Source: Escallonia rubra (taxonomy: Eukaryota > Streptophyta > Magnoliopsida > Escalloniales > Escalloniaceae). Taken from it: a DNA stretch of 64,000 nt. The notes under the pieces are model-generated. The model was given only the letters and a program-made list of their open reading frames with translations, did not search any database and was not told where the DNA came from. Below, in pieces: positions 1-64,000 of this stretch. Within the stretch, counting starts at the first letter, position 1; each line of letters begins with the position of its first letter. Location: contig JAVXUO010002576.1 in the NCBI GenBank assembly GCA_033065855.1, forward strand, positions 87,452 through 151,451, written 5' to 3'. Both the position numbers and the translations under genes were made by a program.

Positions 1-23
1 CAACGCACGAGATAAAAGCTAGT

Positions 24-226
24 GAGATGTAATAAAGTGCACTATTTTCATTCTTACAATTCCCAATATAAAATTAAAATTTCTTATATACCCGAAAGTT
101 CCTAATCCCACATTACAGGCCTTCGAATGAGATGTAATAAAGTGCACTATTTTCTTTCTTACAATTCCCAATATGAAATTAAAAATTCTTAAATACCCAA
201 AAGTTCCTAACCCCACATTTCTAATT
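24..226. repeat. Two-copy tandem duplication, period 105 bp
   Basis: The motif GAGATGTAATAAAGTGCAC occurs at 24 and again at 129, and the following ~90 bases (ACAATTCCCAATAT, then CCTAA-CCCCACATT) match in order. The two copies differ at only a few positions. The open frames here are a by-product of the duplication and do not look coding. Confidence 0.85.
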
Positions 227-1272
227 ATAACAAAAAAATTATACTTATCAGTGAGAAAGGGTTCAAGGAATTCAATTATTTAAGAAACAAATACGGGTTC
301 ACTTACTTTGGCCTTTGGGCATTGAGAATCAGGGTTGTATGCTTGAAGGTAGATTCAAAAAACGCCACAAATCGGTCCAAATTCAAGAAGACAAAGAAAA
401 GACGCCCATTGATTGGTCGGAAATCAACATGAAAATTGCCACTAGCCGCAGGAGAAGGAAGAGGAAAAAACAGGTGAGGCGTCTATCGTTGTTTTGTTGC
501 TATGTGCACTGTGCTAAAATATTTACATAAATTTAGCATCTAAAATGACCAAAATGACAATTCTTTTAACTATTTCTAAAATATTTAGATACTTAGATAT
601 TTAAAATGACCAAAAGACATCACCTTCAAGCATTTATAATATTTTTAGGGGAAATGTTTTGCATTGTGAGCTAAATATACCATATAAATGAAAGAAGTGT
701 TGGAGCAGCTGGTGGGCACCAGCCCACTGATCCGCCTTTGTGTGGAGGTGCTCCTTAAATGCAAAGAGATCTTTGATTCGGTCTGCAACTCAAATCAATA
801 CAATAGTTCATTTTGCATGAAAATAGCATTCTGAAATTTGTTGACCTATGTACATTATCCATGGGGCTAAAATCCAAAACAAAAATCCCTTTTTTGGAAT
901 TCTAAATGCCTTGTTGACCACTTGCTTGTGGCGATCTGAGCATTTATAAATCGAGCAAGCACTTGGGGTGCTTGCTTGATTTGGTCCAAAAAAACTTTCA
1001 TTTTGTTTGGAACCAATTCTTTCAGGAGTTTCATTATAAATCGAGAGTTACATTCAACTCAAAATTCCTTTTTGTTTGGAATAAATGGGAATTGGAATCA
1101 CAAAGTTCCTATTTCGTGTCTGGAGAACAGAGGGAATGGAAAGGTATAAATTTTTAAAAAATCATGTCCACGGCGTCTGATGAAAAATCACTATGGTGTT
1201 AGTGGTGTACAAGCTATAGTCACAGTCTAAGTGATGGTTTAGCGTCACTGGTGGTGGAGTGGAGTGAGGGTG
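227..1272. other. Intergenic, no gene recognised
   Basis: There is no recognisable gene. Around 315-476 a basic open stretch ends at CAGGTGAGG, which looks like a splice donor, but no partner exon or homology is visible. From about 1180 the sequence becomes rich in GGTG triplets (for example GTGGTGGAGTGGAGTGAGG). The same texture resumes at 3518, beyond the CACTA element. Confidence 0.5.
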
Positions 1273-3517
1273 CACTACAAGAAAAAAGGCTTTTAGCGAC
1301 TGGTAAATCCGTCGCTAAAAGCCTAAAATCCGTCGCTAAAACAATTAGCGACGGATTTACCGTCGCTAAAAGTCCCTCGTATAGAAGCCCGTCACTAATA
1401 GTTTAGCGACAGAATTTTTAAATCCATCGTCAAATATGTAAGTTTTGCGACGGATTTATTTTTAATTAGCGACGGAATATCCGTCTTTAATTATATTTTA
1501 AGTATTTTAATTTATTTTCTTTTTTGTTAAATTAGCGACGGAATAAATGTTTTAGCGACGGAATATTCCGTCGCTAAAAAGCTTATTTAGCGACGGAATA
1601 TTCCATCGCTAATTAACTACTGAGAGGTGGGTTGTAAAATGATGACAGTGGTGGTTGTGTTATTAGTATATCAGTAGTGATAACGTTGGTGGTAATAGTG
1701 ATGATGGCTACAATTTAGGGTTCGATTCGATTAGGGCCTTCAATATAGGGTTCGATTCGATTAGGGCCTTCAATATAGGGTTCTATTGATTCAATTTAGG
1801 GTTCGGTTGATTTGGGACATTCAATTTAGGGTTCAATTAGCTCAATTTAGGTTTCGGTTAGACTAGGGCATTCAATTTAGGGTTCAATTAGGGTTCGATT
1901 GGATTAGGCCAATCAATTTAGGGTTCAATTAGTTTAATTTAAGGTTCGATTCAATTAGGGCATTCAATTTAGGGTTCAATTACTTCAATTTAGGTTTCAA
2001 TTAGGGGGTTCTATTGATTCAATTTAGGGTTCAGTTGATTTGAGGCATTCAATTTAGGGTTCAATTTAGGGTTCGGTTGGATTAGGACATTCAATTTAGG
2101 GTTCGGTTGGATTAGGACATTCAATTTAGGGTTCAATTAGGGGTTCAATTAGTTTAATTTATGGTTCGATTCGATTAGGGCATTCAATTTAGGGTTCAAT
2201 TAGGGGGTTCTATTGATTCAATTTAGGGTTCGGTTGATTTGGGGCATTCAATTTAGGGTTCAGTGTTGAAGATCCCATAAGCCATTGCATGATCCAGCAG
2301 AATAGGTCATATTGCTACCCTGTTAAAGTCTTAGAATAAACATTTATTCCCAGTTTGATAATGTCAACAGAACACGCGTTAATATGTCTTCTCTTGTTGC
2401 ATATAAGCAGTCAACTTATATTGGTGCTACTTCTACCATCTCACTTGTGTGTTGATTTTCTATTGGCTACTCTTATTTTACCCATCCACCCGATCATCAG
2501 CATCTCCGCTACACTACTAAGCATAATTTCTCCTTTGTTATAAATATGCATAATTCTGAAACACCGCTCCCATGAAATGATAAAACCACTCCAAGAATCT
2601 ACCCACCCACTGCATCCTCACTCAGATGAATAGTGTAGTTTTAGAGTGTACTAGAAAATGTATATCAATTGGCCGAATTCTTTTATTTTTGCACTTAAGG
2701 GAAGAATGGAACAGTTAAGCTTTGCACCCAATTTGTGGTAAACAAATTGATTAGCAATTGGAACAGTACATCAACAAAAACATTGTCATGTTAATGGCTC
2801 ATATAGTTTGCATACGCAAGTCCATCAGATATACATATACACATCACACTATAAAATGCCTAGAAGAAACCCAGAGCCAGATTCAAGAAGCTGAAAGTGT
2901 AATCAACAAATGACTAGATGATAACCCAATTCCGATGGCATGAGATCAGAAACAATTCGAGACTTATCGGAGTTGGCCGGAGCTCAAATCCAGTAGGCAG
3001 CCTACACTAGATCTGGCCGGAGCTGCTGCAGACTACACCGCTGGAGGTGGCGCGGCGTCAGGGGGAAGACATGAGTGTCGTCGAAGGGGTGCCAGAGGTG
3101 GGTTACCATAGAGAGGTCGCCGGAGTAAGAACGCCGGTGGTAAGAGATTATAATTAAGAGAGAAATAGAGAGAGAAACAGGAGAAAGAAAGGAAAGAGAT
3201 GAGATCTGATATTTAAGCGGGATTTTTAGCGACGGGACGACTCCGTCGGTAAAAGTCCATTTTTACCGACCGACTTTTTAGCGACGGTAATATTCCGTCG
3301 CTTAAATGTTTTTAAAAAATCATCAAAAATTATTAAATTCTCTAAGATATTTAGCGACGATTTTATCTGTTAGTCCGTTGGAAAATCCTTTACCGACGGA
3401 AGTATCCGTCGGTAAAACTGTTTAACGACGGATTTTTATCGACGGTTATTACCGTCGCTGAAAGTTTTTTTAGTGACGGAATATCTTCCGTCGCTAAATC
3501 CACTTTTTCTTGTAGTG
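1273..3517. mobile_element. CACTA (CMC/EnSpm) transposon, non-autonomous
   Basis: The left end reads CACTACAAGAAAAAAGGC and the right end ends TTTTTCTTGTAGTG, the classic inverted termini of plant CACTA elements. Just inside both ends are dense direct and inverted copies of TTTAGCGACGG / CCGTCGCTAAA (about 1300-1610 and 3225-3500), the expected subterminal transposase-binding repeats. At about 2.2 kb it is far shorter than autonomous members, and no transposase-like reading frame is seen. No 3-bp target duplication is visible: GTG flanks the left end and ATC the right. The insertion is therefore old, or one flank has been rearranged. Confidence 0.85.
1709..2262. repeat. Degenerate 20-30 bp minisatellite (TTTAGGGTTC-rich) inside the CACTA element
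   Basis: About twenty head-to-tail variants of a unit built from CAATTTAGGGTTC alternating with GATTAGGGC or AGTTTAATTTA words. Units of about 21 and about 30 bp are mixed. The AATTTAGGG core looks like a plant telomere repeat (TTTAGGG) but is always separated by other bases, so this is not a telomeric tract. Confidence 0.85.
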
Positions 3518-3915
3518 ATCGACGATGGTGATTATGGTGTGGCATTGGCAACTGCAGTGGCGATTTTGGTGTTGGTGGGGCAGTCAAGAGATGGTAATGG
3601 TGGTGTTACTATTAGAGCTCACTAGGGGTAATGTTTGCGACAGTGTGGTGTCGACATCAGTGACAATGGTGGTGCTGGTACCAGTGGTGTGGAGGCGGTT
3701 TGGTGGTGGTGGTGGTGACTACGATGGTGATGCTAACAAAAATAATGTGAATGTCGTGGTGTGGTGTGGTGATGAACGTATTGTTATGGTGGAGGTGGGT
3801 GAAGCAGTCTAATGGCAGTGAGTTTGATGGTAAAATAATGGAAGGGTTAGTTGTTGTGGTTGTAGTGGTGGCAATCATAGTGGTGTGGCTGTGATGACGA
3901 TGGTGATGTTACTGG
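3518..3915. repeat. GGTG/GATGGTG triplet-rich tract
   Basis: A low-complexity, strand-asymmetric tract of imperfect GGTGGT/GATGGTG units. It gives long open frames on both strands (His/Thr-rich or Val/Gly-rich) that are composition artefacts. The same texture is seen at 1180-1272 and briefly at 1625-1700 inside the CACTA element. Confidence 0.7.
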
Positions 3916-4607
3916 TGCATTCATATGTTGTAGATAGTCATCAAAGGTTAAAACGATAACATGTTTTTAGTTCAAATAAATCTAAATTCCTTTAAGTTCA
4001 ACCATTTTCCATCAAATTAAACTCTATAGAAGCTAAATAAAGTCGATCTCACGAAATTCGACTACAATTCTTGTTTAATAGAGTTGAATACGTCATTGAC
4101 TATTAAATTATAACGCCAATTTCATTTTATTCAGTGGACTTGTATTTGTATCAATGTGACCACTGAAATCTTCAGTTAACCCAATTAGGTCATTCTGTCA
4201 ACTCCAAGCATTCACATGCCCATTAACTCTCTTAATTCAAAGGAAATTCGTCACAATCTCGAATTTTTTAGGTACTGCGTAAATTTTACCTTTTTCCCTT
4301 CTTTCTTCTTCTTCTCCCCCTCTTCCTCCTCTTCCCTCCCGCCACCTAGACACCTACCATCTTACACCAGCAGTCCACCGCCACACCCTATAGCTGCATC
4401 TGCTACCCCACCAAAGCCTCATCACCCACATCCACCACCGCGTCAAGTAGTCGTCCCGCCCAATGTCAGGGATTTACCATGTAAAATCCCTATATTCATT
4501 CACATTAAGCGGAAGTCCACCATGGAAGAAACAGGGGAGAGAGCTGCTGAGAAAAAAGGGCAAAGTTGCAGGTTATCAACAAAGAAGGAGCTGAGAAAGT
4601 GAAAGCC
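3916..4607. other. Intergenic, pyrimidine/proline-codon-rich stretch
   Basis: Nothing recognisable. A 128-codon open frame at 4216-4602 is almost entirely Ser/Pro/His low complexity from CCACC and CTTCTT runs in its first two thirds. It has no homology that I recognise, so I do not call it a gene. Confidence 0.5.
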
Positions 4608-4941
4608 ATGCAGGAGTCCAAGGATGCTGAGCCAGGCGCGTGAGTCTCAGAATTCAGTTTACCACCAAGGCGCATGAGACTCCCGTGGGAAGAAATATTA
4701 ATTGAAGATTTTCTGAGTTAGCTGAGTCATTAAGGAAGCATTAACAATAATGAAAGAGAAGTTGATGAGTTCAAAGAGGATCATTGCCTGAACCAGATTA
4801 GCTTCTTTCATTTTATTTTATTTCTTAGTTTTATTTTCTATTTGGCATCTTTCTGTTTCCACAAATTTAGGAGGTTGTTTGGCTACCCTTATGATGTGTA
4901 GCTACGGGAGAAGAATCATTCAGTTAATGAAAATTTGGAAG

Positions 4942-5000
<59 letters not shown>

Positions 5001-7890
5001 CTATCTATCTATATTTTCTTTCTATTCTATCTTGGCCAAGCAATTGGATTTCTAAATCAGAGACAATTCATCACGAATTTCTCTAAAAATTCACAGAAGA
5101 TTTAAGTTTAGTAGCTTGAATCTGACAAATTGGTATCCAGAGCAGGTTTAGTCCTCTCAAAATTCATCAAAACACTACCAATGGGGTACAATAACAAACA
5201 AGGGAAGCAACACCAGCTGGATGAGCATGTGAGCTTTATGGAGGCTCAATTCGCAGACCATTTCAGTACCATCGATGACCAGCTGATGAACTTGAACGAA
5301 ATCATTTTTTTCGAGTTACCAGAGCTTCGAGCTTCGGTTGAACATTTGAGGGAAGAATTACCTGTAGTGAGGCATTCTCTAGCTGAGATACAGATTTTGA
5401 TGCAACAGCTGGTTAACATGCGAGAAGGAGAGAGCTCGAATTCCATACAATTTAGGTCACCCAAAGGACCTGAATTCTTACACAAGGAGTATACCCAGAC
5501 AACAAATGGTAATTCAATTCCAAAACTCCCTAAACTAGATTTTCCTAGGTTTAATGAAGATGATTCTTATGGTTGGGTGAGGAAACCAGATTTGTTTTTT
5601 GAATTTAACCCAATTGATGAACAATACAAAGTGAGTTTTGCATCAATTCATTTTGATGGTCAAGCTGAATTTTGGTTCGGTACATATACTAAAGCAAAAG
5701 GGAGAGTAACATGGACTGAATTTGTTAAAGACCTCAATGCTATGTTTGCTAGCCTGTTTAGAGAAAGTATAGTTGGTGAGTTTCATAAACTGAGACAGAC
5801 TTCTTATGTGGAAATTTATTATAATGAGTTTGAAGCTCTAAAGTTCATGTTGGTTAGTGAAGGGTGTAAATTTGATGAGGGGTATTACATACAAAGTTTC
5901 GTGGGAGGGCTGAGGGATGACATAAGGTTGGATATTGAAAAGTTTGAGCTCTATGATTTATCTAGAGCTATCTACTTGGCCATAAAATAGGAGGCTAGTG
6001 TTCAAAACACTTGACATAGCCCCAGAACTGTGATTAAACAAAGTTCACTCCCTACTTACCCCAACACTACAAAAACTCCAGCTACGATTTCCATTTTGAG
6101 ACCAAAACCATTGTTGATCCATCTAAACCCATCAGCAAACCCTGTTTTACCAAATGTTCACCATAAAGGCCTACTGCCTACACCACAAAACCCACCCACC
6201 CCCCAAAGGCTGACCAGAGGATACTTTGATGACAGAAGAAGAAAAGGGCTATGTTACTGGTGTGATGGAGTGTTTACCCCTACCCATAATTGTAAACATA
6301 AATAGGTGTCAATGTTAGTGGTTGATGATGAGGTGGAAAGAGACACACCCCCTGTGTATGATGAAGAAGAACATATAACTGAAGATGAGGGAGCTAAGGA
6401 TTGACATGAGAAGGTGGAAATCACAGTAAATGAAATTACTGGGAGCTCAACCACAACACCTTCAAATTATGAGGTCAACATAAGAAGAAGACTTTCTGAA
6501 TTCTCATTGACACATAATCCACTCATAATTTTTTGGACCTTGCTACTGCTGTTAGGCTTGGTTGTGTTATTACTCCCACTGAAACCATGACAATCATGGT
6601 AGCTGATGGCAACAAGGTGGAAAGGATTCAATGTGCCAAGATTTTTCATGGACTTTGTAAGATATTGAGTTTAAATCAAACATGATGGTTCTGCCATTAG
6701 GAGGTTGTGAGTGTGTTTTGGCCTTCAGTGGTTAAGGAAATTAGGACAAGTGCAGTTTGATTTTCAAGAAATGACTATGACCATCAATGTTGAGGGAAGA
6801 CCAATTACATTACATGGGGGCAATGGCAAAACAGAAGTGAAGTTACTGTCAGCTGCAAGTATGTTCAAATAGTTAACCCATAACCCAGGCTCTCTATATG
6901 GTCAAATCTATACCATCACTACTCTGTCAACCAAGGACACAGGTGAACCACAACTTACAGCTCTATTGCACAACTTTTCTGACGTTTTTAATGAGCCAAG
7001 GGGTTTACCACCAAAAAGGCCACCATTCCAAATGCAACACATGTTAGCCTCAGACCTTATAAAATGCCCTATGCACATAAAATAGAAGTAGAAAAGATAG
7101 TGCATAAGATGTTGGACTCATGAATTATACAACCCAGCTCTTCACCTTTCAGCTCACATGTATTATTGGTGAAAAGGAAAGATGGCACATGGAGGATGTG
7201 CATAGACTATAGGGGACTCAATAAAATCAACATCAAAAACAAATTCCATATCCCTATTGTAGATGACTTGCTAGATGAGCTGAATGGAGCTCAATTTTTC
7301 ACTAAATTAGACTTAAGGAGTGGCTACCACCAAGTGAGAGTGAGCCCTGAAGATGTCCACAAGACAACTTTCTCTACTCATTTCGGGCATTTTGAATTTT
7401 TAGTGATGCCATTTGGGCTGACAAATGCCCCAGCTACCTTTCAATCTGTGATGAATGATATGTTCCAACCATAGCTCAGAAGCTTTGTTTTAGTATTTTT
7501 TGATGATATACTTGTTTATAGCAAGTCCTACAGTGAGCACTTAAAGCATCTAGCCTTAGTGCTAGAAACTCTAAGGCAGCACCAATTATTTGTTAAGTAT
7601 TCTAAGTGCACTTTTGCAACTCAAAAAGTGGAGTATTTGGGGCATATCATTTCCAAGCATGGGGTATCTGCGGATACAACAAAAATTGAAGCCATGACTG
7701 CTTGGCCTTTACCCAAGACTCTTAAACAACTCAAGGGATTTCTTGAACTAACTGGATACTACAGAAAATTCATCCAAAATTATGGGATTATCAGTAAACC
7801 CTTGACCAAGCTGCTACAGAAGAACGACTTTCATTGAAACCCTGAGGCTATTCAAGCTTTTAAAAAGTTTAAGGAGGCCATGGTAAGTGC
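4608..7890 (+). mobile_element. Ty3/gypsy retrotransposon fossil (chromovirus-like), 3'-truncated
   Basis: A primer-binding-like site, TGGTATCCAGAGC, sits at 5131-5143, two or three bases after an LTR-like end ...TGACA (5127). The upstream LTR start is not resolved, so the left coordinate is approximate. In order follow a gag region with a retrotransposon-gag domain (about 5130-5990), a zinc-knuckle-like segment near 6240-6300, a weakly visible protease stretch, reverse transcriptase (about 7160-7480, with [12 protein letters not shown] and MPFGLTNAP), and the start of the RNase H region (about 7560-7880). Integrase and the 3' LTR are missing. It is broken at several places and cannot be active. 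The lineage is inferred from RT motif resemblance only. Confidence 0.85.
4947..5013. repeat. (CT)n-(CTAT)n microsatellite
   Basis: About 28 bases of CT repeats run directly into about ten CTAT units. The tract lies within the presumed 5' LTR of the gypsy fossil. Confidence 0.95.
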
Positions 7891-9229
7891 TACTGTAGAT
7901 TACTACAATTTAATTAACATAGAATTAGAAGTATTAAAGTAAAACAAGATTAATGGATAGAAAGTAATACCTTTTTATAAGAAATAATCAGATGTGAAGA
8001 ACCTTTCCACAAGTACAAAATCTAGAGAAATTAATACAAGGAGGGAGCTAACTTTCCATTTCTATAAATGGAAAGTTAGAGAAAACTGAGGGGAGAGAAA
8101 GAGAGAGAGAGAGAGAGAATGCCTCATAGAGATAAATGTAGAGAGAAAGAGAGGATTGCGCAGGGGGAAAAGGAATTTTCAAAGGTAAAGCTGGAGGAGG
8201 GAGAGAATTAATTTGAGAGGAAGAAACTTCCATTAATGGAAGGTTAGAGAATCTGAGAGACTGAGAAAGGCGATAAGAGGTGTGGATTCGTAAGAGTGGA
8301 GAAGAGAGAGAGAGAGAGAGTTAATCCAGTGCATCACACTCACATACTAAAGAAACATCTAACGGTCAAGATTTAATCTAGAAAAGATGAACTCTCAATA
8401 TTAATTAATTGAGAAATGGATGCAACTACACAGGATTAAGGCCAAGAGGACAAGAGCTGGCCACGTGGCGTGCTGCGCTTCCACCACATGGCGCGTTCTT
8501 GTCAATTGCGCGTAAAATTCGTCACTAAACTATAAACGCACGTAGAGGCTTCATCCGATGTCTGATTGAGCCGATTCAAATTGCTTTGGACTTGTCTTGT
8601 TGAGCTCTTTAATTTGATTATACTCGAGCAAATATTTATGGAATTCAATAATTTATCATTTTGCCATTGGTTGACGATTAATACGTCTTTAAGCATGGTT
8701 AATCCCGAAAATTATGAACCACGTTTTATTTTTCTTTTGACAGCGAATATCACACAAATATAATATTTCATTCAAATTTAAATGTGCTTAAAGTTAATAA
8801 AATAATTAGAAGCTAATTATTAATTAGCTTCTAGTTCATTCAAATCTAGTTCATCTTAATTAGTAATTAAGATTGAGGTCTTACAACGACTGAGTGATTA
8901 GGGAAACCATAGTGGTGTTTGAAAGTTGGTAAGGTATGAGTAGAAGTTTAAGTTAGTGATTTAAATTATGAATGAGAATGATGTTTTGGGAATTTGATTG
9001 GTGTTAAGTCTGAAAGTTAGTTTGAGAGTACGATAAGAAATGTGGAATTCTACCTTATCATCTCCTTCATTCATTTGTATGTTGAATTCAATTGCGACTT
9101 AATCGAATGCTAACTTACTCTAAGACGAGAAGATGTCATTCTTATTGAGTCATCTTATCCTTTTTCTAGGATATTTATCTACTTCTTTCAAATCTATTTG
9201 AACGTTGTGGAAGAGTATCTGACCCACTG
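7891..9229. other. Intergenic, GA microsatellites only
   Basis: GA runs occur at about 8093-8119 and 8301-8320 within a purine-rich segment (8040-8320). The rest is AT-rich sequence with no coding signal that I recognise. Confidence 0.55.
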
Positions 9230-10399
9230 GCCATGGGTAGGGCTGTATACGAACCGAGTTCGAGCCGAACATGAGTGTGTTCGAACTCGGTTCGTTTAAG
9301 TTTTGGCATGTTCGAGCTCGGCTCGTGTTCGTTAAGAGCCAAAATTTTGATGTTCGAGCTCGGCTCGTGTTCGTGACGGTGAGACTCGGGCTCGGCTCGC
9401 TCAACTCGTTTAACAATACGAGCCGAACTCGAGTTCGGAAATTCAGGCTCGTATTCATGTTCAAGTTCCATTCAAATCCCTAAATTAACTCATAATTCTC
9501 AAATCATTCAAACAATCAAGCTATAATTAATAAAAAAAACGATACATAGAAGATCCAAGAAAGGATGCAGAATAAAAAACACAGAAAAAATAAAATTTGA
9601 TCGATTGGCGATCAAGATATAGACAACGGTCAACGAGGATGCATTCGAGGTTGCCCTTGGCTTTAAAGAGGCGATGGCTTTGCAGATCTGAAACTTCGTT
9701 TTGCGGCTTTGTAACTTTGCAAGTTGAATCCGGCGCCGCAGGATGAATCCGGCGACGGAGAGATGACGCGGCGAAGACAGGCGATCGACGTGACAGAGAT
9801 GGACGGTTGAATCCGGCGCCGCAAGTTGAATCCGTCTGTGAAGAGAGCGACATAGAGGGATGGATGGACATGCCATGTGCGATCTGCGTCTGTGTGTGTG
9901 TGTTTGTGTGTGCCGGCGAGGTATGGGACGGAGAGAGTGCGGCTGGAGTGCGGCTGGTACAGAGAGAGTGAGGCTGTGTGGTTTCTGAATTGTGATATTA
10001 GGTTTAGGTTAGTTTCACTTTATATAGTTAGGGTTTTTAAGTTTTGGGCTTCATGGATTGGATTATCTAGGTTGGGCTTTATGTTTATAAGTGGGTTGGG
10101 GTTTTGGGCTGACTTAAAGGCATGGCCTATAACTTTAAATTTGAATTTATGTGATTTATATAAATGTTAATTTTGTAAATATATTATAATTAATTTATTG
10201 TTTATACGAGCTGAGCTGTTCGCGAACACGTTTGTGAACATTTTAGAGTGTTCATGTTCGGCTCGTTTATTAAACGAGCTCTAAAAACTTGTTCATGTTC
10301 TGTTCGTATATTAGATGAACGAACATGAACGAGTTTTATGGCGAACGAACCACGAGCCGTTCGTGAACAGCTCGGTTCATTTACAGCCCTAGCCATGGG
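9230..10399. mobile_element. hAT non-autonomous element A with 8-bp target duplication
   Basis: The 8-bp duplication GCCATGGG lies at 9230-9237 and 10392-10399. The element proper is 9238-10391 (1,154 bp). Inverted ends are TAGGGCTGTATACGAACCGA on the left and, read inward from the right, TAGGGCTGTAAATGAACCGA. About 190 bp at each end is packed with GAGCTCG / GAACACG / CGAGCCG words in both orientations. The centre is ordinary sequence. On the minus strand it has a TATA-like ACTATATAAAG near 10020, a pyrimidine-rich leader and a 122-codon open frame from 9876, resembling the promoter and first exon of a lost transposase gene. No transposase domain is recognisable. Confidence 0.92.
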
Positions 10400-11455
10400 A
10401 AAGCTTCGAATCCTATTAAGGACCAATAACTCCTACTAATCGTATTTACTTCTAGTCGTTGGGTTAACCTTGCTTCGCCATACCTACACCGCTATTGTTG
10501 TACTCATCACCTTTCTAGCATGTCGAATATTTGCATTGTGAATCTCGAGAGCCAATAGGTATGATTTCTTTAAAAAAATTCGCGTTTTGGTCATCCGTTG
10601 CGATTCTTGTTATTATTTGTTCCCTAAATGCTTGATTGAGATAATTGTTTGATGTGATTAAAGTTAGATGTTTTGTTGTATAATCATCATTGTTTCTTTA
10701 TGATTGGTGTATGATTAATATGATTGAAAATGGTAACATGTTATAATTGTTATTCATACTTAATCTGATTATCAGAATTTTACATTTTTCTATTCTCAAG
10801 TGATTTTGAAATTGATAGTATGTTATGTACGTGTATCTTTACCTAATATTATGATTTGCATACTTTCACTTGCCTTAGTATGAGATTATGTAGACTCCTA
10901 AGCCTCAGATAATCTGTGATTGAGAGTAGACTTTGAGAACAAGGATTAGATTTTGACAATTTATTGGATGATGATGTTTTGGTATAAAGTTGAGATTTGG
11001 TTGAGCACGCAATAGTAGGCCCCATGTTACTTGCATGAAATATTTTAAACGTTCAACCAAAGCAGATGATTGAAGGATAAGACTATAGATTTTTGGTAAG
11101 TGATGTGATTGTGAATCATAAGTGAGGTGATAATTTAGAGCCTTAAACTTTAATGGAGGCACGATACGTGCGTGTGTAGAATCATAATTTTTGCGTTCTT
11201 TTAAGGTAAAATATTTCTCTGTGACGAATTTAGTAACAATTTGAACTCGTTCATTTGACATATCAGAGTGCACATCGAAAGCCTAGTGGTTATGGTTTCT
11301 CTGTCTTTTGGGATGTGTAAGGGCTTATAGGAATTGGTTATCCATGTGGCTTTTGTATAGTTCAAGTCATACGTGACCACTACTTAGTATTTCAGTGCAT
11401 CATCGGCTTGAAGTTAAGCGTGCCATTACGTAGATTGTGCAAAGAGTATAGTCTG
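10400..11455. other. Intergenic, nothing recognised
   Basis: AT-rich sequence with no domain, repeat or RNA gene that I can support. A minus-strand open frame at 10905-11273 shows no recognisable homology. Confidence 0.5.
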
Positions 11456-13130
11456 TGTAATGCCCCGAAAACCCGAAGCGTTAACCAACATTCGATTAGT
11501 TACACTAAGACATAAATATCCTCAAACTCAATCAAATGAATGACTATTATCAGAGCTAGAGATGTCAAATGGGCCGGGCGGCCCGCGGGCTGGCCCGGCA
11601 CGGCCCGTTTTTGGCCCGGGCTGGCCCGGCCCGTTTTTGGGCCCGTGCTGGCCCTAACCCCTAGGGCTTGGGCCAGGGCCAGGGCCAGGCCGAATTTTTC
11701 GAGAAACAGGCCCGGGCCCGGCCCGGCCCTAAAACGGCCCCTTTTTGGCCCGGCCCTAACATGGCCCGGCCCGGCCCCCTTTTGGCCCGAAATCTGGCCC
11801 CCTTTTGGCCCTATTTCTGGCCCTTTTTTGGCCCTACACAGGCCCTCTTTTGACCCTAAGGTTGGCCCTATTTCTGGCCCTTTTTGGCCCTACACACATG
11901 CCCTCTTTTGGCCCAATATTATTATATACAAACACATTATTATATATAATTGTGCGTGTCCAACGATGATCGAATGAGTATTAAATCTTAACATTAATTA
12001 TGATGATCGTTCTTCTTTGTTGCAATAATCAAATGCCATGCAAACATTTACGAAAATTTAAATAGCTACTGTATTAAGCAATTCGATAGATGTAATTGTC
12101 ATTTTCTATTTACCAAACTTTCGAAAAATGCTACTTCTAAATTATAATGTTAGTAGGCCAAAAAAGACTTGTCAATATTACACCAAATTAACACGTATCA
12201 ATCTCAACCAATTAATTTGATGTATTCTTGTTGGCCATCGACACAAATAAATAACAAGAAGTTGGGAAACAAAAAAAAACAAAAAAAATTTTGGGCCTGG
12301 GCCCGGCCCGGCCCAAGCCCGGCCCTAGATATTGGGCCTAGGGCCAGGGCCTGGACTGGGCCTAGGTTTCCCTTCGGCAGGCCCGGCCCGGCCCGGCCCG
12401 GTTGGCAGCCCCACTGGCCCGGCCCCGGCCCGGCCCCACAGCAGGCCCGATGGGCCTGGGCTGGGCCGGCCCAAGCCCGGCCCTTTGACATCTCTAATCA
12501 GAGCAATTAAACCATTAATCATATTATCGATGGAACATCAAATCAAAGTTTGAAAACTTCAAATAACATTGTTTACCCTTGCAGGGGTTCTAATGATCAA
12601 TACTAAAACTTAAATTCAAATTTCTTCACTCGGCTCTGATTCATACTCAGGCAACCTAATGTTGGTTTTCACCTGCGGAAAAGAAATCAAACGAGAGTGA
12701 GCTTTTGAGAGCCCAGTAAGGTCGATCAAAGATTAAAAAAAAAAAGAGCAATCCGAACGATTTTCATATATAGTCAAATGACAACTGTTAAAAGGATTAT
12801 TTTTTCAAATAAAACCACAGCATTTCGATATAGACATAAGGATGTGTACCAACTCAATCCCTCCAAATTAATTAATATTTCAAAACATTTCATATACAAT
12901 AATATATGATATTGAACATGAGTAGTACATATTAGCAAAACCACCCCGGCAGTACTCATATACACTCTACATATGCATATGTACACAACCTAGTCCATTT
13001 AGGTATTAGTTCCAACCCAAACCAAACAGACCATCCATATAACGTCAGCAATACACATCATCCTTATAACTCCTTAGATTTAGTAACCCGTGTCAATATT
13101 CAGAAGATTCAAAAGGTTGTATAATGATCC
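11456..13130 (-). repeat. LTR-like block, copy 1 (interrupted by a hAT element)
   Basis: Starts TGTAATGCCCCGAAAACCCG and runs to GTATAATGATCC. Without the hAT insertion it is about 730 bp and matches the next block (13131 onward) in order: ACCATTAATCAT, GCAGGGGTTCTAATG, GAGAGTGAGCTTTTGAGAGCCCA, GTCGATCAA, ACCATCC-TATAACG. Read on the minus strand the block ends CGGGG-ATTACA, the usual 3' terminus of Del/Tekay-type gypsy LTRs. I infer a fossil LTR. No primer site or polyprotein is attached. Confidence 0.6.
11549..12504. mobile_element. hAT non-autonomous element B with 8-bp target duplication
   Basis: ATCAGAGC is duplicated exactly at 11549-11556 and 12497-12504. The element is 11557-12496 (940 bp). 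Its ends are TAGAGATGTCAAATGGGCCG and, inward from the right, TAGAGATGTCAAAGGGCCGG. Both ends are saturated with GGCCCGGCCC words (about 11570-11920 and 12290-12485), and an AT-rich centre lies between. The very GC-rich ends create long Gly/Pro/Arg/Ala open frames on both strands, which are not genes. It has inserted into LTR-like block copy 1. Confidence 0.93.
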
Positions 13131-13945
13131 TGTAACATCCCGGAATTTTTTCAGAACGTTAACACTCCCTCGATCAATTCACTAAGACAATAATGTCCTC
13201 TACCTCAATAAATAATGCAACAAGCTATTAGAGCAACTAAACCATTAATCATAATCTTAGTAAACTATCGTAGGTGAAAACATCATATTAAGTCTTAAAA
13301 GTTTAAACAATAACATTCACCCACGCAGGGGTTCTAATGGATAATACAGTAACTTAAATTCACTAGCTCGCTTGCCTCTAGTCGAGTTTCAAGTAATCTA
13401 ACGGTGGTTACTACCTGCAGAAAGGAAGTCAAAGGAGAGTGAGCTTTTGAGAGCCCAATAAAGTCGATCAAGGATTTAAAAAAAATAATCAGAAACAATT
13501 CGGACGATTTTACATTTAAGCCAATAAGAACTTTGAAAACAGATAAACAAAGCGATTCAAATGATTTTATATGTACAATCGAATGATAATTTTAAAAGGT
13601 ATTTTCATAGAAAACCACAACATTTCAATATAGACATAGGGATGAGTATCAACTCAATCCCTTAAATCAATAATCATTTCAAAACACTTCAGTTGCAATA
13701 AAAGAGAAACATGAAACATTGAACATGAATAGTACGCTGTAGCAAAGCCACTCCGGTAGTGCTCGATACGCTTTACATATGCATATGTACACTGACTAGT
13801 CCATTTAGGTACTAGTTTAACCCAACCAACAGACCATCCTTATAACGCCAGCAATACAGACCATCTTTATAACTCCCAGGATTACTAACTCATGTCAATA
13901 TTCAAGGAATTTAAACACGATTCAAAAGGTTTTATGATGATTGAA
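13131..13945 (-). repeat. LTR-like block, copy 2 (head-to-tail with copy 1)
   Basis: Begins TGTAACATCCCGGAA directly after copy 1 and follows it to about 13945 (TTCAAAAGGTTTTATGATGA). The two are clearly diverged in base sequence but colinear. Sequence continuing to about 14150 (minus strand CGAGGTAAGGATTTTC, a donor-like motif) may belong to the same LTR. A tandem of two LTR-like units without an internal region suggests unequal exchange or a truncated insertion next to an older one. Confidence 0.6.
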
Positions 13946-15155
13946 TTTAAATAAAACAGATGAGAATAAAGAATTCCAAACGATCGCTATAAGGCTCAAA
14001 TTAGGGTTCCACGGGCAATTTGTAAACATTTTTATATCAATCATAAAATCAAAGCTCAATAAAATTTGTAAAGCTGTCATAATAAAACACTTGAATTCAG
14101 AGCAATGAAATAGGGTTTGGAGAGAAAATCCTTACCTCGATCCAAGATAAGCAATGTTACCAAACATCGATCAATAATCTCTGAATAAACCTAAATTATC
14201 AATACATTTGTTAGAACACAATCTATGTTACAATATTATAAACCTAATACCAACTACCCACCACGTGCTCACTTCTAACTCCGTTGATCCTTTGCATCGA
14301 ATAAGAATGCTCGTGAGATAAATATCTCTTACTCCTTCCTTTTTGAAGAGATCACAGCCGCGTTAGAAACTACATCGACATCGTTTATGCCGTCAGATTT
14401 ACAGTCTACAGCAGCAACAAAATTTTTCTTGCTCATCCTTGGGCAAACCTACTCAGTGTTACCTAGTGACAGTCTTTAGAGGGCATGCTCTACAGTCCGG
14501 TTTTGGCATGGTTGCGCTCAATGCTGACGCGCAATCCTTGGGTTCGCTTATGTGATCGCTTTATGCGGTGGATGATATCTCTCTTCACGTCTTAGCCTTG
14601 CTACATTCTCTTATTTGGTTGATTTCGCATTGTATATTACATTTACATGTCTATTTTGCTAATCCTCAGTTGTTTGTATAGATGTCGGGTGACTGTTATA
14701 TTCTGCGGCACGTTGCCACTATCTTTTTTTATTTATGTAAAATTGGTCAGGAAGCACATACTGTAAATATTTCGTGTGTCAAAGATAAGCAGTAGGACCT
14801 TGCATTTGGCTTGGCGTATCAGGCGGCGCATGAACGTTTTTTTGTTCATCGTGAATGGTGGAACTCACGTTGAAGACATGCGGTGTTGTACTTTTTGAAT
14901 GTAGCGATCCAATGCTTTTGACTTCCTTGTTCATATGTGGTGCCTGACTCTAATAGTGGTGTATGGTGGTTAGTGTATATACTGTTTATGGTTTATGGTT
15001 GCTGTCTTTGTGCTCACGAGATCAGGGCTGTTGGTCTCGATATACGTTCTTTGGATGGTATATATTTCTTATATTTTCAACAAAAAAAAAAAAGAGAGAG
15101 AAAAAAGCAAAGCCATCAAGGTGGTTGTTGATATTATATTCATGTGTAGATAGAT
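13946..15155. other. Intergenic; possible retroelement 3' tail
   Basis: No domain is identified. A short A-run after TATTTTCAAC (15078-15092) could be the poly(A) tail of a degraded LINE lying upstream on the plus strand. I cannot see RT or RNase H motifs to support it. Confidence 0.3.
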
Positions 15156-15838
15156 CAAGACTTCGTTTGACAAAACTTTTTTTTTTGTTTTCAGTTTTTA
15201 AAGAGCAGTTTAATTTATTTATTTTTACAAAAACAAGTGAGTGTTTGATAACCCTTTTTTTATTTTTATTTTTATTTTTGTGTTTGGTAACCCTTTTTAT
15301 TTTGTCTTTTTTTTTTTTGTGATTTGCAGTGGCGGTGGTTGACTGTGGTGGTGGCCGGCGACAGTCGCCGGTAGTGGCTGCCGGCAGTGGTGGCCGAAGG
15401 TGGCTGCTGCCCGGTGGTGGCTGCCGACGGCCGGAGGTGGCTGTAGATGGTGGCTGCCGGTCGACGGTGGTGACCGGAGCTGGCTGCCGCCCTGTGGTGG
15501 TTACCGGCGGCCGGAGGTGGCTGTCGGGCGGCGGTGGGCGGTGGGCGGTGGTGGCTGGAGGTGGCCTCCGGCCAGCGGTGGTGGCCACCGCCCACCGCCG
15601 CGCCCGGTGGTGACTGCCGGCGGCCGGAGGTGGCTGCGGGGCGGCGGTGGGTGCGTTGTGGTGGAGGTCTCAAAAAAAATTTAAAAGTGAAAAAAAGAGC
15701 TTTTTCCTCTTTTTTTTTTTTACTCTACAATTTAAAAAGTTGTTTTTTAAATTGAAAAAAAAAATGGTTACCAAACACACTTTTTTTTCCAATTTTCAAA
15801 AAAAAGAGGAAAAAAAAAGAGCTTCAAACATGGCCCAA
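15156..15838. mobile_element. Tourist-like (PIF/Harbinger) MITE, copy 1, with GC-rich core
   Basis: The element is 15159-15835, flanked by CAA on both sides. The left arm is GACTTCGTTTGACAAAAC followed by long T-runs and TTTTCAGTTTTTAAAGAGCAG. The right arm carries the inverse (TTTAAAAAGTTG, ATGGTTACCAAACAC, TTCAAACATGGCC). The centre (about 15325-15665) is an imperfect CGGCGG/GGTGGC triplet array. It is the same family as the copy at 16054. The CAA target site departs from the usual TTA/TAA, so this copy is less certain than its neighbour. Confidence 0.7.
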
Positions 15839-16050
15839 GCAATCAGAACGGCTTTGTAACATCTGTTTATTTAATTTTTTTACTATTAACAAAAAAGATG
15901 GCGAATGACAAACTTATATGCAGCATTGTAATCACAGTCAATATGAGTATGGCGGAATGCTTTTAAAAGTACAAGAATAGAATTCTTTAACATATGGTGG
16001 TATGCTTTTAAAAGCTTTTAATAAAGATCATTTGTCTCAAATTAGCAAAC

Positions 16051-16630
16051 TTAGGGTTCGTTTGACAAAATTTTTTTTTTGGTTTTCAGTTTTTAAAGAG
16101 CAGTTTTTTAAAGAGCAGCTTAATTTTTTTTTTTATAAAAACAAGTGGGTGTTTGATAACCCCTTTTTTTTTAGGATTTTTTTTTATTGTTGTTGGGTAT
16201 CCATTTTTATTTTGTTTTTTTTTTTTTTGTGGTTTGTGGTGGAGGTGGTGGGGTGCAGCGATGGTGGCCGGTGGTGGTGGTGGTGGCCGCCAGCAGTCGC
16301 CGGCGGCCGGAGGTGGCTGCCGGCGGTGGTGGTGGTGGCCGGCGGCCGGAAGTGGCTGCCGGCAGTCTCCGGCGGTGGTCGCCGACGGCCGGCGGTGGTC
16401 GCCTGAGGTGGCTGCCGGCGGTGGGAGGGTGGTGGTGGTGGTCTAAGAAAAAAAAACCAAAAGTGAAAAAAAAAACCAGTTTCTGGAGTTTTTTTTTCAC
16501 TCTTTTTTACTCTTCAGTTTAAAAATTGGTTTTTAAACTGAAAAAAAAATGGTTACCAAACGCTCCTTTTTTTTCATTTTTTAAAAACGGAAAAAAAAAG
16601 AGAAATTTTTTTTTGTCAAACTAGGCCTTA
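16051..16630. mobile_element. Tourist-like (PIF/Harbinger) MITE, copy 2, with GC-rich core
   Basis: The 3-bp duplication TTA lies at 16051-16053 and 16628-16630. The element is 16054-16627 (574 bp) with ends GGGTTCGTTTGACAAAAT and, inward from the right, GGCCTAGTTTGACAAAAA. The arms contain TTTTCAGTTTTTAAAGAGCAG and the inverse sequence ending GGTTACCAAACGCTCC. The core (about 16225-16440) is a GGTGGTGG/GCCGGCGG triplet array with strand asymmetry. Proline- or glycine-rich open frames through the core are artefacts. Confidence 0.85.
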
Positions 16631-17944
16631 ATCTCCATGTATGCCTACAGTCATAGTTCCACAGAAATAGTCACAAAATCATTCCTTGGTACTTAATATT
16701 CCAAAAACATTTGAGCTAGCTAGGGCTCTTTTTTTCTCCAAAGTCTGACGCTTTTTTCACAAGAAAATAAACTGTATTTTCTCTTTCGTAGCCTTTCAAA
16801 TTTTCAATAAACTTGGAATATTCTCTAAACTTATTCTGTCCTCAGAATTGTCGTACCTTATTAATCAAAGAGACGTGGGTATTTCTCTCACACAGTCTCC
16901 TCATAATCCCATGTAGCCTTCTCCACTGCATGATTCCTCTAAGGGGAATTGCAAAACTTTTTCTTTGAGATTCAAAATTTGCACCAATAGCTAGCTCCTC
17001 ATAGCTAGGTTGAACCTTTCTTTACTTGGATAGGGGTCAAACGAGATCAAAACCTTAACCCCTACGGAATTCCTCAATAACGTAAGATTTCATCCGTCGT
17101 TTTTATTTCGTCATCTTTATACTGTTACATTTAAGATTGTTTCGTCGTTACCTTGTTTTGTTAAGTTCAACCAAATGGCACGTCACCAGGGACAAACCTA
17201 TTGTAGGGCCGGGGTTACCGTGGTATCCCCCCATATATGCCTCCAAAAGTTACTCATTTTACCTATATGCATATGGTTGAAGCCTTAACGTATAAAAGTT
17301 GAAAAATCCTAGCATATATTTATGGAAACTATAAATTTGAACTCTCACACTCCACTTTTCTCACCAAAAGTTGAAAGTTGTAAAATGTGCCACCAAAAAT
17401 CATTTGGACTTTAGAAGAGTTCAAATTTTAGAGTGTAGTTATGATTCCCTACTCAATCTCATATAAGTATAGATTTTGACCAACATTTTCCTCTTTACTT
17501 GATCTTATTAAAAAAAAAAAAAAAATCATATATCCACTCATGTAGTTCACTCATATTCCACCCAACGTGGAAGTATTCCCATCCCAAGCCCCACCATCAT
17601 CCTTTATCCTAATCCGTAATGTTGATGTTACTCGAGTACAATTATCTGGTACAAGTACGTTGGAGTTCGGTACATGGTCAATCGTTTGACAGCTTAGAAT
17701 CTCGGTGAACTAAACCATAGTTGAAGCCATCATGTACCTAAATTCACCTTTAACAAAAGCCTAGCAAATGACAACATAGCGAAATGTGAAACATGTGCAA
17801 TCACACTACATGTGCGGCCATATGAACATTACCACCATGTTTAAATACTAAACAAGGTTGGTTCGGCCTATTGTACTGCCCTTCTCATCTTAAAATGAAC
17901 CAAACACGTTGTCCTACTAGTGACCCTACCTTACATGTAAAGCC

Positions 17945-17947
<3 letters not shown>

Positions 17948-17979
<32 letters not shown>
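17948..17979. repeat. (GA)n microsatellite
   Basis: An uninterrupted GA run of about 32 bases. Confidence 0.95.
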
Positions 17980-17984
<5 letters not shown>

Positions 17985-18210
17985 AGGAGGGAGAGAATAT
18001 TAGGATTAGCTTAATCATAATTATTTTGCCAAATGCTCAATGAGATTTCGAGTCCGAATTTTTTTGGTGCAACGCCACGAGAAATTCAATTTTTCATCTT
18101 TGCAAAACCTCTAGATCAGGCGTTGATGGTCGTCTTTGACCCGCTTGAGATCGTGGCTTAGTACGTTGCACGTGATATGTCCAGTGATACAACCTCACCA
18201 TGCACGCCAC

Positions 18211-18254
<44 letters not shown>
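18211..18254. repeat. (TG)n-(AG)n compound microsatellite
   Basis: About seven TG units followed by about fourteen AG units. Confidence 0.95.
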
Positions 18255-18257
<3 letters not shown>

Positions 18258-18683
18258 CACACTTGGTGTTCCATACTGAAACGCAACCAAATAAATTGCC
18301 AAACATTCGCTTCACTTTTTTGTGATAAAAAGAGATAAGCATACCCCACCAGCATATGTGTACGAATTATACACACCTTATCAGATAGACTAATGCAAAA
18401 ATTGTGCTGGACAAGCAAAAGTTAGTTTCTCGCCTTTTCCAAGCTATGTTGATGCTTCACGTACGGTCCCCATACGTTCTACTAATTTCCGTGCCAAATT
18501 GGGTACATGTTACTGTCAACTTTAATCATATCTGCATAACCTATACTCGTGACATGTAAAGGCGTCGTGCCTACTTAAGGGCCTTTGCTCCTCGCATTTT
18601 ATTTCCACTATCACATCCTCCTAATCAAGCACCTCATTATTCCTATTTTTCTTTCCCTTTGCATATAGTTTTTACTATAAGCT

Positions 18684-19082
18684 ATGGCCTCAGAATCAGT
18701 TTGTGATTCTTCGGTTACTATCTATGACTTTGAAGATTTTGAAGTCACGGAGTTTGACGTAGCCCTGCTGAGGAGGTTTCTTGAAGAGCCGGAGGAGCAA
18801 GAGACAGAGGTTAATGGAGTTGGTTGCATGGTTCAACCTGACAGTCGAGGAAGCGAATCCAACGATGTGATTGCTGGTAGCGACGGTTCAGCAGGGATCC
18901 AGCTCAATTCAGATTGGAAAGGTATGATGGAAATGGCTTTGTCATTGCCGTTGGAGGAGATGGGAGTTTGGCAAGTGGAAGGGATGGTTGAAATGGCCGA
19001 GTTTGGAGTTTATCCTGATCATCTTTACCATGGTGTATGCTTGGAAGGCATTGCGGAGGTTCGATTGTGGCAGGACAACTAG
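18684..19082 (+). CDS. Small acidic plant protein, 132 residues, unknown function
   Basis: An intronless frame starting MASESVCDSS and ending EVRLWQDN. The start has a good plant context (GCTATGGCC, with G at -3 and at +4), and a pyrimidine-rich leader lies upstream. The protein is strongly acidic (clusters DFEDFEVTEFD and EEPEEQE at residues 16-45). It has a short basic/hydrophobic segment VALLRRFLEE (26-35), a polar middle, and a C-terminal half rich in Met/Glu with aromatic residues (WQVEGMVEMAEFGVYPDHLY, then LWQDN). There is no signal peptide or membrane segment. The layout recalls small plant-specific proteins with an N-terminal LLRR-L-EE motif and a C-terminal LW-D/E tail, but I cannot name the family. 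ATAGAAA and TAATTTTTAC words downstream could serve polyadenylation. No neighbour gives a functional clue. Confidence 0.6.
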   Translation: MASESVCDSSVTIYDFEDFEVTEFDVALLRRFLEEPEEQETEVNGVGCMVQPDSRGSESNDVIAGSDGSAGIQLNSDWKGMMEMALSLPLEEMGVWQVEGMVEMAEFGVYPDHLYHGVCLEGIAEVRLWQDN

Positions 19083-19929
19083 TACTGCGGCTGCTTGATG
19101 CATCGCCGTGTAAGGTGGTAGTGTCATTGGCTTCTTTTTATATGTCAAGGTCCTAAAACTCCCCTAGTTAGTTGATGAATAGAAACATGTGTACGCAGTC
19201 TCGTCTAATTTTTACTGTTTTTTTTTTTCCTTTCTTTTTCCTATTTCCTTTTGGTACTTATCGTGAATTAACTAGATAAAGCCCTACAAACCTCCCTAAT
19301 TCTACTTTAAAAGTCATAATATACAGTGTCTATGTTGTTGCTTATTCGGTACATTGAAAAGTTATTATTGCTTCTTGGAATATTGGCGAGTGGTTGGACA
19401 TAGGCTTTGCAACAACGTATGCACAACATTCATGTTGTTTTTTATTCCGGGATTGGAGGAATTGTAACCCCGACAATATAAGGAAAGCGAGCGGGTGCTT
19501 CTGCCTTTATGCAATCGCTTGTTGTTTCAATTTCTTAATCAAACCGACTAGTCTTTGGCTTTGGATAAAAACTCTATCAATCATATTATTGATAAACAAG
19601 TAATACATTATAGGGTACAAGATAAAAATAAAAATGACAAGGGACCGCCTTCCCCGCGTTAAACTCCAGACAAAGAGCTGTACATAACCAAACCTTCGTA
19701 TAAATCTAAGAACAAAGAATTGAAAGTCGACTATACCGCCAAATAACCCCTGCCGATGGGTAACTGCATTAGAGAGTAGTGCGTCCTAACCTGAACCAAG
19801 GCACTAAGTACACACAAGGACAATAACCGTGTTTGAGGTACCAAACACATCTGGAAAAACAAAACAATCCATACATGCCGAAAAACAAGTCAAATCATAT
19901 GAAAATATTAGATCTCAATGCAGAAGCAG
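19083..19929. other. Intergenic, 3' flank of the small gene
   Basis: The likely 3' UTR occupies the first ~100-150 bases. The rest is AT-rich sequence without recognisable genes, up to the truncated LTR of the copia fossil. Confidence 0.5.
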
Positions 19930-22460
19930 GTTACTAAAACTCTCTTGTTCACTCATTTTGGGATGATGTTTGGCAATTGATGGAAGACCTTATTTATAGG
20001 CACTTTCTAATTACACGTATTATGTGTGCTACAAAATCTATAGTAATTTTGACTCCAAAAGTCCATAGCCATATTTGTTGTAGTGTTGGTTGATTTTTCA
20101 TGCCAACAACAATGCAATGTCAATAACTCAACAATATTGAATTGTTGAATACTATTGTTTTGGTGGCTAAAAGTCACAACACAACAATTTCCACCTTAAC
20201 TTTCTTATTGTCAACGGCTTTGTTAGCATGTCAGTTGCATTCTCGTTGGTATGGATCTTCGAAATTTTTATTTCTCCAGAAGTAATCCACTCCCTAATCT
20301 GATGATATCGCACATCAATTGTTTGGTTCTTGCATGGTGTACTTGGTTCTTTGCTAAGTGAATTGCATTCTCACTATCACAATGCAGAAGTATACCACCT
20401 TGATTATTAAAACCGAGCTCTTCAATCATAAAGCTTCTTCAGATGCCTCTGTCACTGCCACATACTTTGCTTCCATTGCAGATAATGATAATGCAAACTG
20501 TAACACCGACCTCCAAGAAAAGGGTCTTCCACAAAATATGGATACATAGCCAGTCATGGAGCTTCTTGAATCAAGATTCCCGGCATAGTCCGAATCAACA
20601 AAACGAACAACCTGATCAAACAAACATGCTACTGGAATCAACTTTGCCTACCAAGTATCACTTTACAACATTCCAATGCTTTTTACAAGGATCTTTCATG
20701 TACTTGGTAACAACACTAACGGCCTAACAGATTTTAGGCCCGCTATAAGACATCCAACTGCATTGTCATGCGACAATTATAACATAAGCTCCACCTCATT
20801 TTAAATACTAAGGATAAGTTGTGCAGATAACTTAAAATGGGCCGCCAGTGGTGTGCTCACTAGTTTAGCTTCAAGCATGCTACACCTCTGCAGCACTATC
20901 TGAATATACTTCTTTTGAGTTATCATGGCTTCTTGGACAGGATATCTCTAGAGATCTCCATACGAAAGATCTTCTTAGCAGCTCCAAGATCCTTCATATC
21001 AAATTATGCACTCAACAGAGCTTTCACCTAAGCAATGTCAGAGTTACTCTTTTGCAGCAATTAACATGCCATTAACATATAATGTCAAGAAATATGTGAT
21101 CCACTAACAAGTGCTTCAGATAAACACGAAAATCATAATCACGACGAGCATATCCTTGTGATACCATCAATGAGTTAAAGCACTTGTACTATTGACGAGG
21201 AGATTGCTTCAGACCGTAAAGCGATTTTCTCAACATACAAACAAGTTCTCTTTGCTCTATAACCCCTCAGTTCTTCCAAGTCTCCATGGAAAAAAGCAGT
21301 TTTCACATTTAATTGTTCCAGTTCCAAGTCAAACACAGCCAGCAATAGACAAAATAACTCGAGTGGAGGTATGCTTTACAACTGGCGACAAAATCTCATT
21401 ACAACCAATACCTTATTTCTGAGAGTATCCATCTGCCACTAATTGTGCTTTGAACGTTTTACCTTCTTTTTCATAAATCGCTTCCACTAATTGTGCTTTG
21501 AACGTTTTACCTTCTTTTTCATAAACCGATCCCGCTTCCTTCTTTCTAAACACCACTTGCACCCAATAGCTTTTGCTTTCTTGGGCAGTTTTACCAACTC
21601 CCACATAGTATTTATGCAGTGATTCCATTTCTTCAGAGATGGCTGCCATCCATTTTCTGTCTTCATGAAGAACTGCTTCTTTGTAACAAGATGGATCTCA
21701 ACTGCTTGCTACTAATGCAGAAGAAATCATATCCTCAAAACCACACCGATTAGGAGCCTTTTTAGCATGTTTCTCTATGCCCTTAGCTATCTTTGTTGGT
21801 CGTCCTGGTGTTGCACTGGGTCTCAACTTCTTATGATCCATAGTCATTATCTCCACATCTATAGTCTTACCACAAATTTCCACTACTCCAAGCTTCTCGG
21901 AATTTTGCTTTGTCGTCATGGAGGATTCATCAAAGATAACCGTCGCAACTAACAATCCTCTACTTAGCAACTGGATCCCACAATCCAGTAACCTGTAGCA
22001 TCGGGTTCATGACCAAGGAATGTGGACTTCCTCGATTTTCATTGGGTTTTAAATACTTCTCATACTGCACATGGACATAAGTACGACAACTGAAAATTCT
22101 TAATAAAGAGAAGTCATCTAGTTTACCTGTCCAAACTTCTTCAGGTACCTTTCTATTAGGACTTACTGTAAGAGACCGATTGATGATATAACAAGCTGTG
22201 TTAAAGGCCTCAGCCCAAAAAATCTTTGGCAAATTTGCATGTAGCGTGATGCATCTACCTTTTAATTGTGAAGTGAAATGTGATGCTTTCCCGCTTATGA
22301 AACTCTAAGAATTTTTTATCTTTATATTTGTTAGTTTTGAAGTACTTCAACTTTTGATCTATTTGATTTTTGACCCGTGCTTTCCACTGCTTGAAAATAC
22401 TAAATACTTCAGATTTATGCTTCATAAAATAAAGTCACACCTTCGTGGAGTATTTATTGT

Positions 22461-22890
22461 TAGCCTTAAATTGGTCAGTGTCTCCCTTAGGACTCGATGG
22501 CTTAACATCCCTGCCCAGGGCACCTGTAATGGGTGCAGCCCCTTATGCTAGATGCGGTTCTGAGAAACTTTAAGGAAATAAAGTTGCACCATTACTAACA
22601 ACAATTGGTTTTGGTGCAGTGTGGTAAGCGCTTGATCCTAACAAGTGGTATCAAAGCAAGGTCATGGGTTCAAATCTCCCAGCTGACACTGGGGGAGATT
22701 GCTAGCCTTAAATTGGTCAGTGTCTCCCTGAGGATTTGACGGGCTTAACATCCCTGCCCATGGCACCTGTAATGGGTGCAGCCCCTAGCTTATGCTGGAT
22801 GCGGTTCTGAGAAACTTTAAGGAAATAAAATTGCACCCTTGCTAACAGTTATAGTTCTTAGCCTAATGGTTATAAGCGCTTGATCCAACA
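22461..22890 (+). repeat. tRNA-derived SINE array (about 245-bp monomer, partial-full-partial)
   Basis: A body sequence starting TAGCCTTAAATTGGTCAGTG at 22461 repeats at 22703 (period 242), through GGGTGCAGCCCC and ATGCGGTTCTGAGAAAC to GGAAATAAA. Before the second body lies a tRNA-like head (22600-22700) with an A-box-like GTGGTAAGCGC and a B-box-like GGTTCAAATCTCC. A third head fragment (TATAAGCGCTTGATCC) follows at about 22870. This pattern is expected of a Pol III SINE inserted as, or expanded into, a tandem. It lies inside the copia fossil. Confidence 0.7.
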
Positions 22891-23808
22891 GTTATAAATA
22901 AAACTGACAAAGTATAGCATGCGCCACCTTGTGAAGATACTGGAGATAGACCCCAAACATCTGAATGGACATAGTCGAGAACACACATGCTACTTATTCT
23001 GCATTGTTTCCCTACACATAATACTTGCAAAAATTCAACTTACATGATTTTATACTTTTCAACAAATTTCTTTGATGAAGTGCTGACATACCTCGTTCTC
23101 TTATGTGTCGAGCATCAAATGCCAAAAGTTGCACTATCAGTATTAGATTATGCAGGAGTAGTAACTGCTACTCCACATGTAGTAGTGTTAGCATCAATTC
23201 TATGCAAGTTACCTAGTTTCTGACCTTTCATAAAGACCATAAGGCATTTACTGATTTTTAGAACTCCATCTTGAGCAGAAAACCCATAACCCAACGAATC
23301 TAATGCTCCCGTAGAAATTAGGCACTTTCTTAGTTTAGGAATGTGTCGTACTTCTGTTAAAGTTATGACCACTCCATCAAACATCCTGACTTTTGTGGTG
23401 CCTACAACAATGGCTTTACAAATTTTCTTCATTGATCTTGGCCTCCGCGTTCAGTAACTCTATGTTGATTTTCCTGAATGCATTCAAATGATCTCTGACA
23501 TCTGAACCGTCATCCATCCGCAGCTAATACAATTATTTATTGAGATACAATCGATCAGCCATATTCTCTCGTACCAAAAACCAAGACTCCAACAGCAAAT
23601 GAATAAGCAGAGAGCAGAACCCTCAACCACTTGTTTGTCGAGTCTTCATTTAGGCTGATAGCCAAATTCCCTTCTATCAGTTCTCATGACAGTCCTCCCC
23701 CTTCTAAGAGTAGCTTGGCACCTACTATCCCACTTAATCGAAGGTCCAAAGCTAGAGATTCCCTCGAAGTCAGGCTAGTCAACTCCACTCTCTTTATCCG
23801 AGACTCTT

Positions 23809-24339
23809 TTTTCCACTTCCATGAGCGACTGTCTCTTCTTTTAGTTTGAATAATCTGTCCATTCACACTAGGCGGGAGATCCTAATCTCTTAACCTAACT
23901 AAGAGTTATGTATCACCCCGTCAAAGACTTTGAAATGTTAATCCTTTCATACTTACTCCATACGGCAAAAAGAGCAATTTCCTTTAGCACACTATTTGAT
24001 CTTAGAAGCCAAACTCAAAAGGATTGTACTGATAGCCTTTGCCTCACACTTCTTCCAATCATCAGGTCCATCTTTTTTCCACTTCCATGAGCGACTTTCT
24101 CCTCTTTTAGTTTGAGTAATCTGTCCATTTTCACTAGGCGGGAGATCCCAATCTCCTAACCTAACTAAGAGTTCCATGTCACCTCGTCAAAGACTTTGAA
24201 ATGTAAATCATCTCATACTTACTCTATATGGAAAAAAGGAGCAGTTTCCTTTAGCACACTATTTGATCTTAGGAACCAAACTCAAAAGGATTGTACTGAT
24301 AGCCTTTGCCTCACACTTCTTCCAATCATCAGGTCCGTC
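23809..24339. repeat. 266-bp tandem duplication within copia fossil 1
   Basis: TTCCACTTCCATGAGCGACT occurs at 23811 and 24077. The ~260 bases after each match closely (AGGCGGGAGATCC, CACACTATTTGATCTTAG, CTTCCAATCATCAGGTCC). The duplicated piece lies in the gag part of the element. Confidence 0.9.
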
Positions 24340-25066
24340 TTTTCAAGCTTCTTATCTGATTAAGCTTTCATGAGTCCTTCTTGCACCAAAATATCTTCGA
24401 CAATACTTTGCCTAAGACTAAAATTACTTTTCTACTTAAAGGGCTCAACATCTATTTTTGTGCCCACCATCTTTTTATGCGATAGTAATAAATGACAAAA
24501 GCTCTACTTAATACCACTTGTTAGTATCGCTCATAATATGCAGCGGAAACATTGGTGTCTAATGGGAAAGAATAATTACTAGAACTGTAATAAAAAAGTA
24601 CAAAAATATATTGATACAAGATTTAACATGATTCGACTATTGCGTACCTACCTCTATAGGGCGTGCAAATTTCTTCGTACTATGATAATATCTACATAAG
24701 TTCAGAGGACACTCAAAAGTTTAATCCCAAAAATACAAGACTCTTATCTAACGTAATACCCCATGTACACCCCACTCAATATTATTTTTCATTGAATGAG
24801 GTTACTAAAACTCTCACCTACTCACTCACTTTGGGATGATGTTTGACAGTGAATGAAAGACCTTATTTATAGGTACTTTTTAATTGCACATGTGTGTTAG
24901 GTGTGCCACCAAATCTATCGTAATATTGACTCCAGAACTCCATAGCCATATTTGTTATAGTGTTGTTGGATGATTTTCTATACCTAAGACAATGCAATGT
25001 CAACAATTTAACAATCTTGAATTGTTGAATACTACTGTTTTGGTGACTAAAAGTCACAACATAACA

Positions 25067-27015
25067 CATGGAACAAAGTGTAAAAGTTACAACATCGTCC
25101 AACATGAACCCGATATAAGTATCCATCAATCCATTTAGTAATTAAGTTAAAATTGATCAACAAGAATCCTATTCCCACCAGCCCAAAATTAATGTCTAAA
25201 ATGCAATTTTTTTCCATTTCGTAATAGTTGTCATGAACATATGATTGATGCACATCAATCACATTATTTCGAAAAGTAACCTTACAACTTATAACACAAC
25301 CGACTTTTGGTCTTTCCATTTAAGGAGAAAAGATGAAATTTAAACATCGGCTTGTACTTTGAAAGAGCATTAATAACTTATTCATAAAAATTTGGTGTTC
25401 TAGAAAGGACTTTTTTTAGGCACCTAGGGAGCACAACACATAACTGAACCTAAACATGACCAAAAAAAAGGAAGAGGCTTAAGTGGCAAAACCACCCTGG
25501 AATTATACAAGATTGATGATTCATACATTCATCTTCTTTTCTCACAAAGGTATCCCTTTGAGATACACGGTTCTCGATAGCCCTTGAGTTCGCAGCTGTT
25601 AGAGCAACCGTCGATGAGGGCATTTTTGGACAAAATATCTTTTGAGAGGATAAACTCATAAACACAAAAGGAAATGAATAAATTAGCTCCAAAAGAATCA
25701 TTTAAGCTCCACTAAGACTTTTAGCGATGATTCAAAAGTCTGTAGCGACAATGTTGTACCTTCGCTGACCATTCGGTGCTCAAATACCACTTTTGAAAAC
25801 CTAACTTCTGTTAAAACATAATCGCTCATCAATTTCCTTCTACTCATCTTCCTTTTATCTTCTTCCTTTTATCTTCTTCCTTTCAAAACCCTACTCACGG
25901 CACCACCACCATCCCACTTCATAACCCAATCTAAGGCTTTTGCATGAGAAGGCAATAATTGGGTGAAGATCCGATTTTTGCAAGATAGGGTAAAATGAGT
26001 GAAGAATTATGTAAGGTTTGCGCTAAAGAATGAGAATTGGGCCACTTAGGGTATCAACGACAGGGGGTGAATTAGGTGAAGACCTATCTATGGCTTGTGA
26101 AGGAGATGGTGAATTAGGTGGTATCCGATCTAAGGTTTCAAAGGAGGGTTCGAATAAGTATTTACATGGTCTTTTATTCCAAAGAAGTGATTCATCAAAG
26201 TAGTGAGTCAATGTTTCCTTTGACACATCTGAGTGGTGAATTGGGCGGTAGACTTGCTAGGGTTTGGTCGAGGAAAATTTAGTCACCATCATCCATCTCT
26301 CGGCCACTACCTCCTCAGTTTTGGTGATTTGCAGCTGGCCTGGCATTATGATACCCATCAATTGAGGTACCAAAGGGTGGATTTAGTTCATGAAGGTGGT
26401 GATGGATGTTCTTGGCCATGAATGGTTTCTATGGTCGTGCAAGTGTGGGTTTGACAGTGGCTGGTGTTCTTTGGGGAACGATCATGAGAAGTGCCAACTC
26501 GTGTCTAATGACACTTTTTTCGCTAGTAATAGGGGCAGTTATTCCTTATTTTTTGATATTTCAAAATCTAAGTCTTGAGATTCGCAGTTGTCAAACTTTT
26601 TGAAATACACACTTAGATCTTTGGGATCAAGTCTGATAATATTTTGCTAAATATCACAAGCTTATGACAAAAAGTCATGTTTCTTTTACTACCACTACCA
26701 AGAAGGAAGCAATAAATTGGGGTTATCTAGGTCATTGCTACAAGCTTAAAAGTACGTGTTCTTTTTTTCGCTTTTGAATAGTTTTATTAAATTCTATCTT
26801 GTAAACACCTTGAGTGTTTAAGTGAAGTTGCCCTCTCTTAAAATAGATTGTGTTGTAAAAGTACAGTCAAGAACAATGAAAGCCTAGTGTCAGATGATCG
26901 GGGGCATATACTTTTTTACTTTAGGGTGATTTTGCCATTAAAGCCTAAAAAATCATGTTTTGCCAATGTTGATGTCTACACCTCGACTGTGACAAACTTC
27001 CAAAAGTGGCAAATG
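25067..27015. other. Intergenic, nothing coding recognised
   Basis: No exon or domain recognised. At 25708-25770 a short piece (CCACTAAGACTTTTAGCGATG, then TGTAGCGACAATG) resembles decayed CACTA subterminal words. CTTCCTTTTATCTT is repeated at about 25850-25882. Confidence 0.45.
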
Positions 27016-27428
27016 TAAGGAAGAAAATGTACTTTGGCACCCGATACTTTCACCTATGTGCAGTTTGGCCCCATGTTGTTTAAAAAGTTGTACTAAACCT
27101 CTACTCTCTGAAATTGTGCACATTAGACAACCTATAACAAAATCCTTGAAATGACATCACTATCCTTTTATATACAAAACTTTCAAACCAAAACCATTTT
27201 CTAACTTTTTTTCATCCCCCCACCCCACAATCCCCAAACACAAAAGCAACCCACCACCCCCCACCACAACCCCAATCACCATTTCTACACATCCACAAAC
27301 ACACAACACCCACCTAAACACAGTGGTGAGGCCACCTTACGATCCACACCCCCCATTCACCCACCACGAAACCATCCCACGTCCCCCATCACCCACCCAT
27401 ACACAACCAAACATACAACACGCCTCCC

Positions 27429-27447
27429 ATCCCCCCCCCCCCCCCCC
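27429..27447. repeat. Poly(C) run
   Basis: About 19 consecutive C within the C-rich left arm of the fold-back element. Confidence 0.9.
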
Positions 27448-27664
27448 GAAACTCCATAACTCCCATTGCCTTCCCTCCTCCCCCTTGTCCCCCCTGCCTT
27501 TCCTTTAGCCTGACCCTCTCTCCCCAACTTCCCCTGCCCAGCTCCCCTTATAACTACATCATCGCTCCCATTACCCCCTGCCTTTTTTTCACCTTAGCTT
27601 GACGCTCCCACCCCTAAAATCCACCACCAACACGCCTCGTTTGCACACACCCACATTCAATGGT

Positions 27665-28701
27665 GCGTCAACTAGACCTGGCAAAATATTGTCCGGACCC
27701 GCGGGTCAACCCGTACCCGCTCAAAAAAGCTGGGTACGGGTACGTATATAGAAGACCCGCTGAAATCAGACCCGTACCCGAACCGATCCGTAATTTTCGG
27801 GTCGGTTCGGATCGGGTATGGGTAATCCGGATTTACCCGGATTTTCTGCTATATAAATGGATTTAGCCATTTAGGGTTTCATTCTCACTTCACTCTTTTT
27901 CTCTCCAGCCGCCAAGTTCTCTTTCTCCATCTTTCTCTCGCTCTCTCTCACATTCTCATACCACACCCCATGACGATAATCGGTCATCTTCCACAAGATC
28001 GCAGATCCGACCTCGCCGCCGTCTCTTTCCGTCGTCCATCGCAGATCCGTGCCTCCGCCGCCGTCTCTTTCCCCTTAGACCACAATCGCACCTCTGTAGA
28101 TCTATTACCGCCGTCAGGGCACCTCTGCATATTAGCCACTTCCACCGCAGATCTACTACCGTCGGCCACTTCCACCGCATCTCCGTGCCGCCGCCGCCGT
28201 CTTCCGCCGCAGATCTACTACCGCCGGCCACTTCCACCGTAGATCTGTTACCGGATGCACATCTTTCTAATTACATCATTTTGTAATTTGCATGTATTTG
28301 TTAATTATATTGTTCAGTAGATCTGTAGATGTATGAATGTTGGATGGTGGTCGCGTAGATTAGGTTATTGTTTTTTTTTTTGGTGCGCAAGATTTGCATA
28401 TTGTTGAATGTTGTGTAATGAATTTTGATGGAGAAGAAGAATCAGAAACATTGAAGAATGATTTGGCCATAAAATATGGCAAAATAATGTAATTTGAATT
28501 TGTTTTAATAAAAATAAAATTAATTAAAATTTGGTATTTTATCCGCGGGTAATACCCTACCCGCAAGGGTAGGGTACGGATTCTGAAAAAGTCTACCCGG
28601 GAAAAACCGGGTAAAATATACCCGACCCGTTTTTATCCGGACCCGGCCGGGTATTACCCGTACCCGCGCGGGTCAACCCGTTTGCCAGGTCTAGCGTCAA
28701 C
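27665..28701. mobile_element. hAT non-autonomous element C with 8-bp target duplication
   Basis: GCGTCAAC is duplicated exactly at 27665-27672 and 28694-28701. The element is 27673-28693 (1,021 bp). Ends are TAGACCTGGCAAAATATTG and, inward from the right, TAGACCTGGCAAACGGGTTG. Both ends are full of GGGTACGGGT / ACCCGACCCG words. On the plus strand a TATA-like CTATATAAATGG (27849) is followed by a TC-rich leader and a 91-codon frame from 27970 rich in Arg/Pro/Ser, built on CCGCCG and GCAGATC repeats. This looks like a retained promoter and first exon. The rest of a transposase is absent. It is nested in the fold-back element. Confidence 0.93.
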
Positions 28702-29422
28702 CCCCCAATCACCATCCACCCGTCAGCCACAACCACACACAACACCAATGCCCGCGCACCCTTCATCGCTCATCACCCTGCACACGAAAAAACACCCACC
28801 CACACACGATGGTGCGCCCCCCTCCCCCTCCCCCCACCCTTGCCCATCACCCACCACCATTACATATGCCACTTAATTATGTGCATTACTGTGCGTGGGC
28901 GTCGGTGTCTTTGTGTTCGTGTGTGCGTGCATCATGTGTATGGGAGTGGGTGCGTGCAATGTGTGTGGGTGAGGGTGTGGTAGTGTGTGTGTGCGTGTAG
29001 TATGTGTTGGGTGTGGTGTGTGTGTAGTGTGTATGGGTGTGCATGCCTGAGTGCGTGTACTGTTAGTGCGGGTGTGGGTGTGGGAATGGGTTTATGTGTG
29101 CGTGCAGTGTGGGCGCGGTGGTTGTAGGTGTGCGTAGTGGCCTGGGAGGGGGAAGGGGAGGGGGAACCCATGTGTGTATCGTACAGGTGTGGGTGATGGG
29201 TGATGAGTGGGAGGGGGAACCGTAATAGGGTGTGTGTGTGTGTTTTTTTTTTTTTAAGATCAAAAGGGTATTTTAGTCTTTAAAGGCCACCAAACATTTC
29301 CTCGAAACAGGCCATTATGCAATTTCAAGGACTAGGAGTAGGTTTAGTACAACTTTTTAAAGAATAGGGGGCCAAACCACACATCAGTTTAAGTACAGGG
29401 GCCAAAGTGCATTTTTTCCTAA

Positions 29423-29953
29423 CCAAGGTGTCAAAAGGGCATGGACTTTAGCAAAGAAAGTAATCTGACCCATCCTATGAAAAGTCCCTCTTCTCAATTC
29501 CGAATTAACAAAATGCAACCCTAAAAGGTGGAAGAAATGACCGAAGCCTTAAGAGACAATCCCAAGGTCTCTGGTTCCAATTTCCATACCCACTGGCTAT
29601 ATGACTTGTAATTCTAACCAAATCAAAAGAAACTAATAACCTATTAAGAGATAAATTGCCAAGTATAATATCTAAAATAAGCTCTATAACGCAATTAAGG
29701 TTATGTGGTTCTGAAAATCTCCAAAATGTAGTCCGCGTGACCATAGTAAAAAAGTTGAGTGTACATCAATTTGATAACATATGGGGTGAGTAATAATTAG
29801 AGACCTCTACCCCGTCACAAGACAGGTAACAAAAATTCAAAATGTAGAAGACTAGGACATAAAAGTTTCTTCATCTTCACCTTTCCTTCACCTAGAGGAG
29901 CTGTATTGCCAAAAATAACCAATTCGGCCAGCTTACAATTGCTCTGTAAAGAA
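29423..29953 (-). other. 3' UTR and downstream flank of the methyltransferase gene
   Basis: This is sequence downstream of the stop codon at 29954-29956 on the minus strand. It contains no further exon of the gene. A canonical AATAAA on the minus strand is not visible, so the transcript end cannot be placed. Two minus-strand open frames here (about 29505-29744 and, overlapping the last exon, 29815-30054) are in the wrong frame for the gene. Confidence 0.5.
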
Positions 29954-30068
29954 TCAGGTATCTTTGGGACCAACATTAAACTTCGCAATGAAAAACCCAA
30001 TTGTATCAAGTGGAGATGACGGATCAAATCTCTGAACAAGATTTTCCTCACCATGTCTTAACCATTCC
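29954..30068 (-). CDS. NOP2C: NOP2C-like gene, exon 13 (terminal)
   Basis: 115 bp after TTCCAG|GGA. It encodes [20 protein letters not shown] then [10 protein letters not shown], and ends NVGPKDT-stop (TGA at 29956-29954). Confidence 0.95.
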
Positions 30069-33000
30069 CTGGAAAATACAGCATATTGAGATTCCCACAA
30101 CTAAGCATTTTATTTTGTTTAACACAATATCGAAAAGAGCCAAACAACCTTCTTGTTATTTGATCTAAGCAAGGACTAATGTAAAGCCAAATTTCTAAAT
30201 TCGTGAATGTATTGCAGTTTCAAGCGCTGGACATTTGACTAGTCCCTTTCTAGATTAAGCTTAATAATATTTGACATCCACATGTATTAAATTTATTCAT
30301 TACCAATATAAAAGAGCATGCACTAGTGATAATAAAGGTAATGTGAATCCCACCTCCGAGTGGGATAATATGTGTTTGACCGTATAATGCGTTGCCTATA
30401 AACTGACAAGTAGTAGCCCTTTTGAGGAAGGCATTGCCCTATGGTGGAGCCATGAACCCGATCATTACACATGCTATCAAAGTTGGGCTATCCACTTAGG
30501 TTGGCAGTGAGTGGGGGAAATGATGCCACACCCGGGCATATCCTACATCAAGAGGATGGTTGGTACAACAAAGTATGAGAGGGCTATATCTCACATTGGC
30601 TAGAGAGGAAGATTTTAGGCCATGTGTGATGGAGCCTTAGCAAGGACGCCACGGCGTACGGACAGGAGATTGTGATATCTCATATCGTATGGGGATAATA
30701 TCCACTTAAACTTTTAAGACGCTGCCCACGAACTCACAAGTACTTACTTTGCTAGCCCTTCGGAGGGAGACATCGCCCTATGTCGGGCCGGTCACGGTAC
30801 ACGAGACAGTACATCTTATTTAGATAACATAACAGGCAGGCCTATCTGAAAGTTCATATATTTTATTGCATGAAGTTCATGTTGCCAAAAAAACTATAAT
30901 TGGTAGAGAATGCCAATACCGATAACAGGTAAAAACTTACTCAATATATCCGTTGGGCAATTTACAGCTACCAACGAGGCCAGCTCCCCCAACTCTCGGA
31001 TGCTGAAACAAAAGGCATAATAAGTTAAAAGGCTAATGTGCCATAGAATGTTTTAGCAAGTACTCCCATACTAGCAATTTTCTCTTACTGGTGTACGTAA
31101 GACTGACTAAGATCTAAAGGAAATCCAGAATCTACTAGTCCTTACAGGATGACTTGGGGCAGCCATTACTTCAATTATCTATAAGGCCCTGCTATTTTGT
31201 TATCTATTGTACTAATGATTAAGATCTTCAAGACCAATGTAGAGTTGGATTTCTAATAATTCTAATGATGTTTGTCTACTTATATCATGTCTTTGTTTGT
31301 GATTCCAGCCTCAGTTGCAGAAAAGATAGAGAGCTTGTAAGAAAGTTCATTTGGGAAAGGTTGGTGGAGAGCAATAAGTATCACTTAGGTAACTATGACA
31401 CATTATGTACACAGACTCGTCAAGGTGGATTGGGTCTAAAGAAACTGAGATACGTATATCATTGCACTTCTTGTGGTAAATGATTATAGAGGTATATGGG
31501 GAATAGAAAAGCGTCATGGAGACATTTGGTTGTGCGAAAGTACAGGTTGGGACATGGTCACAAGGAGGTTAGAAGGGCTTATGGGTGCAGCCTGTGGGTG
31601 GTTGAACCAGTTTGAGGAGCCTATCAACTTTGGTATCCGTAATGCCTCCCAGCTTCTATTTTGGAAGGACAGGTGTTGTGGGAATATATTTTCACTCGTG
31701 GCTTTTCGTCAGTTACCTTGATCTCAAGCGACAAAAAAGCTTGGGTCTCAGATGTCCTAGAAATTACAGCAGCGGTATATCTTGGAATCCGCTCTTTAGA
31801 AGTGGTCTTCAGGATTGGGAATGGACTCGGTCGTGACCCTCCTACAGACCCTCTAATTGGAGCAGGTAGACAGGGAGAGCAAGGATTAAATGATGTGGAA
31901 GGGGCTCTGAATGTAGGCTTTTCAGTTAAGTCCTATTATTCTTGATTGTTTGTAGGTGATAGTGTGTTCCTTTGGCATTCTTTTTGGCATCGGCTGTTAC
32001 CCTAAGGTGCGCCTTTTTGGGTGGAAAGCGAAGAGAGACGCAATTTTGACCAATGATAAACTGAGGAAGTGCCAAAGAATTTTTTTAATAGGTGTTACAT
32101 ATGTAAGGGTGGTAGGGAGTCCGTTCACCATTCGTTGTTACATGTGTGCTGGAGCTTGTTCCTTATGGCAATTGGTCTTTGATCTTTCGATGATCCAGTG
32201 GGTTATGCCTAGATCGGTACCTGAGCTGTTGGGATGTTGGTTCCTTCATAAATGGAGCAAAAAGACTGAATTTATGGGGAATAATTCCCCTAAGGCTTTT
32301 CTGGAGCATTTTTTCAACATTGAGGAGCTGTTGTTGGATAAGCTCAATCTTCCCCTTTGCCTTGGGCCAAGGGGTCCAACTCCATTGGTAGTACAAAACA
32401 ATTTGATGACTGAACTAGAAAATTTGGGGAAACCTGACCACGTCATAAATAGTTCTCTTTGAGCGTCAGACAACTGCAAAATGTTTCACAGGAGAACAAC
32501 GTGGATGACATTCTTTAATAGTCAAAAAACAGGTACGAGAAGCACCTCAATAAGCTTGAGTTTGAATATCTATGAAGAGCTTCCTACTAAAGATAAAGGT
32601 GCCAAACACATGCATATTCCTTATTCTAAGAGAATGAGAAAATTAAGCAGGCTAATTATATTGCAACATAGTCATCTTATATAAGTCTTAGATCATGTTA
32701 AAGTGAAAAAACTCGTCAAGTGCCCATACGTGTCAAAACGCATCTAATCAAAAAATCTAATGTCACACAAATAGCTTGAATTTTTGGGAGGCAACATCGT
32801 AATTGTATTCCTCAAAGGTTAAAACAGCAGCTCAAATATTGAGCTGAAACGCAGAAACATGGAAACATCGCAAAAGGATTGCAAGGTGACAGTACACTAC
32901 TCTGAATTAAGAAAAATGTCGCAGTAGCTTGATTTTCAGATGATAGAAGTTGCGACAATTGCTAGCCTATGAGCAAGTATATTTTGGCTTGGTCTCAAGC

Positions 33001-36000
33001 TTGAATTTGCTTATATTAGAGTCCAGATATTGAGAGAGGAACCTTTCCATCCCTTCAGACTGTTTCCGCTCCTATGTTTACATGGAGGAGAGCCGACAGG
33101 GTGTGATGCTTCATGCAGGACCTCTGTTCTGGTCTCCTCTACCCCTCATGATAATTGGGAAAAGGAAGGCTTATGATAACCAGAACCAGTCACGATCGGG
33201 GGACAAGAAAGACAAGCTAAACAGTGATTACCGCGACAGGACTAGGCACACATATGAGACTTGATGGAAACTGAATCTTCATCCTGCTACTACCCAACAA
33301 AAGGTGAGGGTGACATAGGCAACTCTTCTAGGACATCCCATAGTGGATCTTGTAACCAGCTTCGTGTTCATCACACTATAGCTGCTGACACTTCATCTCC
33401 TACAGGGGTCCCTTCTACTGCTGATTAAGCCGGGAGGAGATACAGGCGATCAGAAGTCCTGTCTCTAAGCCGGAGACACCAATCTATTTACATTAGTGAA
33501 AAAGCCAGATGCATAAAGGAAGTGTACGTTGGCAATCAATTTTCATTAGCGAGCGCATGCCTTTGATTTGAATAGTCATGTACCTCAGCTATAGCTGTTA
33601 ATGTAAGTTTAGGCCCTACACTCCTTGGGTCATTGACTTAGGTACTCAGAATATACGGTTCGTATGTCTACTTCATATTCCTCCTATAACACTAATTCAT
33701 GTAGGGATAAAGTTAGAGGTTGATCAGGTCCATCATTCCACCTGTCATTGAGCTCTCTTGTATCAAGCTTGGCTTTGGCATAGATGTTTAGGACTTCTCT
33801 ATTTTCGTACAGTGAAAAATTGTTTTCCTTCAATGTTTGCAAAAATTGATATTTCTGAAGTTCAATGTGAAACTTGTGAACTTGCTGAACACCACCGTGT
33901 GTCATTCTATTTAAGTTATGCCCTATATAATCTTACATGCTGATATTTGGATCCATCTTCATCCATAACTTTTTGGTTTAGATGGTTTGCAGCTTTCATT
34001 GATGATCTCCTTCAAACTTGGGTCTATTTGTTAGAAGACAAGAGTAATGTGTTTGAGTGTTTCAAACTTTTCACCGAATGATTCAAACTATCTATAGTGC
34101 TTCAATTAAAATTATTCCGTCTGACAGTGGCACCGAGTATCTCTATCATGATCTCTCTGCTTTTCTCCACGAGCACTGTATAATCCATCAACGTACCTGT
34201 GCAGATACTCCTTAACAAAACGGGGTTGCTGAAAATCAGCATCTTCTAGAGCTAGCACGACCCCTTATGTCTTGAATACATGTACCAAAGCCATGTTAAG
34301 AAGATGCGGAATTAATCGTTGTCTATCTAATCAATCATGTACTCTCTGGGGCTCTTGACTTCAAGAGACCGATTGAACTCGTCTCCTCCATCACCAGCTT
34401 CTTTCTTTGTTGTTGCATACGTGTCTTTGGTTGCACTCGTTCTGTCCATGTTCATGTGTGTTTTCGTGCTAAGCTAGACCCGAGCCCACACATGTCTTCC
34501 TGGATACTCGTCCACACAAAAGGAATATAACCGTTTTCACCCACCTTTTGAAAGAGTTTTGTATCCATTGATGTTAAAGTCTTTGAGTCTTCTCCTTTCC
34601 TTACGTCATCCAAGATTTCTCTTAAGATGGAAAATACAGGTGAAGGGCAGCCTCCTCTTCCTTTTGTCATTCTTGTTCAGGGTTCTAAAGACAAAAACAA
34701 CCGTCTTTCATGGGGTTTAGCGGTTAAAACAACGACCAGAAAAGAACTACAAGTTTACTCCAGGAGGAAGAAGAATAAAGTTGTTCGTCTCCCCTGCCGA
34801 TTGTTAAGTTACTATCTACTCTAAAAGTATAAGCTGACAGATAAGGGGCCCTAACATGTATATCATTGCTTAACACTCCCCCTAACATGCCATCCTTGAT
34901 CTCACATAGAGAGACAAGTTGACAAGAAATAAACCAAGGTGCACCACCACGTACACAAATAAATTGAGTGCGTTGCACTGTAATAAAGAGGGACCAAATA
35001 GAATCGAACTCAAGACCTTGCGCAACGAGAGCTCTAGTACCATGTTAAGTTACCATCTGGTCTAGAAGCTTAAGCTGTCAGAGAATGGACCCAAAACGTA
35101 TATCACTGCTTCAAACCAATCAAAGTCTTTGAGACCAGGCAAATCTTCCAGTGACCTTGAAGTTCCTATTGGAGTACTCTAAAGTTCTTATGTCACCTTT
35201 ATATCTAAGTTGTCTTCTGTTTCCAATCCAAGAAGTCTGCAAGATGCCTTGGACACCCCTTAATGAAAGATGCCATGTCTGATTAGAAGAGAGCTTTCGA
35301 AAAATAGTATTTGGGAGTTAGTTAAACATGCAATGACTGCAAATGGGTGTTCACATTGAAGCACAAGGCATGTGGATCAGTGGAACGCTACATGGCTAGA
35401 CAGGTAGCTAGAGGATTCAATCAGAGATATGGGATTGATAATCAAGAAATGTTTGCTCCGGTAGCAAACATGAATTCTACCAGAGGTATACTGTCCTCAG
35501 CAGCAAATTTTAGAATGCCACCACTCCAACTTGTGGAAAATGCCTTGTAATACGGAGACTTGGTGAAAGAAGTCCATATGGTTGACCCTCCTGATTTTAT
35601 ACCTCCTTTAATTTGGGGAAGGTGTGTCGACTTATAAGAAGTCCATATGGCTTGGTTTGAGCATTCCTTCCAAATGCTGAGATATGGCTATTTACTGAGT
35701 CAAAGTGATCACAGGTTCATCAAAACACTCACCTCCGGGAAAGGTAACCGTCTTTGACGGTTTACTTTGAAAATACTGCAATAGCCATTGATAATTATGC
35801 CAAGATAGCAAAACTTAAAGCCTATTTGACTAAGGAGTTCGAGATAAAGGACCTTGGAAACATATTCTGGGAATTGAAGTTGCCCGATCGAGGAGAGGTA
35901 CTTTTATCTCCCAACGAAATTACATTTTGGATCTACTTTAGAAAATAGAAAAATGAAATGCCGGTAGAACAGAATGTGCAATTGGCGGACAACAGATATA

Positions 36001-39000
36001 GTAGCCCGGTTGATAAACAAAGATATCTGAGAATAATTGTAAGGCTGTCTGAGAATAATTGTAAGGCTGATTTATTTGTATCATACGCATCCTGATACTG
36101 CATATGCAGTAGAATTAGTGAGCCAATCTATGCATGCTACAAAGGAATCTCACATGGAAGCAGCTATCGTGTGCTTTGATAGCTTAAGACCCCGAGAAAG
36201 GTTTTGTTCTGGGCATGGTAACTCACGAGTGGAGGCTTACGCAAATGAAGGATGAGCTAGATCAGTGACAGACAGGAAATCTACCTCAGCGTACCTTACT
36301 CTAGTTGGAGGGAATTTCGTATTGGAGGATAAGAAGCAACCTGTAGTTGCCTGGTTGAGTTATGAAGCAAAAAATAGAGCTATGCTCATGGTGTTTGTGA
36401 GTTGATTTGGTTGCAAGCAGGAGCTCAGAGTGCAGTTTGACTGTCCTACATGGTTGTGTTGTAACTAACAAGTTTGCAATTAACATTGCTCACAATCCTA
36501 TGCAACACGACAAAACTAACACATTGAAGTGGACAGATTTTATTAAAGAAAAGCTGGATCTTGGTCTAAATTTTAGCACTTTTGCGCAATTGGAGAGCAA
36601 CTAGCAGATGTTCTAACTGAAAGACTATATACCAAGTACTATGCTTCATAGTGTGTTAGGCAAGCTGGGCATGTGTGACATCTAGCACCAGCGTGAGGAG
36701 GACTGTTGTTGTCATTGATTATAATGTGGGAGGGTATTATTGTCATGTAAAACGCTTGTTATATAAATAGCAGTAGGGGGCATCTAATCTCAATTTTTTC
36801 CTCCCATCTCTTTCATCTCTTCCTCTTGAACCTTAATTACAACTCAGGGCAATAGAAAGATCTCACATTCTCAGTGAAGGAGCATGGATCTGAAACAAGG
36901 TCAGCGGCATCAAGGTTGCAACATTATCCACGACTTCAATAGGTGGTGCTGGGAAGATAACACGTTTGAAGATGCCTGGCATGTGTCAGATTACATCTCA
37001 TTCGTCCTCTTTTCCCGTTCAATGTTACCTAACTCTAGGACAAAGGATCCAAGATGGGTGATTTTGATTTTGTCCATTTTCATTTTTGATGATAATATCA
37101 AAATGAAGATGGATTTTTAGCCGTTTAGGTGTTATAATAGAAAGTAAGCAAAAGGTTAAAACCTACTCATTCCTGTTTTAACCAATTTGAGTTTCCAGAC
37201 ATTAGATTAATTTTACATCCACTTTCATGTCATCTCTTTATGCCCCCCCCCAATCCCCCCCCGCGGTCCTATGTTGGCCTGGACAGAACATATCTTTCTT
37301 TCGACGAATGTCCATAAAAGTGTTATAATAATGACAAGAACGCAGAAAGGTGAAGCAAGCATTATTGGTACAATGTTAATTTACAGACATACTGGCATAT
37401 GGCCCTAAGGAATTGATTATTCGAGTTAACCATCATGAATGCCAACAATATAAGAAGCTTTACAAAATTTATGCGAAGTTGTAACTTGTTTTAGCAAACC
37501 AACAAGTAGTTTGAGTTTTGATATTATTATGACTAACCATCCTTGGCCAGTAGCATAACAAAAAATTGAAAAACTGTAACTTTTATACGTTATACAGATA
37601 AAAATCAGTAACATAACTTATATTCTGACCTGTGATGCCAATGAGAGAAACTTGTATGTATCCAAGGCATACCGAACCAGTGATTCATTCTCACCAGGGT
37701 TTATTGTACATCTGACAATTGAAACCACTCTTAGCATTTGGAAGAACATATACCAAATAACATGAAGATCAATGCTCTACCGCAAACATAGCATGAATGA
37801 CTACTTAGATGCAAGAGTGTTGGAAGAAAAGGAAGCACATAAAATGAATGACCATCACATGAATATAACAAAAGAAAACTTTTACGAAGTACGAAAGAAT
37901 CTAAACATCAAAACACTTAATTCAGTTTTGTTATATGCTAGAGATTGAAAATAAGACTTCAAGACAGCCAAGAATAAAGAATTCTAAGAACTGAGTCGGC
38001 TTTTTACTACAAAAAAAAAAAAAAGAAAAAAAACCATAATAAGGGAAGGAAAGAAAGGAAAACTAAAATAAACCCTTTACAGCTATGCCAGTCACTTATT
38101 TGTTGGTAAAGGTTAGCAATTGTCACTAAATGCAATTTTAGCAGGGGTGGAAAAGAATTTAAGAGGATGCAAATAGCATCTCCAGTAACTACTTTCTATG
38201 CATCTCCAATATATTGGTATCTTCTTCCAGACCATAGTTATTAAAGGCGCAGGCGCACCTAAGGCGCAAAGGGTCCCTGGAGCCTAGGAGCAAGGCGCAA
38301 CGCACAGGCGAGCGCCTTTTCGAAGTGAGGCGCAAAATAAAAATAAATAGATATTAGTGCATTGAACGAATAAAAATAACACAAAAAATTCAGAACATGG
38401 CAATTTAACAAACTTTGAACACTAGAAAAGGTTTCAAACCTAATGAGAAGTAGTTGATCCTAATTAAATGACAACGTCATCCTTATCATTAGTGAAGGCT
38501 AAAGCAACAATGTTTTCCTCAAATAGAATCATAGGCTCCAAGTCTGGTAGAGATTCCTCCTCAATTTCATCTTCTTTGTCTACAAGGTGAAGTGAAGGAG
38601 TATGTTTACTTAAAAAAGAGTAACAATTGGAAACGGGATGCTAGCACAATGAACAACAATACGACAATCGATCGATTATGGATTTGGGGTTTTAGGTTTT
38701 TTCGTGGTTTAGATATTGATTTATTATGTTATGAAATATAGAATAAAAATTAATGAACGGTTGAGATGATACCATGATGCCAAAATTAGGATTTTTGGGC
38801 TTTTCTTTGCACCTCCACCGCCGCCTTGCGCCTTAGGCACGCAAAGCACGCGCCTTTTCGACGGGGCTGCGCCTAGCCCTAGGCGACGCGCAGGGAGTGC
38901 GCCTTGCGCCTAGGCACGCCTTTGATAACACTGTTCCAAACTCATGCAACCAATCCACCAACCATAGAATCTTAGCACCTATACACCTGGATCCCCATGA

Positions 39001-42000
39001 CGGGTTTGCCTTGGCCAACTCAATCCAAAAATGTTAAAGAGAATTGCAGCCCCAACTGCCTGTCTATTGGTATATGCAAAAAAAAAAGATCCACTGTATC
39101 CTCCATCTCCTTACATCTTAGACACGCAACACCAAGTTCACGTTTAGATGTGTCTCAGATTGCAGAAAGGGGAGAGAAGGGAAAAAAGAGAACAGGGAGG
39201 AAACGAGAGAGACTAGATAACAAGCCATAGGCTTCGGTTCAAATGCTCAGCAACTCAAATCTGCTAAACAAATGAACCTTACATCCTAAATTATTAAAAC
39301 AAACCCTAAGACGGCTTGGAAGCAAAGAAACATAAAAAGCTAAAGTACTAAATCATTCTCCTCCATTAAAAGTACTCAACTCCAATGAGTTCAGAAGAAA
39401 GAACCGCTGAAGTGATGATGATTTCTTCTTCAACCTTGAGGCTTGCAAGTCGGTGGCGCAAGGGAGGGCGTACTTTGTGGAACCATCAATCAAATAATGA
39501 TGCAACAAAAGAAGCATGATAGTTTTTAGTTATTTAACATTAGTTCTAGGGTATTGTAGTTCTTCAGCAGTTTTATGCCTCTTTCCTTCCAAGTAGTCTT
39601 AGGGTTTGCTATTCTACTAGTTACGATGTAACCTTCATTTTAAGCAGACCTGAATTATTAAGTATTGAAATGAAGCCTAGTGCTTGTTATCTTGCCTCTC
39701 TCCTTTCCTTCTGTTCTCTTCCTTGTAATCTGCGCCACATCAACTGGTATCAGCACACGCCTCGATGATTTGAGTTTGTGCTTTTCTTTATTAATTTTCT
39801 TCTTTATCGTCACCCGCTCTTTTTCTGCAATCCTTGGGGAAATCTTCTCTTGTCAGATATAAATTTTATAGTTATCCCTTTCTCTGGATCTTATGAAAAA
39901 AAAGCACCTTCTTTTCATCGTTAAAAAGGAAATACACAAAGTAATCAGACCCATCTACACCAAGATACAAAACCATCATCGCTGACCACCTTGGACACCA
40001 TATTCATTGCCGTCCAGATCTGCCACCTCTGTTACAGCATTAACCCTCGTCGCGCAAAACTACCGGCTCTTTTCAGATCATGTCCATCACCTGTCCTTGA
40101 CGTCGCACTTCATCACCAGCCATCGTCTATTGCGCTGCCATTTGCTGGTGCTTAAGTAAAACCCTATATCAGTTAGAAGAAGACACAGGTTTATGGGTTT
40201 CAATATATTGCTGGATCAGACATGCCCAACTAATCCAGTTCAGCCAGGTATCTTTTCATGGCCAACCTTCCCATTTATTTTTCCTAAGCAGTCTTATGGT
40301 ATTGTTTACCCATTCTTTCCACAACCCCACTTTAGCCAATTCTCCAAACGTTGTGCCCAACGAAATATTCAGTTGCCAAACACCTTCATGCAATCTTGCC
40401 AGTACTTCCCACCTGCTACAGTAGTACCCCCAAGCGGTGAATTCTAGGAATCATAGTCTCCCCAAAAACCTTGATTTCTTGGAGCAATAAATTGCCTCCA
40501 TACTATCCACAACAATGACAGATTTGGAGACAGTCCCTTTGTGATAACCCTGTCATAGCCAAATTGCAGGGAGTAGCAGTGTGGATTGTACCTATTCATT
40601 CTTGGCTTGGTGACATCCACAGTTCCACCGATATTTGTTGTCGCCTAAAATTATTCTATTATAGTTAGCCCCTTTTGGTTTTTCGATTCAAGATTAAACC
40701 CGTTCTTTGGTAATTTTCCAGCCTATCGTTAAGCTTAACCCCAACAAAAGCCCCGCTCTTACAACCTACTCTCAGTACACCTCTTCAGCTGCTAAAATCC
40801 ACTCCTCTCCTTAACGTGTGAACTTACAGAAAAACACAGAAACACCCAAAAATAACAAAAAACATTGTTATCTCAATGAACATGCAGTTGAATGAGGCAC
40901 CATTGAGCGCAGTTTTGAAGCCCAGTTTAGATGAGATTCGAGCCATTGTCAAGTCCAATCTTTATGAGATTCGTACCAGTTTTTAGCCTATTCGAAATAG
41001 TTGAGTTGTATTGGAGCAACTCTGGATAATATACACTCCCATCTGGCGAAGAAAGTGCTTGCTGAAATACAAACTGCACTCTACGAGAAAATTGCGAGAA
41101 AATAAAGTTGAGATCGAGGAAACAGCCGAGTCACCAATGACAGAAATTGCACAGAGTTGAACCGTCTATTATTGCGCCTCTTGGCACAACAACCAATAGA
41201 ATTTGTTATTCCTGCGGGTTTGTTAAATCCAGCTCCAAGTCTGAGGTCTATTTTCGTGCTGCTGCTTCTTCCTAAACTCACAATCCTGATGATACAAAAC
41301 TTGAAGCACCTCATGATGTCGCCTCCTCTCATATGGATACCCATCCGTCTTTACTTTTAGTCTAATTTATTAGAATGTTGGGGAGAATTATGTAAGACTG
41401 ACTAGCGAAGGCTTTGAAACAATTGCGATGATGAGTGGACTTAAAACTTTGTGTTTATTATCTGGGATAATTGGATTTCAAGTGTCTATTTTTATTAATC
41501 AACTCATAGTAATCAGGAATTTATTAGGTGTCTAGGATAATTTAGCTTATATCATACTGATAGGGTATTTCGGTCTTTCGGTATTATTACGTTTCTTGCC
41601 CAAGTAGTATCGGGATTTCACCTTCCTGCATAACTTTACGTAATCTCCGTTAATTATCATCTAGGTAGCACGGACACGGACACGGTGTCGGTGTCCGACA
41701 CCGACGGGGACACCGGACACCGCAATTTTCAAAAAATCAGATTTTGGACACCGCAGGACACCGCTATTTTTTAATATATTTTTATTTTATATATATATCA
41801 AATATATTTCACAATCTAAAATAATAACTAAGTCAAAAAAATATTTCTGAAATGTTCTGGATAAAATAACTAAATAAGTAAAAAGAAAAAAAAACAAAAA
41901 AGAAAGAGAGACTTTCTTCCCTTAATAGTAGTACTAATGTAAGAAACAGAGGGAGAAAAAATAAAAAGAAAGAAAGAAAGAAATGAGTCAAATGACTATT

Positions 42001-45000
42001 GACGGAATAAAAAGAAAGAAAGAAAGAAAGAGGAGACTTTCTTTCTTCACGGGTTCACACTTCACAGAGAAAGAAACGACGGGGAATAGAAGAAAAAGGA
42101 GAAGGGATGAGGAAGAAGGATCTGTGTCGGAGGACCTCCGGCGACGATCAAGTGAGCTCCGGCGATGGCGACTGCGACGGCGACTGCGACTGCGACTGCT
42201 GCTTCGGTATCTGGCGACGGCGACTGGATCTGTCGGTCTCGGCTTCTCCGGCAACTGGATCTGTTGGTGACTAAGCTCCGGCGACTGCATCTGTTGGCGA
42301 CTGAGCTCCGGCGACAGCTCCGAGTCGGTAATGGCTCAGAAGGGCACCTGTGAGGTGAGGGAGAAGGAATCGGCCGTGAGGTAAGAGAAGCAAATGGTCC
42401 GACACTGCTCCACGCCGTGTCCGACACTCCTCGGTGAAGTGTCCGACACGGTGTCGGAAAATTAAAAAAAAAATAAAAAATTCCCGACACCGATCGGCGG
42501 TGTCCGACACGTGTCGGGCGGTGTCCGGAGGGTGTCGGGGTGTCCGTCCGTTTGGGACACCAAACCTCCACCTAGGAGAGGTGTCCGTGCTTCAGAGATT
42601 ATCATAGTTGAACATTCCTTGAGTTTTGAGCGTGCCAAGACCTTGCGTGTCGTCACTGATCCCCTCGCAGGTGACGCAATTCTGTTTCTTTCCCCTTCTT
42701 TTCCAATCTCCCTTTTCCTTCATTTTGCACTCTTGCTGTGAATATTTTCTGCAAAACCAAGGACCAAGAGATAGAAGAAGGCTTGTAGCGCACTTTGGAT
42801 TCCCACAAGGCCTTCAGATGAAAAATAAAGGAATAATCGCCCAATACAAGGCTTTATCAAAGTCTTGACCTCGTATACCATCTTATGTTTGAGTTGTATC
42901 GCTGATACAAATGTAATGGAACATATTGGTAATTATAAACAGCTAAATCAAAAAGTTCCCATCATTCAGCAAAGCACATGTTAGTTGAAAAACAAGTTTA
43001 TGAGATGTGCTTACATACGTGGAATACACAATAACACCACCAGAACGAACAAGTTGAACAGCCTGGTCAAACATTCGCTTTTGATACGTGGCATGGCTCT
43101 TCAATGATTCTAGACTTTCCTTCAACACAAGCAAGAAAAAAAACATTGGCTTCTCGTCAGCAGGGAAAAGGAAAGACTGAAAACGGGTAGCGGAGGACAC
43201 GAAGGGGAGGGAAGAAAAGAAGACAAACAACAGATACAGAATGCTATAAGCTGACATCTGACATAACAGAGGCATAACATAAAAGTGTTGGATCAATAAG
43301 GTCTCAAGATCAAGCAGCAACCTCTCTTGATTGAGGTAGGAGATCAAGTACTTGAAGTAGGAATCAGCTTTATATTGGGATCAGGTCATACTTCAATAAT
43401 CCCCTTTTTCATATTCCTTTTTCCAACCAACTAATATCCAATCTATATTTTCCTGTCTTGGCTAGGTGGGATAACCAATAAGAAAAAAAATCTAAGCAAC
43501 AAGCAAAAAAGGAAGAGAAGGACCCCATTACTTGTCATATTTGGTTAGGTATTGCTAGAGCACGTGACTTTCAGAGTCATGATAATATCACACGAGGAAT
43601 TTATTTATCTGACTATTTATGCTTCTCTTTGAGCAAGTAGCATTAATTTATCTGTCGACTTCAGAAGATCAGTTTCATGTACCCTGGCAAGAAAATAGCG
43701 AGTCATGGATACAAGAGCCTTTACACATAAGACCTACTTAATGCTCATGCATCTTGGGATCCTCATTATGGTTAGACGGGGCATAGCTGCTTTGAAGTAC
43801 TGAAACAGTAAATCAGAAAATGAATACTGTAATAGGTGGCAATCTGATCGTTTGAGAAAAGTATCCCCCTATTGCAGAAAAAGACTGGAGTTGCAAATAG
43901 CCAATCAAGAAGAGTAATGACACGTGATATATACAAGAATAATCCATCACATAAAGAGGTTGGCAAAGCAAAAGCGGCAGAAGGCATTTGGCCTCACCTC
44001 TCCAGCAAATAGTCGAGGTCTCAAACCAAGGGCAGAACAAGGAGCATCAAGAAGAACCCGGTCAAAGCTATTTGGCAAAAACCCCTCTGATTTTTGAACC
44101 CTATTACCAGAGCTATGATGTCTTCCAGGCCCATTTTTTAGTCTTCGAATAATCTTCCTTAACTCAGCTTTGCTAGTATAGGTTCCTTGTTTTGCCTGCT
44201 CTGCTTGCTCATGGCTTGCTGAAATGTCAAATGGGATGGAGAAGGAAGTTCAATTTGCGCTAGAAACGTTGCATGGATGTAACAACCATGAAGAAAAAAT
44301 ATATATAATTACGATAATTGGCATGCATTTTAAGAAAATGGAACCAAGCAACAGCAACAGTATGGGGAAACCAATTGAAAGAACATGATCTTTAATATAA
44401 TCAGACTGCTCCATGACTCGTTACCTTTTGTTTTATTTTATTTTTATATTTTTATATTTTTCTTTTGTTAATTAAAAAGCAACTGGTGAACAGCCAGCCT
44501 TGATCAATTCTAGTAACATGCCCCTGCCGCTATTAAATTCAAAAGGTAAACAATAACATGTTGAGGTCACACCCAACATGACCTTGACCAACTATGCCTG
44601 AATAGTATACACCTATATCTAGCAATTGTGAGGATACAGTATTATCTTGTTAGTCGACCTCACCGTAAATATATTCGCAAAAGAACTTCACTTATAAAGT
44701 TGCACCTTTAGATGTCATAATTCCGCAGAATTTTTCTGAGAGTTTCTCATCTCAATACAAGGTGTAAAATGAAGCAGAGATCATAAGAAGTAGTCTCTCC
44801 GGGCATAACAAACCAAGGGCAAACTCTAGGAAGAGTAATGCTACTCTTCCATATTTGACTCCCAAGTCCCAAATGCCATGGCACACACTAGTTCATGCAT
44901 TCAGAAAAGATGGATTTCAGTGAATTAACAGTCTTCACTTCAGAGTTTGCCACATCATTCGGGAGTCAAAGTTTGGAATGGATGGCATTACTCTGGTAGG

Positions 45001-48000
45001 AAGCTGTCGTCTGTGAAAAAACAAAGTATAAATGTGATTTGAAGAAAATAAAAGCTCCATAATAAAAATGCAGAATTTCCAAAAATATACCTAGGGACTA
45101 GCAGGGTACTAAAAAAGAGTAAGCTAGTGCATTTGAAGCTCCCAGCTTGACGACATCTGCAGAACCCACCATCATTTTTGTTAAACATACTTACCACAAG
45201 TTATCAACCCCACCCATGCAATGTGGCCAGAGTCTAGATCACTGGCAGAGGGTTCCCATAAATTTTGGTTCGCCACTATTAAGAAGAAGCATGATAGTGT
45301 CTTATGAAGGGGATGTCACAAGGGCTATGTTACATGGACACGGTACAAGTGTCCGAGTCGGATACGTGTCCAAGTGTCGGATCCGTCTATTTTTCAAAAC
45401 CCAAGACACGGGAACACGGGAAATATTCCCATATATTCTTGTTTTTTAGTTATTCCTTAGTTTACATTGTGTTTTTGTTACACATATCGTTTTAATTTAA
45501 AACTTAGATCATCTCAAAGCAATCACGAACTAAAAGAAAAGCTATATGTTCTTAGTGGCATATCGTCAGGCACATATCCCATACCAATGTCCAACAATGA
45601 AACTACCATAACTAAAATACCAGAATAGTGTAAGGCCGTGTTCAGAAAAATGAAGGTGAATACAAGATGATTATATGTGTGATCCCCAATTTGAGAAACA
45701 GGGTGCATGCTTCTCTTTGAACACCAACTTTAAACGAGGGAAACAAAATGAAGAAAATGGCTATTTAAGGACTGCAATTTGCTCAGACTACATGAACGGT
45801 CTATAAAGGAAGGTTTGTAACCCTTTAAATTGAAGATGCAAATTTAAGTCTTATAGGGACTTCATATGGAAGATGCAGATTTCAACTACTAATTAAGGGA
45901 CATCGACTGTGTACATATAAAATGTTCAAAAAAAAAAAAATTATCCGCTTGCCCTTTTAGAATTTTCAATTGGTAAGACCTGTACATCATTGTACAAGAG
46001 TTAAACAAGTAAATGGGACCATTTCCTGCGCCTTTACAGGACCCAGCATACATGTCAGTTAAATATTTTAACTAACAGATAATACCTCCAAGACACTCTT
46101 TATGCCTCAGTTGATGAGTGTTCAGTTTCTTGTGCAATTTCACAGGAAGTCAAAATTACTCAAAACGTTACTAGTGATACAAAAGATCTATTCCATAAGG
46201 ACCATAACATATGTGGTAGGTTTGCAAATCCCTTTTTGTTAACTTAGTCAAATAAGGACAGCATTTGCAAAAGCTCCAAACTTGAAGATAACAATTTCAT
46301 GTATAAGACTTAAGTATGAACTATGAAGACACAAACACAAGGCACTTACAAATATTCTCGCTAGTCGTATTTGTGTCCAATGCTTCTCCGGCAACAGAGG
46401 AAGATCTTTCGGTTTCCAAGTTCAGCAAGCCAGAATTTTGACTGGTTGAACCCATAGCCTCAATCGAAGACACACTCGTTCTATCATTTGGTTCGGTTTT
46501 TTGACGAACAGCTTTAAGAGCATCGAGTTTACATGTGGTTATACAGTTCAAGCCCATTTCAGCAGCCAACTTCTGAATATCGAGCACCTAAAAGAGATTA
46601 AGAAAAGGCTTCTTTCTATCAACGAAATTTGGTTCAAGACAACATTACAACAGCAAGGATTAATCAGCAACTTAGAAATATTTCATTTTGCATAGGAATG
46701 AAGTGTTAGGGAAGGATCAAAGCTATGTAGATTGTTTTTCATTATTTTTACTGTCATTATGGAGGAAATCAAAAGTTCTTTACTTGAAAGATACTGCACA
46801 AAGAACCATTCCAAAAATACAAAAACCCCATTTGCAATACAATCGATGAGATTTTGGGTTCAAGTTAATAACATTGAATATAAATGCCAACTCATAGTGG
46901 AAAAGGAATCTACATGAAGTACTATTATGCTTCAGTCTTTACTTTGAGAGGTTTTAAAAAGGTTATCCGCTAAATTACCACATCAAAAAGCTGCAATACA
47001 AATCTACACAAGGTCCAAGGTCAAAAGTTAAAGACAAAAGTTAACGATTAAAGGGCTGGCCTGATTGACACAAAATCTTGTTCTTTTCTTTTCCGAAAAA
47101 TCCACATCTCTGTTTTTTGAAAGGCATACTGAACTTGATTGCACAGAGCAATATGTCTGAAATTTACCCATTCTAGAGAAGTTCATTTGTATGACTAATT
47201 TTGCACTAGAGGAAACTTCATATCTTCCGAAAGGTTTACCCTCCCCAGATGTGCAGTTTCAGTGAGTTTGATGCGCTGGACTTGCACTTACAAAAGATCC
47301 ATATCCTCTTAGTTGTGTTAATTACAGCAAATTTTTCCCCCAAGGAGATCGTCCTGGTGGGATAAGATCGCTTCCAATAAATGTAAACAACAAGCACAAA
47401 AAACATTACTGTATGACCTGTTCGTAACTATGCACCCGCCTTTGTCAGTCGAATACAAAATTACCTATTCCGAAACCATTGTTGTAGTGGATGTATTAGC
47501 CCACTTTTTGGGATATCAGAAAGGCAGGAGGACATAAATCCATCAAACTCTTTTACTCACACCACCTGATCTACACAACCTAGCTCCCATTAGGAAGTTT
47601 CGGAGTCATCAGAAAAAAAAGTGAAAGAGTTGCACGTTGCTCGAGTTTAAGACGAAACGAGTGGATACCTAATTTCGAATTTTGAATTGTCGTCAATTAA
47701 GGACATACCTTTGCAAAACAACTAGAGTTACTCAAAAAGGATTCTTTAAGTAACCTTATGCATAACCATTGTCCACGGAAAGTAGAACTATGTTATAGGT
47801 CTGAATTAATATTGCCAAGTTTTTATAGGTTGTCAATCTTCTTTTATTCTCCCCGTTTAGTTTCACAATTACGTCAGAAATATGCATCTTAGAGGGTGTT
47901 CTTTAGGACAAGGGTAAAGAATGCAAAGAAGGACCATGTGGTACAGGGACATTCTGCTTAAATAAAGTAGCAAAGGTAATGTAATGTAATGTCAGGACTC

Positions 48001-51000
48001 TCGCACCAAAAATAGGCGGAAAAAAAGATTATGGATAGCGACGGGTTACCACGTGGATTGGTGAAGGGTTAGAGGATTTACTTGATACCAAGAAGGATAG
48101 CTCTAATCTTCATATAATTACCCATCATTACCCTATTTGACCAATCTCCATTGTTAACCCTTTTTTTTTCCCTTCCAATGCATGTTTTTCATCTTTCGTT
48201 TTGTTTTCTTCTTCTTTTTTTTTTTTGACTTCAGCTTTAGCTACAAGACTAGGACCCCATAGGGTGCATGGATAGAATTTTGACTGGACGCCTGACAGGG
48301 CTTTAAGACCTGGATCGTTGAGGAGGGATTGAAAACTGTCAAGCTACTTTGCTGGACGCTTAGTGATCAGTGAGCATAGGACCCCTGACAGTGCTTTGAG
48401 AGATGGACTCCTGATGCGGCTATCCAAATTCAGCCCATACAGGCTGCTTGAAATCGCTCTAAAGGAGCTGTAGCAACCACAGTCTCTATTAAAATGGGAG
48501 GACTTTACAGAACCTTGATTGCAGGATTCTCCAGTTCTAGTGATCGCCCAGAACCTTGCTCAGGAACCTTGAATTTTCCATCTAATCACCACAAGCTATA
48601 TTTTCAAGCATTAAACTCTGCTTATCCATTATAATATGGTTAGAATAATACTTCAACATGCATCAGGTCGAGAAATTAATGTTCAGTTAATTCAACAGAC
48701 CTGTTGATGCTACATGAGATTCGTTTCATAGGGCATTGATGCACGATGTGGGATTCATATGACATGGACTCATGGTGTTACAATCATGTGTTCAGTTCAG
48801 AAAATGCACCTTATTGTGAGACCTATCAACTGCAACCACCTCTCCTTTGTCCTTCATAAGCATTGCAATTGCAGTTGTTTTCCCTCCCGGTGCTGCACAC
48901 ATATCCAATATCCTCTCTCCCTGTTGAGGATCTATGCCCGTAAATGAAAACAAGAAGCTGTCATGCAGAAAAAGAGGGGTGGGGATAGAAGATTTTTCAA
49001 TAAAACTGTCATATATAGTTTTCATTAAATCGGTCAAACTTGAAGTGCTACCTGAACGAGATTACAAGTTTCCTAGCAAGTGGAAGAGGCTACTAAATAT
49101 GATGAAAATATCTACTGATGATGAATAAAAATAAGCCTGAGCTCAAGAGTGATGAAAGTAGGTTCAATAAAGTCCACACTGGCATTGAGATTCAAATAGT
49201 AAATATGGCGTAAAGGACGATGGAGAGGCCATTCGCAGAAGTGTCCCACCGTATACACTTTTATTGCTTTCTCTCTACAGAGATAAGATCAGTTAATACA
49301 TTTCGATGTTTAGATTGTGTCATCGAATGGTGTACACGAGGGATTTGAAGACATCTCCGAAGGAGGGTTCAAGATGACACCTATTTGGAGTTTGGGCTGG
49401 GATGGTTTGAATAGGTGTAACACTTCGAAAGGCAAAGGAGGCTTCAAGATGACATTTACTTGGAGTTTGGGGTCGGGATGGTTTGACTAGGTGTAAGACT
49501 TTGAAACGCAACCTTTTCACTTCGTAGTATCCTTCGTACTGGTTTTTCTAAGAGCTTGAGTATGGAAATCAATTCAACCAAATTCAGTAAGCTAAAATGA
49601 GCTACAGGAAACCAAAATCATTGCAGGCTAAATGAAGTACGGCATTTAGAGCAAGAACATGTACCAGAAATTTATCAGAGAACATCTGCTTTGACAGGAG
49701 AGAATGGAAGAAAAGATTGTAGATCCCAACTAGATTAGGAGATAGTTCCTACTATAGCACTGTTTCTTTTGCCATTACTCAAAAGATGGAAGTAGCAACA
49801 GGACGTTGCTTGAAACTCAAGGGGTGTAATGACTTTCACCTTTTTGTTTTCTTTATTTCTTCTTCTTCTCTTCTAAATTGAAGTTAATTGCTTCTGCGTT
49901 ACTATCCAAGGCCCCTAGAGAAACATTCAACTTAACATTTACACAGAACCAGCCAAGCACTAGTGCTTTTGTGTAGCTATATATGCATGTTAAACACCTA
50001 AAACCCCCAGACTTCTGCTTCCCAGAACTTTAAGTAATCATTTCAAGTAGTTAATTTTCTGCAACTTACAGAGTCAAAACAAGCACTCAAAATCCAAAAA
50101 TCTTTACAGCCTTCCATCTCCCTTGTAAAGCCCCAACCCCAATATGAACCTATGGTGGCATTAATCTCAGGTTAGCATGGGTGTCCACTAATGCAGGAGA
50201 ACTTTTCCTGCTGGAAGAAGAAACAGTATGGCGTCTGCAGCAACTTTTTTGGAAATTTTCACATTCATTTTTTGTATCATTTCCTAAAACAAAATAATGA
50301 AAGTTCAAAATGCCAGAACTCCCTGTTCATTTCAACTATGAGGTTTCCTAGACCAGAAAAAGGAAATAGCTGGGTTGCAAGTTATCCATTCTGAACAAAA
50401 AGCAACTCATAATGAATCTAAATGCTCCAGTGGAAAAAGAAGTGCAATAAACAGAGCATGACGTGGACTTATACCAATTTTGACCAACATATTAAACATA
50501 GCTAGCAAAAATCAAAGTAATTGCACCACTAAAAGCCACATATATGCTTTTTCAAGCTGTCCCTTGTTAAGTCAAAGTTAACCACTTATCCTTTAGTTTT
50601 AATGTTGATCACAATCAATAATGTGTTCTTGGATCAATACAGTATTTCATAAATGCTATACATTATCCATCTTATAATGTTGATTTTTTCACAAATTTAA
50701 GGAATAAATGATAAAGAAAAATCGTACACAGCACCAGTAAAGACTGCTCTGTACAATTGACATAAGAGTAAGCAATAATACTTAAGACAACTTTTATAGA
50801 CATGTGTATACATTGGAAGCGAGAGAGACAGAGAGAGAGAGAAGTAGAGAGGCAGAAAGAGAGAAGACATACCTAAGGCATGCGCGGTGATTATACTTGG
50901 CAGGTTTTGAAGAAATATTTCCCCCTTGAGCACATCTACAAACAAAAACATACATGCATTACCAAAAGTGTTCTATTATGTTCATTGCTGTTTTCAAGAG

Positions 51001-54000
51001 TTGCTTTCCTCTTCAAAAAGAATTTGAGACCAATACCATGTATGTAAACTTTGTCTTTGGTGAAGAAGGGAGTAGAAATAAGCTTTCTTGAGTCAAAAAT
51101 ATATAATAAAGCAATCTGTGCTCTTTAAAAATCAAGTCCAAACTCAGAAGATATACCATCTGAGAAAGTCTAGACTCAGAAAAATAGCAATGGCTAAAAT
51201 GCATTTCATACTGGGCCAGGAGCAAGAATTTGAATGCTCTTTTCTTGAAAATATTTCTCTGACATCTGCCCTTCTAGGCCAGTTGAATCACAACTTATGC
51301 ACTGATACGGCCTACCATCACTTGAGCAGAACTATATCAACAAATCGTTCTTATGGTGGGTTATAATAAATATCCAACTCTTAGACAAGGTTGATCTCGC
51401 ATATCCAAGCAGTAAGCACTCAGAAAAAAATCTAAACAAATAAGAAATTTTAAAACGTGCCCAGCTTGCGCCTGCCCCAAACAAAAGTAAGGTGTTACAT
51501 AAAATGGATGTGAAAAATAGGATTTGATTCCTATTGTATCTCTAATTCAAACCCTCAACACGCCATTATATTTTCCTGTTCATCATCTTCCTAAAGAGCT
51601 CATAAAAACCAAAGGGCAGCCTAGTACATGAGGCTCCTGCCATTTTGGTGACTGGGGAAGGTGATTAAACAGTCTAAACCTGGCTGTTTTCGTGTTACGA
51701 AACCGTGACCTCCAGACCTGAAAGGCTCGTATTAGGAATTGTCAATGCGAAAGAGAGGGGTTTCCTTGCCTTACCACAAGACCCTCCTGGATATTTTTAC
51801 AAGATACTCGGCATTCTCACTACACTGGACACTTTTTATAAGGAATGGTATGTACTAGTAGATATCCAAATGCAACGACCAAAACATTTCTCAAAAGAGT
51901 TTAACGCGCATTAGCTATCAAGTATTCAAACTAAATTTCGGAAAGAAAAGAACCATACCATTGAACGAAGCCAGTGTAAATACCCTATTACTCATAGCCA
52001 CTGCAACTCCCTCCAAAACGCGAAACATCCCAGCTCTCGACATCATTGTGGTCCCTTGGCCAATATATAGGCCATTCCGTTCATAAAAATGAGGATCTGC
52101 AATAGGAATAACATGACAAAACCCTAAGACTCCTAATAAAAATAATTGCTGAACACCCCGGAAGGTGCGAAGAATGCTTGTTAGTGAAAAACAGACATAG
52201 AAAAGCACAGACCACCTTTTTAACTCGGTGCCCAAAGACTTATTAGTTATTACAGTTAAATTTACTCAGATTGCGTCAGATTTAGGCTTTGGCTTCCATT
52301 AAAGGTTGGCCAGAAGATAAAAGGAGGCCTGAAATTACGTTTACTATACCACTCGTTTAGAGAAGTCGACCAATACGAATTAGCGGATTTGACGGAGAAG
52401 ACCGCAAATCTCACAAAAAGTTCTATGTACTCTGCAGCGTGAAACTTTCTCAGCTAAAAAATATGTCTCAGACCAGCAAGGTAGCCTAAGATTTAAACCA
52501 CGGCAAAATTATATCACAGCTAGCATATTTTGGAAAATCTGTATCGTCCCAGCTAGCTTAAATGGTGACTATCTAATGGATCATAGTATAGCGATCGTAT
52601 TCTCTTAAACTCTTTCACTTCCATACAGCTGAACGACTTCTAGAGACTAATAGTTAGCTCACACAGCATGAACAGAAAAATGACCATGAATTTCTTGCCT
52701 GTCTGCAACCCTTGAAGAATAGTCCCACGTGTTATACCAGTACCCCATCCACCATCAAGACCAGCCTGTTCCACAGCAACCGAAACAGCCACTACATCCC
52801 CATTCTCAACATGAGCACTGCAGGCCAATACACCCGGTACATACACCTACTTGTGAAACATGAACGACCTCTTAGCATTTATGGAGTAAAGCTGCGACAT
52901 AAAAAATAAAAAAAAAACATAGCTACATCCGAAGTTACTTAGAACTACTTCACAGGGAGCTCAAGCGACAGATAAAATCCCTATTTAGGCAGCATGGTAA
53001 TGTGAGTACCTGAGCACCTCGAAGAACTGCCTCTGCACATTTACGGCTCACGATCACCTCCTTCAGAGGTTTGTCTTCTGTGTGCTTGTAATCAATAGAA
53101 TGTGGTCCTGAACCTCTGACAAATAGAACATAGTCTAGCCCAGGTAATTGACACTTACTAATTGGACCCGATTGTACACCCGCCTTAAGAGGGTCCAAAG
53201 CTGTGTTACTGCAGACAGCCGAACTCTGCAAAAAAAAAACTAGTGTCATATTGGATTCTCTTATGCAACCAGCCCTTATTGGCATCATCTTTTGTTAGTA
53301 TGGGTGAGGAGGAGAGCACATTTTACCCCTTTTTCCAGAATTTCCAAAAGCTTCTCAATAGCAGCATCCGTTGTTGACTTCAGTGTATTTACTCGTATAC
53401 AAGAGTAACAAGATGGTCGCCTAAATCAAAAGAAAAGAGCACGACAGTGTGAACTAGGAGAGAAGAAACACTGGAAAGGACGGGAACGTGTCATACTATA
53501 TTCCCGCAGTTAGTCTTCATCTCTCAGGATATAATAGGTAAACAAATACTATTGATGCTGTGAGCACGGCAACTATATAGCTTGTAAAAGGAGGGCAGCA
53601 CAACTATTAAGCATATTGTAAGATGAGTACGAACTCTGCAACTACAGAAAGTTGCACTAAGTAACGACCAAGAGTGTATGTACAACATCAAAAGAGTAGT
53701 ATGGTCGTTTAACCAAAACATAAGAGCAAAAGCAAGTAATGAGAAAAATGCACACTGAAAGAATAAAAAAGGAGTCATTATCTCTTCGAGCACAAATTTG
53801 TACACATAGAAAACTAAAAAGGCATCGTCTAGAAAAGAATGCTGATCGAGACCTTAAAAGCATCTAGAAGAGGACATTTTGGCCACTAAGCAATTCCTAA
53901 AATGTGCTCAATGTGCTACTCAACTGAATAAAACATGTTCTCGGTAGTCGGTACGACACAAACATGTTTACAGGTGTCGGTGGAAATAAAGAACGAGACT

Positions 54001-57000
54001 CTTTCTGGAAATTAGATAAATGAAGGTAGAAAGTTTTGAGAAACTTTTGTAGCTGGTAGTAAGCTCTGCCAGTGTCAGATTTTCTGTAGAGATGGCATTA
54101 CCACAATTTGGTGTTTACTAGTGGTACTTTTGTAGGTACAGGAAGTTACTCAAACGCACATTTTAAGAGTTTCCGATATGCAAATCAATTTTAGCCAGGG
54201 TTTGAGAACTAAGTACAATTGGCAAGCGTAGACTTGATCATTAAGAACTTCTTCAGTTTTATAAAGAGAATTTAATTCTAGGCTCTACAGAAGAAGGATT
54301 TGAAGTTGATACATTTAGAGGTTTGCTTAGAAGACATTCAAGGAGGATGACCCGCGTATTTGTAGGCAGGGCTTTTAACAAAAGTCTTGAAGGGTAATCA
54401 AATTGTTAAATACTGATTAGAGACAAATAGCGCAATGGAAGAAAATTTATTGGGACTGCTCAAAGGGTGCTTTCAACAGTAGTCCATCAGGAGCAACTTC
54501 ACTGTTGTGGGTTCTCAAGTATAAACCTCAATCTTTTCCTTTCCTTTTATTTAAAATCTTTAAACAGCCCGACACCTCTCTTACTGGATTTCCCTGTATC
54601 CTGTAGTATCTCTGTAATTCTGCTGAAATTCCGCCAACCAAAACTCCAAAAATATCTCAAAGCGTCCTGCTCTTTTTAACCCAATCAGACAAATCCTCTC
54701 CAGTAAAGACCTCACAGGACCAACCCACTTTACCCAGCACATCTTCTCTGGAATAGCAAAGTTCAGAGGCATCACCACCACCTCTGACGACACAACATTG
54801 AAGAGTATAAGTAGCATTTCCACAGCCTCGCATTGAAGTATGATGGAAGCCCCCACACACCCCCCCCCCCTTCTTCACTAAAACCATCAGAAAAACTTTA
54901 GGATGTAATTCCACCCATCATAGCTATCTTCTTCCCTATTACTCGAGTCAATATCACATCCAACGAAGGGCTCAATTCTTGAAAGGCTGCCTGAAACCAC
55001 GCCCAACCCTATTCTTGGCACCACCATGCCCGATGTCCCAACTGGCTAAGAACTTTGAATCTACCCAAAAGGATCTCGCATCCTCCCTTCAACCCGCATG
55101 CTTGAAGTCAACATTTCTCGATTACAGGGGTGAGTGCAATACCAACCACCATCAGGCTCGTCTGCATATTCCAAACAACTAAAGGTTCAGGTAAAGAATG
55201 CAACAAGGAGTGAGGCAAGACAGTATGCAAGGAAAAAACTATGACGGGATTCCTCCATAACACTCAAATAACCTCAGAAACTCACAAGATAATGTAAACG
55301 GCTGCGGAACATCCTTTGCACAACAAAAATTCTAAAAGTCCAACCGTTCCTTTTGACCTGTAATTTCCACATCATCAAGAGCACAAAGTTTCTCCTCCTT
55401 TTGGTCGCCACGTTAAAGAAAACTTCTATGCAAGTCTTTCTCTTTCTTCTGCTAACACTCCCTCATGCACACAGCTTACAAGCTTAAGAACCTGTCTCAG
55501 TGTCAAGTGACAACCTTGGTGCCAAAAGGAGAAATTAACGACCACCCCATGTTCCCTAGCCACCGGCAGACATCAAAAGATGGTATACTACCTTCTACTC
55601 CCTCACAAACACCAATTTAGAAGCATTAGGATAGAACATCCCCCTTAAAATCCAAAGCAATGCATCTTCTTAAGATTATATAAGAAGATGAATAAACAAT
55701 CCTCTTTTCTTGGCACGGAAAAATACAGACGTTAACCCCATAGTACCTCATCCCTTTCCGTAGTATGAGTTAGTTGGTGCGCTGAACTGCCACACTCCCG
55801 TATAACCAAACTCAAATGACATTTATCTTCAAATTTCCAAGTGAGACTCAAAGCCTTCATGATATGAGGAGAATCATATATTTTGTGTTTCCCATTTACC
55901 CCTAAAGAGAGGGGGAGGAGAAAGTGGGCCAAGAGAGAAAATGATTGGCGGAGGGTTAAATGTGGAGAAAGAAATAGAATCAAAAAAGTTTAAACACGGC
56001 AAACATGGAAAAACACCTTAAGAATCTTTCTTACTTTGGAAAATAAGCAACTTTTTTGGGACAGCAAAAAAATGAAACATGATCAATTTTTTTGGGACGG
56101 AGGGAGTACTATCCTAGTTCTAGAATAGTTCTCCCAATTCATGTAGGACTCTCTATTCTGTTTCTTATAGGATAGTCTTTATATGCTATTAGATGGTCCA
56201 TTGTAATCAGTTTTATTATGCATAGTAATATAATTATCTTCCCTTTACCTTTTCTATCATGGTATCAGAGTGGTACGATCCGCTATTTTGAGAATCTCTT
56301 AACCACTTTCGCAAATCCCCGCGGACGGCCTTTTACCGACTGTGGTGTGTTCTTCTTCTTTTTTTTTTTTTTTTTTTTTTTGTGTGATCTTTTCTTCTTG
56401 AGTTCAAAATCTTGGACTTTCTTTCCTTCCGGTGACCTTCGCTTCTTTTAACACCCTAGTGACTTTCCGGTACCCCAGTGCACCTTTCAACCGTCGTCGA
56501 TTGTCTTTCCCTTTCTTTTCTTTCCACAACTTTCATCTTGCTTGCGACAGAAAGCTCTATCCTTGAATTTCCAATCAATCGCCGGCGACCACACGGGCAT
56601 ACACCTTATCGCACGCCCTCAAGCGCAGCTTGACGGCGACGCGCTATTTCTTCCCTCTATGGTCTTCACAGGCGCAGCTGTCTCCTCACGCATGGCTGTT
56701 CTCTCATGCCCGGCCACTTCTTTAGCTTGCGCATCTTCGGCTCTGTCCACGTGTGCCTTCCTCTAATGCACATGGGGCTCACTCCCGCTCACTCCTTCCG
56801 GCTTGGCTGTTCAACTCCGGTTGCTCAAACCAGATTTTATTGCCCTTGATCGGTTCGGTGATTTTTTTACCACCTATCCACGACTGTTCAAACACCTTTT
56901 CAACTATTTTTTTTTTTTTTTTTATGAGGTTATTTTCACCTAAGGCCCACTACCTATTTCTAAATTTTCCTCCTTATGCAGTAATTTCGGATCGAGGTTA

Positions 57001-58497
57001 TTCACATCCTTATTGAAGCTCTTTAGTCTCCTCCTCATGCCACCATTCGGATCGATGCGTTTTATTCTCATCCTCATCGAGGCATTTTAATCTCCTCTCA
57101 TGTCGTCATTCATATTGAGGCTCTTTCTTCTCATCCTTATCCAGACTTCTTTTTCTCATGTCTGTATCCCCGGACATCAATCCTAGCTTCTTTTACTCGT
57201 CTCTTCAGATTTCATCTTGAGAACTCTTTTTATTGTATCCCCGGACTTCGAGTCTGGCTTCTTTTCTTGTGTATTGAGACTTCATTTCGAGATTACTTTC
57301 CTTATGTCACCTGACTTCACGCCACGACTCTTTTTCTTGTGTCTCCAGACTAATCTTAGGACTTCTTTCTTTGTGTCACCGGACTTTGCGCGGGACTTTT
57401 TTCCTTTGTCTTCAAAATTCACCCTGAGACCTCCATGGTCATCAGAGTTCGCCTCAGATCTCTTTTCATTGTCGTCAAAGCTCACCCCGAGACTTCTATG
57501 TTCATCACACCTCCCCGCGCCTTAGTGGTCGAAGCTTATTTGGATCTTGAATCTTCTGAATCGGACCTCAAATCTACAATACAATGCCACGACCTCAACT
57601 TGAGTCTTCCTCAATGCAGCAAGCATCAAGACACTGCTTCGGAGTTAACCTCAAACTCAAGCTTGTTCTCTCTACCATCTTCAGTTGGAAGGAAGGTGGG
57701 GGGGAGAAGGGTTCGATTACTATGTCAATTGCCTATCCCGTATTATTCTACGTCTAGAATATCCTATAGCTCCCTAACTCATGTAGGACTCTCTATTCTG
57801 TTTCTTGTAAGATAGCCTTTCCATGCCTATACAAAGGCTACATTGTCCTCAATTTTATAATGTTGAGTAATATAATTATCTTGATCTTGATCTTTCTATC
57901 ACTTTGTCCGCTTTTGACAAAGTAGGTGTCTGCTGGTAAAGTCCCGAGTAGCAAACCAAAGACTTGTGCAATAGCTTTGCTTTTTTAGTACATGAACCTA
58001 TGAAAAATTTCACATCATATATTGCATGAGCAGTTCAGAAAGTATATTAGGAAAAAATAATGACATAATAACAAGTGATTTCCAATATCTAATCCTCCCC
58101 TATGTTCCAGTAGATTTCCCCTTTCAGTTTTTGCGAAATCTTAAACTAGCTTGTGGCACATGTAAACATCGAATCAAAAAATCTTATGTAAACATCGAAT
58201 TGAACACACATAGTAATTGTAGATTAGAAAAGAACAGTTTGGCAGGGTCAAACTAAAGTAAAAACGATGAATAAAGTCAATGTCTACACCAAGTATGTAT
58301 GTCCTAAGGATTGGCAAAAAGACAGTACGCAAGTGGTTGTACGAACTGAGAGTGACGTGAAAGTACGTTAGGGCAATGGAGATGCGAGAGAAGTGGTCAG
58401 GTCCGTATGCTTTGATAAAATAGTCTTCCACCTCGGGCTTCCAACGCAAGCTTGGGTTGTAGCAGTAACGCTCCAATGGATCCATCTGCACTGGCAT
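29954..58497 (-). CDS. NOP2C: RNA (cytosine-5) methyltransferase, NOP2C / NSUN6-like, 13 exons
   Basis: It transfers a methyl group from S-adenosylmethionine to C5 of cytosine in RNA. NSUN6 relatives act on tRNA, and the plant member is generally filed with NOL1/NOP2/Sun proteins. Joining the 13 exons listed below gives one uninterrupted frame of 1,731 bp (576 residues), close to the ~600 residues I recall for the Arabidopsis homologue. Visible parts are an N-terminal [24 protein letters not shown] block; a PUA-like domain (about 110-225) with [24 protein letters not shown] motif [14 protein letters not shown] (272-284); VDRSHNK (298-304); motif [14 protein letters not shown] (441-452, C444); and motif [14 protein letters not shown] (catalytic C492). 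The C-terminus is [17 protein letters not shown] followed by NVGPKDT. All key residues are present. Start: the ATG at 58497 has A at -3. An in-frame ATG at 58638 would add 47 residues. The symbol rests on memory of the family. Confidence 0.95.
30069..30940 (-). other. Intron 12 with a diverged repeated segment
   Basis: 872-bp GT-AG intron. At about 30345-30465 and 30675-30800 two related stretches occur (GGGATAATAT, then CGTTGCC or CGCTGCC, an ACTCACAAGTA-type word, TAGCCCTT, and CATTGCCCTATG or CATCGCCCTATG). Between them lies TATCTCACATTGGCTAGAG. This suggests an inserted, decayed LTR- or SINE-like repeat of unknown family. Confidence 0.45.
30941..31002 (-). CDS. NOP2C: NOP2C-like gene, exon 12
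   Basis: 62 bp after TTTCAG|CAT. It encodes [20 protein letters not shown] plus two bases. Donor TTGA|GTAAGT, phase 2. It is separated from exon 11 by a 6.6-kb intron full of retroelement remains. Confidence 0.94.
31316..32270 (+). pseudogene. LINE (L1-like) ORF2 C-terminal remnant with zf-RVT region
   Basis: Translation gives the post-RT region of plant non-LTR elements: [20 protein letters not shown] with [12 protein letters not shown] (31340-31450), then a glycosyl-like [13 protein letters not shown] stretch with FWKDRCCGN (31490-31690). Next comes the zf-RVT type segment with [20 protein letters not shown] followed by a Cys/His-poor tail (31990-32220). Several frame changes and stops separate these pieces, and the RT core and ORF1 are missing, so it is a dead 3' fragment. 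A clear poly(A) tail and target duplication are not seen. Confidence 0.75.
32930..36860 (+). mobile_element. Ty1/copia retrotransposon fossil 2, plus strand, 5'-truncated
   Basis: Parts in order are a gag C-terminal and zinc-knuckle remnant (about 32930-33310), gag-pre-integrase (about 33760-33920), integrase (about 34000-34560), RT (about 35340-35950) and RNase H (about 36000-36650). A polypurine tract GTGAGGAGGAC at 36693 is followed by one LTR starting TGTTGTTGTC at 36704, with TATATAAATAG near 36763. The LTR end is not exact. No 5' LTR is found. It is extensively broken and carries a SINE-like insertion. It is antisense to the methyltransferase gene in whose intron it lies. Confidence 0.85.
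34805..35100 (-). repeat. SINE-like tRNA-derived insertion in copia fossil 2
   Basis: Read on the minus strand, it contains TTAACATGGTACTAGAGC then GGTCTTGAGTTCGATTC, A-box- and B-box-like words of a Pol III SINE. A ~60-bp segment is repeated at both ends: GTTAAGTTACTATCTACTCT at 34805 and GTTAAGTTACCATCTGGTCT at 35044, each followed by AAGCTGWCAG and TATATCA. This gives a partial tandem like the array at 22461. Confidence 0.55.
37630..37711 (-). CDS. NOP2C: NOP2C-like gene, exon 11 (catalytic motif VI)
   Basis: 82 bp after TGTCAG|ATG. It completes YSTC and encodes [20 protein letters not shown] to LASQ, including the presumed catalytic cysteine. Donor CACAG|GTCAGA, phase 0. Confidence 0.95.
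38225..38941. mobile_element. hAT non-autonomous element D
   Basis: Flanked by TTCCAGAC (38225-38232) and TTCCAAAC (38934-38941), an 8-bp duplication with one difference. The element is 38233-38933 (701 bp). Ends are CATAGTTATTAAAGGCG and, inward from the right, CAGTGTTATCAAAGGCG. Both ends are crowded with AGGCGC / GCGCCT words (38248-38335 and 38815-38925), and the centre is AT-rich. No transposase is present. Confidence 0.88.
39530..42720 (+). mobile_element. Probable LTR-retrotransposon remnant, family unclear
   Basis: A primer-site-like CTGGTATCAGCAC at about 39740 follows a TC-rich end, ...GCGCCACATCA. Upstream, AGGGTATTGTAG, CTTCCAAGTAGTCTTAGGG (39552-39605) loosely matches AGGGTATTTCGG, GCCCAAGTAGTATCGGG (41567-41615), consistent with two diverged LTRs. 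The internal part has only a weak gag-like look and no recognisable polymerase. hAT element E sits in the right LTR-like part. Old and broken. Confidence 0.35.
41653..42605. mobile_element. hAT non-autonomous element E with 8-bp target duplication
   Basis: ATTATCAT is duplicated exactly at 41653-41660 and 42598-42605. The element is 41661-42597 (937 bp). Ends are CTAGGTAGCACGGACACGG and, inward from the right, CTCTGAAGCACGGACACC. Both ends are packed with GTGTCCGACAC / GGTGTCGG words. The centre contains a purine-rich leader-like stretch (GAAAGAAAGAAAG) and a CTCCGGCGAC/GGCGACTGCGAC minisatellite (about 42130-42320) that yields Arg- or Ala-rich artefact frames. Confidence 0.9.
43019..43119 (-). 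CDS. NOP2C: NOP2C-like gene, exon 10
   Basis: 101 bp after TTGAAG|GAA. It encodes [19 protein letters not shown] to GGVIVYS plus two bases of T491. Donor CCAC|GTATGT, phase 2. The acceptor AAG is weaker than the others but is fixed by frame and homology. Confidence 0.93.
43120..43997 (-). other. Intron 9
   Basis: 878-bp GT-AG intron with no recognisable insertion. Confidence 0.85.
43998..44218 (-). CDS. NOP2C: NOP2C-like gene, exon 9 (motif IV)
   Basis: 221 bp after TTTCAG|CAA. It encodes a charged linker and then [19 protein letters not shown], holding the motif IV cysteine. Donor GAG|GTGAGG, phase 0. Confidence 0.96.
44219..46349 (-). other. Intron 8 with a hAT end fragment
   Basis: 2.1-kb GT-AG intron. 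At 45325-45425, CTATGTTACATGGACACGG is followed by GTGTCCGAGTCGG, ACGTGTCCAAGTGTCGG and GACACGGGAACACGGG. This is the same kind of word-rich end as hAT element E, but without a matching right end. The rest is unremarkable. Confidence 0.6.
46350..46587 (-). CDS. NOP2C: NOP2C-like gene, exon 8
   Basis: 238 bp after TTTTAG|GTG. It encodes [20 protein letters not shown] and then a low-conservation linker rich in Ser/Thr/Glu ending TTSENI. Donor ATTT|GTAAGT, phase 1. Confidence 0.94.
46588..48809 (-). other. Intron 7
   Basis: 2.2-kb GT-AG intron. No gene or element recognised. A T-rich segment lies near 48150-48230. Confidence 0.85.
48810..48931 (-). CDS. NOP2C: NOP2C-like gene, exon 7 (SAM motif I)
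   Basis: 122 bp after GGCATAG|ATC. It encodes [18 protein letters not shown] (motif I) through [10 protein letters not shown]. Donor AAG|GTGCAT, phase 0. Confidence 0.97.
48932..50872 (-). other. Intron 6 with a small tandem repeat
   Basis: 1.9-kb GT-AG intron. At 49362-49510 a 75-bp unit is present twice (GGTTCAAGATGACACCTATT and GCTTCAAGATGACATTTACT, each followed by TGGAGTTTGG and GGGATGGTTTGA). A GA-rich run lies at about 50820-50865. Confidence 0.85.
50873..50935 (-). CDS. NOP2C: NOP2C-like gene, exon 6
   Basis: 63 bp after TTTGTAG|ATG. It encodes [20 protein letters not shown]. Donor TTAG|GTATGT, phase 1. Family members share the FLQN-PS segment just before the SAM-binding core. Confidence 0.95.
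50936..51958 (-). other. Intron 5
   Basis: 1.0-kb GT-AG intron with no recognisable insertion. Confidence 0.85.
51959..52096 (-). CDS. NOP2C: NOP2C-like gene, exon 5
   Basis: 138 bp after TTGCAG|ATC. It encodes [20 protein letters not shown] to LASFN. Donor AATG|GTATGG, phase 1. It covers the rest of the PUA-like region. Confidence 0.95.
52097..52698 (-). other. Intron 4, GC-AG type
   Basis: 602-bp intron starting GCAAGA and ending TTGCAG on the minus strand. No GT donor nearby keeps the reading frame. The joined residues [17 protein letters not shown] match the expected family sequence. Confidence 0.85.
52699..52846 (-). CDS. NOP2C: NOP2C-like gene, exon 4 (GC donor)
   Basis: 148 bp after GTAG|GTG. 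It encodes [17 protein letters not shown] through [12 protein letters not shown]. The only frame-keeping donor is ACAG|GCAAGA, a GC-type splice site, phase 1. Confidence 0.94.
53010..53225 (-). CDS. NOP2C: NOP2C-like gene, exon 3
   Basis: 216 bp after TTGCAG|AGT, phase 0 at both ends. It encodes the beginning of the PUA-like region ([29 protein letters not shown]). Donor CAG|GTACTC. Confidence 0.96.
53327..53420 (-). CDS. NOP2C: NOP2C-like gene, exon 2
   Basis: 94 bp after acceptor TTTAG|GCG. It encodes [18 protein letters not shown] and onward to EILEKG. Donor GGG|GTAAAA, phase 0. The CIRVNT core is conserved in the family. Confidence 0.94.
55990..56108. mobile_element. Stowaway (Tc1/mariner) MITE, right-end fragment
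   Basis: Ends TTTTTTGGGACGGAGGGAG followed by the target dinucleotide TA (56107-56108). This is the inverse of the Stowaway terminus CTCCCTCCGTCCC. The left terminus is missing, so only about 115 bp remains. Confidence 0.75.
56109..57901 (+). mobile_element. Small LTR element (TRIM/LARD-like) in intron 1
   Basis: Two similar direct repeats, about 56112-56259 and 57738-57901, share CATGTAGGACTCTCTATTCTG, GATAG-CTTT and AGTAATATAATTATCTT and end TTTCTATCA. TGGTATCAGAG (tRNA-Met primer site) follows the first, and a G/A-rich polypurine tract (57686-57710) precedes the second. The ~1.5-kb interior has no recognisable gag or pol and contains degenerate CGGACTTCGAGTCTGG-type repeats (57150-57500) and T-runs. 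It is non-autonomous. Exact LTR starts are not resolved. Confidence 0.7.
56358..56381. repeat. Poly(T) run
   Basis: About 22 consecutive T inside the small LTR element. Confidence 0.85.
58367..58497 (-). CDS. NOP2C: NOP2C-like gene, exon 1
   Basis: 131 bp from the start codon, encoding residues 1-44 ([15 protein letters not shown] through RISIAL plus two bases of T44). The donor is AAC|GTACTT, phase 2. Confidence 0.93.
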
Positions 58498-59180
58498 GTT
58501 ATTAGTGTAAATCGGGGGGATGAATGTAAAAGACAGACAGCAGGAAGGCTCATCAGAGCATGCCTTGGAAGGAGTTGAATTGGGCAGAGAACGAAAGCTT
58601 CTGCGAGTGGTTTTGAGCAAAACCCACCCTTTCTTCATTCAAATTGGGGCAACATACTCCTCTCGCTCGTTTGTCCCAGAGTAATTTTTGAATTTGCTCC
58701 TTTTTGGAATTAAAATAATATAATTCGAATTAAAAAAAAATTAGAATAAATGTATATTTGATATTCGTAATTCTAATCCATTCAATATTTGAAAATTTTC
58801 TTTGTAGGCTTCTGGGTTGAAGAAATGTTTGATAGTACTGCTGACAAGAAAAGTAAGTAGAGAAATAAAAAGAATGAATTTACGTCTTTATTTTTGTAAT
58901 CAGTTAAATTTGTTTATGATATACAATTAAGATTTGTAATTTTTAAGACGATGTACGTAACTGAATAGATTTTCAGTTCAAATTAGCGTCATATTTAAGC
59001 CTTATTTTTTTCCTCATTTTTTTATGCATATTTAACCCTTTTTCCATTTATTTGTTTTCCAACAGCCATTTGTTTCTTAACTGATATTTACGTATTTCAA
59101 TTTCTTTTTTTTTTAGTTTGTCAATTGGTTAATTGTTTGCTAACCTAAAAACGTAAGGAAAAATAATCACAGTTCTCATT
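58498..59180 (-). promoter_or_regulatory. Probable 5' UTR and promoter of the NOP2C-like gene
   Basis: This is the region upstream of the start codon on the minus strand. TTATATTATTTTAATT near 58705-58722 could be a TATA box. The frame is open from an ATG at 58638, immediately after an in-frame TGA, to the chosen start at 58497. A longer N-terminus (MKKGWVLLKTTRRSFRSLP and onward, basic and Ser-rich) is therefore possible. Transcript start not known. Confidence 0.4.
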
Positions 59181-59186
59181 ACTCAA

Positions 59187-59460
59187 TTCATTATTCAATA
59201 TTTATTTCATATCAACCAAATAAAAAATGGAGTAATAAGGAAATTTCTTTATTTTGTTTTTCTTTCTCATATGACTTTTCATTTCCCAATGTTTATAAAG
59301 ATTCATTATCCAATGTTTATTTCATTTCAACCAAATAAAAAATGGAGTAATAAAGAAATTTATTTATTTTGTTTTTCTTTTTCATATGACTTTTCATTTT
59401 CCAGTGTTCATAAGTAGATTCATTATCTAATGTTCATTTCATTTCAACCAAATTTAATAG
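59187..59460. repeat. Three-copy tandem repeat, period about 115 bp
   Basis: ATTCATTATYCAATRTTTATTT starts at 59187, 59301 and, in variant form, 59418. The first two copies continue with AACCAAATAAAAAATGGAG, AAATTT-TTTATTTTG and CATATGACTTTTCATTT. The third is truncated. Confidence 0.9.
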
Positions 59461-59568
59461 GGAGTCATAAATAGAAGGTAAAAGTGTTATTGATATAATT
59501 GACATAGGACATAATCGTCCAGAAATGATTTATAATATTCGTATTTTTATAGATAGTATAATATAGAG

Positions 59569-59613
<45 letters not shown>

Positions 59614-60689
59614 CTCAACGTTGAAAGAGGCGGCACTCTCTATTACCTATTTTTGGGTCTATGATCCAAAAGTTCAAAACATAATTACAATTTCTTCTTA
59701 AAATTTGTATACATAAATATTTACACTAATTTTTTTTTTAATACATTCAATATACCAAACAAATTTCCCTAACTATTCTTTCTATATAAAAATTAAGGTA
59801 AAAGTGGCTAAACTATGCAAGATTATAATTACCTCAATTAAGCTTTCTTTATTTTTCTTTTTTCTTTCTAGAAGCCGCTTCACGTTGCCTTCCTACGAGA
59901 GAGCTCGAGTGGAACTTGAAGAACATAAGATATGCAAATGATGTGTGCCCTCGTCACCACACACCCTGTGCCTTTTCATTCATGTATCACTAGCACTTCA
60001 TCTTATTACCACGCCATCGACTTCGAATCTTATATCCACCGTACCATGCGCATCTCGCCTTGTTTGTGGAACATGCTTTGAGCCGGTCTCTAAAGTGTGC
60101 AACATCTCTCATGCTAGGCAACTCCTTTGAGACACTACCTTAAGAAGTTCCAAGTGCTTCAGGACAAGGGTTCCTCTTCTGCCAGTTAAGCGATTCCTCA
60201 ACAACATTACCTTGTAATCAGGCAGGCAACTCTTCCGAAAAATTACATTGGCACACTTCAAATGCTCTCACACAAGGATTCACCGGAGGATAAGTGAATC
60301 ATCCAGATACCGTTTTTCGTAGGGAGTTTTGAGTGCTCCCATTCGAGGACTCTTCTTCTGCTGAGTAGGTGACTCTTCTGGAACACTAGCACAGCCTGTC
60401 GAGTAGGCAACTCCTCTAAGATACTATATTCCTAAAGGTGATTGTCTGACTAGTTCACTAGTGCTTTAGCACTTTTGCTCTTTATTAGCACCTTTTAGAA
60501 TCATGACAACTCCATACTTTGAGACAAGAACAAGTCTTCGAAGGTCTACCTGACAATCAAGTGTTGGGCCCCCCTCACCGTTGCGAGATTCTCTGTCTCT
60601 CAACGCCTTTGCGGGACTTAGCAAAGTTAAACTTACGGCAAGATTGAGGCATTCTCTAGCCAAAGTGGCGTTATGTGAGGTAGAACAGT
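59461..60689. other. Intergenic with degenerate short repeats
   Basis: A TA/TG microsatellite at 59568-59612. Between 60110 and 60430 a loosely repeated phrase occurs about four times: AGGCAACTCCTTTGAGACACTA, AGGCAACTCTTCCGAAAAA, AGGTGACTCTTCTGGAACACTA, AGGCAACTCCTCTAAGATACTA. No coding gene recognised. Confidence 0.55.
59568..59612. repeat. (TA)n-(TG)n microsatellite
   Basis: About seven AT units followed by about fifteen GT units. Confidence 0.95.
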
Positions 60690-61235
60690 ACATATAAAAC
60701 GACTTTTAAAGACGGATTTTTCGTCGCTAAAAGTCATGTTTCCGTCGCTAAAACATTTCACCGATGAAACGTTAGTCAATAAAAGCCCTTTGGTAAAAAT
60801 CCTGTCGCTAACCAACTAGCGATTGAATAATGCAATCCGTCGGTAAAAATTAAACTTTTACTGACGTAATTAATTACTTCTAACGATGGAGTAGTATTTT
60901 CCCACACTTTATATTTTCTCTAAAAAATAATTTAAAAAGACTTTTAGTGATAGAATACTCGTTGCTAAAAGTATGTCCCTATTAGTGTCAGATCTAGCAA
61001 TGGACAGTCTGCCGCTAAAGTTCTGTCGCTAAAAGTTCATCCCTATAGGTGTCAAATTTAGCTACAAACAGAACAACGCTAAAAGCATGTCGCAAAAAAA
61101 ATAAAATGGACTTTAGTGAGGAATAGTATGTCGCTAAAAAAGTGTTGCAAATCTGGATAAAGTACTTTTAGTGATGCAATTTCCGTTGATAAAGTTCATT
61201 GGTAAAAGTAAACTGTGTTTCTAAAAAACCTGCTT
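60690..61235. mobile_element. Decayed CACTA subterminal array
   Basis: Many imperfect CGTCGCTAAAA, TTAGCGACGG and GTCGGTAAAA words, the same vocabulary as the ends of the CACTA element at 1273-3517, but much more diverged. A CACTACAAG terminus is not preserved. TTTCTAAAAAACCTGCTTCATGTAATG at the right may be a worn end. Confidence 0.6.
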
Positions 61236-62011
61236 CATGTAATGCAATTCACACGAACATTTAAATCCATCCACATTCAACCCTACTAAACCAATTCATC
61301 GCCAAGTAACCCTAATCAACAAATCCATCCACAATTTCAATAATATATATCTACTTCAACACAAATGTATACAATGTCAAATAAGCAATTTGTTTCCCAA
61401 CTGATGGGATGCATGCATGACAAACAAAAAGGCATCAAAAGGGACTGAGAAAGAACGGGTGAAATATTCAAGAGGGAAGGGGACTGAAATATTCAGGAGG
61501 GGAGGGGAAAAAACCCGTCGACTCAGTCGTTGACCTTTTCTTCACCATTCGCTTCATTGATATTGGGTTGGGAAGCATTTCCTTATATTAACAGAACGTC
61601 CATGATACTCGTTACTAGTTGTATATTGACACTTAGCAAATTAAATGTTGACTTGATTAATGTAAACATATTTGTACCTGATGAACAGACATATATGTAG
61701 CCACAACATTTTCAGCGGGGACAAGGTAATCTGAGACAAACTCTTCCTGCGGGTTTGCTCTCTATGTATGCACAGTAGAGGATGATCCCATCACGGCACG
61801 TGCAAGCAATTTGGAGCCACGTATACGCCTTTTCCTCGGATCCACGACCCCAAGTTATGGCATCACAACTCTAATGCCTCGTCACTCGTACTCGATGAGC
61901 CTGATGATTAACCGGAAGCACGCTTAAACAACAACATTGCAGCACATGTGGCCTACACAACAATCAAGACACCATATAAAGAGTTAATGCATGATCAACT
62001 GATAAGCAATG
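61236..62011. other. Intergenic, nothing recognised
   Basis: No exon, RNA gene or element end could be identified. Confidence 0.5.
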
Positions 62012-64000
62012 TGTAGACACCCCATTTTTTTAGTCCTTTTTTGTTTATTATTATTGGAATTTATTGATAATTAAAGTTTGTTATTACGAGTTTAGGCCTA
62101 ATAATATAATAAGCCTAATTTACTTAATTAAGTCCAACTTTGTCCGGTCTAGTCCAGTTAGAATTCGGTCCAGTTTGGTCAAGTCTAGTCCAGTGTGAGT
62201 CAAGTTTATGTCAAAAGATTATGATTGCCTAGATAATTCAGAAATATCTTGAGATTAATCCCTCATGAATGCAAATCTCATTTATTTATAAGAAATGTGG
62301 AGATAATTTTTGAAATGTGGTACATTCCATCTGTTTAGTCAAAGATAATTACCGATTTAAGGATAGCTAATGTCCTGAAATTTAAGAAAAATCTTAAAAT
62401 ATTATGGGATGAACATGTCGATTTTCGATAAATCGCCCGGTTAGTTGACTCTTGTCCAATCTGCGATTTTAATCAAATGTCTGACTCTATCAAAGATCTT
62501 AGATTCAAAATTTATCTTTCACACTTTGGTTAGCCTCAAACCTCTATAAAAAGGGCCTTTTGGCTACCCTTTAGAGGAGGGTAGTCTCTCTATAAGTTTT
62601 GTATCATTTCTTCCTAAAAACGATGTATCATTGCTAAGGAAAACTTTCAACACTTTCATACTCTCTTTACAATGATAATCTGGATGGATTCATCTCAAAG
62701 TGGTTCTAAACTCTCTAAGTCGTTGTCACCTCGAGGTAATTATACCTTGCTTTCTAGTTTAGCCAGAGAAGTCTAATGTATTCCCTTCCCTCCGACAAAA
62801 TTTTGATCAACAAAACAACTTTTTACAACAAAAAAAGAGTCTTTGAATCTATTTTCTTGTATTTGTGTCGAAAAATGAATTTAAGATCGCCTCCTATAAG
62901 GTCCCTTCAAATTACTGTGGTTTTGATCCCGGTTTGTCCGACTGGGTATGTAGGCCATTTGACTCCATATGTCGAATTCAAACCAAAAATATAATATTAG
63001 AAGTAGAGTATTATTTTATTTCATGTCTACATGTTAAGTTTTAAAATGCCAAAATCAACAAAAACAAAGTAGACCCAAAGAGTATGTTTGAATGAGGTAA
63101 TTGAACTGGGGATTTTACTTTTATAGAGGATTTTGAAATATATTGTATAACATCCCTTATTTGGATACTGATAAGATAGATTTACCAAATTTTAGGAGGG
63201 CTTTGGAAATAAATTTTGGTGTGCTAAATTCCCTCCATAAGTAACTAGTCCAGACTAGTTATTTGTCAAATCATTTCCACAAAAAGAGTGTCCACTAATT
63301 TAGGTAACTTCTTCCATAAAAAAAGGCTATTCTTTATCATTAGTTTGTACATATACACCATCAAATTATCTAGGTTCTAATTTTCAAACGTAAATTCACA
63401 TATAAATAGGAAATTTCTCAAACACTAAATTTGCAATCACATAAATTTATAAATCAACGAATTTTAAAATGAATGGATTTTGAAATACAAAGTACTTTGA
63501 AATTCTTTATCCAAACACACTCAAAGGGTATGATGGGTGCCTAATGCCTTCCCGCGGTTTAACTTAGTCCCTGATCCATCATTTTTGTTTTCAGTAGATT
63601 AGAAGACTTTTTGGCATCTTAGAGTCCTTTTTAGGTTTTTTCTTATTTTTTCTTTATTTTCATAGATAAGATGGTGACTTTAGTTTCTTTTTGGACCACT
63701 AGCGGGTCAAAAAGGGAAATTTTCAAGGCAATTCACTGCAGCGACAACTCCGCTAGGAACTAAAATAAGAGGACTAGACTTAAAATATTCTTGTTGCTTT
63801 TTTGGCTTTTCTTTTGCTTAATATGCTTTACGGTATGTCAATTGTGCTTTCTACTTTTGTGAAACACATATGCGCACGATTGTCCCAAACCCACCCACTT
63901 GAAAACAACGGTTGAAACCCCCGAACTTCTTAGTTATCAAGGCAAATTCAACTTTACTCTCATCTCAAAAGCTTAATACCAAAATCCTCATGTATAATTA
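62012..64000 (+). mobile_element. Long LTR of a Tat/Ogre-like gypsy element, running off the window
   Basis: Starts TGTAGACACCCCATTTTTTT and contains GGTGCCTAATGCCTTCCCGCGG (63535-63556), a hallmark phrase of Tat/Ogre LTRs. It ends ...TTCACTGCA at 63740, followed by GCGACAACTCCGCTAGGAAC, similar to the GCGACTCCGCTGGGGA boundary of that group. The LTR would be about 1.73 kb including a nested MITE-like insert. Only about 260 bp of the internal leader is inside the window, so nothing can be said about its genes. Confidence 0.6.
63076..63526. mobile_element. MITE-like insertion in the Ogre-type LTR
   Basis: Ends AGTATGTTTGAATGAGGTAA (63081) and, inward from the right, AGTGTGTTTGGATAAAGAAT (63521), with CAAAG on both sides. 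The interior is AT-rich with TTTGAAAT words. The family is unclear. The 5-bp flank match could be partly chance. Confidence 0.5.

Follow-up and report, generated by a model that had tools for sequence, protein, structure and literature searches.

The DNA analyzed here raises the question of whether 13 short coding stretches, scattered over 28.5 kb of repeat-laden sequence, form one working gene, and if so, which enzyme this gene encodes and how its introns became so long. The DNA analyzed, hereafter the window, is a stretch of 64,000 nucleotides that forms the end of contig C1982 (positions 87452-151451 of 151451) in an assembly of 566 Mb and 3,222 contigs. As far as can be judged from the sequence, it very probably contains a nuclear plant gene, single-copy in this assembly, that would encode an NSUN6-type RNA m5C methyltransferase and whose introns have been lengthened by transposons. 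Below, we present the evidence for this view and weigh the alternatives.

The gene was rebuilt from the open frames on the minus strand, followed by exact joining of the exons, which run from 58497 to 29954:

58367..58497, minus strand, exon 1 (131 bp); ATG at 58497, alternative starts at 58485 and 58638
53327..53420, minus strand, exon 2 (94 bp)
53010..53225, minus strand, exon 3 (216 bp); the PUA domain begins here
52699..52846, minus strand, exon 4 (148 bp)
52097..52698, minus strand, intron 4, GC-AG
51959..52096, minus strand, exon 5 (138 bp)
50873..50935, minus strand, exon 6 (63 bp)
48810..48931, minus strand, exon 7 (122 bp); SAM-binding motif
46350..46587, minus strand, exon 8 (238 bp); shares with exon 9 an insert of ~85 aa relative to human NSUN6
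43998..44218, minus strand, exon 9 (221 bp); motif IV DAPC with Cys444
43019..43119, minus strand, exon 10 (101 bp); ends inside the Thr491 codon, just before Cys492
37630..37711, minus strand, exon 11 (82 bp); motif VI with Cys492
30941..31002, minus strand, exon 12 (62 bp)
29954..30068, minus strand, exon 13 (115 bp); stop TGA

Apart from the strand, which the original prediction does not name, this exact rebuild reproduced the structure given there, that is, 13 exons of 62-238 bp with matching phases spanning 29954-58497, six introns of more than 1.9 kb and about 6% of coding sequence. Thus, six of the 12 introns exceed that length (1,941; 2,131; 2,222; 4,946; 5,307 and 6,627 bp), and the coding share of the 28,544-bp span is 6.06%. 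The size of "exactly 1,731 bp" stood for the in-phase join, which corresponds to 576 aa, but its start at 58497 is one of at least two options, another being the in-frame ATG at 58638. All 12 introns have an AG acceptor, and 11 of the 12 donors are GT; with 11 GT-AG introns and one GC-AG intron, they belong to the major-type spliceosomal introns. The exception is intron 4, whose GC donor (CAG/GCAAGA) is also present on a second contig, C2922, that is discussed below. We considered the GC-AG intron as a possible surprise and rejected this, because GC-AG accounts for an average of 1.2% of the splice sites across the plants examined (PMC6310983), a mean from which we calculate a chance of about 13% that at least one of 12 introns is of this type. 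Intron 10 interrupts the Thr491 codon, immediately ahead of Cys492.

The start codon of the gene is ambiguous, and may be located at 58638, 58497 or 58485. The ATG at 58638 directly follows a stop codon, and its use would add 47 residues, MKKGWVLLKTTRRSF..., to the protein:

58498..58638, minus strand, upstream extension in frame from ATG 58638, 47 aa with 7 K/R and 2 D/E

This segment may be either 5'UTR or a basic N-terminal extension. C2922 has the same sequence here and in the near flank (328/328 bases). For AT1G06560 a downstream start at Met37 (Ac-ME) has been reported (PMC8770321), and alternative initiation would therefore fit the gene in the window, provided that AT1G06560 is its orthologue.

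Which enzyme does this gene encode? A Pfam search with a preliminary 535-aa join identified an RsmB/F methyltransferase domain (PF01189; 126.7 bits, cut-off 27) and, N-terminal to this core, a PUA domain (PF01472) that passed narrowly (26.0 bits, cut-off 24.8). A SAM motif is present at residues 273-282 (10 residues), and both family cysteines are kept: Cys444 in motif IV (DAPC) and Cys492 in motif VI (STCT). Together, PF01189, the SAM motif and the two cysteines bear out the earlier proposal of a putative RNA m5C methyltransferase with its catalytic motifs. In such enzymes, the cysteine of motif VI is reported to carry out the methylation and that of motif IV to release the product (PMC4535395).

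The protein was then compared with 24 sequences of solved structures. The full protein gave its best match of the 24 with NSUN6 (223.5 bits, E 3.5e-65), over residues 81-333 and 428-530, and the insert of ~85 aa relative to human NSUN6 lies between residues 333 and 428. NSUN6 was followed by Pyrococcus NSun6 (162.5 bits), three further methylase structures (80.1-96.3 bits) and Nop2 (at most 75.6 bits). When the methyltransferase part was used alone, NSUN6 again ranked first of 24 (185.2 bits), with Pyrococcus NSun6 at 129.0 bits and Nop2 at no more than 78.5 bits, so that NSUN6 is the nearest NSUN/NOP2 protein of known structure in both comparisons. With the N-terminal half alone, all three rows obtained at E 0.01 among the solved structures were NSUN6 proteins. 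On the other hand, the Lys-rich loop of human NSUN6 (157-163) is absent from the window protein, the one plant sequence compared: residues 166-204 (39 residues), which lie opposite this loop in the alignment, contain 0 Lys. The human loop reads the tRNA D-stem and has been termed eukaryote-specific (PMC6393295). Because this loop is absent here and may be specific to animals instead of shared by the whole family, we use the label "NSUN6-type".

These comparisons also bear on the possibility that the gene is a NOP2 paralogue that methylates large-subunit rRNA. We take the window gene to be the probable orthologue of Arabidopsis At1g06560 (NOP2C, TRM4F), and the name NOP2C implies such a role. 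At1g06560 has been listed as NOP2C (PMC4535395), and the methyltransferase cores are related, as reflected by the Nop2 scores of up to 78.5 bits. However, the core alone scores 185.2 bits with NSUN6, the N-terminal half matches NSUN6 proteins only (3/3 rows), and two other loci in the genome, C927:410126 and C1296:183511, contain short fragments whose best matches are Nop2 proteins. Furthermore, nop2c mutants are reported to keep wild-type methylation at 25S C2860, although the authors allow for redundancy (PMC4535395). We therefore reject membership of NOP2 and consider an rRNA-methylating paralogue of this kind highly improbable. The family search of the genome from which the two Nop2-like fragments come gave seven rows in all; one is exon 7 of the window gene, three others resemble, by eye, TRM4, NSUN5 and Fmu relatives, and the rows include the following position:

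C1767:110154, family-search row

The NSUN6-type gene appears to be present only once. Searching the source genome with the protein at E 0.001 (22 candidates scored) gave 19 rows: the 13 exons on C1982, recovered in order, and exons 1-6 on C2922. Beyond the latter, this search revealed no other copy of the gene in the 566-Mb assembly; an intact second copy elsewhere, which would have cast doubt on the original prediction if the present one were unexpressed, was thus not encountered. The recovery of all 13 exons in order and the match with NSUN6 (223.5 bits) argue that the gene model is not due to chance.

How should exons 1-6 on C2922 be interpreted? This contig (42,980 bp) matches window positions 49922-64000 in two blocks (99.7% and 98.4%), and the match spans from its first base to the last base of C1982, forming a dovetail at two contig ends. 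The most plausible reading is therefore that C2922 represents the other haplotype of the locus. Alternatively, it could be a recent segmental duplication, which would be in line with the presence of the sequence at two places in one assembly and with an intron difference of 0.94%. A dovetail at two contig ends, however, is the pattern that two haplotypes of a single locus should give, and we regard a duplication as unlikely. Use of C2922 positions 16,001-18,000 as query could not separate the two, as this region is repetitive.

Read as haplotypes, the two contigs can be compared over exons 1-6 (exons 7-13 are located outside the overlap). None of the 790 aligned coding bases differ, against 73 of the 7,765 aligned intron bases (0.94%) and 40 of the 5,497 upstream bases. 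As a control, the exon mask was shifted circularly along the alignment, with gaps counted as well as differences. Zero differences were obtained for 871 of all 14,078 shifts, and for 602 of the 10,952 shifts that overlap the true exons by no more than about a tenth. Excess coding constraint between the haplotypes is thus suggestive (about 5%), and only suggestive because exons 2-6 sit in a stretch of low divergence. Strong purifying selection, to which a plain Poisson reading of 0/790 would point, was rejected as a conclusion, given that 602/10,952 shifts are also free of differences.

Several of these results are relevant to whether the gene works. One might argue that this copy of the gene is decaying or silenced, being still intact because it is recent, with heterochromatin on the intronic transposons ending transcripts early. 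The repeat load is indeed heavy, some of the repeats having copies of up to 98% identity, and heterochromatin on intronic transposons has been reported to matter for host-gene transcription (PMC4417168). Against this, there is no damage to frame or splice sites across the 13 exons, the assembly shows no other copy that could take over, and the haplotypes show no coding change in exons 1-6, which makes a copy in decay quite improbable. Hence, the gene is real and probably working, and the earlier statement that it "appears functional" is upheld at the level of sequence by the intact frame, both cysteines, the lack of another copy in the assembly and, more weakly in view of the shift control, the 0/790 coding differences in exons 1-6.

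If the gene works, it does so with introns that have taken up a variety of elements:

55871..56112, no strand assigned, repeat of ~240 bp in intron 1
56131..57901, plus strand, small LTR element in intron 1, with repeats 56131-56259 and 57770-57901 at 80%
41661..42597, no strand assigned, 937-bp hAT-like element in intron 10, with an 8-bp duplication ATTATCAT on both sides
38230..38933, no strand assigned, 704-bp high-copy element in intron 10, with copies at 84-88% among the matches listed (40 of 3,728 candidates scored)
33728..35601, plus strand, copia-type pol fossil in two frames in intron 11, RVT_2 at 44.3 bits (cut-off 31.6)

The intronic transposons that had been proposed were confirmed in part. 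The copia fossil (RVT_2 above cut-off; gag_pre-integrase and SH3 matches below it), the small LTR pair and the hAT-like element stood, but the LINE claimed at 31956-32459 is weak, its zf-RVT match scoring 15.3 bits, below the cut-off of 27.5, and no hAT transposase was found, in that a six-frame search of the gene region at E 0.01 detected no hAT domain. For intron 11, the repeat content is that seen with Pfam only. Elements of the hAT type are characterized by terminal inverted repeats and by a target duplication of 8 bp. In 41661-42597, the 8-bp duplication is accompanied by an 11-bp inverted match, AGCACGGACAC, that starts 6 bases inside each end, and copies at 84-98% occur among the matches listed (40 of 3,728 candidates scored); because no hAT domain was found, we call the element only "hAT-like", and at most non-autonomous. 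The first LTR of the small element (56131-56259) is followed by TGGTATCAGAG, which presumably resembles a primer site. The ~240-bp repeat has an end, GGGACGGAGGGAGTA, that we take to be Stowaway-like, and dozens of copies at 78-85% among the matches listed (40 of 2,662 candidates scored).

Other observations concern introns 9 and 10. Positions 43598-43741 (plus strand) of intron 9 match plastid psaA/psaB at 21.8 bits, below the cut-off of 23.3, and contain in-frame stops; this is possibly an old plastid DNA insert. The segment 43521-43696 has a 76% relative on C884, and no match to the plastid-like fragment was found among phage records. Intron 10 contains a fold-back at 39186-39720 whose two arms, each ~165 bp long, match at 77%; it is followed by CTGGTATCAG. 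Intronic RNA genes were not found: the window has no tRNA and no Rfam match that reaches the gathering score.

Comparison of the two haplotypes revealed one step of intron growth. Intron 5 on C2922 has 420 extra bases, which correspond to a 417-bp element plus a TAA duplication, and the window has the empty site:

51675..51677, no strand assigned, TAA in intron 5, where C2922 has the 417-bp insertion between two TAA

Without the element and one TAA, C2922 reads as the window does, apart from a single mismatch nearby. Since C2922 bears the insertion and the window is empty, intron growth is still segregating. It is the TAA duplication, rather than the mere difference between two haplotypes, that argues for an insertion. 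The ends of the element, GCCGTTTGACAG and, reversed, GGCTCTGTTTGACAG, together with the TAA duplication resemble, in our estimation, those of Tourist/Harbinger MITEs. It has at least 94 partial matches as relatives (40 of 1,772 candidates scored; query offset by 7 bases), the top-scoring one among the matches listed showing 79% over bases 138-408, and there is no near-identical, full-length second copy among these matches. Window positions 16082-16185 match part of the insertion at 86.5%, and the same element family may sit there; the surrounding region, 15195-16435, has GC-rich repeats and a pair of 160-base copies. Elsewhere in the window, a 291-aa open frame at 5115-5987 (plus strand) matches Retrotrans_gag at 39 bits and the Ty3 capsid at 32.8 bits, both above cut-off, marking a Ty3-type element. 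Tandem arrays are present at 1711-2262 and 59186-59471; their units are TTCAATTTAGGG-like or, with 2.5 repetitions, 115 bp long.

Is a coding share of 6% exceptional for this genome? As a control, we used the TCP1-family matches in the same genome (58 rows), which provided 11 multi-hit loci; 11 rows on single-match contigs, one of them an uninterrupted 545.6-bit match, were left out. The matched spans of the multi-hit loci are 1.6-8.1 kb, and the three longest are 14-15% coding. Twenty gaps resembling single introns measure 63-2,982 bp, with a median of 396.5, versus a median of 1,482 for the 12 introns of the window gene (Mann-Whitney p 0.012). This control is rough: its spans represent the matched part only, introns beside undetected exons are uncounted, and two of the loci (C2494, C734) seem to be near-copies. 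The gene is long by the standard of its genome, yet of the same kind, so the 6% that had been put forward as notable holds as a low value relative to the TCP1 loci but not as a difference in kind. In its anatomy, the gene exemplifies, clearly but not unusually, how introns grow by insertion, one such step being visible as a difference between haplotypes.

Based on these results, we propose that the 28.5-kb pre-mRNA would be spliced normally and that the enzyme would use SAM, its motif VI cysteine methylating the target and its motif IV cysteine freeing the product. Judged by family only, the target would likely be C72 in a single tRNA or in a small number of them. Successive transposon insertions that spared the splice sites would have lengthened the introns, one of these insertions being still polymorphic.

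In importance, the biochemical lead on m5C72 outweighs the anatomy of the gene. Arabidopsis tRNA-Asp(GTC) has one m5C72 site that is independent of TRM4B and TRDMT1; for unassigned tRNA sites, the authors proposed RCMT9, and also allowed that the sites are possibly another modification (PMC4535395). According to the same report, NOP2C has an altered N1 motif, and the mutants nop2c-1 and nop2c-2, apparently tested on rRNA only, lost no rRNA site. Provided that the gene in the window is orthologous to At1g06560, its NSUN6-type domain order would make NOP2C a better m5C72 candidate than RCMT9. We tentatively suggest that plants have a true NSUN6-type enzyme, filed as NOP2C/TRM4F, which could be the missing m5C72 writer on Arabidopsis tRNA-Asp(GTC) and would select tRNAs without a Lys-rich D-stem loop; the loop would then not be a general eukaryotic feature. 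With a plant NSUN6-type enzyme lacking the human D-stem loop, the orphan plant tRNA m5C72 site becomes testable using the existing nop2c-1 and nop2c-2 mutants.

Comparison with known systems places the gene as follows. Human NSUN6 (PDB 5wwq, 9imb) shares the PUA domain, the RsmB/F core and both cysteines, and is the top match over both halves, but has the Lys-rich loop and is without the ~85-aa insert of the window protein. The NSun6 of Pyrococcus horikoshii, which we take to be PDB entry 5zvd, ranks second with both the full protein and the core, and last of the three rows with the N-terminal half, but is shorter and scores lower (162.5 bits). It likewise is reported to be without the Lys-rich loop (PMC6393295). 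The Arabidopsis gene At1g06560 has a downstream start at Met37 (PMC8770321), which can be likened to the second possible start of the window gene. It differs in having been filed as a NOP2 paralogue (PMC4535395) or TRM4 relative (PMC5740945), and not as NSUN6, a name under which we did not find it in the open-licence PubMed Central literature. Finally, intron growth by insertion was rightly called a known process in the original prediction: it has been documented in grapevine and conifers, whose introns are likewise long and transposon-rich, with some recent insertions (PMC3058033; PMC4108047), and the introns of the window gene are in essence the same.
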